From positions 1,736,001 through 1,800,000 of the forward strand of contig NZ_JACXSS010000001.1 in assembly GCF_014850955.1 (NCBI RefSeq): a stretch of DNA of 64,000 bases, given 5' to 3'. Every line of letters begins with the position of its first letter. Position 1 is the first letter of the stretch. The notes under the pieces are model-generated. The model was not told the origin of the DNA. It worked only from the letters and a program-made list of their open reading frames with translations, and ran no database searches. The DNA comes from Methylomonas albis. Lineage in GTDB: Bacteria > Pseudomonadota > Gammaproteobacteria > Methylococcales > Methylomonadaceae. This document shows positions 1 through 64,000 of the stretch, one piece after another. The position numbers were made by a program, and so were the translations under genes.

Positions 1-885
1 ATACCATTGCTTCAGGCTTAGATTCAAACAACCCGGCAAGACCACGACAAACAACAGCCACAAGCCCGCCAGCAGCAAGCCGTTTTCGGCGGTGCTTTTG
101 CCGCGGGTATTGACCCAGAACGCACAGCTAAACCAGAACAGCAGATAAGCCGCCGTCACCGCCAACCAGCCGGCCAATGCCAAACCGGTGTGCGATTTTT
201 CCGGCTGGGTTGTCCAAAACCAAAATGCCAGGCTGAGCGGCGCCAGCGTCAACAGCAAAAACACCACCGCTCTGACCGCAAAGCGAGCGGCGATGATGCG
301 TCTTACCGCCGGCGGCTGGCAGCTCAGCAACGGCAAAGTACCCAGTTCCCGCTCGCCGGACAATTGGTTATAGCCGATGATCAACACCGCAATCGGTAGC
401 AAAGTCAGGATGACGAAGGCCGCATCAAAACCGCCGAACAATAGCCGCAATGGGTTTTCCAGATTGCGGTGCAGTTGTTCGTCGTAAGCGCCGCCGATTT
501 CCCAGGCTGTCACCGAAATACAGGCGTTGTACAGATCGCTTTGGCCGACGGCCAGCGCCGCCAAATCGCCGCCGTGCCGGCAGATGTGTTGCATTGCGCT
601 GCCGAAGGCCAACGCATAACGCGGGTCGCCGTTGCGCGCCGTCAAACTTTGCGCGGGTGCCGCCCCTTGTTCGCGTAGGTCGTCGGCTGCCTTGCGCAGC
701 GCCTCGAATTGTTGGCGGGTTTGAGTTTCGTAACCGGCGATTTGCGCCTGCTGACCGTCCAGCCAATGTTGGCCGTTCGCCAAGCCGAATAACAACGCCA
801 GGCTGCTGAGCATAACGGTGGCCCAAAACACCCGGTCGAAACGCAGTTGCCTGGCTTCCAGTAAAAACAGGCTGAAGAGACTCAT
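1..885 (-). CDS. ABC transporter permease, DUF3526 family (C-terminus beyond window)
   Basis: Open frame of 295 codons from ATG at 885 to the window edge with no stop, so the C-terminus lies outside. The protein starts MSLFSLFLLEARQLRFDRVF with an N-terminal membrane helix, then a soluble loop (around WLDGQQAQIAGYE) and further hydrophobic segments. It contains GERELGTLPLL, which corresponds to GEREQGTLRQLL in the next permease and is typical of ABC-2/DUF3526 permeases. Only one base separates it from the stop of the upstream permease, so the two are almost certainly co-translated and form a heterodimeric membrane domain with the ATPase at 2302-3030. The substrate is unknown. Its position beside PepSY and TonB-receptor genes suggests a role in siderophore or metal handling (inference). 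Confidence 0.82.
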   Translation of the reverse strand, partial: MSLFSLFLLEARQLRFDRVFWATVMLSSLALLFGLANGQHWLDGQQAQIAGYETQTRQQFEALRKAADDLREQGAAPAQSLTARNGDPRYALAFGSAMQHICRHGGDLAALAVGQSDLYNACISVTAWEIGGAYDEQLHRNLENPLRLLFGGFDAAFVILTLLPIAVLIIGYNQLSGERELGTLPLLSCQPPAVRRIIAARFAVRAVVFLLLTLAPLSLAFWFWTTQPEKSHTGLALAGWLAVTAAYLLFWFSCAFWVNTRGKSTAENGLLLAGLWLLFVVVLPGCLNLSLKQWY

Positions 886-886
886 C

Positions 887-2305
887 TCACACCCCAGACA
901 GCCGGGATACGGCGTATCGGGCAAAGCCAACGGCGGCCATCGCCCAGGCCAACATCAGTGCGATGGCCAAGGGATAGGCGTTCAGCGCGCTGCTTGCGTT
1001 TGGCGGGCGATAGCTAAACGGCGGAATGCTTTGCCACAATGCGGCGTCGGCCTTGATCAAGGTATTGTCCCAACCGTTGGCGCCTTTTTGCTGAAGCTGG
1101 GCGACATAATCGTTAAGCAAGGTGTTCATGGCGCGGCGGTGCTGTTCCACCTGCCGGGTGAAATCCTGATGCTGAAGCAAGTCGTTGCCGGTCAGCGCCA
1201 TCGACAACAGCGAAACGCCGACCGACGGCGCGATCAGCGTGCCCCATTCCAGGAGACGATTTTGCCGGCTGTACAGGTCGAAGCGTTGTCGTGCGTACGC
1301 TTCGCAAACCCGCCAGGCGGCTTGTTCGCCGACCTGCATGCTCTGGCCGGTGTAATCGAACGGCAAATCCTCAATACGTTCGACCCGATATTCCGCCAGC
1401 AGTTTTTTCCGTAAGGCGTCTTCGTCGTCTTGCCAGGCCTGATTCAAATCCTTCATGAAAGACTGCCAGAACTCGACATTGGCTGGCGTCGGGTAAAATC
1501 GGCCGCCGACATCCAGTAGAGCTCTCGGCACGGCAAACACCGTGACGCCCCAGAACACCAGCAAAAGTGCCAACGCGGTACGCGCGGACCGGCAGCAGGC
1601 CGACACGCCCAGCGACAGCAACAACAGGATGCCCAGATATAGACCGTAGAGCAACACCAACAAAACGGCGCGCAGCATTTCGTCGCCGCGCGACTCGACC
1701 GGCGCCAGCCAGCCAGTGCCGGCAATGCCCAACACGGCCACCGGCAACAGCACCGCCGCCAAGACCTTGGCAATACCGGCGACCTTGCCCCACAAAACCG
1801 CATTGGGCCGCACACCCAGGCTCAACAGTTGCCGTAAAGTGCCTTGTTCACGCTCGCCGGCGAAGGCTGGAAAGCTCAACAATATCACCAACAACGGTAA
1901 TAAGGTCTGCGCGGCGAGGGCCGGGCTCAAGTCGCCGAAGCGTTGCAAGGCGCTCATGTCCCGAGCCGGCGGAAACTCCATCTCACCCTGAATATGCGCG
2001 CCGTTCATGATCGCGCTGCCGACATAGGGTTCTATACCGCCGTCGACGATAGTCAACGGCCTTGGGGATTTGAAGGCGTAAATGCCGTAATGCGCGGCGT
2101 CGTGCGGATGCTTGGAATCCTGCTGGCCGAAGCGTTGGTAATCGTGCTCGGCGGCTTCGGCGGCCTGATTTAGCAAATCCCGATAATTGCGCCAACCCAA
2201 TAGACTGGAAGCCATCATCAATACCAGCATCAACGAAGCGGCCAGACGAAAGCGGCCGTCGCGGCGGCATTCGGTGAATTCCTTATTCGCTATCGTACGG
2301 ATCAT
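887..2305 (-). CDS. ABC transporter permease, DUF3526 family
   Basis: A 472-residue inner-membrane protein starting MIRTIANKEFTECRRDGRFR. It has an N-terminal helix, a long periplasmic-type loop, a block of helices after the GEREQGTLRQLL motif (about residue 155), a second soluble loop and a C-terminal helix. This ABC-2 layout with a large extracytoplasmic insertion is typical of DUF3526 permeases. The ATG overlaps the stop of the ATPase gene by four bases (ATGA), and the partner permease starts one base after its own stop, so this is an ATPase-permease-permease operon. Exporters of this type are often found downstream of TonB-dependent siderophore receptors. The transported substrate cannot be read from the sequence. 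Confidence 0.88.
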   Translation of the reverse strand: MIRTIANKEFTECRRDGRFRLAASLMLVLMMASSLLGWRNYRDLLNQAAEAAEHDYQRFGQQDSKHPHDAAHYGIYAFKSPRPLTIVDGGIEPYVGSAIMNGAHIQGEMEFPPARDMSALQRFGDLSPALAAQTLLPLLVILLSFPAFAGEREQGTLRQLLSLGVRPNAVLWGKVAGIAKVLAAVLLPVAVLGIAGTGWLAPVESRGDEMLRAVLLVLLYGLYLGILLLLSLGVSACCRSARTALALLLVFWGVTVFAVPRALLDVGGRFYPTPANVEFWQSFMKDLNQAWQDDEDALRKKLLAEYRVERIEDLPFDYTGQSMQVGEQAAWRVCEAYARQRFDLYSRQNRLLEWGTLIAPSVGVSLLSMALTGNDLLQHQDFTRQVEQHRRAMNTLLNDYVAQLQQKGANGWDNTLIKADAALWQSIPPFSYRPPNASSALNAYPLAIALMLAWAMAAVGFARYAVSRLSGV

Positions 2306-3030
2306 AAAGCCGCCTCGGCCACATGTAAGCCGGCCTGCATGTATTGCAGATAAATCCGTTCCAGCTCGGCGGCGCTGATCTCGCCGGTATTCAACACCGT
2401 CAGCATTTTGCCGCCCTTCATGATGCCGGCCCGGTGACCGGATTCCTTGACCCGGAACAAATCGTGAGTCGCCATCAAAATCGCCACGCCGGAATCGGCC
2501 AGCGTGCGCAGCAAATTGGAAAACTCGTAAGACGCTTGCGGATCGAGGCCGGACGTTGGTTCGTCCAGCAACAACACCTTGGCTTCCTTGGCGCAGGCAA
2601 TGGCGATGCCGACCTTCTGCCGCATGCCTTTGGAATAATTAGCCACCGGTTTATCAGCCGCCTCCTCCAGCAAACCGGCGGCCATCAGGAAATTGCGCAG
2701 CTGCTTTTTAGCGTAGCGGTGCCCTGACAGCCGGCTGAAATAATCCAGATTCTCGACGCCGGACAAACGCGGATACAGTGCGACGTTCTCCGGCAAATAA
2801 GCCACCATTTGCCGGGCTTGCCCGGTATCGCGGCTGACGTCGAAACCGCCGATCCTGGCGACACCTACGCTAGGAGCAATGAAGTTAAGGAACAAATGAA
2901 TCGTGGTGGTTTTACCGGCACCGTTGGCGCCCAATAGGCAAAAGATTTCGCCAGGCGCGACGCGCAGGTTCAGTGCGTTCAGCGCCAGGTTTGCGCCATA
3001 GGCTTTGCTCAGCTCGCAAGCTTCTAACAT
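2302..3030 (-). CDS. ABC transporter ATP-binding protein
   Basis: A 242-residue nucleotide-binding domain that powers the two DUF3526 permeases downstream. Visible motifs are Walker A GANGAGKTT (about residue 35), a signature loop NYSKGMRQKVGIA (about 137), Walker B VLLLDEPTSGLD (about 160) and the switch histidine in MATHD. This is the standard length for an ABC-2-type ATPase (CcmA/NatA-like). It overlaps the next gene by four bases and follows the PepSY gene after a 14-base gap, so the four genes from 4370 leftwards probably form one transcript. The substrate is not determined. Confidence 0.92.
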   Translation of the reverse strand: MLEACELSKAYGANLALNALNLRVAPGEIFCLLGANGAGKTTTIHLFLNFIAPSVGVARIGGFDVSRDTGQARQMVAYLPENVALYPRLSGVENLDYFSRLSGHRYAKKQLRNFLMAAGLLEEAADKPVANYSKGMRQKVGIAIACAKEAKVLLLDEPTSGLDPQASYEFSNLLRTLADSGVAILMATHDLFRVKESGHRAGIMKGGKMLTVLNTGEISAAELERIYLQYMQAGLHVAEAAL

Positions 3031-3044
3031 GAATCATCTCTCCT

Positions 3045-4370
3045 TTAGTTGACGAATACGGAGACTGGACGCTTCAACTTCGACGCCCGCCGCTTTTTCA
3101 GCCAAATATAAACCCCGGTAACCGACAGCATCGCCACCACCAAGCCCATTAGACAGACGAAGATTTTGTAAGGCAAACCCCAGACCGCCGCCATGTGCAA
3201 CGCAAATAACCACATGCTGATAGTCATGCCGGCATTTTGACGGGAAGGAGTAAACAAGCTGACAAACGCACCGCTATCACCATCGAAAAAAACGATGGTG
3301 CTGCCATTTTTATCGTTGATATCCCGGTCGCTCATGACCACATAGCCGAACAAGCCTTTGTCCGGCTGATATTGCAAGGCTTCCTCGTTGATTATTTGGA
3401 AATCGTTTAACCGGGCTTGTTCGGCCATCAAGCTTCGACCAATCGCATGGGCGTCTTGCCAAGCTATGTTTGGTGCAGGTCTAGGCTGGGGCAGATTGGC
3501 AATCGGAAACTGGCTGAAATCAGGCAGATCGAACAGCGTCTTCATCACCGGTTGGTAAACCTGAGGCCCCAAGTTGAAACCAACCGACGACCAGGCAAAC
3601 ACGAACAGCATCAACCAGGTCCACAAGCCGCCGGCCCGATGCAAATCGAAATTGAGCCGAAACGCCGACGCCGGCCACTTGACCTTCCAGGCTAACGCCC
3701 AACGCGACCAAAAACCGGATTGGGTGTTCTCGTTCTTCGAAACAGAAATAAACGGTAGGATGTGCTGAACGTAGTGAAGCGCATCGTTCGCGACCGATGC
3801 GCCTCGTACCTCGGCACATCCTACTTTTTTGCGTCGAACAGGAAACGTCAGATAAAACGCCACGAAACAATCGATGGTCCAGATCAAGGCCGCGATGCCG
3901 AACAACCACACGCCCACCTCGCCCAAAGCCAGCGAATAATGCAAGGCATAGATAAAATTGAGAATGTTGCGCCGGGTCAACGGCCAATAGCCTTCGTCCT
4001 TGCCGTAATCGATCAATTCTCCGCTGTAGGGATTAAGGCGCATCGCTAGAAAGCCCAATTCATAGGGCTTGCCGGTGGCGGGATCGGTGCGTGGCGTCAA
4101 ACCGGCTTCATAGACTTGCCCCGGTTTGCGGTTGAAGCTGACTTGGTTGATCTGTGCTTGCGGTAGCAGGGCCAGCGCCTTGTCGCGCAATACAAAGTCG
4201 TCCAGCATAGGCCGGTCGAGGATAGCTACCTGATGATGCTCGGAATTCAGCCAGCCGTCCAGTTCGTGATAAAACGCCAACACGCTGCCGGTCAATCCGG
4301 CCACGGTCAAAAAAAATGCCATGTACAGGCCGGCGTAACGGTGCAGCAATACCCAGAAATGTCGTGTCAT
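3045..4370 (-). CDS. PepSY-associated TM-helix protein (putative siderophore reductase)
   Basis: A 441-residue inner-membrane protein starting MTRHFWVLLHRYAGLYMAFF. It has four or five predicted helices, periplasmic PepSY-like segments between the first and second helices and near residue 300, and the conserved HRYAGL and HRAGGLW signatures of the PepSY_TM family. Relatives such as FpvG and FoxB help release or reduce iron from siderophores at the inner membrane, which fits its place between a TonB receptor and an ABC transporter. An unusual stretch after residue 180 (VGCAEVRGASVANDALHYVQ) is encoded by an imperfect hairpin at 3755-3824 that looks like a mobile REP/MITE sequence read through in frame. 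Whether the protein still works with this insert is unknown. Confidence 0.85.
   Translation of the reverse strand: MTRHFWVLLHRYAGLYMAFFLTVAGLTGSVLAFYHELDGWLNSEHHQVAILDRPMLDDFVLRDKALALLPQAQINQVSFNRKPGQVYEAGLTPRTDPATGKPYELGFLAMRLNPYSGELIDYGKDEGYWPLTRRNILNFIYALHYSLALGEVGVWLFGIAALIWTIDCFVAFYLTFPVRRKKVGCAEVRGASVANDALHYVQHILPFISVSKNENTQSGFWSRWALAWKVKWPASAFRLNFDLHRAGGLWTWLMLFVFAWSSVGFNLGPQVYQPVMKTLFDLPDFSQFPIANLPQPRPAPNIAWQDAHAIGRSLMAEQARLNDFQIINEEALQYQPDKGLFGYVVMSDRDINDKNGSTIVFFDGDSGAFVSLFTPSRQNAGMTISMWLFALHMAAVWGLPYKIFVCLMGLVVAMLSVTGVYIWLKKRRASKLKRPVSVFVN
3755..3824. repeat. REP/MITE-like hairpin inserted in frame in a coding gene
   Basis: Seventy bases form an imperfect inverted repeat. It begins gtaggatgtgctgaacg and ends cctcggcacatcctac, with gcgcatcg/cgatgcgc at the centre around an 8-base loop. 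Hairpins of this sort are dispersed intergenic repeats in many proteobacteria. Here it lies inside the PepSY gene, and the gene is read straight through it. Confidence 0.75.
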
Positions 4371-4659
4371 AAGTAGTTAGTCATTAGCGTTTAAACAATA
4401 AGACGAATTGCGCCGGAGATTCCGGACAAAAAAATGCGTTTTTCATGATTCCGCCGGTTTCGCCGTGCGCGGACGGCCTATCGGCTACCGTCTATCCTGG
4501 GTTAAAGAAATCGTGTCATCCATAAGACGGTTGAGGGGCGGTAATTTTCTCAGGGGATCGCGATTTGTTTTTGGGTTTAGGTTTTGCGCCGGCCGGATAT
4601 TGCGAGCCCCGGCCTGCCCAGCAAAGCCATCACATGGTGAATTGATGCGGAAAGAAAAT

Positions 4660-4700
4660 GTAGGGCGGGCAAACGATAAAGCTGTTTGCCCGCCCTATAC
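4660..4700 (-). terminator. Hairpin terminator/repeat after TonB receptor 1
   Basis: The inverted repeat gtagggcgggcaaac ... gtttgcccgccctatac has arms of about 15 bases and a 9-base loop. On the minus strand it follows the receptor stop by some 15 bases and is followed by a T-rich stretch. It probably ends the receptor transcript, though it also resembles a dispersed GC-rich repeat. I see no gene in the rest of the 4371-4659 gap between it and the PepSY gene. Confidence 0.6.
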
Positions 4701-4714
4701 GGCTTTTTTCAGGT

Positions 4715-7315
4715 TCAATATTGAATACTAATCGAGCCTAGAAAGGTTCGCGGCGCGCCATAACTTACAAACGCTCCGGAAATACCGGCAGCGGGATCGT
4801 TTAAATATCCATTTGTGTTTATGGCGTAGCGTTTATCCAGTAGATTATCGATATTAAACTGAACAGTAATTTTTGACTTGCCGAAGGCACGGCTATAAGC
4901 CGCCATCAGGCCGAGAGTCGCATAGCCGGGTGTTTTGATGGAAGGATTGCTTATACTACCATCAAGGTTTGTTCCACCCGAGCCTAATTGTCCATCTCGT
5001 ACCGTGACACCACCACCAAACTTGAGTCCTTTAAAGTCAGTGTCCAAAAGTTCGTAGGTGCTCCAAAAGCTGGCGGTGTTGCGCGGCACGTTAATCATTC
5101 GGTCGCCAACATTAAGGCCGTTGAGCGAATCATTTTTTTCATTGGTTTTGGCGACGATAATATCGGTGTTGGCCCAGGTGGCAATCGTGTTCCAGCCAGG
5201 CAGAATTTCGCCTTGGATATCCAGTTCCGGCCCACGACTACGAACGGCACCTATTGCGATTGCACAGCCGCCGCCGCATTGGTGTAACGGATTAGGATCG
5301 CTAGTTGCAATGTTGGTTTTTGTTAAATCGTAATAAGCTAGAGTAGCGCGTAAACGGCCATCGAAAAACTCGGTCTTGATGCCGCCTTCATATTGCGTCG
5401 CACTGGTGGGGTCAATCGATCTGAATTGACTTGGACCTGCATATACTAGGCCGAAAGATGTTGCTCCAAAACTTTCGGCATAATTGGCATAAAGGCTAAT
5501 CCAACTTTGTGGGTTCCATAAAATACCGACCCGAGGCGTTACTGCATCCTGACTTTGGGAATTTCTCTCTGTGGTCACGCCTCCTTGCACAGTTGTTAAA
5601 TTCCGATGTAAGTTCTGATAGCGGATGCCGCCGGTGACATGCAAGTCATAAGGTAACTTGATCTGATCTTGTATGTATAAACCGTATTGGTCAGCTTGAT
5701 TTGCCGTTACAAATGGCGTGCTGACAAATCCTAGATCAATTGGATTGCCTGGATGAACTGGATTGTAGGGGTCGATGTATGAAAATGCCCCAGTAGACTG
5801 TGCCTGAGAATAATTTAACCCCAAGGTGTTATTTAGCCGGTAATAATCGCCACCTATCAGCAAAGTATGTTTCAACCCAAATGTATCAAAATGACCTGTC
5901 AGATCCAGATTGGTGGCATATGTATTGTATTGTGAAACGTCACTGAAGCCTTGCCGTAAGACGGATATGCCATTGTTAGGGGTATTTGCGACAAAGACAT
6001 TCTGCATGAAATTATCAGTAACGGTACCAATTGGTTGCTGATAGTTATTGACACTCCCCCGCTGTTGGTTAACCGATAATCTATGTTTGATAGACCAATC
6101 ATCGTTAAACTGGTGCGACCAATTAAAACTGCCGAAAAAAGTCTCGGTGATAGAAGGTGACTTTTCGCCATAATTCCGGCTTATCGGCGTATTGGTGAGT
6201 TGTCCACCGATAAAGGGATTGAAAAAGGTATCCGCGCCATTATGTTTGTGGTTATATTCAAATTCAACCGTGGCCTGGGTTTTCGGGCTAATAACCCACT
6301 TCAGCACCGGCGCTAAAAATAAATCGTCGGTACTGACAAAGTCCCGGAACGAGCCGCTGTTTTGATAGTACATATTCATCCGGTACAGAATGTCCTTATT
6401 GCCAGTGACCGGACCGGTGGCATCCAGCGTAGTCCGATAATTATCATACGAACCGAATTGCTGGTTAAAAGCATAATACGGCGTTGCTAACGGTTGTTTG
6501 GTAATCACATTGACCATACCGCCGGGCTCGACTAGGCCATAAAGTATGGCCGCCGGACCTTTCAGGACTTCGACAGATTCGACATTGGCCATTTCTCGGT
6601 TGCTGCCCCCCTGTTGCAGCCTGAAACCGTTACGAAACGTGGTTTCTGCAACAAAACCACGCAAGGTGATGTCGGTAGACGCGCCTCCGCCATTGAAATA
6701 GGGACTATACCCACCAGCACCCTGCGCATTAGTCACTACACCACTCACATTTTTCAAAGAATCCGCCAGCGTAATTACCTGTTGATCCTTCAAAACCTGC
6801 TTGGAAATAACTTGCACGTTCAACGGTGTTTCCATGATTGGCGTATCTGTCTTAGTACCGGATGTGGCGTTGGGTAGGACGTAGTCTTCATTATAGGGAT
6901 CTGTGGCGTCGTATTGCGCTTGACCGACCACTTTGACTGCTGGCAAGGTCGTTGCCGATTGCGGCTCCACAACTTTCACCGCCGATTTCTCTAATATCAG
7001 CGTATTGTCGTTTCTGACACGGTACGATAACTGACTGCCCTGCAGTAAGCGTTCCAGGGCTTGTTCCTGGGTATAACGGCCGTTGACGCCGGGGCTGCCC
7101 ATGCCGGCGACCAGGTCGGCGTTATAAAACAGTTGCAGATCGCTTTGCCGACTAAAGTTTTTCAGCGCTTCGGCTAGTGATTGCGGCGGGATGTGGAATT
7201 CGCGCAGTGCGGATTGGGTTTCGGTGGTGCCGTTCTCGGCCAATACCGGGTTGGAAATTGCGGCGGCGCTGCCCAAGGCGAGCAGTGTCGCCAATATCGG
7301 ATGTGCATGAGTCAT
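4715..7315 (-). CDS. TonB-dependent siderophore receptor 1 (FpvA/FecA type, STN domain)
   Basis: An outer-membrane receptor of 866 residues from the ATG at 7315, which has AAGGA about ten bases upstream and opens a signal peptide (MTHAHPILATLLALGSAAA). A GTG at 7360 would add 15 residues but has no ribosome site. After the signal comes a secretin/TonB short N-terminal (STN) signalling domain (FHIPPQSLAEALKNFSRQSD), then a plug with ETPLNVQVISKQVLKDQQVI and VEVLKGPAAILYG, then a beta-barrel ending in an aromatic residue (GSISIQY). The STN domain means it should signal to the FecR/ECF sigma pair encoded immediately upstream. The barrel is closely related to the two other receptors in this window. 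The ligand is unknown, most likely a ferric siderophore. Confidence 0.9.
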   Translation of the reverse strand: MTHAHPILATLLALGSAAAISNPVLAENGTTETQSALREFHIPPQSLAEALKNFSRQSDLQLFYNADLVAGMGSPGVNGRYTQEQALERLLQGSQLSYRVRNDNTLILEKSAVKVVEPQSATTLPAVKVVGQAQYDATDPYNEDYVLPNATSGTKTDTPIMETPLNVQVISKQVLKDQQVITLADSLKNVSGVVTNAQGAGGYSPYFNGGGASTDITLRGFVAETTFRNGFRLQQGGSNREMANVESVEVLKGPAAILYGLVEPGGMVNVITKQPLATPYYAFNQQFGSYDNYRTTLDATGPVTGNKDILYRMNMYYQNSGSFRDFVSTDDLFLAPVLKWVISPKTQATVEFEYNHKHNGADTFFNPFIGGQLTNTPISRNYGEKSPSITETFFGSFNWSHQFNDDWSIKHRLSVNQQRGSVNNYQQPIGTVTDNFMQNVFVANTPNNGISVLRQGFSDVSQYNTYATNLDLTGHFDTFGLKHTLLIGGDYYRLNNTLGLNYSQAQSTGAFSYIDPYNPVHPGNPIDLGFVSTPFVTANQADQYGLYIQDQIKLPYDLHVTGGIRYQNLHRNLTTVQGGVTTERNSQSQDAVTPRVGILWNPQSWISLYANYAESFGATSFGLVYAGPSQFRSIDPTSATQYEGGIKTEFFDGRLRATLAYYDLTKTNIATSDPNPLHQCGGGCAIAIGAVRSRGPELDIQGEILPGWNTIATWANTDIIVAKTNEKNDSLNGLNVGDRMINVPRNTASFWSTYELLDTDFKGLKFGGGVTVRDGQLGSGGTNLDGSISNPSIKTPGYATLGLMAAYSRAFGKSKITVQFNIDNLLDKRYAINTNGYLNDPAAGISGAFVSYGAPRTFLGSISIQY

Positions 7316-7364
7316 AGGCTTCGTTTCCTTTTGTTGTCCAATGAGTTTTCGGTGAATCACTAGA

Positions 7365-7402
7365 CAGACGAAGCGGACAATAGGATGTCGTAAAATTTTT
7401 TT
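7365..7402 (-). promoter_or_regulatory. Candidate ECF-sigma promoter of receptor 1
   Basis: On the minus strand an AAATTT block and CGTCTG lie 22 bases apart, and CGTCTG is about 50 bases before the receptor start. The same two blocks, 21 bases apart, precede receptor 2 at 11834-11869. A CGTC-type -10 element is common for ECF sigma factors. Inferred from this comparison only. Confidence 0.4.
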
Positions 7403-7442
7403 CGAAACAGTTCGTAATTGGATAGCTGAAGCGGCGGCCCAA

Positions 7443-8417
7443 TCAGTAATAGGCCGTCAGCAAACCGTTGATTTGCATCGAGTTCAGATGCAGCGTCTCG
7501 GCGATGGTATTTACCGCGCCATCCAGTTCGGCGATTTTGAACACGCCGCTGACCGGATATCGGGCCGCAACCTCGTTCAACAGCAGCAGTTTGCCGGGCC
7601 GGTGGCGATTGATTTGATCGATGACCTCCCGCAACGGACGGGCGGTAAATACCAGTTTGCCGTCGCGCCAGGCGCGAGCATCGTCGCTGTCGATCCGTTC
7701 GATTGCGCTGGGGCCGGTTGAGGAATCGATGAATTGTTGTTGGCCCTGGTTCAATACCCCGATCACTCGATTGCCATGCTCGACTTGCACGGTGTTTTCG
7801 AAAACCGTCACGGTGGTTAGCCCGTCGTTACGGTAAACGCTGAAGTCGGTACCCAGTGCCGTGATCCGGTCCGGGCCGGCGCTGACGGTAAACGGCCGAT
7901 TGCGGTCGTGGGCCACGCTGAATTCGGCTTCGCCATGCAACAGCCTGATCTGACGTTTCTGCCCGGTAAATTCCACGGCAACCGCGGAATCGGTGTTTAA
8001 ATACAAGGTACTGCCGTCGGTTAATGTGGTTTGGCTGCGCTTGCTTATCGCCGTGTAATGATCGGCTAAAAGATAATCGCCGAGCTGATAATGCCATGAT
8101 GCCAAGCCTAGCGTTAACAGCAAAACAGCGGCCGAGGCGTAAGCCCGCCATCCGGCGGATGGTGCTTTGGCAAGCGGTTGCCATTGTTCGGCGGCATTAC
8201 CCAACGATTGCCAGTGTTTGCGCAATTCGAAAAACAAGGCCCGGTGTTCGGGCGATTGGGCGACCCAGGCGTTAAAGTGTTTTCTGTCCTGGTCGCTGAC
8301 TTCGCCGGAACCGAGCCGCGCCACCCAGTCGGCGGCTTCGGCGGCGATGCGGTCTTGGTCGTTCGGGTGATTTTGCATAAATGGATGGGCCCAGGCAAGG
8401 CAGCTACCATACCTCAC
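7443..8417 (-). CDS. FecR-family anti-sigma/signal transducer 1
   Basis: An inner-membrane regulator of about 324 residues. It has an N-terminal DUF4880 cytoplasmic domain (AAEAADWVARLGSGEVS, then FNAWVAQSPEHRALF), a single helix near residue 95 (AVLLLTLGLASW), a periplasmic FecR domain (TLTDGSTLYLNTDSAVAVEF) and a C-terminal STN-like domain that would contact the receptor. The GTG start overlaps the sigma stop as GTGA, suggesting translational coupling; an ATG at 8378 is an alternative. It should hold or activate the sigma factor encoded just upstream in response to a loaded receptor 1. Confidence 0.88.
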   Translation of the reverse strand: MRYGSCLAWAHPFMQNHPNDQDRIAAEAADWVARLGSGEVSDQDRKHFNAWVAQSPEHRALFFELRKHWQSLGNAAEQWQPLAKAPSAGWRAYASAAVLLLTLGLASWHYQLGDYLLADHYTAISKRSQTTLTDGSTLYLNTDSAVAVEFTGQKRQIRLLHGEAEFSVAHDRNRPFTVSAGPDRITALGTDFSVYRNDGLTTVTVFENTVQVEHGNRVIGVLNQGQQQFIDSSTGPSAIERIDSDDARAWRDGKLVFTARPLREVIDQINRHRPGKLLLLNEVAARYPVSGVFKIAELDGAVNTIAETLHLNSMQINGLLTAYY

Positions 8418-8992
8418 GGCTCGAAATCCCGCAGCTTATTTCGGCAATGCAGCAAGGACTTGGCGATGGATTTTTCCACCCAGCTTTTCGACTTGCCGAA
8501 GCGCCGGGCGATTTCGGTGTGCGTCAAACCCAGCACCCGATGCAGATAGACGATTTCCGGCGCCGGCGGCGGCAATTGCGCGAGGATAGTATCGTAGGCG
8601 TCCAGTTGCTGGCGATAATGTAGTTCTTCGTGCAAGCCGGGTGCTTCGTCGGCCAATTCCCAGGCATGTTCCGTTTCTTCGACGAAACGCTGCGTTTCCC
8701 TTTGCCGGCGGCGAAAATGGTCAATCAATAAATTGTGGGCCAGACGATTGAGGTAGGCCGCCGGGGTTTGCATCACCGACAAATCGTCCATTTCCATCAG
8801 GCGTAAATAAACGTCTTGCAGGATTACCTCCACCACCCCCTGGTCGCGACAGTTAGCGCTAAGAAAGGCCTTCAAGTCCTCGTAATGATTGTCGTATAAA
8901 ACACCCACCTGCAACTGGCGGGATTGCTGCATTTGCCGGCCCATGGACTGCGGCCAGCTGAGCGGTTTGAACAGAACGACAGTTTTAGACAT
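8414..8992 (-). CDS. ECF sigma factor 1 (FecI type)
   Basis: About 192 residues. Region 2 is LYDNHYEDLKAFL to AAYLNRLAHNLLIDHFRRR, and region 4 is LTHTEIARRFGKSKSWVEKS, a helix-turn-helix typical of FecI-like factors. I chose the ATG at 8992; a TTG at 9013 would add seven residues and neither has a clear ribosome site. It is the first gene of a sigma-FecR-receptor module and should direct RNA polymerase to the receptor promoter. Region 2.2 reads VVEVILQDVYLRL instead of the usual EDLVQEVFLRL, a feature shared with sigma factor 2, which points to a duplication. Confidence 0.9.
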   Translation of the reverse strand: MSKTVVLFKPLSWPQSMGRQMQQSRQLQVGVLYDNHYEDLKAFLSANCRDQGVVEVILQDVYLRLMEMDDLSVMQTPAAYLNRLAHNLLIDHFRRRQRETQRFVEETEHAWELADEAPGLHEELHYRQQLDAYDTILAQLPPPAPEIVYLHRVLGLTHTEIARRFGKSKSWVEKSIAKSLLHCRNKLRDFEP

Positions 8993-9065
8993 AACAACGC
9001 ATTTGTCGGGCAATCAAATTGGACGAGGAGGAGCACAATTCAGCAAAAATTACGCCATTTACCTC

Positions 9066-9087
9066 AAGTTATCGATTTCAATAACTT
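9066..9087. promoter_or_regulatory. Inverted repeat upstream of sigma 1, possible Fur-like operator
   Basis: aagttat-8 bases-ataactt has perfect 7-base arms and lies about 75 bases upstream of the sigma 1 start. It matches the 19-bp Fur consensus at only about half of the positions, so Fur control is a guess based on the iron context. I see no gene in the rest of the 9014-9325 gap. Confidence 0.25.
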
Positions 9088-9325
9088 CCGCGCCCTCTCT
9101 CAGGCGGTCGCCCCCTTGAAATACCAAGAGTGTTTCAAGCTGTCCCTTGCGGAAGCCGGAGTAGTTTGCTGACGGCTTCGTACTAAAGGCTATCATTGAG
9201 TCAAATAACGGCATTGGTCGAGTCATTTAACACAGATCAATTATCGAGGCCGTATCGTAAGAAATGTATTGGCTCTAAAGGGAAACGCACCGGCAACTCC
9301 GGCCTACGCAGCTCACCCTTCACAG

Positions 9326-11797
9326 CTAATATTGAATATTGATCGACCCTACGAAGGTACGGGGCTGGCCAAAGTCGGCATAACCGGCATTAAATCCGCC
9401 GGGGACAAAATAATTCGTAAATAGACCCGACACATATTGTTTATCCAATAGATTGTCGACGTTCAGTTGAGCAGTTATTTTAGCGTTCCCCACATCCACG
9501 CTATAAGCCGCCAACAAGCCGACCGTGGCATAGCCCGGCAGCGTAAACGCCGGGAAGCTGCAACAAGCCGTTTGTCCATCGCGTACCGTCACGCCACCGC
9601 CGAACTTGAAGCCCTGCAGATCACCGTCTTTGAGTTCGTAGGTACTCCATAGACTGCCGGTATTTCGGGGCACATTCCAAAAGCGCGTGCCAAGCGCCTG
9701 ATAACCCGTTTCCACAGTCTTAATGATTCGGGCATCGGTATTGGCGTAAGTGGCAATCACATTCCAGCCCGGCAAAATTTCCCCGGTAATATCCAATTCT
9801 GGCCCACGGCTACGCACGGCTCCCGTTAAAACCGAAAACCCAGGATGACTTAAATCAGAAGTGGGAACATTGGTTTTGGTTAGGTCGTAATATGCGAGCG
9901 TGGCGCGCAGGCGACCATCGAAAAATTCAGTCTTGATGCCGCCTTCGTATTGTTGGCCTTCGGTGGGCGGCACCGGTTTGTTATCAGGTGTGAAGGTAAA
10001 GGCGGTATTTACCCCAAAGCTTTCGACATAGTTAGCATACAAGCTAAGCCAGCTTTTGGGTTGCCACAAAATACCGACGCGAGGTGTAACGGCATCGTTG
10101 GATTGCACTGAAGGCAAGTTGAAATCAAAGCTGGGAAAATCAGCCAGGTGGTTTTGATGAAAATTTTGGTAGCGAATACCGCCCATCACGTGAAAGTTAT
10201 ACGGTAGTTTTATTTGGTCCTGGATATAAAGGCCGTACTGATCGGTACGGTTAGTATTCAAGACCATTGGAAATAGCGGCTGGGTAAAAGCGGTGCCAGG
10301 ATGCACCGGATTGAGAAGATTGATGTTTGACCGATCAGGATCGCTGACAGAATTGGCAAACACCGAGTCTATCCGATAATAGTCACCGCCCAAAAGCAAG
10401 GTATGACGCAGCCCGAAAGTATCGAAATGACCGGTTAGATCGACATTGGTAGAGTAGGTATTGTTCTGAGTACTGAAACTGTTCAATTGTCTGGACACAT
10501 CGACGCCGTCCGTTTCTTGTGGAAATACAAAATGCGGCTGGTCGATATTTTGTTGGTTAACCGAGAACCTATGTTTAATGGACCAATCATCATTAAATTG
10601 GTGGGACCAGTTGAAGCCGCCATAAATAGTTTCCGTAGTCGACGACGAGTAACCACCGTAATTGCGGTTGCGCGGTGTTTTGAAAATAGTGTCATTAAAT
10701 AGTGGCACAAACCCCGTGTCCAAGCCAAGATGCTGATGGTTGTATTCCAGCTCAAGGGTGGCCTGGGTCCGAGGGCTGATATTCCATTTCAGCACCGGTG
10801 CCAGAAACACATCGTCTTTACCAACAAATTCCCGAAACGAGCCACTGTTTTGATATGACATATTCATCCGATACAGCAAGGTGTCATCTTTAGTGATAGG
10901 TCCAGTCGCATCCAAGGTAGTGCGATAGAGGTCGTAGGAACCGAACTGCTGGTTCAAGGCATAATAGGGTGTAGACAGCGGCTGCTTGGTAATCACATTG
11001 ACCATGCCGCCAGGCTCGACCTGTCCATAAAGGATTGCCGCCGCGCCTTTCAACACCTCGACTGACTCCACGTTAGCCATTTGTCGGGTGGTCGCTCCTT
11101 GTTGAAGCCTAAAGCCATTGCGGAAAAAGGTTTCCGATTCAAAACCGCGCAGAAAAATGGATTGGTTGGTGCCGCCGAAACTAATGTTGCCGCTGCCATT
11201 GGTGTTGGTGGTGATACCGCTGACATTTTTTAAAGCCTGATCCAGCGTAATCACCTGCTGATCCTTCATCACCTGCTTGGAAACCACCTGCACATTCAAC
11301 GGTGTTTCCATGATCGGCGTGTCGGTCTTGGTGCCGGCGGTGGCATTGGGTAGCACGTAATCCGGGTTGTAAGGGTCGGTGGCGTCATAAATCGCCTTAC
11401 CGACGACATTAACTGCCGGCAGGGCTGTTGGCGATTGCCTGGTTTGCACGTCGGTTTTTCTTACCGGCATCTGATTCTGTTCCAGTACGATCAGGTTACC
11501 GTTCTTGATTTGATAGCCTAGGCCAGATTCGGCTAGAAGTCGATCCAGGCCTAGCCTGGGTGTATAGCTGCCGTTGAGGGCTGGACTAACTTTGCCGGCA
11601 ACCAGTTGGTCGTCATACAACAATTGCAAACCGCTGGCCTGGCTGAAATTTCGCAAGGCCTCCGCCAGCGCCTGGGCGGGGATGGCGAACGATTGTATTT
11701 CATTGATGGCGGCAGCATAGCCGGCATGGCTGGCGATGCAAAGCGCTACTGCTGCCAGTCCGGCATAGGGTTTGGTCCGTTTGTTCCGATGTTTCAT
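9326..11797 (-). CDS. TonB-dependent siderophore receptor 2 (STN domain)
   Basis: A receptor of 823 residues from the ATG at 11797, chosen because GGAGA stands nine bases upstream; an in-frame ATG at 11812 lacks a ribosome site. It has a signal peptide (LAAVALCIASHAGYAAA), an STN domain (FAIPAQALAEALRNFSQASG), a plug (ETPLNVQVVSKQVMKDQQVI, VEVLKGAAAILYG) and a barrel ending GSINIQY. Long stretches are nearly the same as receptor 1, including DATDPYNPDYVLPNATAGTK, so the two arose by duplication; ligand loops in the barrel differ. It lies downstream of its own sigma/FecR pair. Ferric-siderophore uptake is inferred from the family. Confidence 0.9.
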   Translation of the reverse strand: MKHRNKRTKPYAGLAAVALCIASHAGYAAAINEIQSFAIPAQALAEALRNFSQASGLQLLYDDQLVAGKVSPALNGSYTPRLGLDRLLAESGLGYQIKNGNLIVLEQNQMPVRKTDVQTRQSPTALPAVNVVGKAIYDATDPYNPDYVLPNATAGTKTDTPIMETPLNVQVVSKQVMKDQQVITLDQALKNVSGITTNTNGSGNISFGGTNQSIFLRGFESETFFRNGFRLQQGATTRQMANVESVEVLKGAAAILYGQVEPGGMVNVITKQPLSTPYYALNQQFGSYDLYRTTLDATGPITKDDTLLYRMNMSYQNSGSFREFVGKDDVFLAPVLKWNISPRTQATLELEYNHQHLGLDTGFVPLFNDTIFKTPRNRNYGGYSSSTTETIYGGFNWSHQFNDDWSIKHRFSVNQQNIDQPHFVFPQETDGVDVSRQLNSFSTQNNTYSTNVDLTGHFDTFGLRHTLLLGGDYYRIDSVFANSVSDPDRSNINLLNPVHPGTAFTQPLFPMVLNTNRTDQYGLYIQDQIKLPYNFHVMGGIRYQNFHQNHLADFPSFDFNLPSVQSNDAVTPRVGILWQPKSWLSLYANYVESFGVNTAFTFTPDNKPVPPTEGQQYEGGIKTEFFDGRLRATLAYYDLTKTNVPTSDLSHPGFSVLTGAVRSRGPELDITGEILPGWNVIATYANTDARIIKTVETGYQALGTRFWNVPRNTGSLWSTYELKDGDLQGFKFGGGVTVRDGQTACCSFPAFTLPGYATVGLLAAYSVDVGNAKITAQLNVDNLLDKQYVSGLFTNYFVPGGFNAGYADFGQPRTFVGSINIQY

Positions 11798-11833
11798 GCG
11801 GTCTGTCTCCATGGTTGTGCAGGTACAAACACG

Positions 11834-11869
11834 CAGACGAAACGGTGTAGCTAAAACCGGAAATTTTTT
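11834..11869 (-). promoter_or_regulatory. Candidate ECF-sigma promoter of receptor 2
   Basis: On the minus strand, an AAATTT block, 21 bases and CGTCTG match the arrangement upstream of receptor 1. It lies within 40 bases of the chosen start. The shared blocks suggest that sigma 1 and sigma 2 recognise similar sites. Confidence 0.4.
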
Positions 11870-11895
11870 TTATTGATTTGATGCCGTTGGAAAAC

Positions 11896-12828
11896 TCAGT
11901 ACAACGCGATCGGGTAACCATTGGCCTGAACCACCTTCAGGCCCAGCATTTCGGCGAGGACGAACAGATTGTTGTCGAGTTGCCGGATGTCGAATATCCC
12001 GCTGACCGGCCGGCCGGCAAGCTGTCGATTGAGTAAAAACAGGTGGCCGGAGCGGTAACGGTTGATTTCCTCGACCACTTGCTGCAAGGGCTTGGCGGTA
12101 AAGATCAGCTTACCATCCCGCCAGGCATTAACCTGTTGCAGATCGACGGCGGATTTTTGCATGATTTGTTCAGGTCCGGCGAATGTAAGTTGTTGGCCCG
12201 GTTTAAGAATATCCAGCATATCGCCATCCTTACTGACTTGCACGCTGCTTTCGAACACGGTCACTTTCAGCTCGCCGTTAACGCTGGCCACGCTGAAATC
12301 GGTACCCAAGGCCATCGCTTCCACAGCGCCGGACGCCATGATCAACGGTCGAGAAGGCGCATGGGCCACCTCAATCTCGGCTTCGCCTCGCAACAGCCTG
12401 ATGCGGCGCTGTTCGGGACTAAAATCGATGGCGACAGCGGTATCGGTATTCAGATGCAGGATGCTGCCGTCTTCCAGGCGCAGCGTTTTATGCTCGCCGA
12501 CGGCGGCAACGGCGTCGGCGTTGAGATTGTCGCGAAGTGCAGGGTAAATCGCCGATAGCATTACGGCCAGCAAGATGCTGGCAGCCGCCAGCAGCCTATG
12601 CCTATAAAAGGCGGTTTTACGTTGCATCGGGCCGGGTAATTGCGCAGCCTGGCCGATGGTTTGCCAGCGTTCCCGCATTGTGAAAAACCGCTGGCGGTGT
12701 GCCGGCGATATAGCTATCCAGCGACTGAATTGCTCTCTGTCCTCTCGAGTCACCGTCTGCGAATTGAACTTGGCAACCCAGGCCGCCGCCTCTTGATCCA
12801 GGGTGTATTGGGTTTTGTCGGATTTCAC
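11896..12828 (-). CDS. FecR-family anti-sigma/signal transducer 2
   Basis: About 310 residues from a GTG at 12828 preceded by GAGG seven bases upstream; a GTG at 12849 extends the frame by seven residues. It has an N-terminal DUF4880 domain (DQEAAAWVAKFNSQTVT, ISPAHRQRFFTMRERW), one helix (LLAAASILLAVMLSAIY), a FecR domain (LRLEDGSILHLNTDTAVAID) and an STN-like C-terminus. It is the inner-membrane relay between receptor 2 downstream and sigma 2 upstream. A 99-base gap separates it from the sigma gene, unlike module 1 where they overlap. Confidence 0.88.
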   Translation of the reverse strand: MKSDKTQYTLDQEAAAWVAKFNSQTVTREDREQFSRWIAISPAHRQRFFTMRERWQTIGQAAQLPGPMQRKTAFYRHRLLAAASILLAVMLSAIYPALRDNLNADAVAAVGEHKTLRLEDGSILHLNTDTAVAIDFSPEQRRIRLLRGEAEIEVAHAPSRPLIMASGAVEAMALGTDFSVASVNGELKVTVFESSVQVSKDGDMLDILKPGQQLTFAGPEQIMQKSAVDLQQVNAWRDGKLIFTAKPLQQVVEEINRYRSGHLFLLNRQLAGRPVSGIFDIRQLDNNLFVLAEMLGLKVVQANGYPIALY

Positions 12829-12927
12829 TATTCTGCCTCGGGTATACACAGCCTTAATCCCTTAGGCAAGCATGATGAATCGGATGACTATCGGTAGTAG
12901 ACGATCCGACTCGATCGTAACCGTAAA

Positions 12928-13509
12928 TCAATAATCGAAATCGTCCAGACGGGGCCGGCAATGCACCAAGGCCTTGGTGATGGACTTTTCCACCCAACTA
13001 ACCGATTTGCCCAACTTGCGGGCAATGTCGCGTTGCGATAGGCCGTCGATATGAAACAACCTGACTACTTGTTGCACCGGCGCCGGCAATTCCAGCAGCG
13101 CTAGCTGATAGGCTTGCAACAACTGGTGGTAGTGAATTTGTTCGATGGGCGAAGGGCTTAAGTCGGCATAATCAATGTCATCGGCCGCTTGCTCGATGAT
13201 GCAATTCCGATGGCGTTGCTGCTGGCGGCAATGGTCGATCAGCAGATTATTGGCCAGCCGGTTTAGATAGGCACTGGGATTTTGGATGACCGATAGATCG
13301 GGGATGCCAATTAGCTTCAGATAAATATCCTGCATCATCACTTCCACCAATTCGTCGGAGCGGGTATTGGCTTGCAAAAACGCCTTGAGTTCATGGCTGT
13401 AGACCGAATACAGCTGTTCAACCTGAACAGTATCGACGGCCGGTGCGTTGTCGCGGTTTTCCGCCAAATCAGGGATGCCGGGACAGGTGGTTATCGAACT
13501 CATTGACAT
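12928..13509 (-). CDS. ECF sigma factor 2 (FecI type)
   Basis: A 193-residue factor with region 2 (LYSVYSHELKAFLQANTRSD, SAYLNRLANNLLIDHCRQQ) and a region 4 helix-turn-helix (LSQRDIARKLGKSVSWVEKS). Two in-frame ATGs, at 13509 and 13503, are possible starts. It is closely similar to sigma 1, including the unusual region 2.2 (LVEVMMQDIYLKL), so modules 1 and 2 are a duplicated pair. It is expected to drive receptor 2. An inverted repeat 86 bases upstream may be its operator. Confidence 0.9.
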   Translation of the reverse strand: MSMSSITTCPGIPDLAENRDNAPAVDTVQVEQLYSVYSHELKAFLQANTRSDELVEVMMQDIYLKLIGIPDLSVIQNPSAYLNRLANNLLIDHCRQQQRHRNCIIEQAADDIDYADLSPSPIEQIHYHQLLQAYQLALLELPAPVQQVVRLFHIDGLSQRDIARKLGKSVSWVEKSITKALVHCRPRLDDFDY

Positions 13510-13594
13510 GGTATTACCAATCTTCCGATGAAAGGATTAGCGGCGATTCTAGCCAAAGGTCTGCGGGATTGCAATTTGTGGCAAGCCAGACTGG

Positions 13595-13628
13595 GCAAAA
13601 CGTTACGAACAGGTTTGTAACGTTTTGC
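13595..13628. promoter_or_regulatory. Perfect 12-bp inverted repeat upstream of sigma 2
   Basis: gcaaaacgttac, a 10-base spacer, then gtaacgttttgc. The arms match perfectly and lie about 86 bases upstream of the sigma 2 start on the minus strand. It could be an operator for a dimeric regulator or a hairpin between units. It does not resemble a Fur box. Confidence 0.4.
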
Positions 13629-13762
13629 TGAGGAAATTATATTTACGGCGACAGTAGCATGATGAAGGGTGGTTTAGCGCCTATGAATCCAGGAGTTAGA
13701 ACAACGCAGAAACAGTTGCCGAGCAAACCGCCTTTCCAAACGTAACAACAAGGCTTCGTTTT

Positions 13763-13787
13763 GGTGGATTGCTAAAGCAAATCCACC
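13763..13787. repeat. Short hairpin repeat in the gap after receptor 3
   Basis: ggtggattgct / agcaaatccacc pair almost perfectly around a short loop. It is of the same general type as the hairpin at 50754-50790 (gtggrcttt... tccacc) and may be a dispersed repeat. The gap 13510-13892 also holds a short run of acccg units at about 13860-13877 and no gene. Confidence 0.45.
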
Positions 13788-13892
13788 TTACAATTTAGGC
13801 GCTCGCTGTATGGTCGGACATCGTTGGTTTGAAACTTTCAGAGCGGGGTAACAAATCCCGACCCGACCCGACCCGATCCGTTCAGATTCGAA

Positions 13893-16397
13893 TTAAAACT
13901 CAACCTTTACCGATCCCATGAAAAATCGCGGCTGACCAAAGGTGGCGAACATGCCGCTTGGAGCGTCAATGCCGCCGCCGGTAAAATAATATTTGTTCAG
14001 GAGATTATTGATATTGAACGCTGTGGTGACCTTGGTTTTGCCAACTTTCAGACTATACGACGCCAATAAATCAATGGTGGCAAAGCCCTGTATGCTGGGC
14101 AATGGACGATTACAGCACACCAGTTGGGAGTCTTGCATATTAACCCCGCCACCAACTTTAAATCCCTTGAGGCTATCTTCTTGAAACTCATAGGTACTGA
14201 AAAAGCTGGCGGTATTCCGTGGAACGCCCCAATATCGGTCGCCGACACTAAGCGTGTCGAAAAACATAGCATTGTCTGAATTAGTTTTAACGATATTGAC
14301 CTGAGTATTGGCATAGGTAGCGATCATATTCCAACCTGGCAAAATTTCGCCCTGAATGTCCAGTTCCGGCCCTCGGCTGCGAATGGCTCCGACTGCAATC
14401 GAACAACGAACCCCACCACACAAGTGTGTTATATCGGGATCATTAGAGGCGACATTGGTTTTGGTTAAATCGTAATAGGCCAAGGTGGCGCGCAGACGCC
14501 CATCAAAAAATTCGGTCTTGATTCCGCCTTCGTATTGCTCGGCGCTGGTCGGTGCGATGCTGCCGCTGTTGGGCCAGGTTTTACCGGTGTTGGCACCAAA
14601 ACTTTCTGCATAGTTGGCATAGAGACTCAGCCAGTTTTGCGCTTGCCACAAGATGCCGACGCGGGGTGTAACAGCATCTTGTGTGGTAGGGTTTTGTTGA
14701 GTAGTTGTGCCAATGTAGTCTTGGGTAAAAGAGGTTTGGTGGATGTATTGATAACGAATGCCGCCCATCACATGGACGTTAAAGGGCAGTTTGATCTGGT
14801 CTTGGATATAAAGACCATATTGATCGGTCTTGTTGACACCCTTGAAATAACTCGTAGGATCAAGAATTGGCGGATTTCTACCAGGATGGACCGGATTGTT
14901 GACATCAATAGCGGAAATATTGGGAAGATCAAAGCTGCTCCATGCCAAATCGGTTGCATAGCTGCCTTGAGTGTCAATGCGAAAATAATCACCACCGATT
15001 AACAGTGTATGTTTCAGGCCGACTGTGTCGAAATGTCCGGTTAAATCAAGATTGGTGGAGTAGGTATCGTTGTTGGACGCCTGATTGAAATAATTTAAGC
15101 GATAAACTGTATCCGGTTTGCCGAAATGAAAAGCCGGATAAGTACTCTGAGGTATATGGCTATCCGCTAGATTGGCTGCCACACGATGCTTGATCGACCA
15201 GTCATCGTTGAATTGATGCGACCAGTTTAAACCTACAAAAATAGTATCCTGCTCGCCAGGCGAATACTCCCCGTAATTACGGCTACGGGGTATATTAATA
15301 GGATGGCCATTAACATTGGGTATAAAGCCGACATCAGTTCCAAACTTCTTATGTTGATATTCCAGCTCAAGCGTAGCCTGGGTCCTGGGGCTGATATTCC
15401 ACCTTAAGGTTGGTGCGAAGAACAGGCTGTCGTTGAAGACAAAATCCCGGAACGAGCCGCTGTTTTCATAGGAGAAATTGGTGCGATATAGCAAGGTATC
15501 GTCTTTGCTCAGCGGCCCGGTGGCATCTATGCTGGTGCGATACAAATCATAGGAGCCGAATTGTTGCTGTAAGGAATAATAGGGGGTTGCCAAGGGTTGC
15601 TTGGTGACGACATTCACCATGCCGCCGGGCTCAACCAGCCCGTATAAAATAGCCGCAGGGCCTTTCAGCACCTCGACGCTTTCCACGTTGGCCATTTCCC
15701 GGCTAAACGAACCGGAAGCACTATTACCCATCCCCGAGACACCTTGCAAACGGAAACCGTTGCGAAATATGGTTTCAGATGCAAATCCGCGCAAACTGAT
15801 TTGTTGGCTTGGGGTTCCCGGATTACCCGTACCGAATGCAAAACTCCCGGTGGTCACGCCACTAACATTCTTCAATGCCTGCCCCAAATTAATCACCTGC
15901 TGATCCTTCAACACCTGTTTGGAAATTACCTGCACGTTCAGCGGCGTTTCCATAATGGGTGTATCGGTCTTGGTGCCGGCTGTGGCATTGGGTAGAACAT
16001 AATCCGGGTTATACGGATCCAGTGCGTCGTAGATTGGTTGGCCGACCACTTTTACCGCTGGCAGGGTAGCGGGGTCGGCTTGATTAAATTGCTGATCGCC
16101 AGGCTTTATCGCCACTGCGTCGGCGGCAGTAAAGGTAAACGTCAGACCCGAGCCGACCAGCAGTTTTTGCAAAGCCTCTCTAGCGGTATACAAGCCGCTC
16201 ACGGCCTGGGTTCGACTGTTTTGTAAGGCATTGCGGTCGAACAGCATCTGTAATTCCGATTGCGCAGCCAAGGCATCCAGCGCATCGGCGGCGGATTGGG
16301 CCGGAATGTCAAAGCGGATGCTTTTATCTTCCGCAACCGCCAATTGCATTACCGCGCATAAACCGGTGCTGGCCAGTAACAAGCTTGTCGTCTTCAT
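13893..16397 (-). CDS. TonB-dependent siderophore receptor 3 (STN domain)
   Basis: A receptor of 834 residues from the ATG at 16397, which has GGAG six bases or so upstream and opens a signal peptide (MKTTSLLLASTGLCAVMQLA). It has an STN domain (FDIPAQSAADALDALAAQSE) that differs from those of receptors 1 and 2, a plug (ETPLNVQVISKQVLKDQQVI, VEVLKGPAAILYG) that is nearly the same, and a barrel ending VKVEF. The distinct STN domain fits its pairing with the more divergent FecR3/sigma 3. The AAATTT-CGTCTG pair seen before receptors 1 and 2 is absent upstream, consistent with a different sigma specificity. Confidence 0.9.
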   Translation of the reverse strand: MKTTSLLLASTGLCAVMQLAVAEDKSIRFDIPAQSAADALDALAAQSELQMLFDRNALQNSRTQAVSGLYTAREALQKLLVGSGLTFTFTAADAVAIKPGDQQFNQADPATLPAVKVVGQPIYDALDPYNPDYVLPNATAGTKTDTPIMETPLNVQVISKQVLKDQQVINLGQALKNVSGVTTGSFAFGTGNPGTPSQQISLRGFASETIFRNGFRLQGVSGMGNSASGSFSREMANVESVEVLKGPAAILYGLVEPGGMVNVVTKQPLATPYYSLQQQFGSYDLYRTSIDATGPLSKDDTLLYRTNFSYENSGSFRDFVFNDSLFFAPTLRWNISPRTQATLELEYQHKKFGTDVGFIPNVNGHPINIPRSRNYGEYSPGEQDTIFVGLNWSHQFNDDWSIKHRVAANLADSHIPQSTYPAFHFGKPDTVYRLNYFNQASNNDTYSTNLDLTGHFDTVGLKHTLLIGGDYFRIDTQGSYATDLAWSSFDLPNISAIDVNNPVHPGRNPPILDPTSYFKGVNKTDQYGLYIQDQIKLPFNVHVMGGIRYQYIHQTSFTQDYIGTTTQQNPTTQDAVTPRVGILWQAQNWLSLYANYAESFGANTGKTWPNSGSIAPTSAEQYEGGIKTEFFDGRLRATLAYYDLTKTNVASNDPDITHLCGGVRCSIAVGAIRSRGPELDIQGEILPGWNMIATYANTQVNIVKTNSDNAMFFDTLSVGDRYWGVPRNTASFFSTYEFQEDSLKGFKVGGGVNMQDSQLVCCNRPLPSIQGFATIDLLASYSLKVGKTKVTTAFNINNLLNKYYFTGGGIDAPSGMFATFGQPRFFMGSVKVEF

Positions 16398-16624
16398 GAA
16401 ATCTCCGTTCAGTAAAAGAAAAAATGGTGTTTCCATTCATTACCACGAATCGGCGATAGCAAAGTGGACAGCTGCGGAGAAAAAAAATGACGGACGAGAA
16501 AGTTTGGAGGAAAGGGCTTAGCGCTTGGTCCCGGTCCGGCGAGGGAATACGGCTTCAGACGAGCCAGTATCGACGGATACAAAGCTGATTTGAAATGTTC
16601 GGGGCGGGAGCGCGCCCCTCCCCG

Positions 16625-16845
16625 CTTAGTGAAAAATTACCCGACGGGGTGGTTTGGATGTCCGGCACCGACCAAGAAATATTCGGCGGGGTAGCACTGA
16701 TACGCGACGCTACCGAAAAATTGCTCGGCTGGATGCCTCCGAACCACAACACCGAGCAAATAATACCCGGCGGGATACTTCTGATACCCGGCGCCGACAA
16801 AAAATATTCGGCGGGGTGGTTCGGAACCCCGATACCGGGCAAATA
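16625..16845. repeat. Degenerate tandem repeat, period about 39-45 bp
   Basis: About five units begin near 16625, 16668, 16713, 16752 and 16794, with a partial one at 16835. Each starts ccgaN(n)aaaatattcgg-like and continues with gcggggtggttcgga-like sequence. The units at 16668 and 16794 are the most alike (ccgaccaagaaatattcggc and ccgacaaaaaatattcggc). The array lies between the receptor 3 start and the sigma-factor stub and seems to have replaced the rest of that gene. Confidence 0.7.
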
Positions 16846-16977
16846 GGCTTCCTGTACCAGATCTTCCAAGTAATGACTGCTGGTTTGTCGTTTGGCGAAG
16901 ACTAGCAATTCCTTGTTGTGGCGGCGGAACAGCAAATCGAGTAACCGGTTCTTAGGCAGAATAGTTGACTCTATAGC
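16846..16977 (-). pseudogene. Truncated ECF sigma factor (region 2 stub)
   Basis: Directly after the FecR3 stop, a frame reads LLDLLFRRHNKELLVFAK and then YLEDLVQEAYL, which are regions 2.1 and 2.2 of an ECF sigma factor with the canonical EDLVQEAYL motif. After about 35 recognisable residues the frame runs into the tandem repeat and loses similarity; no region 4 follows. This looks like the remains of a fourth sigma gene, probably disrupted by repeat expansion or insertion. Its classical region 2.2 differs from sigma 1 and sigma 2. Confidence 0.65.
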
Positions 16978-18006
16978 CTAGGCTCGGGCTTTCGATAGGC
17001 GGATGTGACGGGTATCGATCATCTCGGCTTTAATCGGAAAGCCGGCTTCCAGCGTTTCCATCAGCAACTGCAGGTTGGCGCTTTTGAAGGTGCCACTGAC
17101 TCGCAGCTCGTTCAACTTGGGATCGGCAACGATAAACGCCACATCGTGGTAACGGCTAATCTGAGCTAATACGTCGGGCAAAGGTAAATCAGCGAATACC
17201 AGCTTGCCATTTTGCCAGGCGGTCGCGTTGCGCACGTCGTGCAATGGACTTGCCAGCATTTGGCCGTTGTTGCCATACGCGGTGGCTTGCCCTGCGATTA
17301 ACACCGTGCTTGGGGTTTGCGGGGTGATCAGGGCGACTTTACCTTCGAGTATCGCCAGATCCACCCGGTTCGGCTGTGCATAAACGTCAAAACGAGTGCC
17401 GATGTCGCGGATCAGGCCGTTACCGGCCGCGACTTCCAACTCGCGGTTAGGGTCGTGTCGAATATCAAATAAGGCTTCACCTCGGATCAGGCTGATCTTT
17501 TGTCCACCCCATAGATCGCGGTCAATTGTAATTTCCGTATCCGTATTAAGTTGGATTTGTGAGCCGTCGGCCAAACTAATGGTCTTTTGTTCGCCTTTGC
17601 CGGTTTGATAAGCATGAACGCCAAATTGCTGAAATGCTTGCAGCCCGACAACGCCGATCAGTAGGCTGGCCGCCAAAGTTGCCGCTACTTTATTAAGCCG
17701 CTTTGATTCGACACCAGAACGTCCAGCTGCGCGATGTGAAGACCCTAACACGACGACATTATCGGATGGTTGCGGGCAATACATCTTGGCCGCGGCGCGC
17801 TGCGGAAAATCGAGTGCTTTGAAATCATCCATGTTTTGCCAGAGAGTTTTCAATTGCCGGTATTGCCGGTCATGCTCTGCATTTTCGGCCAGCCAAGCTT
17901 CCAGCGCCAAGTGGTCGGCGTCTGTCCAGTCGCCGGAATTTTGCGCGATCAACCACTCAATGGCTTGTTGACGGGGATTGCTGTTTGTTGGCGGGTCTGC
18001 AGACAT
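16978..18006 (-). CDS. FecR-family anti-sigma/signal transducer 3
   Basis: About 342 residues from the ATG at 18006 (MSADPPTNSNPRQQAIEWL). The frame stays open to 18099, but the upstream residues are not FecR-like. It has a DUF4880 domain (AIEWLIAQNSGDWTDADHLA), a helix near residue 105 (VAATLAASLLIGVVGLQAF), a FecR domain (ISLADGSQIQLNTDTEITID) and an STN-like C-terminus (LRVSGTFKSANLQLLMETLE). It lies downstream of sigma 3 and upstream of receptor 3, with the sigma stub in between. It is longer than FecR1 and FecR2 and clearly a different subfamily. Confidence 0.88.
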   Translation of the reverse strand: MSADPPTNSNPRQQAIEWLIAQNSGDWTDADHLALEAWLAENAEHDRQYRQLKTLWQNMDDFKALDFPQRAAAKMYCPQPSDNVVVLGSSHRAAGRSGVESKRLNKVAATLAASLLIGVVGLQAFQQFGVHAYQTGKGEQKTISLADGSQIQLNTDTEITIDRDLWGGQKISLIRGEALFDIRHDPNRELEVAAGNGLIRDIGTRFDVYAQPNRVDLAILEGKVALITPQTPSTVLIAGQATAYGNNGQMLASPLHDVRNATAWQNGKLVFADLPLPDVLAQISRYHDVAFIVADPKLNELRVSGTFKSANLQLLMETLEAGFPIKAEMIDTRHIRLSKARA

Positions 18007-18067
18007 ATCGGAACAATGCGCGTAGAGAGTTACAGTATACGACGGTTGATTTCGCGAATACTGGACA

Positions 18068-18586
18068 TTAAAGCTCTCCGCTATCCTGACGGTCAGCAAT
18101 ATGCGTCATCGCCTGAATCAGATAGCGGCAAACGCTTTTAGTGCATACGCCTAATTGTTCGGCGATTTGCACATGGCTCATGCCTTCGATTTTGTTGAGG
18201 ATAAATGCGTGTCGCTGTAACTCCGGCAGTTCGTCGAGCACGTTGAGAAAACGATCGAATCGCATCATGCCGTCGGTGATGTCTTCCGGCCCAGGCATTG
18301 GACAGGCCAATGCCTCCCAGTCATTGGCTTCCGTTTCCACGCCGTCTAAGTGTTGGTGCTTGCTCTTCCGCCAAGCATCAATGCTGAGATTGGCGATGAT
18401 CCTGAACAAAAACGAACGCGGCTCTCGGATGGTGGCCGATTCTTCACGCTGTAACAGATGTAGATAGGCATCTTGCAAAATATCGTCCGCGTCCTGTTGG
18501 CCTACCCGCTTGGTGGCGTAAGCCCGCAAATCAGCATGTTCCAATCCGATCAATTGTTCGACAAGGCGATGATTTTGGCTAGACAC
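18068..18586 (-). CDS. ECF sigma factor 3 (FecI type)
   Basis: A 172-residue factor starting with GTG at 18586 (MSSQNHRLVEQLIGLEHADL), with GAAAG just upstream. Region 2 contains DADDILQDAYLHLLQREE and RSFLFRIIANLSIDAWRK; region 4 contains MSHVQIAEQLGVCTKSVCRY. The motifs are canonical for FecI-like factors and unlike those of sigmas 1 and 2. It heads the third receptor module. Confidence 0.9.
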   Translation of the reverse strand: MSSQNHRLVEQLIGLEHADLRAYATKRVGQQDADDILQDAYLHLLQREESATIREPRSFLFRIIANLSIDAWRKSKHQHLDGVETEANDWEALACPMPGPEDITDGMMRFDRFLNVLDELPELQRHAFILNKIEGMSHVQIAEQLGVCTKSVCRYLIQAMTHIADRQDSGEL

Positions 18587-18814
18587 TGTTCTTTCAGACG
18601 GTAGTTTTGCGGAAGAAGCCGCTGCTTAATTATCAACAAACAAAAAGTATTGATGGCAACTAACAGGCCAACATTGCAGATTGCAGATCAAATAACGGCA
18701 AAGTCTTTCCAAGTCGACTGGCGTAGGTCTTGCCAAAGGCTTACAGGCAACCTGAATGCATATTCTGGTTTCGAGATGACAATATGAAAATGAGGGTTTT
18801 AACTGAATTTAATC

Positions 18815-18828
18815 ATGTCATATGACAT
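18815..18828. promoter_or_regulatory. 14-bp perfect palindrome between tonB and sigma 3
   Basis: atgtcatatgacat is a perfect palindrome in the 18587-18974 gap, some 230 bases upstream of sigma 3 and 150 bases beyond the tonB stop. It could be a regulator site, but the function is unknown. I see no gene in this gap. Confidence 0.3.
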
Positions 18829-18974
18829 AGTTTATTTAATGCCCCATAGAGCGGCGCACGGATTTTTAAATCCCTCCGCCACCTTGGTGCGAAATTAAAG
18901 TATGGATTTGAATTGCTCAGCTTGGAGCGGCAAAACTGAGGTAATGAATTAGCCTTGCCTGTAAACTACATGCC

Positions 18975-19775
18975 CTATAAGTATGACTCCTGATCTTGCA
19001 AGGAAAAGATGATTGGCACCAGAACTAAACTAGCTACGCGAGTTTCACCGCGCTTAGCCGGAACGAAATACCATTGCTTGACGGCCTCGACGGCGGACTC
19101 ATCCAAGGATTCGTGGCCGCAGCTTTGTTCGACGGCGACCAACTCGACTTTGCCTTCTTGATTGACCTGCACTCTCAGCGTGACTTTGCCCTGCCAGCCG
19201 TGGCTTCTTGCGATACTCGGATAGTTGGGTTTGGGATTATGCTCGTAAGCGGCGCTGATGTAGGCCTCGGTATAAGGAATGTTTTCATCATTTGTTAACT
19301 CGCCTCGATGAGTAATAGACGGCGTCAGTTCGCTACTGGCTTGAGGTTCCTGTTCAAGAATTTGTTCCAGTGCCGAAAAATCGGAGGGCAACGCTTGCGT
19401 TGTGATCATTTTTAGCTTGGGCTTAAGTTGCGGCTTTCTTCGTGACGGCTTTAATGTGCCGGGCTGTGGCAGTTTCGGTCCAAGCGCTGGCTTGGCTGCC
19501 GGTATCGAAATTGTTGAAACCTCCATTCTCAGCGGTTTAGCGATCGTTTCCCGTTCTCTCGGGCACAATAAGCATCTGACGCCGACGAAATGCAGAAAAA
19601 TTACTGCGATCAGAATCAATAACAAAGTTGTGATGTTGAGTGACCATTCCTTGTCGTTGGGTTTTGGGATTAGTACTTTCTGTCTAAGGAAATGGAGCTC
19701 AGAACACTCGACGAATGAAGTCACCGAGTTGCAGAAGATCGGAAGTCCGTATCGAGTCTCGCTTAAAATTGACAC
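18975..19775 (-). CDS. tonB: TonB energy-transducing protein
   Basis: A 266-residue protein with one N-terminal-half helix (ITTLLLILIAVIFLHFV, about residue 50), a proline/lysine-rich spacer (KPALGPKLPQPGTLKPSRRK) and a TonB C-terminal domain (YPSIARSHGWQGKVTLRVQV, then SCGHESLDESAVEAVKQWYF). It should couple the proton-motive force, with ExbB and ExbD not seen here, to receptors 1-3 encoded just downstream. The 47 residues before the helix are longer than usual, so the true start may be internal. The site and strand make it the dedicated TonB of this island. Confidence 0.85.
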   Translation of the reverse strand: MSILSETRYGLPIFCNSVTSFVECSELHFLRQKVLIPKPNDKEWSLNITTLLLILIAVIFLHFVGVRCLLCPRERETIAKPLRMEVSTISIPAAKPALGPKLPQPGTLKPSRRKPQLKPKLKMITTQALPSDFSALEQILEQEPQASSELTPSITHRGELTNDENIPYTEAYISAAYEHNPKPNYPSIARSHGWQGKVTLRVQVNQEGKVELVAVEQSCGHESLDESAVEAVKQWYFVPAKRGETRVASLVLVPIIFSLQDQESYL

Positions 19776-20799
19776 TGAAAAAGTCTGGGATTGTTGTTAT
19801 TAATGTTTACAAAAGATTCACATTAAATTTAGCAAGATCCCCAAGCAACTCATATGCGACCAATTGCCGCATGAAATTTAGCGATCTTTTGCTGGGAGGT
19901 AACAAGCTGGTGGCCGATTCATATGCGGCGTAGCTTGTCGTTGATATAACGTTAAGGATTCCGTCAAAATAACTTCCCGCAATGATCCGCCATGTGGCAG
20001 GGCCCCGGTAATTCCAGCGGGTAGGAAGTTATCAAACACGACACGCAAATTTTCGATGAATTCGGCTGCGCATTTCTTCCTTGTTTCATAAATAACTGCC
20101 AAAACGTCGACATTGACTTTTAATCCCGGCGCGCGCTCGGCATTTTTCATAAATTGCTTGGCAGCCGCGAGTGATATGGTGAAACAATCTATGCGCGATC
20201 GGATTGTGCTTCGAGCAATACGGCGGATAGTGTGTATGCGGGTTTCCAAGTCCAATGATTCCGTCAACGCCTGCAAGACTTCTTAAAAACATGACGATTA
20301 GCTGTATTAACGCCGCGGCAATCACGCAGGGCTAATAATAACCGCAAAGCATTCGGAGAGTGGTGGCACCCATGCCGTTACCACCACACTGCGATTCTGT
20401 CACAACACAATTCGCTGGTGTCGTGGCTGGCTTGAGGTGAATAGCACCTTCATCCGGACCACATCGGATAAATGGCATTCGGAATGAACTTGCCTTCGTC
20501 GGCGCTTGGAAAATCATGATCCAGGGTTTCCATGCTGGCTTGGGTTTGACGCTCTAACACCGCAGAATTAGAAATTTAGAACTTGGAATGTCCGCTTTGA
20601 ATTGGTTTATTAAATCGACTGAAAACATCGACTGTCTCGTTAGGGTCGTCAGCGGTGATTCGCGGTGATTCGCGGAGCGTGAAAAACAGTCAGCGGAACG
20701 TCTTCTTTCCAAAGAGTCCAGTATCCGTCAAGCGGAGTAGGTCACACGCGCTTTTCGGGTTTGTATAGCAGCAGACTTTCCACAGATTAAAATGGCGGC
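19776..20799. other. Gene-poor, decayed stretch
   Basis: No gene with a recognisable family is visible over about 1 kb. A minus-strand open frame at 19878-20276 (containing AAKQFMKNAERAPGLKVNVD and YETRKKCAAEFIENLRVVF) has protein-like composition in its middle but no recognised domain or good start. Together with the broken toxin-antitoxin genes next to it, the region looks like eroding accessory DNA. It could be a degraded gene, not coding noise. Confidence 0.35.
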
Positions 20800-21107
20800 T
20801 GGTGACATGTATAGACAGTATTCCGTATCCTGATGGCCTAAGATAGCCATGATTGCGACTATACCGCCATTGATCCGGTAATAAATGCTGTAGGTGCCAA
20901 ACACACTTACGCCTATACCCTGCGCGGATAGTCAACGGCCTGGTAAAAATAAGGCTGTTCTGCGATTTGTGCAAAACGATCAAGCATGCCTTTATAATAC
21001 TGCTCCGCTCTTTGGTTTCCGTGCGTTTTACCGCCGTATAGCCAGATTCTCTTCAAATCGGCACGGGCTTTTTTCGAAAGGTTATAAGAGCCCATCTTGC
21101 CGTGCAT
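20800..21107 (-). pseudogene. Broken ParE/RelE-family toxin gene
   Basis: From 21107 the frame reads YNLSKKARADLKRIWLYGGK and GMLDRFAQIAEQPYFYQAVD, a typical ParE N-terminal half, then stops after DYPRRV near 20920. A different frame immediately continues with VFGTYSIYYRINGGIVAIMA and ILGHQD, the classical ParE C-terminus. At least one indel near 20915-20925 therefore separates the halves, so the toxin should be inactive. It follows a similarly damaged ParD-like antitoxin. Confidence 0.75.
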
Positions 21108-21325
21108 CTTCCTTGAAGTTGGCCAATAAATATTCCGGTTGCTCGTCGATAAAGCCTCTCTGTTCCACTTAAATCAGTTCGGAACGGATGTGTTCGATTT
21201 CAAGTCGCCGCCGCTTGTCGAATTAAGTCGTTAATCGCTTCGCTCTTGCTGCTGTACTCCGCACTGGCGACTTGAGCCTTCAACCATTCGTCGTTGGGTT
21301 CCGATACGGATATGCTTTGTCTGAC
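21085..21325 (-). pseudogene. Broken ParD-like antitoxin gene
   Basis: From about 21325 the frame reads SISVSEPNDEWLKAQVASAE and SSKSEAINDLIRQA, matching ParD-type ribbon-helix-helix antitoxins. It then shifts frame to RRLEIEHIRSELI, hits an in-frame stop and continues as EQRGFIDEQPEYLLANFKED. No start codon is available, because a stop lies two codons upstream of the conserved part. Partner of the ParE remnant downstream. Confidence 0.7.
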
Positions 21326-21631
21326 CTTTCAAAAATAGGGCGCACACCAATACAGTGCCAGTAATGCACGACATGAAACAAAAAATAGCGTCCAAAAAAC
21401 GGACGTTTTGTGGACTTGTTAACCTTTCACTTCCTCAGGCTGTTTTACAAGGCCCCCATAGTCCATAAAACTTTACGGCGGATGATTGCAGGTTTGCGTG
21501 TTTTCGATTGCAAGCCACTAAAGGTAGGTTTTGTTTGCGACTCAGGATGTACTATCTTGATGCATGGGCGCGGGGCTGTATTGGGGTTGGCACCGGCGTT
21601 TTCTTAATCTTCTGCTTGAGGGATTTTGGTG

Positions 21632-22195
21632 ATGTTCAGAAAAAACTACATATTGATGCTGCTGTGCCTGGCCGTTTTGGCGGTAGGCTGTAAAAAAGAT
21701 CTAAAATCCGGCGAAGCCGCCGTGGTTGTGCCGCAGGCTCAGGTTTACTACACCCAGTTCAGTCTGTTTCAAGAGCAGAATAGATTCCGCACCACCAATT
21801 ATCGTAAGGGCCAATTGATTCCGATTAATACGCCGGTTGCGCTGCTCTCGTTGGATACCGACCAGGCGGTGCTTAGAATAGAGCCTAGCGGCCAGTTGGT
21901 CATCATCGAAAACGTGCAGAAATTTACCAAGGACGCTATGCCCATCGCCTTCAGTAAAATCGCCGGTACCAGCAAAGTCGACCTTAATCAGTTTAGCGCC
22001 GCTGAGCGCGAAAGCATTTTGGCGGGACAGGTGAAAAAAGACATGAGTAAAAAAGCCGTGCTGGCGGCCATTGGTTATCCGCCGCAACATGTCACGCCCT
22101 CGCTGGACAGCGACGACTGGACGTACTGGTCTAACCTGTTCAACCGTTTTGTGGTGAAATTTAAAAACGGCAAGGTAGACAGCATTGTCGAATAA
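21632..22195 (+). CDS. Lipoprotein with SmpA/BamE-like C-terminal motif
   Basis: A 187-residue lipoprotein from the ATG at 21632, with GAGGGA seven bases upstream. The lipobox is LAVGC, so the mature N-terminus is a lipidated cysteine. The middle (residues 30-120) is beta-rich and unrecognised. The last 50 residues (KDMSKKAVLAAIGYPPQHVT, then WTYWSNLFNRFVVKFKNGKV) have the pattern of the SmpA/OmlA fold. Probably anchored in the outer membrane; function unknown. It is a single gene facing the convergent rhodanese gene. Confidence 0.75.
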   Translation: MFRKNYILMLLCLAVLAVGCKKDLKSGEAAVVVPQAQVYYTQFSLFQEQNRFRTTNYRKGQLIPINTPVALLSLDTDQAVLRIEPSGQLVIIENVQKFTKDAMPIAFSKIAGTSKVDLNQFSAAERESILAGQVKKDMSKKAVLAAIGYPPQHVTPSLDSDDWTYWSNLFNRFVVKFKNGKVDSIVE

Positions 22196-22249
22196 GCCCC
22201 GAACGTTTTAATGTACCGAAACCGGCGTTATAGCAGCCGGTTTCGGTAT

Positions 22250-22627
22250 CTATTCAAACCCAAAGCCTGCTTTTGCCCAAGCTTTGGCGCCCCCTTCCAG
22301 ATTGCTCAAATGACCGTAACCCAATTCGTGAAGCGTTTTGGCTGCTGCATTCCCCATCGGGCCACCTTCGCAATACAAATAAATCGGGGTGTTTTTATCC
22401 TTGGGGAGCTTATCCAGATATTTCTCGACGCTGTTGTATGGAATAAACGCATCGGTGCCTTTGATATGCCGCTGTTCAGGCGCATGGACATCCACTAGAA
22501 AAATATCCTGATTTTGCATCAGTTGGTTTAACTCGGCGGCGGTAATCACTTGCAAATAATCGGGCGCTTGAAACGCGCAGCCGCTTAGAAAGGCAATCAA
22601 CGCTGCGCTGGCATAGGTTTTGTTCAT
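22250..22627 (-). CDS. Rhodanese-like lipoprotein
   Basis: A 125-residue protein with a lipobox (LIAFLSGC) and one rhodanese domain. The active-site loop YCEGGPMGNAA contains the catalytic cysteine, and VDVHAPEQRHIKGTDAFIPY is the typical N-terminal half. It should be a periplasmic lipid-anchored sulfurtransferase or persulfide-handling protein. Forty bases separate it from the deacetylase gene upstream, so it may be the last gene of that operon; no metabolic link is evident. Confidence 0.8.
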   Translation of the reverse strand: MNKTYASAALIAFLSGCAFQAPDYLQVITAAELNQLMQNQDIFLVDVHAPEQRHIKGTDAFIPYNSVEKYLDKLPKDKNTPIYLYCEGGPMGNAAAKTLHELGYGHLSNLEGGAKAWAKAGFGFE

Positions 22628-22667
22628 GGCTTAAATCTCCGCAATCAGATGTAGTTCTTTAGGGTTT

Positions 22668-23486
22668 TCAGTAACGGTCCACACTTTCGCTTAGCGTTAC
22701 TGTGTGTAAATTCGCGGCGGCGATGGCATCCAGCAAGGGCGGCAGCACTTCCAGAATCACCGGTTGGCCGGTATTGGTGCGGGCGGCATTGCTGTCGTGT
22801 AACAACAGGATGTCGCCTGCTTTCAGGTCTTTCAATAGTTTTGTCAATACCACCTGCGGATTGCGCTCCACAGTATCAAAGCCGCGCCGGGTCCAACTCG
22901 CCAATTGTAAATCGAGCCGATTGAGTACCGGGTCCAGGAAAGGATTGCGCAAACCGACGGGTGGCCGGAAAAATCGGGGGCGGATGCCGGTCACTTCAGT
23001 CAGAGCATCCTGCGCCGCGTTTAGTTCGGCTAACCAGCCTTTTAGCAACAGAAACGGCAGATGGTATTGGTGGCGCATACTGTGATTTTCCACCGTGTGC
23101 CCCCGCTTGACAATGTCCCGGCACAAATCCGGGTAGAGTTGGGCTTTTGCGGCGATGCAAAAAAAAGTCGCTTTGGCGTTGTAGCTGTCCAATAGATCGA
23201 GCACGACGGGCGTGATGTCGGGATCGGGGCCGTCGTCTATGGTGATGGCAATTTCGCCTCGTGCGGCGGCGGCTGGCGGCAGCGCAGTCCAGTTCGAGCC
23301 AGCCCAGGCACAGCGCGGCCAGAGCCCGGCAAAGGCTAACAGCAGCTGGTCGGCAACGATGATGGTCAAAGCCCAGGGCCAGACATCAGGTTGGATGGCT
23401 ATCGCCACTGCTGCAGCTACTGTCAGCATAAATGAAACTTTCATCAACGCCGTCGGCTGCCAGTTTCGGTAAGCGGAAAAACTCAT
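22668..23486 (-). CDS. Polysaccharide deacetylase (NodB/CE4 domain), membrane anchored
   Basis: A 272-residue protein with two N-terminal helices (residues 15-35 and 37-55), then a NodB domain. CE4 motifs visible are TIDDGPDPD (motif 1), HTVENHSMRHQ (metal-binding HxxxH), RFFRPPVGLR (motif 3) and ILLLHD (motif 5). It is a metal-dependent hydrolase, probably acting on N-acetyl or other acyl groups at the outer face of the inner membrane. It overlaps the acyl-CoA-dehydrogenase-like gene by four bases and so belongs to the minus arm of the biosynthetic locus, where it might trim the final product (inference). Confidence 0.85.
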   Translation of the reverse strand: MSFSAYRNWQPTALMKVSFMLTVAAAVAIAIQPDVWPWALTIIVADQLLLAFAGLWPRCAWAGSNWTALPPAAAARGEIAITIDDGPDPDITPVVLDLLDSYNAKATFFCIAAKAQLYPDLCRDIVKRGHTVENHSMRHQYHLPFLLLKGWLAELNAAQDALTEVTGIRPRFFRPPVGLRNPFLDPVLNRLDLQLASWTRRGFDTVERNPQVVLTKLLKDLKAGDILLLHDSNAARTNTGQPVILEVLPPLLDAIAAANLHTVTLSESVDRY

Positions 23487-24604
23487 GCTTGATGGGGTTG
23501 AGGGCTAAGTCTATAGGCGTCGCCGGTGCCGAGCAGGGCGGCGATCAGGTTTTTCTGCACTTCAGAACTGCCGGAAAACAGCCGTCCGGCCAGTGCGTCC
23601 TGAACCAATTGGGCCATCACACTCCCGGATTCCAAGCTCGCCGCGCCCATAATCTGCACCGCATCCAGGCTGGATTGCAAGAAAGCCTCGGCCGCATAAA
23701 GTTTGGTTTGCGCCGAAGCCATCGTCAGCCGTTGGCCGGCATCGCACAGCCTCGCACATTCACCTAACCACAGGTCGATCGTATCCAAACGCAACTTCAT
23801 ATCGGCAATCCTATGGCTGATGGCTTGATGGCGACCGAGATGCACACCGCCGGAACGCCTTTCCCGGCTGTAACGCACCACTTCGGCCAACTGCCAGTCC
23901 ATGCTGCCGGCAATGCCGGCAAACACAAAGGCCCGTTCGTATTCCAAGGCTTTTTGAATCATCTGGGTGCCGGCCCCGATTTTGCCCAGCAGACGATCAG
24001 CGTCGAGCCTACAATCCTGCAAAATCACGCTGCCGGTGGCGCTGCCCCGGCAAGCGTTCAACGCCGCGTCATCGCTGAAACGGCAGCCGTCATCATCACG
24101 GGAAACCAGAAACGCGCAAATCTTGCCGGCCAATTTGGCGTACACCACCAAGTAATCGGCCACGGGTGCGTTGGTGATGTAACGCTTCTCGCCGTTCAAC
24201 AGATAACTATCGCCGCTCAACTCTGCTTTAGTCGTCATCGCTTGCACGTCCGAGCCGCAAGACGGCTCGGTGATCGCATGCCCACCCAGCCATTGTCCGC
24301 TTAGTAAGGGCGGCAGAAATTGCCCTTTCTGCATCTCGTTGCCGTACAACAAAATAGGGAACGCCGAGCCCCACACATGCGCGTTGATCGCCAACATCAG
24401 GCCGGGATCACGGCAAGCTTGTCCGAGTTGACGATGGCTGGTGACTAGCGCGGCAAAGTCATCGCCAAAACCGCCAATGGCTTGGGGAAGGGCATGGCGG
24501 AACAGGCCTAGCGCGGCGACGGCGCGCAAGCGAGAAGCGATTTCGGCGGTGTTAGGCGGGCCTGCATAAGCAGCAATGCTGGAAAAATCAGGGGCTTTAG
24601 TCAT
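23483..24604 (-). CDS. Acyl-CoA dehydrogenase family flavoenzyme (possible prolyl-carrier dehydrogenase)
   Basis: A 373-residue FAD enzyme with the usual AITEPSCGSDVQAM motif (about residue 115) and a C-terminal SGSSEVQKNLIAALLG. The usual catalytic glutamate before GTS is replaced by serine (LFSGSS). Instead a glutamate is present in ALEYERAFVF, the position used by isovaleryl-CoA dehydrogenase and by the PltE/PigA/RedW enzymes that oxidise carrier-bound proline to pyrrole. With the stand-alone adenylation enzyme (26209-27651) and carrier protein (29043-29282) in the same strand arm, a role in making a pyrrolyl carrier protein is likely but inferred. An ordinary acyl-CoA dehydrogenase is the alternative. 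Confidence 0.8.
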   Translation of the reverse strand: MTKAPDFSSIAAYAGPPNTAEIASRLRAVAALGLFRHALPQAIGGFGDDFAALVTSHRQLGQACRDPGLMLAINAHVWGSAFPILLYGNEMQKGQFLPPLLSGQWLGGHAITEPSCGSDVQAMTTKAELSGDSYLLNGEKRYITNAPVADYLVVYAKLAGKICAFLVSRDDDGCRFSDDAALNACRGSATGSVILQDCRLDADRLLGKIGAGTQMIQKALEYERAFVFAGIAGSMDWQLAEVVRYSRERRSGGVHLGRHQAISHRIADMKLRLDTIDLWLGECARLCDAGQRLTMASAQTKLYAAEAFLQSSLDAVQIMGAASLESGSVMAQLVQDALAGRLFSGSSEVQKNLIAALLGTGDAYRLSPQPHQA

Positions 24605-24668
24605 GATTGAGTTTTATCGTGTTTTTATGACAGCGTTAATCGGCGCAGCCAGATTATATCGTTTGTAT

Positions 24669-24715
24669 CGTTCCCACGCTGCAGCGTGGGAATGCCGCTC
24701 CAGACGCTCCAGCGT
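24669..24715. repeat. REP hairpin, left of RAYT
   Basis: Contains the perfect 22-base palindrome ttcccacgctgcagcgtgggaa, then a second small hairpin with gacgctccagcgtc. The same elements occur in inverted orientation at 25271-25319 and again at 27674-27746. Such paired hairpins are the usual substrates of RAYT transposases. Confidence 0.8.
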
Positions 24716-24720
24716 CACGG

Positions 24721-25251
24721 CTACCAAGTATCGATATCGATCAAGCCACCCAATCCCGCATAGTTCGCAGCACTGGAATAGCGCCAATGCTCAGGCAAAT
24801 TCACATAACCCCGCTTCACCGGATTGGCGTGAATATAATCCAGTTTCTCCCGCATCATGGCTTCATTTAGAATCAACTCCGCATGCACGCCTTCCTGCCA
24901 GAACTGAAACTCCCGGTCATGTTTATGCGCGCATTTGGCAAAGCGCAATCTCTGCAATAAGTGTTCGGCTCGTTTCGCTTGCAGGTGATCGATAATCCGC
25001 CGCGCGGTATAGGCTTTGAAACTGGCAACGCATTTATCCAGCGTGGCACTCTGAGCGATGAAATGCAGATGGTTTTCCAGGATCACGTAGCCATAGAGTT
25101 TGAAGCCGACTTGTTGCCGTTGAAATTGCCAGCAGTCAAGCAGGATTTGCACGGTTGCCGGCCGGGTAAAGACCGGCAGCCATTCCACAACCGTGCAGGT
25201 CATGAAATGGGCTTGCTGGGGTTCAGTGATGATGTAACGACTTTGGGCCAT
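24721..25251 (-). CDS. REP-associated tyrosine transposase (RAYT, Y1/IS200-like)
   Basis: A 176-residue single-strand DNA transposase. The HUH metal motif is HLH in ENHLHFIAQ (about residue 62), and the nucleophile tyrosine is in FKAYTARRI (about residue 80). The C-terminus has the typical DYIHANPVKRGYVNLPEHWR segment. It is bounded at both ends by inverted REP hairpins, as expected for these domesticated transposases that cut and move REP sequences. It sits between the dehydrogenase gene and the Mrr gene inside the biosynthetic locus. Confidence 0.93.
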   Translation of the reverse strand: MAQSRYIITEPQQAHFMTCTVVEWLPVFTRPATVQILLDCWQFQRQQVGFKLYGYVILENHLHFIAQSATLDKCVASFKAYTARRIIDHLQAKRAEHLLQRLRFAKCAHKHDREFQFWQEGVHAELILNEAMMREKLDYIHANPVKRGYVNLPEHWRYSSAANYAGLGGLIDIDTW

Positions 25252-25270
25252 CGGCTGTTTGTGGGTTTAG

Positions 25271-25319
25271 GACGCTGGAGCGTCCGGGGCTGCGTTCCCA
25301 CGCGGAGCGTGGGAACGAT
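25271..25319. repeat. REP hairpin, right of RAYT (inverted copy)
   Basis: gacgctggagcgtc is followed by the cgttcccacgc/gcgtgggaacg hairpin. It is the reverse orientation of the copy at 24669-24715, so the transposase is enclosed by an inverted REP pair. Confidence 0.8.
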
Positions 25320-25334
25320 AGAATGTGATGTTCG

Positions 25335-26111
25335 CTAATTCCTGTAACTCGCGAGCCAAGATTTCAGTGTTTCAAAGTCGTGTAGCCCAATACCGTATTT
25401 CAGAGGAGTTGCAAAATCTATCGCATTCTTGGTAAAGAAGGAAGTCGTCACAATCACACCTTTTGTAGCACGCTCGGAGTTTGTAACCCCATGAATCGCT
25501 CGGACCACTTCTACTCCTACCTTATTCTTTGGTGCGTATCGCTTACATTCAACCAAATAAAGTAAGCTACCGAGCGCATCGGAACGCGCAGCTAGGATAT
25601 CTCTCCCGCCATCACGAGTTCGCGGGGTAAGTGTAGGTTCGAAACCTTGAGCCCGAAGCAATTCGGCAACAAGTTCTTCGAACCGCCGAGGATGCAGGTC
25701 ATAAAGAAGTTCGGGGTGCTTGGCGAGATGGCGGATCAGTTCGTCGTTAACTTCAGCTACTGAACGCACTAATCCCGGGTCTGCGGCACCAGTCCCAACA
25801 GAATAGAGAAGAGGATATACATCAGAAAGAGGGGCATACGTTGTATACCCCTGTGCAAAACTTCGTTTGGAAAACGGATAACTCACAAAGCCGCGCGGCT
25901 TTCTCTCGCCTATGGCTTCTTGTTCGTTTTGCTCCATATGTTCAGTGCAAAGAAACGGGCACGTGTAGTCTTGCTCGAAAAACTCTTCGTTTTGGAAAGG
26001 GTAGTAATCGTAGAGATACACCTCATAATCAGCCAAGCGGGTACATTCGGCAGCAGAACACTTCCGCCCGGATTCATAGCTAAAATGCTTGATAGGTTCG
26101 ATCATTGGCAT
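25335..26111 (-). CDS. Mrr-type restriction endonuclease-like protein
   Basis: About 258 residues from ATG 26111 or 26105. The C-terminal half is an Mrr catalytic domain: FEELVAELLRAQGFE, then DGGRDILA, then LYLVECKRYAPKNKVGVE, giving the D...ExK nuclease core and the following helix. The N-terminal part has paired cysteines and a histidine (KCSAAEC, CPFLCTEH) that look like a small zinc site. Such proteins cleave modified or foreign DNA or act in restriction systems; no methyltransferase partner is nearby. It is richer in AT than its neighbours and lies with a RAYT inside a biosynthetic operon, so it was probably acquired. The frame extends upstream to 26261 over the next gene, but that part is not family-like. 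Confidence 0.8.
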   Translation of the reverse strand: MPMIEPIKHFSYESGRKCSAAECTRLADYEVYLYDYYPFQNEEFFEQDYTCPFLCTEHMEQNEQEAIGERKPRGFVSYPFSKRSFAQGYTTYAPLSDVYPLLYSVGTGAADPGLVRSVAEVNDELIRHLAKHPELLYDLHPRRFEELVAELLRAQGFEPTLTPRTRDGGRDILAARSDALGSLLYLVECKRYAPKNKVGVEVVRAIHGVTNSERATKGVIVTTSFFTKNAIDFATPLKYGIGLHDFETLKSWLASYRN

Positions 26112-26208
26112 GAGGCCAGAAAAGTGGTTATGAAGTTTCCGAATGTCATATCTAAATGTCGGTATCTTAATGAAGAGTCTAACTTCCGATTGCTGCCCGA
26201 TTCCAGGT

Positions 26209-27651
26209 TCATGTTTGCGTCTCCATAAACGCTCGCAATTGCTGAAAATCCAACTTCCCATTCGCCAATCGAGGCAACTCTTCCAAAACCAGATAACGAC
26301 TCGGCTGCATATAGGCGGGCAATTGGCGGCTGAGTGACTTGCGAATCTCGGCGATGCTCATTCCCGGTTCTAAAACCACTGCCAAAGCTGGACGCTGGCC
26401 GGCTGTGGGGTCGTCTATGCCGATCACGGCGCAAGCTTTGACTCCGGGGATGGCATTCACAACCGCCTCGATTTCCGCTGGTTCGACGCGGTAGCCGGAG
26501 CATTTCAGCATGCGGCCCAAACGGCCATGGAAGCGGTATTCATTTTGTTCCAGGCTGGCGCGGTCGCCGGTGGCATACCAACCGTCAGCGCTCATAAAAG
26601 ACTGCACGTGACCGTCGCGCCAGTAGCCGCTGGCTAGCGTCGGTCCGCGTACCCTTAGTTCGCCGGTGTCGGCGGAGATATGCAGTTCGCAGCCGGCGGC
26701 GGATAGGCCGATGGGGATGGTTTGCTCGGCGACCAAGCGCTCGCGTTGTACCGGCCAGTAACAGCAGACATTCGTTTCGGTGGGGCCGAAGAAATTGTAT
26801 AAGGCGGTCTGCGGCAAACTGGCGGCCAGATCGATCAGGGCCGGGGTGGGGAACACCTCGCCGGCGAAAATAATAAAGCGCAAAGCCGCCAGCGGGGTTT
26901 GCGCCAGGTTGCCTTTGTAGGTGAGGAAGGCCAGCAAGGACGGCACTGTGTACCAACCGCTGATGGCTTGTTCGTTCAGCCAGGCGCTCAAGCGAGCCGG
27001 GGCCATGGTCAAGCCGGCCGGGATGAAATGCAGGCTGGCGCCGCTGCCTAATACGGCGTAAAGATCGAAGGTGGATAGGTCGAAGAAAAACGGCGCGCTG
27101 CTAGCGATGCGGTCGTCAGGGGTTAAGGCCAGCAAGTCGGCGGCCCAGGATGTGAACGCCAAAATCGCCCGATGACTAAGCGCTACGCCGCGCGGTTGGC
27201 CGGTGGAGCCGGAGGTATACAAAATCGCCGCCAACGCTTCGGCGGGAATATCAACGACTGCGGGATTCGCGGCGGCGCAAGCGTTGATGTCCAGCCACAG
27301 GCTTTCATCCAGCCAAGTTGGTACTGCGCCGGTTCCCAATACCGTGTGAACCTGAGCGTCGGCGACGATAAAGTTAAGTCTGGGTGCCGGGTTTTTTAAA
27401 TCTAAAGGTACATAGCAAGCACCCGCCAGCAGAACGCCGAACAATGCGCAGGCGGCATCGATACCACGATCTAGATGCACCGCGACCGGCTGGCCGGGCT
27501 GTACGCCCTTCGCTTGCAAGGCAGCGGCGACGGCTTGTGCCTGTTGCAGTAATTGCCGATAGCTGAGTTGCCGATCTTGCTCTTGCAAAGCCAGGGCGTC
27601 GGGTTGGTGTTGGCATTGGTGTAGAAAGGGTTCTAGCAGCATGGGTGGCAA
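26209..27651 (-). CDS. Stand-alone amino acid adenylation enzyme (possible prolyl-AMP ligase)
   Basis: A 480-residue ANL-superfamily ligase. Motifs are A3 YTSGSTGQPRGVALSH, A4 FFFDLSTFDLY, A5 NFFGPTETNVC, A7 YATGDRA and A10 PRLANGKLDF. The aspartate in FDLS is the residue that binds the substrate amino group, so an alpha-amino acid is expected. Reading the Stachelhaus positions by eye gives D-L-F-Y-I-A-F-V-C, close to the proline code I recall for PltF/RedM (D-L-L-Y-L-A-L-V-C). Length and free-standing form also match PltF, PigI and RedM. It would load proline onto the carrier protein at 29043-29282. Other small hydrophobic amino acids remain possible. Confidence 0.85.
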   Translation of the reverse strand: MPPMLLEPFLHQCQHQPDALALQEQDRQLSYRQLLQQAQAVAAALQAKGVQPGQPVAVHLDRGIDAACALFGVLLAGACYVPLDLKNPAPRLNFIVADAQVHTVLGTGAVPTWLDESLWLDINACAAANPAVVDIPAEALAAILYTSGSTGQPRGVALSHRAILAFTSWAADLLALTPDDRIASSAPFFFDLSTFDLYAVLGSGASLHFIPAGLTMAPARLSAWLNEQAISGWYTVPSLLAFLTYKGNLAQTPLAALRFIIFAGEVFPTPALIDLAASLPQTALYNFFGPTETNVCCYWPVQRERLVAEQTIPIGLSAAGCELHISADTGELRVRGPTLASGYWRDGHVQSFMSADGWYATGDRASLEQNEYRFHGRLGRMLKCSGYRVEPAEIEAVVNAIPGVKACAVIGIDDPTAGQRPALAVVLEPGMSIAEIRKSLSRQLPAYMQPSRYLVLEELPRLANGKLDFQQLRAFMETQT

Positions 27652-27673
27652 ATTCTAAAAATAATGTACTTAT

Positions 27674-27746
27674 CGCTCCCACGCTCCAGCGTCTCGAACC
27701 GCTGGAGCGGTTCTAACTGCATTCCCACGCCGGAGCGTGGGAATGA
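27674..27746. repeat. Third REP hairpin copy, double hairpin
   Basis: cgctcccacgctccagcgtc, then an accgctggagcggt hairpin, then attcccacgccggagcgtgggaat. The same building blocks as the two copies beside the RAYT, located between the adenylation and condensation-like genes. Confidence 0.75.
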
Positions 27747-27756
27747 TGGAAGAGTA

Positions 27757-29046
27757 TTATGGGCTATTCAATAACTCGACATTCATCCGCGCAATCACCG
27801 CATCCAGCCACGCTTCGTCGATTGCTGGCGCTAAGTAGCTATAGGACAAAACCAGCTTGCCGTCGAGCTGGCTGGCCAGCAGCGCCAAACCGGGCGGCAA
27901 AGTCATCCAGCACATCAGGGATAGATTGCTGACCGGCACACCGAGAAAGCCTTTTTTGCTCCAGGACAAGTCGCCGATGTCGGAAAACCACAGCGAACTC
28001 AACTCGCCGCCGCTGTGTTGTTTGCGCAGCACTTTGGCATACTTTTCGGGTGACAACCATTGCCCCAGCCACATCAGCGGCAGGTAGGCCAAGTCCAGTT
28101 CATCTCGCACCACTTGCTGATGTTCGCTGAGTAAGTGCGCAAACAAGCCTGTTCTATCCCGCACCTGCTCGCGCGTCGCGCGGGCAAACAAGCAGCCGAT
28201 ATGGTTGCCAAATACCGGCGTTGGCGCATTCTGCCGCCGCAAGTTAAAAGCATAAGGGATGCAATAACCGTCTTTTGCGGCCGGCGGGCCGACCAATTCC
28301 ATGGCCCGCATAAAGCAGCCCAGATAGTACAAAGTGCGCCCGGTCAAACCGGTAGATTGTTGTGCCAATTTGGCGATGCCTTGCGACTGCTCGGCGTCGA
28401 AGCGCTGTACTTTTAACTGCAGGCGTTGCGGCCCTTGTTCAACTTGCGTGGGCAGGCAGCTATTCAGGCTATTGGCAGCGGTGTTATGGCGTTTGGCTTT
28501 GAAGAATAATTGCAGTTTTTTCCAGAAACTCCATTGCGCCAGTTTGGCTTCGATCAGCGATGGCGAGTCTTTGAAACTGTCCGGTTTGTCTGAGGACAAG
28601 AAATCCAGCAATATCTTGCAGCCTCGGGCATCTAATAGTGGATGCAGCCAGATCAGCAGCAGAGTGCCGCCTTCCGCCCCGGCTATCCAGTGTACGGTCA
28701 GCGGCCGGGATTCCGGACGATTGAAAATATCCAGCAGCAATTGTTGCGATTGCTCTGATTCGTCGGCACCGGGCCGGCATTGATGCAGTTCCAGCGCTAT
28801 GGGGTTGCCGGTAGCGACCCAGGCGAAACGCTTGCCGCGCGGCTGAATGATGGCTGAGGCTTGCGGAAAGCACTCCACCAGCAAATCCAGGCGCTTTTGC
28901 AGGGCCGGCAAATCCGGCGTGTCAGCCAATTGCAAGGCAAACCCGCAATATCCGCCCGGCATGCCGGCGTTGCGGATTTCCTGGTCGAGTACGAAGGTAA
29001 AATAATCGCCCGGATTGAACAGTTTCTCGGCAAGGTCAGTCATCAA
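27757..29046 (-). CDS. Condensation/WS-DGAT-like acyltransferase
   Basis: A 429-residue protein of the chloramphenicol-acetyltransferase-like fold. The catalytic HxxxD motif is visible as LHPLLDARG (about residue 133), and a second family-like segment is SLWFSDIGDLSWSKKGFLGV (about residue 340). It is probably a free-standing condensation enzyme or acyltransferase that uses a carrier-bound or CoA-bound acyl group. The ATG overlaps the carrier-protein stop by four bases, so the two are translationally coupled and likely partners. The acceptor is unknown. Confidence 0.75.
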   Translation of the reverse strand: MMTDLAEKLFNPGDYFTFVLDQEIRNAGMPGGYCGFALQLADTPDLPALQKRLDLLVECFPQASAIIQPRGKRFAWVATGNPIALELHQCRPGADESEQSQQLLLDIFNRPESRPLTVHWIAGAEGGTLLLIWLHPLLDARGCKILLDFLSSDKPDSFKDSPSLIEAKLAQWSFWKKLQLFFKAKRHNTAANSLNSCLPTQVEQGPQRLQLKVQRFDAEQSQGIAKLAQQSTGLTGRTLYYLGCFMRAMELVGPPAAKDGYCIPYAFNLRRQNAPTPVFGNHIGCLFARATREQVRDRTGLFAHLLSEHQQVVRDELDLAYLPLMWLGQWLSPEKYAKVLRKQHSGGELSSLWFSDIGDLSWSKKGFLGVPVSNLSLMCWMTLPPGLALLASQLDGKLVLSYSYLAPAIDEAWLDAVIARMNVELLNSP

Positions 29047-29282
29047 GCGTGGCCGCTGCGGCGTATCCAGTTTTCCAGTGCGTTCAGGCTACTGACGTTA
29101 TCCGGCTCGATTTCGGTGTCCGGCAGCGATACGCCGAATTCTTTCTCGGCGAACATGATCAGACGCATGATGCCCATGCTGTCCAGGCCGGCGTCCAACA
29201 GGTTGTCGTCATCGCCGAATGCAGCTGGATCTTCGTGGTAAATCAGTTCGGCGAAGATGAAATTCTTGAGTTTTTCCTTCAT
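29043..29282 (-). CDS. Acyl/peptidyl carrier protein
   Basis: A 79-residue carrier protein with the phosphopantetheine serine in DAGLDSMGIMRLI (about residue 35). It resembles DltC- and PltL/PigG-type free-standing carrier proteins more than fatty acid ACPs. First gene after the methyltransferase in the minus arm and coupled to the condensation-like gene. It is the likely acceptor of the amino acid activated by the adenylation enzyme. Confidence 0.9.
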   Translation of the reverse strand: MKEKLKNFIFAELIYHEDPAAFGDDDNLLDAGLDSMGIMRLIMFAEKEFGVSLPDTEIEPDNVSSLNALENWIRRSGHA

Positions 29283-29345
29283 GGCATCGAATGGGGTTGG
29301 GTTGTGAGAGTAAAGAAAATGTACTAGAAGGCAACGATACTATCG

Positions 29346-29852
29346 TTATGCCAAGTCCGACGAGAACTTCTGTAAGGCAAAGCCCCAGCGCGGGACTTTA
29401 CGGCAATAGTCGTTATAAGACGCCCCAAATCGGCTGGCTAGGCCCGGTTCTTCGTGAAACACCACAGAGGTATGGAAAAACAGCGCAATCGAGGCCGCAT
29501 AAATTAACAGGGCCGGGCCGGCAAACAGCAAACATTCAGCCAACAACAGTAGCAGAACGCCTTGAAACATGGGGTTGCGAGTGCGGCGGTAAAGCCCGGT
29601 GACGACCAGTTTTTTGGGTGGATCGATTGGGGCAGGGGTGCCCAGGCCTTCTATGGCAAAATCCCAGACGCAGCGTAGATAAATGGCCGAACCGAGGATC
29701 AGGCAGATGCCGGCTGGCAGCGCCCAACCCGGATTAGCCGGTTGCAACTGACCGCTAGTATCGGAAAGCAAGCAGTAGGGAATATACAAAAGCACCGCGC
29801 CGGGAACGAGCAGGGTGAATAGTAGGATCTTGAAAGCAAGGAAAGGGCGCAC
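29346..29852 (-). CDS. Isoprenylcysteine carboxyl methyltransferase-family membrane protein
   Basis: About 168 residues with four or five helices. The C-terminal half has the family signature LYRRTRNPMFQGVLLLLLAE and FHEEPGLASRFGASYNDYCR, which bind S-adenosylmethionine in ICMT/PEMT-type methyltransferases. The start is uncertain: a GTG at 29852 precedes the first helix, while a TTG at 29924 would extend into the divergent promoter region. Probably methylates a carboxylate, phenol, amine or lipid headgroup in the membrane. It stands at the head of the minus arm, back to back with the ACP operon. Confidence 0.75.
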   Translation of the reverse strand: MRPFLAFKILLFTLLVPGAVLLYIPYCLLSDTSGQLQPANPGWALPAGICLILGSAIYLRCVWDFAIEGLGTPAPIDPPKKLVVTGLYRRTRNPMFQGVLLLLLAECLLFAGPALLIYAASIALFFHTSVVFHEEPGLASRFGASYNDYCRKVPRWGFALQKFSSDLA

Positions 29853-29935
29853 GTATCTGTTTCGGGATCGAAAATAAGTGAACGGTGTAGATTTCGGGCA
29901 ATTTTGGCATTCCCCACGCCGCAATCCAAGTGATT

Positions 29936-29964
29936 TTGAACCTCCTTGGGAATTTGTGTAGAAT
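29936..29964 (+). promoter_or_regulatory. Sigma-70-type promoter of the ACP-ketosynthase operon
   Basis: TTGAAC (29936-29941), a 17-base spacer and TAGAAT (29959-29964) form a near-consensus promoter about 30 bases upstream of the ACP start. It points into the plus arm of the biosynthetic locus and suggests housekeeping transcription. Confidence 0.65.
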
Positions 29965-29994
29965 CCGGGGTTTGTTAATGGAACTTAAATAGCC

Positions 29995-30258
29995 ATGTCA
30001 GATGACTTGATTAGCCAATTGAAAACCATGCTTATCGAGGGCTTGCTCCTGGAAGACATTGTCCCGGATGATCTGTCTGCGGATGATGCTTTATTCGGCG
30101 GCGGATTGGGATTGGACTCCATCGACGCGCTGGAAATTGGCGTGATGCTGGATCGTCAATACGGCATCAAGATCACCTCCGGCGACGAACGCAACAATCA
30201 GATTTTTCTCTCTCTCCGCTCGCTCGCCGAATTCGTTGCTGCAAACCGTATCCGTTAA
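29995..30258 (+). CDS. Acyl carrier protein (aryl-polyene-cluster type)
   Basis: An 87-residue ACP with the phosphopantetheine serine in GGLGLDSIDALEIGVML (about residue 41). Its C-terminal part, KITSGDERNNQIFLSLRSLA, is typical of ACPs from aryl polyene and related clusters. It is the first gene of a tight plus-strand run of six or more genes and two bases from the next. It should carry the growing chain for the ketosynthase pair at 33835-35786. Confidence 0.9.
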   Translation: MSDDLISQLKTMLIEGLLLEDIVPDDLSADDALFGGGLGLDSIDALEIGVMLDRQYGIKITSGDERNNQIFLSLRSLAEFVAANRIR

Positions 30259-30260
30259 GC

Positions 30261-30872
30261 ATGGGGAATGTTATCAAGCCGATAGCCATTGCCTGCCTAA
30301 TTATTGCCTATCCCTTTCTTAGCGCTTATCTGGCTGGTCTCGGTTTTGCCAGCTTAGAGCTATTCGTGTTCGCGGCGCTGACCCTATGGCGCGGCATTTC
30401 CGCAAGCCGCTTGTTGGCCCGATGGGGTAGTTTTTTATTGGCCGCCGTGTTGTTGGCCGGTGCCTATTTCGCCAACGCCTATTTCATCTGGTTGCTCCCC
30501 TCGTTTGCCTATTTGTGGCTGACATTCTTGTTTGGACATACCTTGTGGTCGCCGCCTTCTTTTATCGAACGCTTGGTGCGTTTGCAGTTTCCCGAACTAG
30601 TGCCGGGCATTGCTGACTATTGCCGGCAACTGACCTGGATTTGGACTGGGTTTTTTGCCGCCAATATAGGCATTTGCGCTGCGCTGCCGGCTCTTGCAGG
30701 ACAAACTGCTTGGGCACTTTACACCGGTGTGTTGGTGTATCTGTTGATGGGCATGCTGGGAACTGGCGAATGGTTTTACCGGCATAGGCGTTTTCCCGAT
30801 CTGGAGATTCCGCCGGCGTTGGAAACTTTTAAGTGCATTGCCATGAATGGGCATAAGGTCTTCAAGGGATGA
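30261..30872 (+). CDS. COG4648-type membrane protein
   Basis: A 203-residue integral membrane protein with about six helices, a central LFGHTLWSPPSFIERLVR motif and a soluble C-terminus (WFYRHRRFPDLEIPPALETF). It matches the conserved membrane protein encoded between the ACP and LolA-like genes of aryl polyene clusters, whose role is unknown. It overlaps the next gene by four bases. Confidence 0.75.
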   Translation: MGNVIKPIAIACLIIAYPFLSAYLAGLGFASLELFVFAALTLWRGISASRLLARWGSFLLAAVLLAGAYFANAYFIWLLPSFAYLWLTFLFGHTLWSPPSFIERLVRLQFPELVPGIADYCRQLTWIWTGFFAANIGICAALPALAGQTAWALYTGVLVYLLMGMLGTGEWFYRHRRFPDLEIPPALETFKCIAMNGHKVFKG

Positions 30873-31501
30873 ACGTCAAACTCGGCGGATATTTGCTCTT
30901 GGCTTTATTGCCAACGCTGGGATGGGCCGATGAAGCCTTACTAACCGAGCTGTTGGCTCGCATCCGCCAAACCGGGCAGACGCAATTTAAATACGAGGAA
31001 ACCCGCGTGCTGGAGCTGGCCGCGTCGCCCTGGCATGGGCAAGGTTATATGCTGTCTGGCGCTGATGGCAGTCTGGTCAAATTGCAACTGCAGCCGGCGC
31101 GGGTGATCATGGCCATCACCGAACAGCGTATGTATTATTGGGATCCCGAGCAAAACCAACGCCACAGCGCGGCTTTGGGCGCGGCGGGTCCCGCAGGCGA
31201 TCAAATCGCCGTATTCCGTTCCATCCTGCAAGGCCACACTGAAGAATTGCAGCTTAACTATGCCATCGCCGCTGAAAAGCAAGGCCCGCAATGGACTTTG
31301 CGGTTGACGCCGAAGCCGGAGCTGAGCGGTGATGATCTCGCTTCTATTGAAATATCCGGCGATGACAAAGACGAGCAACGGCGCATTTTAATCAAACAGC
31401 CCGACGGCGAATCCACCGAGTACCGGATGCAGAAAGCCACTGAAGCGCAGCAACAGGAATATTCCATCCAGCGTTTGCTGCTGGAAGCCAGCGGAGAATA
31501 A
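30869..31501 (+). CDS. LolA-like outer-membrane lipoprotein carrier family protein
   Basis: A 210-residue secreted protein with a signal peptide (LLLALLPTLGWA) and a LolA-like beta sheet (FKYEETRVLELAASPWHGQG, AITEQRMYYWDP). In aryl polyene clusters a LolA homologue next to an MMPL exporter is thought to carry the lipid-like product through the periplasm. The gene order here is the same: ACP, COG4648, LolA, MMPL, ketosynthase. Confidence 0.82.
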   Translation: MNVKLGGYLLLALLPTLGWADEALLTELLARIRQTGQTQFKYEETRVLELAASPWHGQGYMLSGADGSLVKLQLQPARVIMAITEQRMYYWDPEQNQRHSAALGAAGPAGDQIAVFRSILQGHTEELQLNYAIAAEKQGPQWTLRLTPKPELSGDDLASIEISGDDKDEQRRILIKQPDGESTEYRMQKATEAQQQEYSIQRLLLEASGE

Positions 31502-31504
31502 GCC

Positions 31505-33838
31505 GTGTCTTTTGTTTGGAGAAAGCGCTGGTTCATGCTGTTGTTTCCGCTGTTGTTGGCGGTCACTTTCTGGCAAATCCGCGTCGAAACCGACCTGAAC
31601 GCCTTTTTTACCGCCACCGACGACGAGGATTCCAGGCTGCTGTCCGGCTTGTTAAAATCCGGCGAACTATCGCGGCGTTATTTGTTAGTGGTCGAAAAAG
31701 CCGAGCAAGCAAGCTCGACCGGCCAAACCAGTATCCCGGAAAATCCTGTTTCGATTGCCGAGTTTAGCGCGCGACTGGTGCAACAGCTCGCCAAACGGGA
31801 TGATGTGGAACAAGTATGGCCGGCAGACCAGCCGCCGCGCGACTGGATAGCTGCCGTAGCCTCTTATGCGCCTTACCATGCCCGCCTATTCAGCCTTAAC
31901 CCTGCAGAAGATAGCCACGAATTGTTCGATTCCGGCCAGCTGGAAGCCAAGGCCGAAGGTCTCAAACAAGCGCTGCTTTCGCCCCAGGGCGGCTTCGTCA
32001 AAACCGTCGCCAAGCAGGATCCTTTGCTGCTGTCTTTAAACGGCTTCAAGGATTTGCAAGGCCAATTCCAGCAACAAGCCCAGCTCGGTAGTGGCGGTGC
32101 GTTGATTTTGCAAAGTCGGCCGGCCGCTCTTGATTCCGAAGCGCATATTAGATTGCAAGCGGCGATTCGGGCCAGCTTCGCCAGCTTGAATACCGCTGCC
32201 GGCGGCACGTTCCGGCTGGCGATGGCCGGGGTGCCGGTTTTCAGCGTGGCCGCGCAAAGCGAGATTAGCCAGGATGTGACGTTGGTGTCGGTGGTGTCCA
32301 GTCTCGCTGTGGCCTTGGTGTTTTTATTTCTGTTTCATTCCTTTTCGGCTTTGCACTGGGTGATGATGGTGCAGGCCGCGTCTTTTGTGGTCGGCACCTT
32401 GGCCACCGCCTTGGTTTTCCCGCAGGTTCATAGTTTGACGTTGGCCTTGGGTGCCAGCTTGATCGGCATTTCCTCCGATTATCCCATTCATGTGATGGTG
32501 CATTGCGCCAAACACCGCAACACGCCGCTATCGGCGGCCAAGCTGTTGTGGCCCAGTCTGTTAATGGGCGGCTTGACCACCGTGATCGGTTACGGCGCCT
32601 TGGGCTTTACCGGATTTCCCGGATTCGAGCAAATTGCGGTGTTTGCTCTGGCTAGCGTCGTCGGGTCTTTGGGCTTGACCCGCTGGGTGTTGCCGGCCTT
32701 GCTGGTCAATTCCTCGCTGCATTCCGCGCATTTGCCCGGTATCGCCGCTTGGGTGGATTTCTGCGGCCGTCACCGGAAAGTCTTGCTGGGCTTGTTTGCA
32801 GTCAGCGTGCTACTGGCCGGGTTGTGCCTGCCGCAAATCCGTTGGATGGACGATATGCAGAAGCTGGCTGTGGACATGGATTTGTTGAAACAGCAGGATG
32901 CTGCGGTGCGTGCGCATTTTTCCAGTATCGAGCCGGGCCGCTTTGTGTTGATACAAGCGGACGACTGGGAAACCGCGCTGCAACGATCCGAAGCCGCCGA
33001 ACGGCGTTTGAAAACCTTAAAACAAGCCGGAGTCGTCAGTGCATACCACGGCCTGTTTCCCTGGTTGGTGTCCGCACAGTTACAAACCGAAAACGCCCAG
33101 GTTTACGAACGGGCTTTAACGCCGGAATTTCGGCAAGCCTGGCAAGCAGGATTATCCAAGGCTGGTCTATCGGTCGAGAAGCTGGGAGCTTTATTGCCCG
33201 CTTCGGCTGAAGTATTGCAACCCGTTGCAGTAATGGATTCGCCGGTGCGGCACATCCTGTCCGGACAAATGCTGGCAGGGGATAATGGCGTGATATTGTC
33301 GTTGTGGCTGGGCGAGCACGATCCCGACAAACTGAGTGAAGGCTTGGCCGGTTTGGCCGGCACGCGTTACTTCAGTCAAAAGGATCAATTAGATCACTTG
33401 GCCGGCAAATATCGGGACCGTTCCTTGGTGATGCTGGGCATAGGTATTGGGGTGATGGCATTGTTTATCTGGTTGCAGGAACGCAATCTACGCAAGGTGT
33501 TTTTGACCTTGCTGCCTTCCGTGGCTGCCGTGCTGTTTATTTTCGCCACCTGGGCGCTGATGGGCGAGGAAGTCAGTTTTCTGCACGTGATTGGCTTGTT
33601 ACTGTCGGTGTCGCTGTGCGTGGATTACGGCATATTTTTTATCGACAATCGCGGCAAGGATGCCGATGTTACTTATCACGCCATCGCCTCATCAACGCTA
33701 ACCACGTTGGCGTCTTTCGGCGCTTTGGGATTGGGCAAGACGCCAACCTTGCCAATTCTGGCACTCTCGGTAAGCTTGGGTGTGACCCTGGGCTTTCTAC
33801 TCTGCCCTTTACTGATCCAAAAACCCAGCAATCAATGA
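31505..33838 (+). CDS. MMPL/RND-type lipid exporter
   Basis: A 777-residue inner-membrane transporter from a GTG start, three bases after the LolA-like gene. It has the two-fold RND architecture: one helix, a periplasmic domain, then five helices (about residues 255-400, with LGASLIGISSDYPIHVMVH), repeated in the second half with the corresponding SLCVDYGIFFID motif (about residue 700). The acidic residues in these helices are the expected proton relay. It should export the finished polyketide/lipid. Its stop overlaps the ketosynthase start (ATGA). Confidence 0.88.
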   Translation: MSFVWRKRWFMLLFPLLLAVTFWQIRVETDLNAFFTATDDEDSRLLSGLLKSGELSRRYLLVVEKAEQASSTGQTSIPENPVSIAEFSARLVQQLAKRDDVEQVWPADQPPRDWIAAVASYAPYHARLFSLNPAEDSHELFDSGQLEAKAEGLKQALLSPQGGFVKTVAKQDPLLLSLNGFKDLQGQFQQQAQLGSGGALILQSRPAALDSEAHIRLQAAIRASFASLNTAAGGTFRLAMAGVPVFSVAAQSEISQDVTLVSVVSSLAVALVFLFLFHSFSALHWVMMVQAASFVVGTLATALVFPQVHSLTLALGASLIGISSDYPIHVMVHCAKHRNTPLSAAKLLWPSLLMGGLTTVIGYGALGFTGFPGFEQIAVFALASVVGSLGLTRWVLPALLVNSSLHSAHLPGIAAWVDFCGRHRKVLLGLFAVSVLLAGLCLPQIRWMDDMQKLAVDMDLLKQQDAAVRAHFSSIEPGRFVLIQADDWETALQRSEAAERRLKTLKQAGVVSAYHGLFPWLVSAQLQTENAQVYERALTPEFRQAWQAGLSKAGLSVEKLGALLPASAEVLQPVAVMDSPVRHILSGQMLAGDNGVILSLWLGEHDPDKLSEGLAGLAGTRYFSQKDQLDHLAGKYRDRSLVMLGIGIGVMALFIWLQERNLRKVFLTLLPSVAAVLFIFATWALMGEEVSFLHVIGLLLSVSLCVDYGIFFIDNRGKDADVTYHAIASSTLTTLASFGALGLGKTPTLPILALSVSLGVTLGFLLCPLLIQKPSNQ

Positions 33839-35037
33839 CCTTGTCGCCGCTGATCTCTCCCGTCGCCGTCACGGCCTACCAGTGCGTCAGTGCTGGCGGC
33901 GACGATGTCGAAGCCTTGTATACCAGCCTGATCGCCAATCGTACCTGTCTGAGCCCTTTAACTCTATTTGCTATTCCTTTCGAAACCCTGGTGGGCGAGG
34001 TCAGGTCAACATTGCCGGCAATTCGTTCCAGCATGCAAGCCTACGACTGCCGCAATGCCAGATTGGCGTTGAAAGCTTTGAATCAAGGCGCTTTCCGCAC
34101 CGACCTCGAACGAGCAAGAGCAAGTTACGGCGCGGGGCGAGTGGGTTTGATATTGGGTACCAGTACCTCAGGCATTTACGATTCCGAAAACGCCTATGCG
34201 CGGCTGTTGCAGGAAGGGGCCATGCCCAAGGATTTTGAGTTTCTGCAGGTGCAGACGGCTCAGGCTACCGCCGAATTTTTGCAACGGGAGTTAGGCTTGC
34301 AAGGGCCTTGCTACGCCATATCCACGGCATGTTCTTCCAGTGCCAAGGCTTTGGCGGTGGGGCAACGCTTAATCGCCACCGGCTGTTGCGACGCGGTGTT
34401 GGTGGCTGGGGTGGATAGCCTGTGCCGTTTGACGCTACGCGGCTTTAACAGCTTGCAGTTGATTGCGCCGGATGCCTGCCGGCCTATGGATGCCGACCGT
34501 CAAGGGATCAATATAGGCGAGGGCGCGGCCTTATTGTTGCTGGAAAAACCAAGCGCCGACAACGCCGGCCGGCCCCGACTACTGGCGGTGGGCGAATCCT
34601 CGGATGCTCATCATATGAGTGCCCCGCATCCCGATGGCGTCGGCGCCGCTACAGCTATGGCTCAGGCCTTGCGACTGGCGGGGCGGGAAGTGGGGGAAGT
34701 CGATTACATCAACCTGCACGCGACCGCCAGCTCACTCAACGATCAGTCCGAAGCCAGGGCCGTCGTCAGCTTGTTTCCCAACCCGCCGCCTTGTAGTGGC
34801 GTCAAAGGATTGCTGGGTCATACCCTGGGCGCGGCCGGTGCGGTGGAAACGGTGGTCAGCCTGTTGGCCTTGGATCGCGGCTTTTTGCCCGGCACCTGCG
34901 GCTTGCGGCAGCCGGACCCGCAATGTCTATTCTCGGTGATCGCCGCACCGAACCTGCAAATAAATCCGCGACTGATATTGAGCAATGCCTTTGGCTTTGG
35001 CGGCAACAACGCCAGCGTGTTACTGGAGGCGGCGTGA
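33835..35037 (+). CDS. Beta-ketoacyl-ACP synthase (FabF-like ketosynthase)
   Basis: A 400-residue ketosynthase from the ATG at 33835, which overlaps the exporter stop. The catalytic triad is visible: cysteine in STACSSSAKAL (about residue 165), histidine in NLHATASSLNDQSEA (about 300) and histidine in GLLGHTLGAAGAVE (about 330). It ends with NAFGFGGNNASVLL. It performs decarboxylative chain extension on the ACP. The next gene starts inside its stop (TGATG), and the two probably form a KS/CLF heterodimer. Upstream reading in this frame to 33616 lies inside the exporter gene and is not used. Confidence 0.92.
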   Translation: MTLSPLISPVAVTAYQCVSAGGDDVEALYTSLIANRTCLSPLTLFAIPFETLVGEVRSTLPAIRSSMQAYDCRNARLALKALNQGAFRTDLERARASYGAGRVGLILGTSTSGIYDSENAYARLLQEGAMPKDFEFLQVQTAQATAEFLQRELGLQGPCYAISTACSSSAKALAVGQRLIATGCCDAVLVAGVDSLCRLTLRGFNSLQLIAPDACRPMDADRQGINIGEGAALLLLEKPSADNAGRPRLLAVGESSDAHHMSAPHPDGVGAATAMAQALRLAGREVGEVDYINLHATASSLNDQSEARAVVSLFPNPPPCSGVKGLLGHTLGAAGAVETVVSLLALDRGFLPGTCGLRQPDPQCLFSVIAAPNLQINPRLILSNAFGFGGNNASVLLEAA

Positions 35038-35786
35038 TGCAATACATGAGTTTACTGGGCTTTGGGGTCTGCGCGCCGGATACTGAGTTTCGGGACAGTT
35101 TGCCGTTTCCGGCCTTTGATATTAATCGCGAAACCATTCCGCCGCTGTTGCGGCGGCGTAGTAGTCAGGCGATGCAAATGGCATTCAGCGCTGCGGCGGC
35201 AGCTTGCGAGCATGCCCGGCGTTCGCCGGCCACGCTGCCGTCGATATTTGCCAGCGTGGCCGGCGAAATAAAGACCACCGATCAGCTTTGCAGCGAGTTG
35301 GTCAAAGCGGATGGGGTGATGTCTCCCAGCGCTTTTCACAATTCCGTGCAAAACACCGCAGCCGGATATTGGAGTATTGCCCAGCAATGCACCCAGCCGG
35401 CCAGCGCGTTGGCGGCAGGAACAGACACCTTGGCGATGGCCTTGCTCGAAGCTTGGTGCCAATTGGCTTGTCAGGGCGGCGAACTGCTGCTGGTTTGCTA
35501 CGATGAAACCTGGCCGGCTTATCTAGCGCCGAATAGAGGCAATCCGGCTTTTGCCTGTGCCTTGGTTTTAGCGGCAGGAAATGTAGACAGCAGTGTCGTT
35601 CAAATAGGCAGGCCGCAAGCCGGAGAGGCCATTTTTTCGCCTGCCTGGATAGCGTTGACGGATGGCATGCCGATTTTGGCGGCCATTCCTTTACTTGCCG
35701 CGAGTTCAGTTGGGGCAGGGGCGCAGACCATAGCGCTGACGCCAAATACTCCTGGTTGGCAAGTTGATGTAGTAGGCAGGAAATAA
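35037..35786 (+). CDS. Ketosynthase-like chain length factor
   Basis: A 249-residue truncated ketosynthase homologue starting MQYMSLLGFGVCAPDTEFRD. Where a ketosynthase has its cysteine this protein reads SPSAFHNSVQNTAAGYWSIA, so there is no nucleophile. This matches the chain-length-factor partner found after the ketosynthase in aryl polyene clusters. It should shape the product chain length in a heterodimer with the preceding enzyme. Confidence 0.85.
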   Translation: MQYMSLLGFGVCAPDTEFRDSLPFPAFDINRETIPPLLRRRSSQAMQMAFSAAAAACEHARRSPATLPSIFASVAGEIKTTDQLCSELVKADGVMSPSAFHNSVQNTAAGYWSIAQQCTQPASALAAGTDTLAMALLEAWCQLACQGGELLLVCYDETWPAYLAPNRGNPAFACALVLAAGNVDSSVVQIGRPQAGEAIFSPAWIALTDGMPILAAIPLLAASSVGAGAQTIALTPNTPGWQVDVVGRK

Positions 35787-35878
35787 TCAATGGCTCTCAA
35801 CTTAAAAGCAGGCAATGGTGAAACTATGCTAAGTGAACTACTATTGACCGCTACCAAAACCAAGCAAAAGGTATCGCT

Positions 35879-36280
35879 ATGAAACACTATAAAACTTTGG
35901 CATTCGTCGCCGCTCTGGCGCTGGGCGCAGGCTGTGCATCCAGCAACAAAGCGCCTTCTCAAGCGGCCGCTCCGGCAAGCACCGCACCCGAGTCGCGAAT
36001 TGACGGTAATTTCCCGGCCAATAGTCCGTTCGCCAAACTCAAGCTCGGTATGACACAAGGCCAAGTCCACGAAATTCTCGGTCAACCCACCGATACCAAG
36101 TCTTACCAAACCGGCAAAGCCTGGATCCCGTTTTATTTCGGCCCGGATGTGATGCGGACCGATGAGTTTTACAAAGGCGTAGGCGTTATTACTTACACCG
36201 GTGCCGGCATCGGCGGCGTGCATTGGACCGTGTACCGAGCCATTTACAACACCGCCGAAGACGGTTATCCGAACGATTAA
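35879..36280 (+). CDS. SmpA/BamE-like lipoprotein
   Basis: A 133-residue lipoprotein with lipobox LGAGC, a short linker rich in alanine and proline, and a BamE-like segment FAKLKLGMTQGQVHEILGQP. The rest (YFGPDVMRTDEFYKGVG, then GAGIGGVHWTVYRA) is characteristic of a small family seen with envelope genes. Probably in the outer membrane. It precedes the halogenase-like gene by seven bases and so likely shares its transcript. Confidence 0.75.
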   Translation: MKHYKTLAFVAALALGAGCASSNKAPSQAAAPASTAPESRIDGNFPANSPFAKLKLGMTQGQVHEILGQPTDTKSYQTGKAWIPFYFGPDVMRTDEFYKGVGVITYTGAGIGGVHWTVYRAIYNTAEDGYPND

Positions 36281-36287
36281 CAAAACG

Positions 36288-37493
36288 ATGCTCGCCAATA
36301 AACAAAACGGTTTTGACTATGATGTGGTGGTCGTCGGTGGCGGCCCGGCCGGTTCGACGGCCGCGACTTTGTTGGCGCAATATGGTCACAAGATTTTGTT
36401 GTTGGAGAGTGTTAGGCATCCGCGCTTCCATATCGGCGAATCCATGTTGCCGTTTAGCGAACCGGTCATTCAACGTTTGGGCATAGATTGGAGTGCGGGC
36501 AACCTGTCTAAAAGTGGGGCGGTGTTCATAGACGAAGCGACCGGACAGCAGATGTATTTTCCGTTGAGCATACACCGCAAAACCTACCAGATTGAACGTG
36601 GCCCTTTCGATCAACTGTTGTTTGAAAACGCCGCGAAACACGGCGTCGAAACACATCAGGCAGAAAAAGTCTTGGATGTTTCCCGCCAGCCGGCAGGGGT
36701 TGATGTCGTGTCAGACAAGGGTCAATACCGCTGTCGTTATCTGATCGATGCCACGGGCCGCAGTGCATTGATGGGTAGGAAAGATAAGGCCATCAAACGT
36801 ATCGAAAATTTGGGCAAGTTTGCGGTGTATAGCCATTTTGAGAATATTCAGGCGGGTGCGGAGGCCGATGAACTGTTCCGCACCGGCAATATTTATGTGC
36901 CGGTCGTGGATATAGGCTGGATCTGGATCATCCCACTGGCCGGGCGGCGCGTGAGCGTGGGATTGGTGGTACAAAAAGAAAGGCCCAAAGACGGTGATGC
37001 AGAAGATTTGTTGCGCCGTTATCTGGCGGCTTCGCCGATCTTGAACCGTTTGTTGGCCGGGGCAGGGCAATCCGCGCCGGTGCGAGTAGAAGCCGATTTT
37101 AGCTACACCAACCAAAGCCGCTATGGTTCCCGCTACGCCTGTTGCGGCGATGCCGCCGGCTTCCTTGATCCGGTATTTTCCTCCGGCGTATTTCTGGCGC
37201 TCACTAGCGCCGCCCGCGTTGCTGATCGCGTCCATCAAGGATTTGCAGCGGGGTGTGAAGCCGATCCCGAGCTTCACACTGAAGATGACCAAAGCTACTT
37301 GCTGGGTTTCAACACCATGCGGCTGTTTGTGGAACGCTTTTACCAATCCAACATCGTCCATAATTTGTTCTTCGAAGCTGACCGAGCCCCCGATTTGAAA
37401 GCCCAGATTGCCCAGTTGCTGGCGGGAGATTTATGGGTCGACGACAACAAACTGCAACAAAGTCTGCTGGCCGGTCGCCGCAGTGTAAGTTAG
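36288..37493 (+). CDS. Flavin-dependent halogenase-like oxidoreductase
   Basis: A 401-residue FAD protein from the ATG at 36288. It begins DVVVVGGGPAGSTAATLLAQ (GxGxxG dinucleotide site) and contains HIGESMLP. Three halogenase hallmarks are present: WIWIIP (the WxWxIP motif, about residue 210), FLDPVFSSG (the FxxPxxSxG motif, about 295) and a candidate active lysine in LSKSGAVF (about 72). Length fits carrier-bound pyrrole halogenases (PltA/Bmp2 group) better than tryptophan halogenases, which are some 100 residues longer. It would chlorinate or brominate an aromatic starter unit. It may instead be a related monooxygenase; substrate and activity are inferred. Confidence 0.78.
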   Translation: MLANKQNGFDYDVVVVGGGPAGSTAATLLAQYGHKILLLESVRHPRFHIGESMLPFSEPVIQRLGIDWSAGNLSKSGAVFIDEATGQQMYFPLSIHRKTYQIERGPFDQLLFENAAKHGVETHQAEKVLDVSRQPAGVDVVSDKGQYRCRYLIDATGRSALMGRKDKAIKRIENLGKFAVYSHFENIQAGAEADELFRTGNIYVPVVDIGWIWIIPLAGRRVSVGLVVQKERPKDGDAEDLLRRYLAASPILNRLLAGAGQSAPVRVEADFSYTNQSRYGSRYACCGDAAGFLDPVFSSGVFLALTSAARVADRVHQGFAAGCEADPELHTEDDQSYLLGFNTMRLFVERFYQSNIVHNLFFEADRAPDLKAQIAQLLAGDLWVDDNKLQQSLLAGRRSVS

Positions 37494-37718
37494 TTTTTCC
37501 GGAAACTTTGATCCTTCGCTGGTCAAGCAACGTTTTTACCTCCCCAAACCATCTAAACCCACCGCTAAAACATCAGATTTTAGTCGGCGCTGTTGATGGC
37601 CCGCAAACACTGCCGAGAAATGCGAATATCTAAGCTGACGGCTTCGTTTTTAGGCTAGCGACACTCGCGTTTTTCTGGCTGTGCTAGTCTTTAGGGCTTT
37701 CGACTCGGACGAATCACC

Positions 37719-38564
37719 ATGCGCGTTAATCGATCTTCATTGGGGCCAACGCTGCTCAGCCTGCTGGCGGTGGTGGTTTTCGGCTGTCCGATTATCTATA
37801 CCGTTTTGTACCACCCGATCAGCCGCGTGGCATCGGCCAATCCCTTGTACAAGGAGTTGTCCAAGAACGCTTTTATGGTAATGTCCGCTAAAGTGGATTT
37901 GGCAGCCGGGCGCTTGATCAGCTTTGACGATGCTGCCGGCAAACTGCAGATCAGCAGAATCGTCGGTATGCCCGGCGATGAAGTCGGTTTTACGGCCGGT
38001 GTATTGTCGGTTAACGGCAAACCGGCCGCAGAATATCCGCGGAATACATTGCCCAATTCGACCTTAATCGTGCCGCAACAAGCCGTTTTCTATTTCCCGG
38101 ACTTTATTCCCGACACTGCAGAGTCCGTGAATCCCGGGACATTAGCGAACCATCTACTGGCGCAGAGCAACATAAATGCAAGCGTGCTTTATGTATTCGA
38201 TCAGGCTACGTCGGCGGCCCAGCACCCGGAACTGTTCGTTTACGGTTCGGCTTTGATTGCACTCTATGGCTTGGTATTTTTCGGACTGGGCAAGCGTAAG
38301 GAGCGTATCGTTAAACCGGTTTATTACTTGGCACGGATTAGCGTTGGTTTGAATTTTGCCATCTGGTTATTGCTCGGAGTCATAGGCCTATCGGTGGGTT
38401 ATCAAGCCGTCATGCCGGCCATTTATTATGCGTTTGTTTCCTGGTTGACGTTTTTTGGCTTATCTGTCGCCACAGCGGGCACGACGCTGGTGGTGATTGT
38501 GATATTCGCGGTGTTGGCGTTATTTTCCGATACCGAATTTGCAGCCAAGCGCCTTAACCCGTAG
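37719..38564 (+). CDS. S26-like membrane protein lacking catalytic residues
   Basis: A 281-residue protein with one N-terminal helix, a periplasmic region and about four C-terminal helices. The segment ISRIVGMPGDEVGFTAGVLS, followed by VNGKPAAEYPRN, is the beta-stranded core of signal peptidase I (usual K-R-V-x-G-x-P-G-D). The catalytic lysine is replaced by serine-arginine, and the SxMxP box with the serine nucleophile is absent upstream. It therefore looks like an inactive S26-derived protein with an unusual membrane C-terminus. Function unknown. It precedes the MoxR operon by about 80 bases. Confidence 0.6.
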   Translation: MRVNRSSLGPTLLSLLAVVVFGCPIIYTVLYHPISRVASANPLYKELSKNAFMVMSAKVDLAAGRLISFDDAAGKLQISRIVGMPGDEVGFTAGVLSVNGKPAAEYPRNTLPNSTLIVPQQAVFYFPDFIPDTAESVNPGTLANHLLAQSNINASVLYVFDQATSAAQHPELFVYGSALIALYGLVFFGLGKRKERIVKPVYYLARISVGLNFAIWLLLGVIGLSVGYQAVMPAIYYAFVSWLTFFGLSVATAGTTLVVIVIFAVLALFSDTEFAAKRLNP

Positions 38565-38647
38565 CCTGGAATGACAAACGGCCAAACTCTGCTAAGCTTG
38601 GCTCTCCGCTTTCCCGCCCATCTCTTTAACAGGACAATCCTAAGCCA

Positions 38648-39574
38648 ATGGATGCCATGCTTTCTTTAATCGAAAACGTCGAAAAAGTCATTATCGGCAA
38701 ACGGCCGGTCATCGAATTGGCCGTGGTCGCGATGCTGTGCCGCGGCCACGTGCTGCTGGAGGATGTACCCGGCACCGGCAAGACCATGTTGGCCAGGGCA
38801 TTAGCCCGTTCGGTGGCGGTGGACATGAAACGCCTGCAATGCACCTCGGATTTATTACCGTCGGACATTACCGGCGTCGCCATCTACAATCAAAAAACCG
38901 CCGATTTCGAATTCCGGCCGGGGCCGGTATTTACCCATTTACTACTGGCCGACGAAATCAACCGGGCCACGCCGCGCGCGCAATCCGCGCTGCTGGAATG
39001 TATGGAAGAGTTTCATGTCAGTGTGGACGGCCATACTCATGAACTTCCCCAGCTGTTTATGGTGCTGGCCACCCAAAACCCAATCGATATGGCTGGCACC
39101 CATGCCTTGCCGGAAGCGCAACTTGACCGGTTTTTCATGCGCTTGCGGATGGAGTATCCCAGCATCGAACAAGAAATGCGGATACTGGCGGCGCAAGCCC
39201 AGACTCATCCTATCGACAGCCTACCGGCCGTCACCTCGGAAGCCGACATTATGGCGGCGCGCGCACAGGTCAAGTCGGTGCATATCAGTATGGACGTAGC
39301 TAAATATATGGTCGGTATCAGTGCCGCCAGCCGCCAGCATAGCGATTTGCGCTTGGGTATCAGCCCGCGCGGCACCTTGGCTTTGGCCCGAGGTGCGCAA
39401 AGTTTGGCTTATTTGCGCGGCCGGGATTTTGTGTCGCCGGATTTGGTGAAAAGCATCGCCCCGGCCATTTTGGAGCATCGCCTGATCGTCAAACCGCAAG
39501 CCGCGGTATTGGGGCGCAACGCCGGCGAGATTCTCGCGGAAATTCTCGACCGGCTACCGCCGCCGGTGGTTTGA
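38648..39574 (+). CDS. MoxR-family AAA+ ATPase
   Basis: A 308-residue AAA+ protein. Motifs: Walker A VPGTGKTMLARALA (about residue 40), Walker B LLLADEINRA (about 102), sensor 1 LATQNPIDM and an arginine finger region ALPEAQLDRFFMRL. The C-terminal lid contains LGISPRGTLALARGAQSLAY. MoxR proteins act as chaperones that mature metalloenzymes or surface complexes together with DUF58 proteins. It heads a three-gene operon with DUF58 and DUF4129 proteins. Confidence 0.93.
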   Translation: MDAMLSLIENVEKVIIGKRPVIELAVVAMLCRGHVLLEDVPGTGKTMLARALARSVAVDMKRLQCTSDLLPSDITGVAIYNQKTADFEFRPGPVFTHLLLADEINRATPRAQSALLECMEEFHVSVDGHTHELPQLFMVLATQNPIDMAGTHALPEAQLDRFFMRLRMEYPSIEQEMRILAAQAQTHPIDSLPAVTSEADIMAARAQVKSVHISMDVAKYMVGISAASRQHSDLRLGISPRGTLALARGAQSLAYLRGRDFVSPDLVKSIAPAILEHRLIVKPQAAVLGRNAGEILAEILDRLPPPVV

Positions 39575-39587
39575 TCGTTAGTCCGCA

Positions 39588-40844
39588 ATGGCGCTGAGGC
39601 TGAAATTTTTAATCTTGTGCGGCTTTACGCTGACCGCGTATTTGGCGGCGATCAGCCGCGAACAGAGCTTGCCTTGGCTGCTCGCCGCATTGCTAAGCGC
39701 CGCCTTGTTGACCGGCATGTTTTGGCCGCACTGGTTGCTTCAACGGTTGTCGGTACGGCGGGTTGGGCCGCAACGGGCTCTGGAAGGCGAAACCATTGTG
39801 TTTCGGGTGGACCTACAAAATCGCGGCTGGCTGCCGCGCTTCATGGTGGAGTTGGTCGACCGCTTGCCTTTCGTCGGTGCCGCCGAACAGGGCGCCAACG
39901 ATGGCGACAAATTGCTGGGCAGCGTCGCTTACGTGCCGGGCCGCGGTGCGCGAAGTTTCGATGTACCCTTGCAGTGCGAAAAACGCGGCTTTTATAAACT
40001 GGGGCCAATGGGCTTGGCGTCCAGTTTTCCGCTTGGCTTAGCTGAAGCGCGCAGCCGCGCCGACCGTTCCCTGCAAACCCTGACCATTTATCCGAAGGTC
40101 TTTCCCATCCTATCGCTGCCGCTGTTCGGCGCGCCCAGCCAGATTCACCGAGGCGGTTATTGTCTGCCGGAAGGCGCTGGTGCGGCGGAATTCTCCGGCC
40201 TGCGAGAATACCGGCGCGGCGACAATCCTCGGCATATCCATTGGCCGACCACGGCGCGCTTGAATGAGTTGATGGTCAAGGAGTTCGAGCCTTTGGCCTC
40301 GGCCTGCATTTGCATCGCCCTGGATTTGGGCAGAGACGCCAATATCGGCCAAGGTAAACACAGTACGGTGGAATACGCGATACGCATCGCTGCATCCGTG
40401 GCGGGCTATGCCTGTAGCCAGAATATGCACAGTCGCCTGTTAGCCGATGCCAAGCGACCGTTACATATTCTCTCCGGGAAGGGCGACTTTCATTATCAAA
40501 CCATTCTGGATGCATTAGCCGTCGTCGACGCGGACGGCAACACGCCCTATGCCACATTGCTGACCGAAATTGCCTTGAATTGCGTGCGCGGGGAAACGGT
40601 ATTGCTGCTATTAGCCGAGCCGCCGCACCGCAATGCCGCGACCCTGCAGGCGCTAGCCTTACTGCGCGCCAAAGGTGTGTATTTGTTTGCGGTCATATTC
40701 GAGCGCGCCAGCTTTTTCGCCAGCGCCAATGGGGGAAAAACGCGCATGGACGACCAGAAGCTGGCTGCCGGATTAACGGAACTGGGCGCGCATTGCCTCA
40801 CGGTGCGGCGAGGTGACGACCTGACGGTGCTGTTTAACCAATGA
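39588..40844 (+). CDS. DUF58 domain protein
   Basis: A 418-residue protein with two N-terminal helices, a beta-rich region and the DUF58 signature FSGLREYRRGDNPRHIHWPT (about residue 205), followed by a von Willebrand A-like half (CICIALDLGRDANIG). Such proteins are the standard partners of MoxR ATPases. The gap to moxR is 13 bases, and its stop overlaps the next start, so the three products are made together. The client protein is unknown. Confidence 0.88.
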   Translation: MALRLKFLILCGFTLTAYLAAISREQSLPWLLAALLSAALLTGMFWPHWLLQRLSVRRVGPQRALEGETIVFRVDLQNRGWLPRFMVELVDRLPFVGAAEQGANDGDKLLGSVAYVPGRGARSFDVPLQCEKRGFYKLGPMGLASSFPLGLAEARSRADRSLQTLTIYPKVFPILSLPLFGAPSQIHRGGYCLPEGAGAAEFSGLREYRRGDNPRHIHWPTTARLNELMVKEFEPLASACICIALDLGRDANIGQGKHSTVEYAIRIAASVAGYACSQNMHSRLLADAKRPLHILSGKGDFHYQTILDALAVVDADGNTPYATLLTEIALNCVRGETVLLLLAEPPHRNAATLQALALLRAKGVYLFAVIFERASFFASANGGKTRMDDQKLAAGLTELGAHCLTVRRGDDLTVLFNQ

Positions 40845-42214
40845 ACGCATCTCGGCTCAATTTTTCGGTCTACCTGGGACTATTTTTAGCGCAATGGCTG
40901 GCGGTCGTTTGTAACGCATTTTTGGATATCGAATACGGCAGCTTTGCGAAGGAAATGTTGTTCTGGGGTGTGGTATTCGGCATTACATTGTTCGTCGGTT
41001 GGCGGCAAAGCCATAGAACCACTGCGGTCGGCAAGGTATGGCAAAAAGGCGTGTTGTTTTTCGGCTTGCTGTTGTTCGTGTTTGCTTTTATGCCGCTTTG
41101 GGGGTTGCCGCGCGCCGGCTTGTATCTTTTGGCGATGTTACAGGCGTCCTACAATTGCGTCACCACCGGACGGCGTGAAATGAATTTGGGCTTGTTGGTG
41201 TCGTTGGCGATCGTGTTGTTCGCCGCCTCGCATTACCGAGCCGACTGGACCCTGTTGTTTTATCTGGCACCCTATATCGTTGTGGTGGTGTTCTGCCTGG
41301 TTGCCGAACAAATCCAGCGGCGCGGTCAAGACTTAAAGCGCTTGAGTTTGGGCACACCTAGCAGCCAGGGGCAGGGTGCAGCGATTCTGGCGGCCACGGC
41401 CGTCATCGTAATGATGGGGGGCGGGCTCTATCTGATCACACCGCAAATCAACTGGCCTTATCTCGACTGGCGTTTCGGGCAAGTCAGCTTACATGATTCT
41501 GGGGGCGATACCGAGCAATTCGGCAGCGGCAGCCAGACCGGTTCTGGACAGCCAGCCGAAATAACGGCTAGCGACCAGCCGCCAGGTACGAGCGGCGGAG
41601 ACGGGGAGGGCCAACCACTGCTGGCCGGCAGCCGTTGGCCAAGTCCGGCAGAGATGCGCGCCGCTGCCAAGCGAATCCATATGCCGGCCTGGCAAGCGGC
41701 GGCGATTAACGGTATGGCTAACTTTAGCGAGTCGGCAGAGCAGGTGTTGACACCGGTCGCTGCGGTTGTGTTCGATTGGTGGGAGTGGTTGAAACACTGG
41801 TTGCGCGAGCACTGGCTGGCGGCGTTATTGGGTTTGCTGGCATTGATTCTATTGGCGATTTTCCTGGCTTTTGGGGCATTATTGCGGGAAATCCCTTGGG
41901 TACTTTGGCTAATAACTCAATGGGATTATTTGCGTTTGGGTGTAATCGGTCGCCATGCCAGAGGCGAAACCGCTGCCCACCAGTATTACCGGGCGATGTC
42001 GCGCTTGTTCACGTTGCACGACGTGCCACGCGCCGATACCGCGAATACCCGCGAATATCTGGCGCAAATCAGCCGCCGGCATCGCGATGCGCGGGGCAGT
42101 GCGGCGGAAATCACCGGATTGTTCGAAGCGGCCCGTTACGGCGACAAACCGTTGGCGGACGCGCATATTCGCCGCATGCGGCAGTTGTACCGCACTATTT
42201 ATCGACAGCTTTAA
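40841..42214 (+). CDS. TgpA-like membrane protein with DUF4129 but no transglutaminase core
   Basis: A 457-residue protein with about six helices in the first 210 residues, a short Gly/Ser-rich loop (around residues 225-265), another helix at about 325-350 and a cytoplasmic DUF4129 C-terminus (YYRAMSRLFTLHDVPRADTA, REYLAQISRRH). TgpA/DUF3488 proteins in this operon position normally carry a periplasmic transglutaminase domain of over 200 residues between these parts, with a Cys-His-Asp triad; here only a short linker is present. So it is a TgpA-like protein without the enzyme domain, either a natural reduced form or a deletion. Confidence 0.72.
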   Translation: MNASRLNFSVYLGLFLAQWLAVVCNAFLDIEYGSFAKEMLFWGVVFGITLFVGWRQSHRTTAVGKVWQKGVLFFGLLLFVFAFMPLWGLPRAGLYLLAMLQASYNCVTTGRREMNLGLLVSLAIVLFAASHYRADWTLLFYLAPYIVVVVFCLVAEQIQRRGQDLKRLSLGTPSSQGQGAAILAATAVIVMMGGGLYLITPQINWPYLDWRFGQVSLHDSGGDTEQFGSGSQTGSGQPAEITASDQPPGTSGGDGEGQPLLAGSRWPSPAEMRAAAKRIHMPAWQAAAINGMANFSESAEQVLTPVAAVVFDWWEWLKHWLREHWLAALLGLLALILLAIFLAFGALLREIPWVLWLITQWDYLRLGVIGRHARGETAAHQYYRAMSRLFTLHDVPRADTANTREYLAQISRRHRDARGSAAEITGLFEAARYGDKPLADAHIRRMRQLYRTIYRQL

Positions 42215-42330
42215 TACGGCCAGTGCCATTGGTCGTCTTCGGGCCGATCTATGCCGTGTTCGTAAGCGTAGTTGCGGCAATCGATTTGCCGGTCACGCAG
42301 TTTTTCCTTGACGTGCGCGCCGTTTAAAAT
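42211..42330 (-). pseudogene. C-terminal remnant of a phosphoketolase
   Basis: On the minus strand a 39-codon frame reads AHVKEKLRDRQIDCRNYAYE and then HGIDRPEDDQWHWPY followed by a stop. This matches the extreme C-terminus of xylulose-5-phosphate/fructose-6-phosphate phosphoketolases (pattern R..I....Y....G.D.PE...W.W). A stop codon lies directly upstream and nothing else of the enzyme (usually about 790 residues) is present. It overlaps the end of the DUF4129 gene by four bases. Confidence 0.65.
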
Positions 42331-42397
42331 TCAGCATCTTTCGAGTCACGCAGCGAGAAATCTAAGACCTCGTTAACGTTTCACCGGTAACAACCAA

Positions 42398-42631
42398 TTA
42401 GTCTTTGTCTTCCGCCTTTAGACTTTGCAAATAAAGCGCTTCAACCCGCTGTCTTGCCCACGGCGTCTTTCGCAGAAACTTCAGGCTGGAGGCCATGCTG
42501 GGGTCTTTGGCAAAGCAGTTGATGTCGATGCGGCTAGCCAATTCCGGCCAGCCGTATTTTTCTACCAAACGAGTCAGCAGCATTTCCAGCGTGATGCCAT
42601 GCAGCGGATCTTGTCGGCCGGATTTAGTCAT
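42398..42631 (-). CDS. VF530-family small DNA-binding protein
   Basis: A 77-residue protein with the family pattern [40 protein letters not shown] and [10 protein letters not shown]. The family has a small helical fold and is annotated as DNA-binding; its physiological role is unknown. It overlaps the upstream RNA-binding protein gene by eight bases, so they form a two-gene operon. Confidence 0.85.
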
Positions 42632-42887
42632 CGCCGGCTTCGCCCGGCTTGGTGTCGGCTTTTTTCACGCGGATGCGGTTGCCGTCCATTTCCAGGCCGT
42701 TCAGGGTTTTGATGGCGGCCTTGGCGTCGCCGACTTTGGGCATCTCGACAAAGCCAAAGCCTTTGGAGCTATTGGTGTCTTTGTCCATCACCAGCGAGCA
42801 GGATTGCACGCTGCCGTGTTCCGCGAACATCGCCCGCAGTTCGGTCTCGGTGGTGGTGCGGGGCAGGTTGCGTATCAGTAATTTCAT
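42624..42887 (-). CDS. RRM-type RNA-binding protein
   Basis: An 87-residue single RNA recognition motif protein. RNP2 is KLLIRNLP at the N-terminus and RNP1 is SKGFGFVEM (about residue 42). The tail is short and acidic (KPGEAGDD). Such small RRM proteins in proteobacteria and cyanobacteria are often cold- or stress-related. It is the first gene of a pair with the VF530 protein. Confidence 0.88.
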
Positions 42888-43132
42888 GAGTTTGCTTATT
42901 TATGCTAAAGGTTCGCAACTATACAACTTATCGGATTGGGCTTTTTTGCTAAATACGTGCTGTGCTGTAATCGGTTTAAGTTTTGTCGGTTAAGCGACAA
43001 TAATACCGCTAAGCATCGCCCAGCGATATGGCATAAACGCGACAATTCGCCGCGTCGGGTGCTTTCGCTAACAGCCTGTTCCCGTGGTGCGATTATTGCT
43101 GCAGTGTAGTTTTCCACCACCGGATCGGTACT

Positions 43133-43540
43133 ATGCGCTACGAACCTTACCAAGAAGAATATGTTGCGGCTCAAACGATGAGCGATGAAGAACTACTGGA
43201 ATATTTTATGTATCGTATCGTCGAGATGGATGAAGTCTGGGGGTTGAAAGAAAGCCGGCAATGGATTTTTAGGCTGGTAGACGGCTATGAAACTTTGCCG
43301 GTCTGGCCCTACCGGCGCTACGCCGACGAGGCGGCGGTTGGTGAATGGGAAAACATGATAGGCGTGGCTGAGACGCTGGATTTTTTTATGTATCAGGTTC
43401 TGAACAAGCTGACGGAGCAGGGTGTGCTGGTGGAAATCATGCCCAGAAAAGCGGCTGCCGGCTGTCTGATCAGTCCGCAACGGCTGTTTAATTTTCTGGA
43501 AAGCATGCGAGAGTCGCGCGACTTTGTGGTGGATGACTAG
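43133..43540 (+). CDS. DUF2750-type protein
   Basis: A 135-residue soluble protein. EVWGLKESRQWIFRLVDGYE and LPVWPYRRYAD match the DUF2750 pattern (EVWGL...LPVWP). No catalytic motif is recognisable. A monocistronic gene between the RRM operon and the copper operon; function unknown. Assignment rests on motif memory alone. Confidence 0.7.
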   Translation: MRYEPYQEEYVAAQTMSDEELLEYFMYRIVEMDEVWGLKESRQWIFRLVDGYETLPVWPYRRYADEAAVGEWENMIGVAETLDFFMYQVLNKLTEQGVLVEIMPRKAAAGCLISPQRLFNFLESMRESRDFVVDD

Positions 43541-43678
43541 CGCGGCAACTGGGTTTTTCGGCCGTCATGCAGAGGCAATCAACTAGCCGTTATCAGGAAC
43601 GGCTTAGGCGTTCAGTGAGGTATCGACCCCGGTAAAAATGTTAGAGTAAACACCTAATGAGCGGTAAACAGAGGTGTT

Positions 43679-45334
43679 ATGCAATATAGGGTCTTCTCTC
43701 TAGTTAGATGTCTGGCTACGTGTCTGTGGCTGACAGGCCTGATTCCTGGAGGGGCGCAGGCTGATGTTTATCGATTATCGGTCTCGGGAAAGTCCATCAA
43801 TCTGATTGGTGAAGCTCAGCAGGCCGTGCTTGCTGACGAAGCGCTGCCTGCGCCGACCTTGCATTGGCGGGAAGGCGAGGACGTCACTCTGCACGTCAGC
43901 AATCAACTCAAGCAACAAACCTCGATACACTGGCACGGCATCGTGTTGCCTTACCAAATGGATGGAGTGCCGGGCATCAGTTTCGACGGGATAGCACCCG
44001 GCCAAACCTTTACCTACCAATTTAAAGTTAAGCAAAGCGGCACCTACTGGTATCACGGCCATTCCGGCATGCAAGAGCATCAGGGCTTGTTTGGGGCGCT
44101 GATCATAGCGCCGCAACAGGAACAGCAAACGGTGGATCGCGATTATGTGGTCATGCTGTCCGATTGGTCGCGCGCCGATCCGGACCGGACTATGGCACGC
44201 CTGAAAAAGCAAAGCGACTATTACAATTTTCAGAAGCGTACGGTCGGCGATTTTTTTGCGGATATACAGCGTTTGGGTTTTTGGGAAACCCTTAGCGACC
44301 GGCTGACTTGGGGCGAAATGCGCATGGAGCCCACTGATCTGGCCGATGTGACCGGCGCCAATTACCGGTTTTTGATCAACGGTCAAACCTCGGAAATGAA
44401 ACCACTATATCTGTTTAAACCCGGCGAAAAACTGCGTTTGCGTTTTATCAACGCCTCGGCGATGACGCATTTTGATGTGCGTTTGCCGGGGCTGAAAATG
44501 CAAGTGATAGCCGCCGACGGGCAACCGGTCGAGCCGGTGGATGTCGAAGAGTTTCGCATCGCGGTGGCGGAAACTTACGATGTGTTAGTTCAGCCGCAAA
44601 CCGAGCAGGCTTACAGTATTTTTGCCGAAGCGATGGATCGCAGCGGTTATGCTAGCGCGACACTGACCCCGCGCGCGGATCTGCAAGCCGAGTTGCCGGC
44701 GATGCGGCCCATGACCTTATTGACCTTGGCGGAGATGGGCGGCGAGCATGCCGGCCACGCAGCTCATCAAGCATCTGCTCAGCCGACTGCCGACGATGAG
44801 CTTAGCCACGCGTATACTGAACAGTCAGCCATGCCTGACCACACCAAAATGGAACATGTCGGCCACCAGCAAATGCCCATCGGTAGCGGTGATGCGGCAA
44901 AGCCCTTGAGTTATAGCCAGTTAATCGCCACGCAGCCCAATCACGCGCTGATGGAGCCGCCGGACCGGGAAATCACCCTGCGTTTGACCGGTAATATGCA
45001 ACGCTATATTTGGTCGTTCGACGACACCAAATTCGCCGATGCCGAGCCGATCCGGGTGAAATTTGGCGAGCGGATTCGCTTTACTTACGTCAACGAAACC
45101 ATGATGAACCATCCCATCCATATCCACGGCCTCTGGCAGTACTTGGACAATGGTAATGGCATGTACAACCCGAAAAAACATGTGATCAATGTTAAACCCG
45201 GCACAAGCGTCAGCGTCGATGTGCCGGCCGATGCGGAAGGCGAGTGGGCTTTTCATTGCCATTTGCTGTATCACATGGATACCGGCATGTTTCGGAAATT
45301 GATCGTGGAAAGGGCGGAACATGTGCATCAGTAA
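43679..45334 (+). CDS. copA: Multicopper oxidase, CopA copper-resistance family
   Basis: A 551-residue periplasmic protein with a signal peptide (about 28 residues) and three cupredoxin domains. Copper ligands are seen in SIHWHG (about residue 84), YWYHGHSG (about 119), HPIHIHG (about 481) and HCHLLYHMDTGM (about 524), giving type 1 and trinuclear sites. A His/Met-rich loop (HAGHAAHQ, MPDHTKMEHVGHQQM) is typical of CopA and could bind extra Cu(I). AGAGG lies just before the start. It oxidises or sequesters copper together with CopB, whose gene overlaps its end by 14 bases. Fits the high copper demand of methanotrophs with particulate methane monooxygenase. Confidence 0.92.
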   Translation: MQYRVFSLVRCLATCLWLTGLIPGGAQADVYRLSVSGKSINLIGEAQQAVLADEALPAPTLHWREGEDVTLHVSNQLKQQTSIHWHGIVLPYQMDGVPGISFDGIAPGQTFTYQFKVKQSGTYWYHGHSGMQEHQGLFGALIIAPQQEQQTVDRDYVVMLSDWSRADPDRTMARLKKQSDYYNFQKRTVGDFFADIQRLGFWETLSDRLTWGEMRMEPTDLADVTGANYRFLINGQTSEMKPLYLFKPGEKLRLRFINASAMTHFDVRLPGLKMQVIAADGQPVEPVDVEEFRIAVAETYDVLVQPQTEQAYSIFAEAMDRSGYASATLTPRADLQAELPAMRPMTLLTLAEMGGEHAGHAAHQASAQPTADDELSHAYTEQSAMPDHTKMEHVGHQQMPIGSGDAAKPLSYSQLIATQPNHALMEPPDREITLRLTGNMQRYIWSFDDTKFADAEPIRVKFGERIRFTYVNETMMNHPIHIHGLWQYLDNGNGMYNPKKHVINVKPGTSVSVDVPADAEGEWAFHCHLLYHMDTGMFRKLIVERAEHVHQ

Positions 45335-46016
45335 ACTTGTACTTAACCCCCGGAATGCCTGGTTTTATCTGGCGCTGTTTTGCGCCAGCGCAGCGGCGCA
45401 CGATACCGCGACGATTTTTAATCATTTCAAGGCCGATAGGTTGGAATACGAGGGCAATCAAGGCTTGCATCTATTCAAATGGGATGTGCAAAACTGGACC
45501 GGCACAGACGAAAACAAGCTCTGGTTGAAATCGGAAGGCGATTATTCCGCCGACCAGAATATCTTTGGTCGCGCCGATTTGCAGGTGTTGTACAGCCGTA
45601 ATATCGACACTTTTTGGGATTTTCAAATCGGTGCCCGGCGAGCAATAGAACCGGAACGTACCTTTGATGCGGTAATCGGCTTTCAAGGGCTGGCACCGTA
45701 TTTCATCGAAGTGGACAGCGCGATGTTTATTAACGAGAAAGGCAATGTATTGGGGCGTTTGACCTTGGGTTACGAAATGCTGTTGACCCAACGTTTGATT
45801 TTTCAGCCGCGTGTGGAAATCAACGTCGCCGCACAGGACATACAAAATCGCGGTGTGAAAGCCGGTGTTACCGAATTTGAGGCGGGTTTTCGCTTGCGCT
45901 ATGAAATCGAACGCGAGTTTGCGCCCTATGTGGGTATGGATTATGTCGAGGAAGAATCGCTACGCGAACATCAGCACAGCTTGCGCGGTGTAGTGGGCGT
46001 GCGGGTTTGGTATTGA
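45321..46016 (+). CDS. copB: Outer-membrane copper resistance protein CopB
   Basis: A 231-residue protein with a weak signal region (FYLALFCASAAA) and an outer-membrane barrel with the CopB pattern: FNHFKADRLEYEG, LWLKSEGDY, YSRNIDTFWDFQIGARR and FAPYVGMDYVEEE, ending RVWY. It lacks the Met-rich N-terminal extension of longer CopB proteins. It overlaps copA by 14 bases, so the two are co-translated. Probable role: copper storage or export at the outer membrane. Confidence 0.9.
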   Translation: MCISKLVLNPRNAWFYLALFCASAAAHDTATIFNHFKADRLEYEGNQGLHLFKWDVQNWTGTDENKLWLKSEGDYSADQNIFGRADLQVLYSRNIDTFWDFQIGARRAIEPERTFDAVIGFQGLAPYFIEVDSAMFINEKGNVLGRLTLGYEMLLTQRLIFQPRVEINVAAQDIQNRGVKAGVTEFEAGFRLRYEIEREFAPYVGMDYVEEESLREHQHSLRGVVGVRVWY

Positions 46017-46137
46017 TTGCCGCGACGCCTTTTTTAAGTGTGACTGAATTATGAACCGTATCGAACAAAGTTTTGTCGAAGCTAGTGCTTGAGTAAAAAA
46101 AATAACTAAGTGGCTTTAATTAAACAGGAGAACGGTC

Positions 46138-46635
46138 ATGAACAAACTTACCATGGTAGTCGCAGGACTGTTAATTTTTTCTGCAAGCGTACTGGCGGTG
46201 GAACAAGCCGGCCCAAAACAGACCCATGCGGCGGTGTTGCCATATACAGCAGAGCAAACCGCACAAACCTTCACTAAGACCGTGCACGGCGGCGTCCAGC
46301 ATGTCGTGGCTAAGGCCGCCGACAATATGCAGGTCGTCAAAGCCATTCAAGCACATTTATTTAAAACTGCCGGCGATTTTAGAACAGGCGATTTTTCCGT
46401 GACCGAACGCCTGCATGGCGCGGATATGCCGGGTCTGGCGCAATTGAAAAAAGCCGAGCCGGGCGATATTAGGTTTGACTACAAATCTCTGGATAATGGC
46501 GGTCAAATTCATTATTCCAGCGAATATCCGCAGTATGTGCAGGCTTTGCATGAATGGTTCGATGCGCAGGCCAGCGAACACGGGAATGCTCCGGTACCCG
46601 GACACAATCAACATCATCTGACGCCCGCCGAATAA
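46138..46635 (+). CDS. Secreted small protein following copAB
   Basis: A 165-residue protein with a clear signal peptide (MVVAGLLIFSASVLA) and AGGAG eight bases before the ATG. The mature part has no domain I recognise; it contains ERLHGADMPGLAQLKKAEPG and DYKSLDNGGQIHYSSEYPQY and ends in a His-rich tail (GHNQHHLTPAE). It lies 120 bases after copB and may be coexpressed. The histidines suggest metal binding (inference). Similar proteins are sometimes labelled aspartate carbamoyltransferase, which nothing in the sequence supports. Confidence 0.7.
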   Translation: MNKLTMVVAGLLIFSASVLAVEQAGPKQTHAAVLPYTAEQTAQTFTKTVHGGVQHVVAKAADNMQVVKAIQAHLFKTAGDFRTGDFSVTERLHGADMPGLAQLKKAEPGDIRFDYKSLDNGGQIHYSSEYPQYVQALHEWFDAQASEHGNAPVPGHNQHHLTPAE

Positions 46636-46960
46636 ACCGAACGCTACGCATTCGCCGGCAACGGATGCGTAGCGTTCTTGACTTGGCTTAATCGACAGGG
46701 TTGTCGATGGTTTCCAAAATAAACGCAATCTCATCGCTATCGGATGCCGCGCGTAATTAGCACAAATCCGGCGATTACGCTCGTGTCGCAACGAGCGAAC
46801 TTTTCCATATAATGCCGCTGATCGATGGAATCGGCCGATTGTTGCTGATCGCGATTGGCCGTGTTCCAATTATAAATATGGCAGAATTAAGCCGGGCGAT
46901 GGCTCTTGATGTTAGGCCTAATTGGCATCGGTAAAGTATTTAATTAGCAGGAGAAACTTT

Positions 46961-47998
46961 TTGAAACAATCTTTTTATGATCTAAATTATTCTGATTTGG
47001 AGGCGATTATAAGTCAGAATAATTTAAATCACTCTGCAGCGGCAGTTCTTTTTAATTGGCATTATAAGAAAAAAGAACATACTCAATGCCAGGATAAAAT
47101 TGCTAAATGCTCATTGGCCTTTATAGAAGATAGTTTCGACTTTTCTCTACCTGAAATTGATGTGGTTCATGAGTCGAAAAATGATCGCACAGTAAAGTTT
47201 CTTTTTAAGCTGAAAGACAATCATAAAGTAGAAACTGTCCTTATTCCGTTTAATAATAAATATTCAATTTGTCTTTCATCGCAAGTCGGCTGTGCCATGA
47301 ATTGTTCATTTTGCTTTACCGGCGAACAAGGGCTCAAAAGAAATTTGACTACCAGTGAAATTGTTGGCCAGTTTCTGCAAGCTTGGCGTTGGTTAGCAAG
47401 CAATAGGCCTGGAGAAGAGCGGATTTTAAATATTGTTTTTATGGGGCAAGGCGAACCGTTACATAATTTTGATGCGGTTAAAAAAGCCTGTGAAATTTTT
47501 TTATCGCAACATGGTACTTCAATCGGCGTTCAAAAAATCGCAATTTCAACGGCTGGTTATATTCCGGGTCTGAAAAGATGGAGCCAGGAAATTCCTGGTG
47601 TGAATCTGGCCTTATCGCTGCATTCACCCTTTGCGGAAAAGAGAAATGAGCTTATTCCCATTAATAAAAAATATCCGCTAGAAGAGGTGTTGACCTATAT
47701 TGACAAGATACCTTTAAATAAAAAGCAATTCATTACTTATGAATATATTTTGATAAACGACTTTAATGATTATCTCGATGATGCTAAAGAATTAGGAGCA
47801 ATGCTGGCGGGTAAGAGTGCTTATATAAACTTAATTCCTTTTAACTCGTTCCCAGGATCACGTTATGAGCGTCCGGGTTTGGATAAAATTGAAAAGTTTA
47901 AAGACGTTTTAGATACTTACAAAATCCCGACTTTAATAAGAATGGCTAAAGGCGATGATGTGTTAGCCGCATGTGGACAGCTCAATTCTAAAAATTAA
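46961..47998 (+). CDS. RlmN/Cfr-family radical SAM methyltransferase
   Basis: About 345 residues starting with TTG at 46961, chosen because AGGAG lies seven bases upstream. The radical SAM cluster motif is CAMNCSFC (about residue 114), followed by FTGEQGLKRNLTTSEIVGQ. The conserved MGQGEPLHNFDAV and C-terminal VLAACGQL, with the methyl-carrying cysteine, are present. RlmN methylates C2 of A2503 in 23S rRNA and of A37 in some tRNAs; Cfr methylates C8. The gene is strikingly AT-rich and divergent compared with its neighbours, so it is probably transferred and additional to a housekeeping rlmN elsewhere. Confidence 0.82.
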   Translation: MKQSFYDLNYSDLEAIISQNNLNHSAAAVLFNWHYKKKEHTQCQDKIAKCSLAFIEDSFDFSLPEIDVVHESKNDRTVKFLFKLKDNHKVETVLIPFNNKYSICLSSQVGCAMNCSFCFTGEQGLKRNLTTSEIVGQFLQAWRWLASNRPGEERILNIVFMGQGEPLHNFDAVKKACEIFLSQHGTSIGVQKIAISTAGYIPGLKRWSQEIPGVNLALSLHSPFAEKRNELIPINKKYPLEEVLTYIDKIPLNKKQFITYEYILINDFNDYLDDAKELGAMLAGKSAYINLIPFNSFPGSRYERPGLDKIEKFKDVLDTYKIPTLIRMAKGDDVLAACGQLNSKN

Positions 47999-48002
47999 AA
48001 CG

Positions 48003-48169
48003 CTATCAAGATCGGTAAATGGATAATCAGGGTCTGTTTTCAGTTTGTTGCGGTGCCATTGTCGTTTACGATGCTGTTGGCACGAAGGCGCTGAGCAATA
48101 GGTTTACAGTGGAACTTGTGGACGTGGTTGAAAAGAATGGCCGCAAGCGGGGCATTGTTTAATCGCCAT
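48003..48169 (-). pseudogene. Remnant of a small zinc-binding protein gene
   Basis: From ATG 48169 the frame reads MAIKQCPACGHSFQPRPQVP, then an in-frame TAA, then TYCSAPSCQQHRKRQWHRNK in the same frame. The spacing of CxxC and CxxxxC pairs matches a small zinc-ribbon protein common in proteobacteria (RPQVP..RYCS..C pattern). The stop looks like a CAA-to-TAA change. The protein has no C-terminal part here, so it is a remnant. Confidence 0.6.
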
Positions 48170-48428
48170 TGAAGGCTCCCTACGCAAAAATGCGTATTGA
48201 GCGCAATCAAATGAATTAAAAAATGAAATAAGGCTTGGCTTGATTGAATTTTGCTGATGTCGTGGCTTTACGGCAGTTATGCTTATAACTTTGCGAGCTT
48301 TGACTAGAATCGTCCGCGGATTCCACAAACGGCTGATAATGATCCCGTATCAAATAACGCACACTGACATGGAATCAGTGATGATTATTAGATTCAAAAG
48401 TAGGGTAGGAAGTAGGGTGGAAAAAATT

Positions 48429-48462
48429 AAAGCCTTGATAAGTCATTATTTATCAAGGCTTT
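48429..48462 (-). terminator. Rho-independent terminator of tRNA-Ser
   Basis: Perfect arms aaagccttgataa / ttatcaaggcttt around a short loop, followed on the minus strand by AATTTTTT. It lies about 12 bases beyond the 3' end of the tRNA gene. Confidence 0.85.
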
Positions 48463-48474
48463 AACTATATATTA

Positions 48475-48564
48475 TGGCGGAGAGCTAGGGATTCGAACCC
48501 CAGGAAGGGATAAACCTTCAACGGTTTTCAAGACCGCCGCTTTCGACCGCTCAGCCAGCTCTCC
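48475..48564 (-). tRNA. tRNA-Ser (anticodon UGA)
   Basis: The minus strand reads GGAGAGCTGGCTGAGCGG at the 5' end, anticodon loop CTTGAAA (anticodon TGA), a long variable arm, GGTTCGAATCC in the T arm, and ends CTCTCCGCCA with an encoded CCA. The acceptor stem pairs fully. Ninety bases, a class II tRNA. Confidence 0.96.
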
Positions 48565-48639
48565 AACAGCCGCGTATTATTACAGAAAATATTTTAAAAT
48601 CCAGCGTTTTTTGCCTATTCAATTTAAAATGGCAGTCCA

Positions 48640-49743
48640 ATGCAGTCGTTTTTAGCGCCTAAGTGTTTGTTAGTGATTGCCAAATCGGCGCGGATGTTGG
48701 TGCAAATGTGCCTCGATTCCGGGTGCGAAGTGGTGGCTATCGATTGCTTTACCGATAGCGATACGCAGCAGATGACAAAGCAGACTTACCAAGTGGCATC
48801 GCTGGCGTGGGACGATATTAGAGCTGCGGTGGAAGCTGCTTGGCGGGATTACGGCTTAACTCATTTGCTATATGGCAGTGGCTTGGAAAGGTACCCGGAA
48901 ACCCTGCTGAATCTCGAAAAGCATTGGCAGGTCATTGGCAATTCGGCCGGTACTTTTCAACGTATCCAGGATAAACATGATTTCTTCGCCCGGCTTGATT
49001 CCTTGTCAATTCCTCATCCGGAAGTTGTTTTCACCCAGCCTGACGATGATCTTGATTGGTTGTTAAAGCCCTGGCGCGGCGAAGGGGGCATGGGAATAAG
49101 GCGCTGTGGCAGCAGCGCCGATGCTGCCGGCGGCTATTGGCAGCGCTATATTGAAGGCCGATCATTGTCGGTGTTGTTTGTCGCTAGTCGGGATAGAGTT
49201 GAACTGATCGGCTTTAACGAACAGTGGACTGTAAAGTCGGATTGTGAACAATCGTTCGTGTTTGCCGGGATAGCCAGTCATGCTGAGGTTTCAGTGTCGA
49301 TTCAGACCGAGATTGCCGATTGGATTGGCAGGCTTGTGGATACCTACGAGTTGCGCGGCTTAAATTGCATGGATTTTATGCTGCACGACGGCCAATGTTA
49401 TGTTTTAGAGGTCAATGCGCGGATTTCCGCCAGTGCGCAACTTTATGGTAAATCGCTGCTATTGCCACATCTGCAAGCCTGTGAAAACCGCCTAGTCGAT
49501 AGTGTCGAATTATTGAGCGAGCCAAGTGCTTATCAGATTGTTTACTCGCAAAAAAATGTGACGATTCCCGAGCGACTGGAATGGCCGATATGGGCGGTGG
49601 ATAGGCCCAATCCCGGCGCAATTGTTGGTAAAGGCGAGCCAATATGCAGTATTATGGCCACCGGAAAAAACTCGGGGCAGGTGCGCGAAACGCTGCATCG
49701 CCAACAATGCATACTTGCAAATCTTTTGGAAAAAGGTCTTTAA
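48640..49743 (+). CDS. ATP-grasp protein of the H4MPT/methylofuran cluster
   Basis: A 367-residue ATP-grasp enzyme, first gene of the C1 cluster. The ATP-binding elements are [15 protein letters not shown] (about residue 143), [13 protein letters not shown] (about 168) and the metal-binding [14 protein letters not shown] (about 262). Such a ligase usually sits beside mch in methylotrophs and is known only as a conserved gene of unknown exact role. It is likely to form an amide bond in H4MPT or methylofuran assembly. It ends six bases before mch, so the two are cotranscribed. Confidence 0.82.
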
Positions 49744-49748
49744 AAATC

Positions 49749-50732
49749 ATGCAATACCAGGCAAGCGTCAATAAATTTTCCCAGCCCTTGGTTCAACAAC
49801 TGCTGGATAACGCCGATAAATTACGGTTGGGTATCGAAAAGCTGGAAAACGGCTGCACCATTATCGATGCGGGTATCAAGGTGCCGGGCGGTCTGGAAGC
49901 CGGGCGGATTATCACCGAAATCTGCATGGGCGGTTTGGGCACTGCGACGATTTCGCAAAGCTCCTACACTGCAAACTGGCCGCTGACCATTAACATACAT
50001 GCCAGCAACCCGGTGTTGTCTTGCCTGGGTAGCCAATATGCCGGCTGGAGTTTGTCGCACGGTAAATATTATGCCTTGGGTTCCGGACCGGCGCGGGCGT
50101 TGGCAACCAAGTTGAAAGACGGCTCGGTTGAGCCGGTGGAAGAGCTTTATAAAGAGCTGGAATACCGCGATAGTGCCGCGCAAACCGCGTTGGTGATCGA
50201 AAATGACGCCTTGCCACCCGCGGAAATTATCGAGAAAGTGGCGGCAGCTTGCGGTGTATCGCCGGCCAATTTGACCATCATTGTCACACCGACCAGCAGT
50301 TTGGCCGGCGGCGTACAAGTCGTCGGACGGGTATTGGAAGTGGCGATGCACAAAGCCCACGCGCTACACTTTCCTTTGGAAAACATTGTTGACGGTTCCG
50401 GTAGTGCGCCGATTTGTCCTCCGCACCCGAATTTCGTTAAAGCGATGGGGCGTACCAACGATGCGATTTTATTTGCCGGCCAGGTACATTTGTTTGTCAA
50501 AGGCAGCGACGAAGCGGCTGAAAAATTGGCCAAGGAACTGCCAAGCTCCACATCGAAAGATTACGGCAAACCGTTTGCCGATATTTTTAAAGCCTACGAA
50601 TACGATTTCTTCAAAGTGGATGCGATGTTGTTCAGCCCGGCCAGCGTAATCGTCACTGCGGTCGAATCCGGCAAAAGTTTCCGCGCCGGCAAACTGGATA
50701 ATGCTTTACTCGATCTTTCGTTCGGGGCTTAA
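49749..50732 (+). CDS. mch: Methenyl-H4MPT cyclohydrolase
   Basis: A 327-residue enzyme converting 5,10-methenyl-H4MPT to N5-formyl-H4MPT in the cytoplasm, a step of formaldehyde oxidation to formate and CO2. The start is ATG 49749 ([20 protein letters not shown]). Family features: [33 protein letters not shown] and [20 protein letters not shown]. Its length matches archaeal and methylotroph Mch. Upstream reading to 49644 lies in the preceding gene and is excluded. Confidence 0.95.
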
Positions 50733-50753
50733 TCTGCTCTAACGCTCTTCGAC

Positions 50754-50790
50754 AGCTAGGTGGGCTTTGCAATGCAAAGTCCACCTAGCT
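50754..50790. repeat. Hairpin between mch and the next ATP-grasp gene
   Basis: agctaggtgggctttgca / tgcaaagtccacctagct gives a long near-perfect stem with almost no loop. It may be a dispersed repeat or attenuate transcription after mch. It resembles the shorter hairpin at 13763-13787. Confidence 0.55.
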
Positions 50791-50822
50791 TGTATCGTTA
50801 ACTTCATTCGTAACACATACCC

Positions 50823-51725
50823 TTGCGCCGAATTGCAATTATTACCGACGATCCCGGTTGGCATGGCAAGCAGCTGTGCTTGGCTTTTGCCGAGCGCGGT
50901 TACGCAGCCGAATATGTCTCACTAACTGCCTGCAAATTGCAATTAACCGTGGTTGATCTACCTATCGTTATCCCTGGTTTTGCAGAAGTACTACCGGCGG
51001 CGGTCTTCGTGCGCGGTGTGCCCGGCGGTTCGTTGGAAGAAGTGGTGTTTTATCTGGATGTTTTGCACGCCTTAAAACTACTGGGTGTGCCGGTTTATAA
51101 CGACGCCAGCGCAATTGAGCGTAGCGTGGATAAGGGCATGACCAGTTTTTTATTGCAGTATGCCGGTTTGCCGACTGCGCTGACCTGGGTGCTACGAGAT
51201 CGTGATGAAGCCCTGGCGATTGCCGAGCAAGAGTTACGGCAAGGGCGTTATCTAATCAGTAAGCCCTTGTTTGGCTCGCAAGGCGAGGGTATTCGCCGTA
51301 TCGAGAAATCCACCGACTTACTATGGTTGACCAGCAGTCGCGGCATTTATTATTTGCAGCGTTTTGTCGAATGCACGGGCGAAGGTTACTCGGATGTGCG
51401 CGTGTTTGTGATTAACGGCCAGGCAGTTGCCGGCATGCGTCGGCGCGGTATTTCCTGGTTGAATAATGTAGCCCGAGGTGCTTCTTGCGAATGTATCGAA
51501 CTTGAAGCGGATTTAGCAGGGCTGGCGATTGCCGCAGTCACTGCGTTAAAAATGGATTATGCCGGCGTGGATGTCATTCAGGATGCCGAAGGTGGTTATC
51601 GGATAATCGAAGTAAACAGTGTGCCCGCCTGGAAAGGCTTGCAAAGCGTCTGTGACATTAACATCGCCGAATGCCTAGTGGCCGATTTGCTTGATCGCTA
51701 CTGCGGTCAGGACCAAGTATGCTGA
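50823..51725 (+). CDS. RimK/MptN-like ATP-grasp ligase
   Basis: A 300-residue ATP-grasp protein starting at TTG 50823 (MRRIAIITDDPGWHGKQLCL). ATP-grasp elements: LISKPLFGSQGEGIRRIEK (about residue 145), YYLQRFVE, DVRVFVINGQAVAGMRR and the metal site YRIIEVNSVPAWKGLQ (about 265). RimK relatives add glutamate; MptN performs such a step on H4MPT, so a tail-ligation role is plausible but not proven. It overlaps the CitG-like gene by seven bases. Confidence 0.85.
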   Translation: MRRIAIITDDPGWHGKQLCLAFAERGYAAEYVSLTACKLQLTVVDLPIVIPGFAEVLPAAVFVRGVPGGSLEEVVFYLDVLHALKLLGVPVYNDASAIERSVDKGMTSFLLQYAGLPTALTWVLRDRDEALAIAEQELRQGRYLISKPLFGSQGEGIRRIEKSTDLLWLTSSRGIYYLQRFVECTGEGYSDVRVFVINGQAVAGMRRRGISWLNNVARGASCECIELEADLAGLAIAAVTALKMDYAGVDVIQDAEGGYRIIEVNSVPAWKGLQSVCDINIAECLVADLLDRYCGQDQVC

Positions 51726-52588
51726 GCAGGCAGCAGTTGATAGAGGTTTATTTGCAAGCTTGCGAAATAGAGCTGCAAGCTTTCAAGCCCGGTAATGTCA
51801 GCGTTTATAGTGCCGCGGATGATATGACGGTCGAGGACTTTCGGCTTAGCGCACGGGTTAGTAGCGAGCCGATTACCAATCCGCAATACAGCTTGGGTGA
51901 AAAAGTTTATTACGCGGTTAAAGCCACGCGTGAGGCGGTCGCCTGCAATACCAATTTAGGCATTATTTTACTGTGCGCGCCCTTGTTACAGGTGCTTGCT
52001 AGCCTGAATAAGGGTGAAAACTTGCGCGAGGGCTTACAGCAACTGCTAGAAAGTACTACTCGCGAGGACGCCGACTGGGTTTTCAAGGCGGTGACCTTGG
52101 CCGCGCCAGCTGGCCTAGGCGAATCGACGCAACACGATGTACAAAAACCTGCTGATGTGACGCTGATCGAGGCCATGATTTTTGCCGCTAACAAGGACAG
52201 AATCGCGCTGCAATACGCAACAATATTTAAAGACGTTTTTGATTTGGGCGTTTTACGATATAATCGTGCTTTCGTTTTGTCTGGCGATTGTGGGTGGGCT
52301 GCGTTAGCGGTTTTTGCTGCTATGTTGGCTCAGTTTCCCGATAGTCATATTGAACGGAAGTATGGAGAGCGGTATTCAGAGTGGATCAAGGCTGAAATGG
52401 AAGAGCTCGATAGAGCGATGAACACAGTCTATGAGCCTGAAGAGCTTTTGCCAGTATTGTATGATCTGGACAAAGCTTTTAAGGCACAAAGAATCAATCC
52501 GGGTACAACAGCTGACATAACTGTAGCGACGGTACTGGTGGTGCTTCTGGAACAACTGATCAGTCAGGAAATGGTTGGTCGGTTATAG
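51719..52588 (+). CDS. CitG-like triphosphoribosyl-dephospho-CoA synthase homologue
   Basis: A 289-residue protein with CitG/MdcB-type motifs: EIELQAFKPGNVSVYSAADD (the K-PG-NVS/H motif, residues 15-35), NTNLGIILLCAPLL and INPGTTADITVATVLVVLLE near the C-terminus. CitG joins a phosphoribosyl group to ATP-derived or CoA-derived substrates. The homologue in C1 clusters is expected to act in H4MPT or methylofuran biosynthesis. Directly upstream of fae with an 82-base gap that contains the strong fae ribosome site. Confidence 0.85.
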   Translation: MLSRQQLIEVYLQACEIELQAFKPGNVSVYSAADDMTVEDFRLSARVSSEPITNPQYSLGEKVYYAVKATREAVACNTNLGIILLCAPLLQVLASLNKGENLREGLQQLLESTTREDADWVFKAVTLAAPAGLGESTQHDVQKPADVTLIEAMIFAANKDRIALQYATIFKDVFDLGVLRYNRAFVLSGDCGWAALAVFAAMLAQFPDSHIERKYGERYSEWIKAEMEELDRAMNTVYEPEELLPVLYDLDKAFKAQRINPGTTADITVATVLVVLLEQLISQEMVGRL

Positions 52589-52670
52589 AGGGATCTAGCA
52601 GAAACTACAATTTCAAGACATAAACGTGTCTATTTTTTGGTTCAATCTTATCTTAAGGGGATAATTTAAA

Positions 52671-53186
52671 ATGGCAAAAATCAATAACCTGCGTGTTGGC
52701 GAATCTTTGGTTGGTGAAGGCAATGAAATTGCTCATATCGATTTGATCATTGGCCCACGCGGCTCAGCAGCTGAAACTGCTTTCGCAAACGCTTTGACAA
52801 ACAACAAAGATGGTTTTTCTACTCTGTTGGCTGTCGTTGCTCCTAACCTGTTGGTTAAACCTGCAACTATCCTGTTCAACAAAGTAACCATCAAAGGTGC
52901 TAAACAAGCTGTGCAAATGTTTGGACCAGCTCAACGCGCTGTTGCTATGGCTGTTGCTGATTCCGTTGAAGACGGCACTATCCCAGCTGACGAAGCTGAC
53001 GATTTGTTCATTTCTGTTGGTGTTTTCATCCACTGGTTGGCTGAAGATGATGCAAAAATCGAAGAATTCAACTACAAAGCAACCAAAGAAGCTTTGGCTC
53101 GCGCTGTTGCTGGCACTCCAACTGCGAAAGAAGTTGTTGCTGCTAAATCTGGTGCAAAACACCCATTTGCTGCTAACAACGTATAA
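52671..53186 (+). CDS. fae: Formaldehyde-activating enzyme
   Basis: A 171-residue enzyme condensing formaldehyde with H4MPT to methylene-H4MPT, the entry point of C1 oxidation. The N-terminal [20 protein letters not shown] contains the catalytic histidine, and [18 protein letters not shown] and [19 protein letters not shown] are highly conserved. AAGGGG stands about ten bases upstream of the ATG. Codon use is strongly biased (GCT, GTT, AAC), as expected for one of the most abundant proteins. It is followed by a strong terminator hairpin, isolating it from the convergent HisA-like gene. Confidence 0.97.
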
Positions 53187-53210
53187 GTTTTTAGCGACAT
53201 AGGCTGTTGA

Positions 53211-53238
53211 AAATACCCCGGCTTGCCGGGGTATTTTT
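53211..53238. terminator. Bidirectional terminator between fae and the HisA-like gene
   Basis: aaataccccggc / gccggggtattttttt is a perfect GC-rich stem with a T-run on the plus strand and an A-run that serves the minus strand. It ends both convergent transcripts. Confidence 0.9.
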
Positions 53239-53242
53239 TTGC

Positions 53243-53926
53243 CTAAAATTTTTTCAGTATGGCGGTGTCGATATTGCCGTTATGCAAGGCGCTGGCTAAC
53301 AACACAGCGGCAATCCCGATGGCTTTCAGTCGCGTCAGATCGTTAATATCCCGAACTCCGCCTGCTGCGACGATCTGTTTATCCGGATGTGCGTAGCAAA
53401 GCTTGTTTAGTTTTTCAAAGTCAGGGCCCTTATTGCTACCGACCAAATCCAAGGTCATCACCACAACGGTTCTCGGCCATAGTCCAGGACTTTCCAGCCA
53501 ACGCGGATGCCCTAAAGCGTGGTTATGTTTAAAGTCCAGCGACAGGATTAGATCGGCCGTTTTTAAAGAGACGGGCAGCCGTTGCGATTCGGTGCCGATG
53601 ACCGGTTTACAGTTGCGGGGCCGAGTGGCCTTAGAAAGGGCTTGATGGCTGTTGCCAGTATCTACCCAAAATTCTATGTTTGGATACTGATTGAGCAAGC
53701 CGTCTATGACCTTGTTGTGATTGCCCTTGCCATCAATGGCGTCAAGGTCGGCAATATAAAATGTTTGAAATGGATACAGCGTTAAAAAACTGGTCACGAC
53801 GTCGGTAATCTCGCTGTTGTTACATATTGACGAGGTGTGATGCACGGGTTGATAACGACTGCGGTCACCGCCCGCGGCAAGGACCACGAAGCCGCCTTTT
53901 AAATCAATGACTGGAATAATCTGCAT
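53243..53926 (-). CDS. HisA/HisF-related TIM-barrel protein of the C1 cluster
   Basis: A 227-residue beta-alpha barrel starting MQIIPVIDLKGGFVVLAAGG, with LYPFQTFYIADLDAIDGKGN and IVAAGGVRDINDLTRLKAIG as HisA-like phosphate-binding elements. Several HisA sugar-phosphate residues differ, and members of this branch (hisAF_rel) occur together with H4MPT genes in methylotrophs and archaea. Probably a biosynthetic isomerase or lyase for H4MPT or methylofuran, not histidine. The only gene of this cluster on the minus strand. Its start lies 20 bases from that of the MfnD-like gene. Confidence 0.82.
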   Translation of the reverse strand: MQIIPVIDLKGGFVVLAAGGDRSRYQPVHHTSSICNNSEITDVVTSFLTLYPFQTFYIADLDAIDGKGNHNKVIDGLLNQYPNIEFWVDTGNSHQALSKATRPRNCKPVIGTESQRLPVSLKTADLILSLDFKHNHALGHPRWLESPGLWPRTVVVMTLDLVGSNKGPDFEKLNKLCYAHPDKQIVAAGGVRDINDLTRLKAIGIAAVLLASALHNGNIDTAILKKF

Positions 53927-53946
53927 AGGTCAAGCGAGTTTTAGAA

Positions 53947-54936
53947 TTGAGAATTCTGGTATTTGAATATATTACCGGCGGCGGTCTGGCTGGGCAGATA
54001 TTGCCGGCGTCTCTGGCAGCGGAAGGCGGCATGATGTTACAGGCTTTAATCGCCGAACTGAAGTGTCTGGACGATATTCAGCTTTGCGTACCGCTGGATG
54101 CGCGTTGTAAGAAGCCGGCCTTGCTGTCGGAGCACGAAATAGTAACGTTAAGTCCGGATGCTGATATTGACAGCGTGTTGGCGGATTTGCTGAATGAAGT
54201 CGAGCTGTTTTGGCCGATCGCGCCGGAAAGTGACGGCATTTTGCAAGGTTTGGCCGAGCTGGCGGCCGAGGCGAATGTTGAGGTTTTATTATCTAATCCG
54301 GCGACATTGGCAATCTGCACCAACAAGTATGCTAGCTACCAAGTGCTGATAAAATCGACCGTTCCGGTTGTGGAAACGCGTTTGCTTAGTGATGGTGTTG
54401 CCGGGTTAGACGGAAATATTGTTATAAAAATAGCCGATGGCGTTGGCTGCATGGATAGTTTTGTACTTTGTAACGAAGAGCTGCCGGCTAAGCTTGTCGA
54501 ATTAAGCGAGCCGCATCGCTATGTATTGCAAGCTTATATCTGCGGTCAGGCCGCCAGTTTGTCCGGCTTGTTTAAGCATGGTCAGGCTTGGCTTATCTGC
54601 TACAACCATCAGCAAATCGTTTTGGAACAGGGTCAATTCAGCTTGCAAGGTTGTTTAGTCAATGTGAAAACCGATAAGCTGGATTTTTATCGAAATCTGA
54701 TAAAAGAAATTGCCAAAGTACTGCCGGACTTGTGGGGCTATGTGGGTATCGATATTATCGAGCATGCCGAACAAGGTCCGTTGCTGCTGGAAATCAATCC
54801 GCGTTTGACCAGCTCTTACGTAGGTATCCAGCAAGCGACCGGCATTAACGTGGCCGAGCAGGTGTTACGCTTGCGACACGCCGAGCCGGTTTTGCAGGCT
54901 AGTCGAAATGAAACGGTTCAGATCAGCATCAAATAA
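53947..54936 (+). CDS. MfnD-like ATP-grasp ligase (tyramine-glutamate ligase homologue)
   Basis: A 329-residue ATP-grasp protein starting at TTG 53947 (MRILVFEYITGGGLAGQILP); FEYxxxGG at the N-terminus is typical of MfnD relatives. Metal/ATP elements: NIVIKIADGVGCMDSFVL (about residue 157) and LLEINPRLTSSYVGIQQATG (about 277). MfnD joins glutamate to tyramine at the start of methanofuran synthesis; methylotrophs make the related methylofuran. Eight bases separate it from the MfnF-like gene. Specificity for tyramine is inferred from family and neighbours. Confidence 0.8.
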   Translation: MRILVFEYITGGGLAGQILPASLAAEGGMMLQALIAELKCLDDIQLCVPLDARCKKPALLSEHEIVTLSPDADIDSVLADLLNEVELFWPIAPESDGILQGLAELAAEANVEVLLSNPATLAICTNKYASYQVLIKSTVPVVETRLLSDGVAGLDGNIVIKIADGVGCMDSFVLCNEELPAKLVELSEPHRYVLQAYICGQAASLSGLFKHGQAWLICYNHQQIVLEQGQFSLQGCLVNVKTDKLDFYRNLIKEIAKVLPDLWGYVGIDIIEHAEQGPLLLEINPRLTSSYVGIQQATGINVAEQVLRLRHAEPVLQASRNETVQISIK

Positions 54937-54944
54937 AAGGCACA

Positions 54945-55991
54945 ATGAATAAGCAGATCGCAGGTTGGGATATTGGCGGCGCGCACGTCAAGTTAGCATT
55001 GCTGGATGAATCCGGCCACATCCAGGCAGTTGCGCAGCAAGCGTGTCCGCTATGGAAGGGTGTGGATCACCTGCAACGCACGCTGGCCGATTTGGCCGGT
55101 CAATTTAAGCTGCAAGATCGTCTACACGCCGTGACGATGACCGGCGAACTGGTGGATTGTTTTTCCAGTCGGGAGCAAGGTGTCACTGCTATCGTTCAGG
55201 CGGTTTGCGAGCATTTTAGCGCCGGGCAGGTATCGGTATTTGCCGGTCTGCGCGGTTTTTTGCCGGTCGCGCAAATTAAGCCGATCGATAGCATGGATAT
55301 CGCCTCGGCTAACTGGTTGGCCAGCCTGGTATTGGTAGCAAAACAACTGCCAAATACCTTGTTCGTGGACATAGGCAGCACCACAACCGATATTTTGTTG
55401 GTCGAGAATTATCAACTCAATGTGCAAGGATTTACCGATTATCAGCGTTTGGTATCCGGGGAATTGGTGTATACCGGCATTATCCGTACCGCGGTAATGG
55501 CGATTGCCCAAGAAGCGGAATTCAACGGCCAACAAATGGGCTTGATGGCCGAATATTTCGCGACGATGGCCGATGTGTATCGGGTGACCGGCGACTTGAA
55601 CGAAGCGCACGATCAGAGCGACACTGCCGATGGCGCGGAAAAGTCCGTGATGGCTAGCGCCCGCCGCTTATCGCGGTTGACCGGTTACGAATTCAACGAG
55701 AGCGATCACGCACTTTGGCTGGCATTTGCCAGTCACTTAAAAGCCAAGCAAAAACACAAAATTAGTCAGGCTTGTGTCAGGCAATTGCAGCGGGCGCAGA
55801 CGCGCTCGGCAATTAAATTGGTCGGTGCCGGTGTCGGCCGCTTCTTAGCTAGGGACATTGCTGCGGATTTAGGCGTTGATTATCTGGACTTTACGGATTT
55901 GCTACCATCAAGCACCAAAGCCGAGGCTATCGACGCCGCCGACTGTGCACCGGCCGTTGCTGTTGCTTATCTTGCCGGTGGGTTTGGTTAA
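54945..55991 (+). CDS. MfnF-like H4MPT-linked C1 transfer protein (hydantoinase/Hsp70-fold)
   Basis: A 348-residue actin-like ATPase-fold protein. Two phosphate loops are visible: GWDIGGAHVKLALLD at the start and LFVDIGSTTTDILLVE (about residue 140); VSGELVYTGIIRTAVMA follows. In archaea this family (MfnF) couples the furan diphosphate to gamma-glutamyltyramine; in methylotrophs it is a conserved H4MPT-linked gene. Directly follows the MfnD-like gene, and an MfnE-like kinase lies downstream, so methylofuran assembly is the likely job. Confidence 0.83.
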   Translation: MNKQIAGWDIGGAHVKLALLDESGHIQAVAQQACPLWKGVDHLQRTLADLAGQFKLQDRLHAVTMTGELVDCFSSREQGVTAIVQAVCEHFSAGQVSVFAGLRGFLPVAQIKPIDSMDIASANWLASLVLVAKQLPNTLFVDIGSTTTDILLVENYQLNVQGFTDYQRLVSGELVYTGIIRTAVMAIAQEAEFNGQQMGLMAEYFATMADVYRVTGDLNEAHDQSDTADGAEKSVMASARRLSRLTGYEFNESDHALWLAFASHLKAKQKHKISQACVRQLQRAQTRSAIKLVGAGVGRFLARDIAADLGVDYLDFTDLLPSSTKAEAIDAADCAPAVAVAYLAGGFG

Positions 55992-56070
55992 AGCCGGCGG
56001 CTGGGTTAAAATCCACGAAATGCAAATCATGTCCTTGCGGCACATTCCGGCCGTTTATTAGCAGCCCTTA

Positions 56071-57444
56071 ATGCCTTTAGCCTTACCCACCAAACAATCG
56101 CTGCCTTATTTTCAAGACAGTTCGCCCTTATTTGCCCCCTTGGCACAGCAGCCTTGGGCGGTATTTCTGGATAGTGCGCAGCCGCATAGCAAACAAGATA
56201 GATTCGATATCATCGCTTACGCGCCGATAGCGACCCTGCAAACTCGCGGTAATATCACCCGCATCGAACGCGACGGCCTGGTTACCGAGAGTCACGCCGA
56301 TCCTTTTGAGTTATTGAAGCAGCAGTTAGGACGGCCGGTAGCCAGTGTAGATGGCTTGCCATTCAACGGTGGCGCAATCGGTTACTTTGCTTACGATCTT
56401 GCCAGACGTATAGAGCGACTGCCGGCCATGGCCAGCAATACGGAACAGCTGGCGGAGATGGCCGTGGGTATTTACCGTTGGGCGGTGATTGTCGATCACC
56501 AGCGTCGGCAAAGTTGGTTGGTCAGTGTTGATCTGCCGGAAAGCGAGCAGCAAAGACTAATCGCCGAATTCAGCGCGATTACGACACCGGCAGAAACAGC
56601 GGATTTTAAAGTGCTGCAAGCCCCGCGCGCCAATATGGACAGAGCGGCTTATGCCACGGCTTTTCAACGGATCAAGCACTATTTGAAAGAGGGCGATTGC
56701 TATCAGATCAATTTGACCCAGCGTTTCGAGAGTCCGTGTGAAGGCGAGCCGTGGCAAGCTTATCAGGTGCTAAGGCAGATTAATGCCGCGCCATTCAGCG
56801 CCTATCTGAATTTTCCGGATGTGCAGGTATTGAGTTCTTCGCCGGAAAGGTTTTTAAAAGTCACCGACGGTGCAGTGGAAACTAAACCCATCAAAGGGAC
56901 TCGTCCGCGCCGAAGTGATTGGGAAGAAGATCAGGCGCAGATAGAAGACCTGGTGTCCAGCACCAAGGACCGGGCCGAGAATGTCATGATCGTCGACCTG
57001 CTACGTAACGATTTAGGTAAGAGCTGTAAAAAGGGTTCTGTGTGGGTGCCGAGTTTGTTCTCCGTTGAAAGCTATACCACCGTGCATCACTTGGTCAGCA
57101 CCGTGACGGGTCAACTAGCGGAAGGCCAGCATGCCATCGATTTATTGCGCAGTTGTTTTCCGGGCGGCTCGATTACCGGCGCGCCGAAGATTCGGGCAAT
57201 GGAAATCATCGAAGAACTGGAACCACATAGACGCGGCATTTATTGCGGCGCGATCGGTTACATTGGCTTTGACGGCAATATGGACACCAATATCGCCATC
57301 CGCACCTTGGTGCACAACCACGGCACCATCCGTTTTTGGGCCGGCGGCGGCATCGTCAACGACTCAGTGCTGGACGAGGAATATCAGGAATGTTTCGATA
57401 AGGCCGCGGCCTTATTGCAGTTACTCAAGCAGTTTGGCGCATGA
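56071..57444 (+). CDS. pabB: Aminodeoxychorismate synthase component I
   Basis: A 457-residue chorismate-using enzyme. The N-terminal domain has FDIIAYAPIATLQTRG; the catalytic domain has YQINLTQRFE, SSSPERFLKV, KPIKGTRPRRSD, the LRNDLGKSC motif, and SCFPGGSITGAPKIRAMEII near the C-terminus. It makes 4-amino-4-deoxychorismate for 4-aminobenzoate, the arylamine of folate and H4MPT. Its stop overlaps the kinase gene by four bases, tying it into the cofactor operon. Confidence 0.93.
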   Translation: MPLALPTKQSLPYFQDSSPLFAPLAQQPWAVFLDSAQPHSKQDRFDIIAYAPIATLQTRGNITRIERDGLVTESHADPFELLKQQLGRPVASVDGLPFNGGAIGYFAYDLARRIERLPAMASNTEQLAEMAVGIYRWAVIVDHQRRQSWLVSVDLPESEQQRLIAEFSAITTPAETADFKVLQAPRANMDRAAYATAFQRIKHYLKEGDCYQINLTQRFESPCEGEPWQAYQVLRQINAAPFSAYLNFPDVQVLSSSPERFLKVTDGAVETKPIKGTRPRRSDWEEDQAQIEDLVSSTKDRAENVMIVDLLRNDLGKSCKKGSVWVPSLFSVESYTTVHHLVSTVTGQLAEGQHAIDLLRSCFPGGSITGAPKIRAMEIIEELEPHRRGIYCGAIGYIGFDGNMDTNIAIRTLVHNHGTIRFWAGGGIVNDSVLDEEYQECFDKAAALLQLLKQFGA

Positions 57445-58007
57445 CTTGCGTGATCAAGTTGGGCGGCAGTTTGCTGGAAACGGCAGTCTTACCCGCTTGC
57501 TTGGCGGCGATTGAACACCGCAGCGGCCCAATCGTCATCGTGCCCGGCGGCGGGCTGTTTGCCGAACAGGTGCGCGTCGCGCAAAGCCAGTGGCATTTCG
57601 ACGATGTCGCCGCGCATCGGATGGCGATTTTGGCGATGCAGCAAATGGCGTTGTTGATGCATAGCTTAAAGCCCGAGTTTGCTATTGTCGGTGATACCGG
57701 GAGTTTACATCCCGCAGGGCAAGTCAAACCGGTGCTGATTTGGTCGCCGCAAGTCGAGCAATTGGATAAAGCCGGCATTGCCAATAGTTGGGATATTACC
57801 TCTGATAGTTTGGCGGCTTGGTTGGCCGGCCGCATCGAAGCAGATGAGCTAATCATTGTGAAATCGGCGCAGATTCCGGAGCAAGCTAATTTTCCGGACT
57901 TACAGCAACAAGGTATCCTTGATGCTGCTTTCCAGCGCTTCACCTTCCAGGCTAATTACCAAATAACCGTGATCAACAAAGACCGCTTCCTGTCCCACCA
58001 TGATTAA
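57441..58007 (+). CDS. MfnE-like amino acid kinase family protein
   Basis: A 188-residue short member of the amino acid kinase fold: CVIKLGGSLLET at the N-terminus, IVIVPGGGLFAEQVR (about residue 35), and EADELIIVKSAQIPEQ in place of the canonical K-T-DG loop. Archaeal MfnE phosphorylates the aminomethylfuran phosphate to a diphosphate for MfnF. Size and neighbours (MfnD- and MfnF-like) match. Overlaps both pabB and the DUF2959 gene. Confidence 0.8.
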   Translation: MTCVIKLGGSLLETAVLPACLAAIEHRSGPIVIVPGGGLFAEQVRVAQSQWHFDDVAAHRMAILAMQQMALLMHSLKPEFAIVGDTGSLHPAGQVKPVLIWSPQVEQLDKAGIANSWDITSDSLAAWLAGRIEADELIIVKSAQIPEQANFPDLQQQGILDAAFQRFTFQANYQITVINKDRFLSHHD

Positions 58008-58659
58008 TTTCATTAAAGCCATACTGAACAAGCGTTTGCGCAAGGCTTATTATCAAAGCCGGGAATCCTTGCTGGGTCATCAAAAGCGCGACATCGTCGT
58101 CATGCAAGTCGGGCAGGCGTGCGAGAGCTTGAAGGAAAGCCGGGATCAATTTGTCGATGCCTTGGATAAATTCAAAAGCATTGTCAATTTACCGGATAGT
58201 TCCCTGGAACAACGCTATCAGCAACTAAAGCGCCGTTACGATTTATGTAAGGGGAAAGCCGATCAAGTCAGTCACAGAATTCAGGCGGTGGAAGAGATTA
58301 GCGAAGCTTTATTTGCGGAATGGGAAGCCGAGCTGGCTTTATACAGCAACCGGGCCCTGAAGGCGCGTAGTCAGCAGCAGTTGAAAAAATCCCGGCAGCA
58401 ATACGCTCGCTTGTTAAAAGCCTTGCAGACTGCGGAAACCCGAATGCATCCGGTATTGGCGGCGTTTCAGGATCAGGTTTTGTTTTTAAAGCACAACTTG
58501 AACGCGCATGCGATTGCGGCATTGCGGCATGAGTTTATGGAAATTGGTGTGGATATTTCGAGATTGATCGAGGTGATGGAGAAGACCATCAGCGAGGCCA
58601 GTCAGTTTGTCGCGGTTCTAGTGGAACAGAAACAGCTGCCGGCCCCCGTGCGTCAATAA
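58000..58659 (+). CDS. DUF2959 coiled-coil protein
   Basis: A 219-residue, charged, almost entirely helical protein. Signature segments: DQFVDALDKFKSIVNLPDSS, QVSHRIQAVEEISEALFAEW and FQDQVLFLKHNLNAHAIAAL. No signal peptide or catalytic motif. DUF2959 function is unknown; the fold suggests a PspA-like or scaffold coiled coil. It overlaps the MfnE-like gene by eight bases, so it is expressed with the cofactor genes, perhaps only by position. Confidence 0.82.
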   Translation: MINFIKAILNKRLRKAYYQSRESLLGHQKRDIVVMQVGQACESLKESRDQFVDALDKFKSIVNLPDSSLEQRYQQLKRRYDLCKGKADQVSHRIQAVEEISEALFAEWEAELALYSNRALKARSQQQLKKSRQQYARLLKALQTAETRMHPVLAAFQDQVLFLKHNLNAHAIAALRHEFMEIGVDISRLIEVMEKTISEASQFVAVLVEQKQLPAPVRQ

Positions 58660-58660
58660 A

Positions 58661-59095
58661 TTACATGGAGTGCATTTGGTAATCGACCCGTGCTGGCGGC
58701 GTTTTGTCACGTTGGTCAGGGGTTTTCTTACGGTTTTGATCAATACGCTCTTGCGAGTATTGGGAAATCATTTGGTCCCAATTGCTGTATTTTTCGTAGT
58801 CTTTGCTGCCGGAAGCTTTACGTTTGGCAAATAACTCTTTGCCCGCCTCCACCAATTGTTCAGGTGTCTTGCCATCGATAGCGTCTAAAAACTCCTTGTT
58901 ATTGCGGATTTCATCGCGTAAGGTCCAGAAAGACACTTCAAACTCGATGCGTTGGTCTAGCGGCAATTTTTCCTTGATTTGACTGATTGATCGATTGACG
59001 GTTTTTAAACTGCTGCCGTTGATTTGATTGCTTTTATTGCAACCAGCCAAAAGTGCACAGGTTAAAAAAACCAAAACAGTTGACGCTTTTTTCAT
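58661..59095 (-). CDS. Small lipoprotein (DUF6694-like)
   Basis: A 144-residue lipoprotein with lipobox LLAGC. The first mature part, NQINGSSLKTVNRSISQIKE and LPLDQRIEFEVSFWTLRDEI, matches a small lipoprotein family of unknown function. The C-terminal third is highly charged with no recognised motif. Convergent with the DUF2959 gene, one base between stops, and no obvious terminator. Confidence 0.72.
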   Translation of the reverse strand: MKKASTVLVFLTCALLAGCNKSNQINGSSLKTVNRSISQIKEKLPLDQRIEFEVSFWTLRDEIRNNKEFLDAIDGKTPEQLVEAGKELFAKRKASGSKDYEKYSNWDQMISQYSQERIDQNRKKTPDQRDKTPPARVDYQMHSM

Positions 59096-59210
59096 GATGC
59101 AGCCCCCCAGTGGCTAAATAAACAAACCCGAATTTTGTATTTATAATGGTTGCAACGCGGGTTACCAAACAAACCAAATTACTCGGTAATTAAAAACACA
59201 AGCTTACCAC

Positions 59211-60953
59211 ATGCTGGAATTTATCCAACTTCTCAAACAGCGTTACCAAACTGTGCTACGGCAGCTGGATAAAAAAAATCCCCAGTATATGGATTATCAG
59301 CAACGTATCGAACAATTGTTATACGGCGAAGCCTTCATTCGCAAAGGCGACTTGCTGGACGGCAACCCCGGTTTTCCGCTGCAAATTGCCGTAATCGGGC
59401 CGACGCAGGCCGGTAAAAGTTCTGTGGTCAATCTGCTGTTAAATGCCAATGCCGCGGGAGTGAGTCCGCTGGCCGGTTACACCGTGCAGGCCCAGGGTTT
59501 TTGCCATGCCCTGACACCGGACGACTGCGACGGGATGCAACATTATTTTGGTCGCTTTCAATATCTGGAACAAACTGAATTGCGGCCAGGAAGATACGAT
59601 TGCTATTCATTGAGTCCAAGCGCGGGCGCCTCTGCGTTGTTGCCGGCTTGCGTTTGCTGGGATACCCCGGATTTCGATTCAATAGATGCCGCCGATTATC
59701 GGGAAGGTGTGATTCGCACCATCGCGCTGGCCGACATCGTGGTATTGGTGGTCAGCAAAGAGAAATACGCCGATCAATCGGTGTGGGAAATGATGAAAGC
59801 CATCGAGATTTTCCAACAACCGACTCTGGTTTGCGTAAACAAACTCAACGAAGGCAGCGAGCCGGTGATACTGGATTCCTTGCGGCAAAAATGGATGCAG
59901 AGCCGTCAGGACCCTTTGCCTACCGTGGTGCCTTTATTATTCCAAAAACTACCGGCAGTGCCGAGCTGGCCGCAGTCGGCTAAGCATGCATTCTCTGATC
60001 TGGCGAAAAAAGTCACCCGTCACAAACATGCCGCTCGCCAGCAGCAATTACTCAGCCGCTATTGGTTGGACTGGCTGCAACCGGTGTTTGCCGAACACCA
60101 CGCCCAGCACCATTGGCAAACTTTGGTCGATCAAGCGCTGGCGCAAGCAGTAAAGGAGTACCAACGCGATTATCTCAACCATCCGTATCATTACGAAACC
60201 TTTCAAAACGCCTTGTTAAATCTGCTGACGTTGCTGGAAATCCCCGGCATCGCTAAAGCGCTAGGCAAGACCCGACGGGCGATGACTTGGCCGTTTCGTA
60301 AATTATTTGCATTGGGTAGCGGTAATGCTGCTATCAATCCGAATCAGGAGCTTAGTGTGCTGAATCAGCTAGGCGAGCATCTCTTGATTCAAATTGCTGA
60401 CCGCTTGCTGGAGAAGACCGAAACCGAGCCGGCCGATAGTCGCTGGTGGAAAGAAGTCGCGATGGCGCTCAGACAGAAACGCGTCGATTTATTGCAGGTT
60501 TATCGACAGGCGGTGACGGATTATCACAGCGATTTTCAGCAGGATGTGGAAGCTTCCGCTCAGCGCTTGTATTTAAAGCTACAAGAGCAACCGCTGGTTT
60601 TGAACAGCCTGCGTGCCACCCGTATCACCACCGACGCCGGCGCCTTATTGCTGGCGATTCAGGCCGGCGGCATCGGCGTCCACGATTTGGTGCTCACGCC
60701 ATTGATGCTGACCATTACTTCCTTGCTGGCTGAAAGTGCTATTGGCAGCTATATGCATAAGGTCGAAGCCGAATTAAAACAGCATCAACTCAACACTGTG
60801 AAAACCGCGCTGTTCGAGGCCTGCCTGAAACAACGGCTGTATTTGCTACCGCAAGGTGTGCAATCGCCCACTCGTTTTAATATTTCCGAACAACAATGCC
60901 ACGTCGCGGAACAGACGCTGAAAGAGAAGAAACATGGCTTACGATTACTCTGA
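59211..60953 (+). CDS. Dynamin-like/LeoA-type GTPase A
   Basis: A 580-residue GTPase. G1 is IGPTQAGKSSVVN (about residue 63), G3 is CWDTPDFDS (about 147) and G4 is VCVNKLNE (about 203). The region after residue 260 is helical and has a hydrophobic segment at about 475-510 (GALLLAIQAGGIGVHDLVLT). The arrangement, an N-terminal GTPase followed by a long helical stalk with a membrane-touching part, resembles bacterial dynamin-like proteins. It overlaps GTPase B by 20 bases, so the two are translated together and may act as a pair at a membrane. Substrate and role unknown. Confidence 0.8.
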   Translation: MLEFIQLLKQRYQTVLRQLDKKNPQYMDYQQRIEQLLYGEAFIRKGDLLDGNPGFPLQIAVIGPTQAGKSSVVNLLLNANAAGVSPLAGYTVQAQGFCHALTPDDCDGMQHYFGRFQYLEQTELRPGRYDCYSLSPSAGASALLPACVCWDTPDFDSIDAADYREGVIRTIALADIVVLVVSKEKYADQSVWEMMKAIEIFQQPTLVCVNKLNEGSEPVILDSLRQKWMQSRQDPLPTVVPLLFQKLPAVPSWPQSAKHAFSDLAKKVTRHKHAARQQQLLSRYWLDWLQPVFAEHHAQHHWQTLVDQALAQAVKEYQRDYLNHPYHYETFQNALLNLLTLLEIPGIAKALGKTRRAMTWPFRKLFALGSGNAAINPNQELSVLNQLGEHLLIQIADRLLEKTETEPADSRWWKEVAMALRQKRVDLLQVYRQAVTDYHSDFQQDVEASAQRLYLKLQEQPLVLNSLRATRITTDAGALLLAIQAGGIGVHDLVLTPLMLTITSLLAESAIGSYMHKVEAELKQHQLNTVKTALFEACLKQRLYLLPQGVQSPTRFNISEQQCHVAEQTLKEKKHGLRLL

Positions 60954-62523
60954 ATTGCTGGCCGAAGCTCGGCAATGGGCCGAATCCGCGCACGCCGAAG
61001 GCCGCTTGAGTGCGGAACAGGCGCAATTGTTGACCACAATAGATACGCGCAGCACGGAAAGCCTATTTGCCGCGAGTCCAACCGATTCGGATGCCAGGCC
61101 CTTGATCGTCGCCTTCATGGGCGGGACCGGCGTAGGTAAAAGCAGCTTGCTTAATCGCTTGGCAGGGCAGGCGATTGCCAAAGCCGGGATCGAGCGGCCG
61201 ACCTCACGGGAAGTGACCTTGTATCACCACCAAAGTCTGGCTATCAACAAATTGCCGGCCGGGCTGCCCTTGGACAGCATCAAGATCAGCCAGCACAACG
61301 ATGCAGCAAACAGCCATATCGTCTGGATTGACATGCCGGATTTCGACAGTGTTGAACTCAGCAACAAACGCCTAGTGCTGGAGTGGCTGCCGCATATTGA
61401 CGTATTGCTTTATGTCGTCAGCCCCGAGCGCTACCGCGACAATAAAGCCTGGCAATTGCTATTGGCGGAAGGTGCGAAACACGCTTGGCTATTCGTGATG
61501 AACCAATGGGATCGCGGCCAGCCGGTGCAATACGACGATTTTAAACGGCAGTTGGGTAAGGCCGGTTTTACCGATCCCTTAATCTTTCGCACCAGTTGTA
61601 GCGAGGCGGGTAGCGATGAATTTGCCGTATTGCTGGAGCAGTTGCGGCAACTCTCCGGCCGGCACAGTGTCGCCCAACTGGAACAGCGTGGTGAGCAATT
61701 ACGCCGGCAGCACTTAAAGCAGACCTTGCAACAACTGGCCGAGGATTTTTCCGCGCAAGACTACGGGCAATTACAGCAGAACTTCGATGCACTATGGCAG
61801 CATACCGAAGCCAGCTTGCAACACGGTCTGGCCTGGCCGATCAAACAACTCGCGCAATTTTGGGCGGAGAACCTGGGCCAAGCAGCCGACATCAAATTGT
61901 GGGACGACTGGGCGCAGAATCGCCTGAACGATTTGCTGGACGAATTGGTGTTGCAAGCCGCGCAAGCCAATATTCCCGGCAAGCCCTTGAAGAACGCGTT
62001 ACAAAATGTGCGCGAGCACACCGGCAAAAATCTCACTGCCCAATCCGAATTGGCTGGCCGACAGGCTTTATTGCAGCCCGGCAACAGCGCTCAGCGTTTT
62101 ATGCTGAGATTTACGGCGATCTGCGAAACGGTCTTGCCTCTGGCGGCGATGGGCGCAGTGGGCTATCAAGTATTCTCCGGCTACTACCACAGCGCCGCCG
62201 ACGCCACTGCCACTGCTTATTTAGGTACTGACTTTGCGGTGCATAGCGTATTGCTGATTGGCCTAAGCTGGCTTATTCCGTTTTTCCTGCACAAAAAAAT
62301 CCAGCCATCCTTGCAGAAAGCGGCGTTGAAAGGCTTACAGAAAGGTTTACAGCAGGTTTTGGCGGAGTTGAGAGCGGAAATCAAACAGGCTTTAAAGGCC
62401 GAACAACAACACAATGAATTGCTGCAACAGCAATTACAAGCAATGCTGGCCAAATGCAGCGTCGAGCCGGTCGTGGCTATAGAACAGGGGAGCTTGTTGG
62501 GTAGAGTTTTGTTGGCGGATTGA
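60934..62523 (+). CDS. Membrane-associated GTPase B
   Basis: A 529-residue GTPase related to GTPase A: G1 FMGGTGVGKSSLLNRL (about residue 67), G3 WIDMPDFDSVEL (about 130) and G4 FVMNQWDRG (about 190). Long helical regions follow, and there are two hydrophobic segments near the C-terminus (VLPLAAMGAVGYQVF and HSVLLIGLSWLIPFFL, residues 395-455), then a basic amphipathic tail. The C-terminal hairpin should insert into the inner membrane. Likely partner of GTPase A in membrane remodelling or trafficking (inference). Confidence 0.8.
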   Translation: MAYDYSELLAEARQWAESAHAEGRLSAEQAQLLTTIDTRSTESLFAASPTDSDARPLIVAFMGGTGVGKSSLLNRLAGQAIAKAGIERPTSREVTLYHHQSLAINKLPAGLPLDSIKISQHNDAANSHIVWIDMPDFDSVELSNKRLVLEWLPHIDVLLYVVSPERYRDNKAWQLLLAEGAKHAWLFVMNQWDRGQPVQYDDFKRQLGKAGFTDPLIFRTSCSEAGSDEFAVLLEQLRQLSGRHSVAQLEQRGEQLRRQHLKQTLQQLAEDFSAQDYGQLQQNFDALWQHTEASLQHGLAWPIKQLAQFWAENLGQAADIKLWDDWAQNRLNDLLDELVLQAAQANIPGKPLKNALQNVREHTGKNLTAQSELAGRQALLQPGNSAQRFMLRFTAICETVLPLAAMGAVGYQVFSGYYHSAADATATAYLGTDFAVHSVLLIGLSWLIPFFLHKKIQPSLQKAALKGLQKGLQQVLAELRAEIKQALKAEQQHNELLQQQLQAMLAKCSVEPVVAIEQGSLLGRVLLAD

Positions 62524-62573
62524 AACGTTGCGTGGCGGCTTGTAGCTGGTTTGGATAACGCCCAAGAAAATTT

Positions 62574-62608
62574 CGCCAACGTTTCAGTTCCGAACCAGAA
62601 CGTTGGCG
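62574..62608 (+). terminator. Inverted repeat after GTPase B
   Basis: cgccaacgtt / aacgttggcg are perfect 10-base arms around a 15-base loop that itself contains gttc...gaac. It lies 50 bases after the GTPase B stop and is followed by TTATTTT. Probably a terminator, possibly a repeat. Confidence 0.5.
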
Positions 62609-63106
62609 TTATTTTGTCCAATGCTCAAGCTCCGAGCTGCAATGATCGAGTAAATTTTCTTGAATCATCGAGCTCAGAGCTCGAATGCCCGAGAAACCCC
62701 CTGAATTTCTATAAATTTGGATTTGGAACGGGATAAAGGATCGCGATAATCCAGATTAATCTGGCTAAAGACTTTAACGCAATCGGCCACTCAAGGTTTG
62801 CCAGTTTTTTATTCTGGGTAGGATGGGTTTATGATGGTTATCAACGATGATGGCTTGCTATGTTGTGATGGTGTTTGGGTTTTTAGTTGGGTATTTGGCG
62901 GATTGTCGCTGAGCTCCGAATCCGCCATAAAGGCACTTTAAGGTGTTTTTTATTTTACTAGTTAAGCAATATCTCGAGCCGTTCTAGCTCAATGATGGTC
63001 CGGTTAGTTTGAAGTTTCAACGTCAATCGGGCTAATTTGAGAATAAACACAAAAGGAAATTACTCCATTAAAAATGCTCGACATCATATTTTTAAAGCGC
63101 ATCCCC
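62609..63106. other. Intergenic stretch without recognised gene
   Basis: About 500 bases between the GTPase operon and the VWD-like gene. It contains a palindromic patch (tcgagctcagagctcga at about 62678) and AT-rich sequence, but no open frame with family similarity on either strand. Confidence 0.4.
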
Positions 63107-64000
63107 CTAACGCATAGCTAACAAAATCCTATCCTCTATTTGAGCGAGTATTGTTTTTGAGCTTTCTGCTACCAAGATGTTACCTTGTTGGTTAACCACG
63201 GTTTTGCCATCCGCCAAAGTCACTCGTTCGGTTCCGTCCTCGTTTACTTGATAACGTACTGAGACCAGATAGCCGTCGGTTCCTTTTGTGGCCAGAAGCT
63301 TGCCGGTTGCCGCGTGACCGATCCGGGTAATGCCCTCTTTGTCAAAACTTAAGGTCGTTAAAATTTGAAAACGATTTATGTCTGCGTCTGGATCACTAAA
63401 GAGATCGACTACCTGATATTTCTGGTAACTGTAATCAATGGCGCCTTCGCCTTGAGCGCCGTCACCCGTCTTGCCATGCCGAATATTGCTATCGCCATCC
63501 GCTGTCTGGCCTAACAAGCCATGAGGCGGCACATTATCGGTTAAGACGCCTGACGGTTGGATTTGAATGCGTTCATCAAGCGAATCATCAGTTTGAGCGG
63601 TAAACTTTAGTTTATATTCCGGTGTTTCAATTTTTAATACGTGGGCATCATAAGCAACGGTAGCCTTTTTGCCTTGCATTGTGACTGTTTTTATTTCTGA
63701 TTCTTTAACCATCTTTCCGTCAAGCATTGGTGCCGAATTTGTGGAGTATTGGATCTGGTGAATTTCTCCAAAATCGTCTAGAAGTTTGATTCCCACTGCG
63801 CCAACCATCGTCGCACCTGAAACGTTAGAGCTTTTATATAAATTATTGACCTGAATTTGTTTATCACTAAGGATATTAAATACCTTTCCGGCTTGGCCCA
63901 TGACGTCAAAGTCTCTTTCAAGCGGATTTTTCGATGGATTCGTCAGGTCGATATAATGCGGATCACCCCAGACACCGCCACCGTTATCCCCTCCACCATT
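63107..64000 (-). CDS. von Willebrand factor D-like secreted protein, C-terminal part
   Basis: The frame is open from the window edge to a stop at 63107 (297 codons seen), so the start lies outside. A Gly/Asn-rich linker leads to VWGDPHYIDL, the typical start of a VWD-like domain, then FDVMGQAGKVFNILSDKQIQ. PPHGLLGQTADGD is the end of that domain. The last 80 residues (GYLVSVRYQVNEDGTERVTL, GKTVVNQQGNILVAESSKTI) are unrecognised. Probably a large surface or secreted protein; nothing shows its partner. Confidence 0.7.
   Translation of the reverse strand, partial: NGGGDNGGGVWGDPHYIDLTNPSKNPLERDFDVMGQAGKVFNILSDKQIQVNNLYKSSNVSGATMVGAVGIKLLDDFGEIHQIQYSTNSAPMLDGKMVKESEIKTVTMQGKKATVAYDAHVLKIETPEYKLKFTAQTDDSLDERIQIQPSGVLTDNVPPHGLLGQTADGDSNIRHGKTGDGAQGEGAIDYSYQKYQVVDLFSDPDADINRFQILTTLSFDKEGITRIGHAATGKLLATKGTDGYLVSVRYQVNEDGTERVTLADGKTVVNQQGNILVAESSKTILAQIEDRILLAMR

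What the first reader, a model, noticed from the sequence alone, without database searches (positions are those of the whole stretch)
22668..37493. Possible new hybrid system: pyrrole-starter trio, flavin halogenase, KS/CLF pair and aryl-polyene-type exporter in one locus
The minus arm encodes a stand-alone adenylation enzyme, a carrier protein and an acyl-CoA-dehydrogenase-like enzyme, the three activities that make pyrrolyl-carrier protein from proline in pyoluteorin and prodiginine pathways. The divergent plus arm has ACP, COG4648, LolA-like, MMPL, KS and CLF genes in the order of aryl polyene clusters, then a halogenase-like enzyme. The ketoreductase, dehydratases and aromatic ammonia lyase of classical aryl polyene clusters are not visible here. 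A carrier-bound, perhaps halogenated, pyrrole feeding a membrane-exported polyketide would be unusual. This is inferred from gene content.
Basis: partly seen in the sequence, partly recalled or inferred. Interest (0 to 1): 0.82.

Follow-up and report, generated by a model that had tools for sequence, protein, structure and literature searches.

The report
Pyrrole module in methanotroph polyene cluster
Methane-eating bacteria carry a gene set that should turn proline into a pyrrole ring beside genes for making and exporting aryl polyene pigments, which points to an undescribed pyrrole-bearing variant of a very common class of bacterial pigment.

Summary
The plus arm encodes ACP, ApeG/LolA/RND-like export proteins, a KS/CLF pair, a lipoprotein and a halogenase-like flavoprotein.

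The "missing" ketoreductase and dehydratases lie in a second aryl polyene (APE) block of the same genome, about 0.52 Mb away, ending beside integrase and transposase genes. In close relatives, including Methylomonas sp. LW13, the two blocks are neighbours. So this is a split APE-type pathway with a pyrrole module, not a KR-less new system.

The condensation-fold gene, used as marker, is in 58 of 199 other related genomes; a pattern search of 84,980 species' genomes gave 65 loci, 57 titled as methanotrophs. All 39 adenylation domains read have a proline-type pocket. Against tight linkage, 21 of 65 loci show no APE gene in the DNA held.

Best reading: pyrrolyl-carrier protein feeds the APE pathway, probably by transfer of the pyrrolyl group onto the APE lipid; use as polyketide starter is a live rival. 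Halogenation is plausible, unproven. My open-access searches showed no description of it.

The parts
22668..23486 (-). NodB-type polysaccharide deacetylase, last gene of the minus arm
   Evidence: Pfam PF01522 8.5e-28; same place in many Methylomonas relatives
23483..24604 (-). prolyl-carrier-protein dehydrogenase (acyl-CoA dehydrogenase fold)
   Evidence: best PDB match 4irn prolyl-ACP dehydrogenase 5.9e-64; best NCBIfam PigA 265 and RedW 260 bits, next 176, all below the family cut-offs; tree groups it with prolyl-carrier enzymes, 100/99 against butyryl/isovaleryl-CoA DH
24721..25251 (-). REP-associated tyrosine transposase, insertion between A domain and dehydrogenase
   Evidence: NCBIfam NF047646 100.2 bits, cut-off 80; in 9 of 40 relatives' loci
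25335..26261 (-). Mrr-type restriction endonuclease domain protein, insertion (annotated start probably too early: overlaps the A-domain ORF)
   Evidence: Pfam PF04471 1.1e-29; in 1 of 40 relatives' loci (L027)
26209..27651 (-). stand-alone L-proline-type adenylation enzyme (likely ATG start at 27642)
   Evidence: pocket fragment: top two PDB matches are L-proline--PCP ligases 6o6e 7.8e-26 and 7thn 2.1e-21, next 2.7e-15; pocket letters DLFYIAFVCK
27757..29046 (-). 429-aa condensation-superfamily protein (ATG at 29043), motif HPLLDARG
29043..29282 (-). carrier protein (79 aa, LLDAGLDSMGI)
   Evidence: read from the sequence; NCBIfam carrier-protein matches, best 1.4e-10; directly upstream of the condensation-fold gene in 65 of 65 loci
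29346..29924 (-). ICMT/PEMT-type membrane methyltransferase
   Evidence: Pfam PF04191 3.4e-8
29995..30258 (+). acyl carrier protein
   Evidence: NCBIfam PRK09184 92.2 bits, cut-off 70
30261..30872 (+). ApeG/COG4648-like membrane protein
   Evidence: position; weak similarity to ApeG-like genes of APE loci
30869..31501 (+). LolA-like periplasmic carrier (ApeL-like)
   Evidence: PF19574 1.5e-4, TIGR00547 2.9e-4, both below cut-off
31505..33838 (+). MMPL/RND-type transporter (ApeM-like)
   Evidence: TIGR03480 HpnN 1.2e-18, below cut-off
33835..35037 (+). ketosynthase of the ApeO kind, own clade (KS_A)
   Evidence: PRK09185 463 bits; active Cys and two His present; tree
35037..35786 (+). chain length factor (ApeC kind)
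   Evidence: PF13723 4.2e-34
35879..36280 (+). BamE-like lipoprotein
   Evidence: PF04355 2.4e-5
36288..37493 (+). FAD-dependent halogenase-like protein (Hal_A)
   Evidence: PDB 5buk 1.6e-48, PltA 5dbj 4.1e-44; K76, W212xW214xIP and F293xxP296xxS299xG301 invariant in 29 rows

Best explanation
The locus is one half of a split aryl-polyene (APE) type pathway that has gained a proline-to-pyrrole module. Steps: (1) the adenylation enzyme loads L-proline on the 79-aa carrier protein; (2) the dehydrogenase oxidises it to pyrrolyl-2-carboxyl-carrier protein; (3) the halogenase-like flavoprotein may modify the carrier-bound pyrrole; (4) the condensation-fold enzyme, always next to the carrier protein, moves the pyrrolyl group onto a hydroxyl or amine acceptor in the APE pathway, most likely the APE lipid or its amino-sugar head group; (5) chain building uses the KS/CLF here with the KR, dehydratases, second KS, glycosyltransferase, acyltransferase and thioesterase of the APE block about 0.52 Mb away; (6) the LolA/RND/lipoprotein set here exports the lipid to the outer membrane. 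Gene identities, proline-type pocket, predicted fold, linkage in relatives and the split are shown; the chemistry of steps 1-2 follows from the families; steps 3-6 and the acceptor are inferred.
Against: No product is known and no enzyme was assayed. In 21 of 65 loci no APE gene lies in the DNA held, including L089, L094 and L129 with 21 kb held. 14 of 58 marker genomes had no KR match of the APE type at E <= 1e-100; in four others both are on one contig but 0.6 Mb or more apart. 13 of 58 lack Hal_A and 16 of 58 lack KS_A, so these are not needed for the module. Nine of 65 loci lack an A domain in the DNA held, 7 of them with 2.8-10 kb downstream; of 7 such genomes searched, 5 have it elsewhere and 2 have none at E <= 1e-70. 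KS_A has a pocket motif unlike ApeO, which fits the starter rival. The NodB deacetylase, on which the amino-sugar guess partly rests, is not near every module.
Confidence: 0.5

Rival explanations
1. Starter model: pyrrolyl-carrier protein (perhaps halogenated) is the starter unit that the KS/CLF of this locus elongates, with KR and dehydratases borrowed from the second APE block, giving a pyrrolyl-capped polyene instead of a 4-hydroxyphenyl-capped one; the condensation-fold enzyme shuttles pyrrolyl from the PCP to the ACP.
For: KS_A/CLF_A, their own ACP and Hal_A sit next to the module and co-occur with it (KS_A in 42 of 58, Hal_A in 45 of 58); KS_A is a separate clade from ApeO (95/77) with a consistently different stretch upstream of the active Cys: one inserted residue and no QQ motif in 24 of 24 KS_A rows against 8 of 8 ApeO-type rows.
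Against: A condensation-fold enzyme usually forms ester or amide bonds (established knowledge); 57 of 58 marker genomes keep an aryl-acid ligase; 16 of 58 have no KS_A. The KS tree has long branches and the split is only moderately supported.
Confidence: 0.3
2. Separate product: the module makes a small pyrrole metabolite of its own (an ester or amide made by the condensation-fold enzyme), and merely shares a neighbourhood and exporter with the APE genes.
For: 21 of 65 loci show no APE gene in the DNA held; in the window's own genome and four others with both on one contig (G007, G009, G013, G051) the module is 0.5 Mb or more from the APE KR.
Against: Two architectures in different genera place the module directly beside APE genes (L111, L130, L056, L059; and L068-L072); within the genus the marker, Hal_A and, in 17 of 19 genomes, KS_A occur together and are absent together.
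Confidence: 0.15
3. The halogenase-like protein is a flavin monooxygenase or another oxidoreductase, so the product is an unhalogenated or hydroxylated pyrrole/polyene (independent of the choice above).
For: A second flavoprotein in the APE block (Hal2, closest to 3nix 'flavoprotein/dehydrogenase', 5.7e-105) keeps the same K, WxWxIP and FxxPxxSxG positions, so motifs do not separate halogenase from other functions; NCBIfam halogenase, QhpG and geranylgeranyl-reductase models all match below cut-off.
Against: Hal_A is closest in the PDB to 5buk (1.6e-48) and PltA (4.1e-44) and is tied to the module (45 of its 47 genomes).
Confidence: 0.4

Closest known systems
Aryl polyene (APE) gene clusters, e.g. 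E. coli CFT073 ape (compared here as L062; gene table in passages of PMC8253772)
   Same: KS/CLF pair, ACP, ApeG-like, LolA-like and RND-type exporter in the window; KR, dehydratases, ApeR-like KS, glycosyltransferase, acyltransferase, thioesterase in the second block
   Different: Pathway split in two blocks with duplicated KS/CLF, ACP and ApeG; has a proline-type A domain, PCP, prolyl dehydrogenase, stand-alone condensation-fold protein, halogenase-like protein and NodB-type deacetylase that are not among the annotated genes of the E. coli cluster; in the second block no ligase lies between ApeG-like and ApeI-like genes, where E. coli has ApeH
PltF/PltL/PltE and PigI/PigG/PigA-type prolyl-carrier pathways (pyoluteorin, prodiginines; also anatoxin AnaB)
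   Same: stand-alone A domain with proline-type pocket, carrier protein, ACAD-fold prolyl dehydrogenase
   Different: genes are mixed with APE genes; a condensation-fold gene lies between carrier and A-domain genes
PltA / 5buk-type pyrrolyl-carrier halogenases
   Same: nearest solved structures; catalytic-lysine and FxxPxxSxG positions kept
   Different: about 50 residues shorter than 5buk and PltA; 5buk leads the next kind of halogenase (3e1t) by 15 bits and PltA leads it by 1 bit, so activity and substrate are not shown
Stand-alone condensation-superfamily proteins (AzeD, PapA5, SgcC5, wax synthase)
   Same: fold and HxxxD motif
   Different: 10-13% identity in the aligned parts; all relatives found lie next to one kind of carrier protein, and 57 of 65 are in genomes titled as methanotrophs

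Membership tests
Aryl polyene biosynthetic cluster | ApeO/ApeC-type KS-CLF pair | tested here: met
   PRK09185 and PF13723
Aryl polyene biosynthetic cluster | KR and dehydratases in the same locus (window alone) | tested here: not met
   absent from the window; so the window locus alone is not a complete APE cluster
Aryl polyene biosynthetic cluster | KR and dehydratases, counting both blocks of the genome | tested here: met
   second block of the same genome; adjacent in relatives
Aryl polyene biosynthetic cluster | ApeG/LolA-like/RND export set | tested here: met
   weak but ordered matches; no LolA/RND match in the second block or the next 11 kb
Aryl polyene biosynthetic cluster | aryl-acid ligase (ApeH) that loads the aromatic starter | tested here: inconclusive
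   ApeH-like ligase in the second block, 29% to E. coli ApeH; substrate unknown
Aryl polyene biosynthetic cluster | polyene pigment made | not testable with these tools
   needs metabolite analysis
Prolyl-to-pyrrolyl carrier module | A domain with proline-type pocket | tested here: met
Prolyl-to-pyrrolyl carrier module | dehydrogenase in the prolyl-carrier clade | tested here: met
   (NCBIfam scores below the equivalog cut-offs)
Prolyl-to-pyrrolyl carrier module | dedicated carrier protein next to them | tested here: met
Pyrrolyl-carrier halogenase (PltA type) | flavin site, catalytic Lys and FxxPxxSxG | tested here: met
Pyrrolyl-carrier halogenase (PltA type) | clade membership apart from other halogenase-like flavoproteins | tested here: inconclusive
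   scores to 5buk, PltA and 3e1t lie close together; no tree was made
Condensation/CAT-superfamily acyltransferase | fold and HxxxD active site | tested here: met
Condensation/CAT-superfamily acyltransferase | acyl transfer activity | not testable with these tools
   needs assay

The most novel reading that the evidence does not exclude
Methanotrophs make a pyrrole-bearing, possibly halogenated, outer-membrane aryl polyene lipid. Their APE clusters carry exchangeable carrier/condensation-enzyme/ligase cassettes, one for proline-derived pyrrole and one for another acid, that set the acyl group put on the lipid, a kind of APE diversification not yet described.
Probability: 0.33. Interest if true: 0.75.

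Novelty: new variant of a known kind. Interest (0 to 1): 0.6.

Why it matters
[quoted passage not shown] no pyrrole in the passages seen). A pyrrole module tied to them would mean that many of these predicted aryl polyenes are a different compound class. Related loci are in named strains (Methylomonas sp. LW13, Methylotuvimicrobium buryatense 5G), so the claim can be tested by gene deletion and mass spectrometry.

Tried and rejected
Rejected: a KR-less new polyketide system (KR and dehydratases found in the second block); a chance neighbourhood of the two arms; aryl ammonia lyase as a needed part (E. coli APE is predicted to start from 4-hydroxybenzoate, passages of PMC8253772); deciding halogenase activity from motifs (Hal2 shares them); deciding starter against decoration from the KS stretch (suggestive only). 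One search looked for the A domain where the flank held lacked it: found in 5 of 7 genomes. AzeD function: one search listed a review that mentions AzeD; I did not read it, and the name 'dehydratase' is the PDB title. L066 (a KS gene at 929 kb) and L067 (20 kb upstream of the window) gave nothing relevant.

Papers: PMC11964084, PMC12810054, PMC8253772 and PMC8358021 were seen as found passages; all others only as search listings. The searches behind 'showed no description': in one open-access library; (20 of 2,978; 15 of 30) only part of the list was shown, and listings were judged by title and start of abstract. GrsA pocket numbering, the identity of 6o6e/7thn as PltF/PigI and of 5buk as a pyrrole halogenase, the HxxxD and halogenase motifs, and the APE-lipid amino-sugar head group are recalled, not from a call.


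Full report
What is there. The window lies at G000:C1:1736001-1800000 of a 5.4-Mb genome; the nearest named relatives of its condensation-fold protein in genome contigs are Methylomonas strains (88-91%). Two divergent arms start between 29924 and 29995. Minus arm, in reading order: ICMT/PEMT-type methyltransferase, 79-aa carrier protein, a 429-aa protein without Pfam or NCBIfam match, a stand-alone adenylation enzyme, an Mrr nuclease and a REP-associated transposase as insertions, an ACAD-fold dehydrogenase, a NodB-type deacetylase. Plus arm: ACP, ApeG-like, LolA-like, MMPL/RND-like, KS, CLF, BamE-like lipoprotein, halogenase-like flavoprotein.

The pyrrole trio is well supported. With the whole A domain the first PDB matches are multi-domain gramicidin synthetase chains whose scores add two domains; among single-domain proteins the L-proline--carrier ligases 7thn and 6o6e lead. 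With the pocket fragment alone they are first and second (7.8e-26, 2.1e-21; next 2.7e-15). The pocket letters are DLFYIAFVCK; 39 of 39 module A domains aligned read DLFY-x-A-[FL]-VCK, and a Mycetohabitans A domain beside a carrier protein and an ACAD reads DLFYLALVCK, while E. coli and two methanotroph ApeH read YGF.... From the alignments I read DLLYLALVC for 6o6e and DLFYIAWVC for 7thn by hand. The dehydrogenase's best solved relative is prolyl-ACP dehydrogenase 4irn (5.9e-64), and a tree of 22 rows puts it with 4irn, 5zw0, 6cxt and the Mycetohabitans enzyme against butyryl- and isovaleryl-CoA dehydrogenases (100/99; three long branches flagged). Its NCBIfam scores (PigA 265, RedW 260) are far below those models' cut-offs (500, 650). 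Of five plasmid neighbourhoods opened out of 15 listed hits, four place the ACAD beside a carrier protein and an A domain; the fifth, in Methylocystis, lies among AMP-binding, PKS and PPTase genes.

The pathway is split, not KR-less. E. coli CFT073 ape proteins were used as queries. The own genome has a second block at C1 about 2.289-2.300 Mb, about 0.52 Mb from the window locus: ApeH-like ligase, flavoprotein Hal2, ApeO-like KS, dehydratase, KR (60% to E. coli), ApeR-like KS, CLF, ACP, ApeG-like, ApeI-like dehydratase, GT2, LpxL-like acyltransferase, thioesterase, then an integrase and a transposase gene. No LolA/RND match was found in it or in the next 11 kb. In relatives the same block abuts the NodB end of the window-type locus (L068-L072, named Methylomonas strains; L133-L136; these two sets overlap, L070 being G025). 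Of 58 marker genomes, 44 have the APE KR at E <= 1e-100; 27 have both on one contig and 21 of these within 25 kb; in four (G007, G009, G013, G051) they are more than 0.6 Mb apart.

Distribution. Searches covered the same 200 genomes, the own genome among them, so 199 others. The tallies use cut-offs that I chose after seeing the listings (condensation-fold marker 1e-60, KR 1e-100, Hal_A and KS_A 1e-130, second-block ligase about 1e-49, ApeH about 1e-68). The marker stands for the module; A domain and dehydrogenase were not sought genome by genome. Marker 58; Hal_A 47, both 45; KS_A 46, both 42; KR 81, both 44; an aryl-acid ligase in 57 of 58 (all but G151). Within the genus (36 genomes) marker and Hal_A occur in the same 19, KS_A in 17 of these (not in G008 and G016, both drafts) and in none of the others. 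The Fisher tests used 200 instead of 199 and ignore kinship; I do not lean on them. One search (two peptide patterns over 84,980 species' genomes, so distant relatives can be missed) gave 65 loci, 57 titled as methanotrophs; the other eight are unresolved MAG titles (proteobacterium, Gammaproteobacteria, 'bacterium') and one Thiotrichaceae. Two architectures recur: with KS_A/CLF_A/Hal_A/exporter, as in the window, and directly beside Hal2-ApeO-DH-KR-ApeR, as in Methylotuvimicrobium buryatense 5G (L130) and Methylomicrobium sp. wino1 (L111). Against tight linkage: 21 of 65 loci have no APE gene in the DNA held, some because the contig is short, but L089, L094 and L129 hold 21 kb. Of seven genomes whose carrier/condensation pair has no A domain nearby, two have none at E <= 1e-70.

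A parallel cassette. Weak condensation-protein matches (22-26%) led to six loci (G084, G065, G043, G118, G139, G090). Four (L148, L149, L150, L153) show, in order, a flavoprotein, a carrier protein, a condensation-fold-sized protein, an FAD-oxidoreductase-like protein and a ligase; Pfam was run on L148 only, where the condensation match is weak (6e-4, below cut-off) and the FAD_oxidored match strong (1.5e-63). L152 is cut and L151 has uncertain frames. The four ligases have HF-Y in the pocket and lack the Asp that binds an amino group; the one from L148 is nearest to feruloyl- and oxalate-CoA ligases. In L148, L149 and L153 the cassette sits beside Hal2-ApeO-KR-ApeR, the place the pyrrole module takes in M. 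buryatense. This suggests exchangeable acyl cassettes; it is an inference from few loci.

Halogenase and KS. Hal_A is nearest to 5buk (1.6e-48, 168.8 bits) and PltA (4.1e-44, 154.3) but 3e1t (153.5) and 8zop (149.3) follow closely, and Hal2, nearest to 3nix, shares every motif position. Halogenation is plausible, not shown. KS_A forms a clade apart from ApeO-type KS (95/77, with long-branch warnings), and all 24 KS_A rows differ from all 8 ApeO-type rows by an inserted residue and the loss of the QQ motif upstream of the active Cys. This is the best argument for the starter rival.

Verdict. Real, conserved and, as far as my searches go, undescribed: an APE-type pathway of methanotrophs with a proline-to-pyrrole module. 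What the pyrrole is joined to, and whether it is halogenated, needs chemistry.

Noticed in passing
L148:5813-11373, L149:7478-12998, L150:6458-12013, L153:5762-11194: A parallel flavoprotein/carrier/condensation-fold/FAD-oxidoreductase/ligase cassette lies in APE loci of other methanotrophs; its ligase pocket lacks the amino-acid Asp.
   Followed up: partly
L065:16837-18415: Integrase and DDE transposase genes directly after the APE thioesterase, at the point where relatives continue into the window-type locus; a likely cause of the split.
   Followed up: partly
window 24721-26261: REP-associated tyrosine transposase and Mrr nuclease inserted between A-domain and dehydrogenase genes; the transposase is in 9 of 40 relatives' loci, the Mrr gene in 1 of 40.
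   Followed up: partly
G000:C1:929170-929903 (L066): A KS gene matched in two open frames (143 and 298 aa), possibly a broken KS.
   Followed up: no
G000:C1:4286598-4360085: Eight ketosynthase matches within about 74 kb, one in an open frame of 9593 aa: a very large modular PKS region.
   Followed up: no
G200 (L119) and G202 (L106): Carrier protein and condensation-fold gene present but no proline-type A domain at E <= 1e-70 in the genome; decayed module, incomplete assembly or other donor.
   Followed up: no
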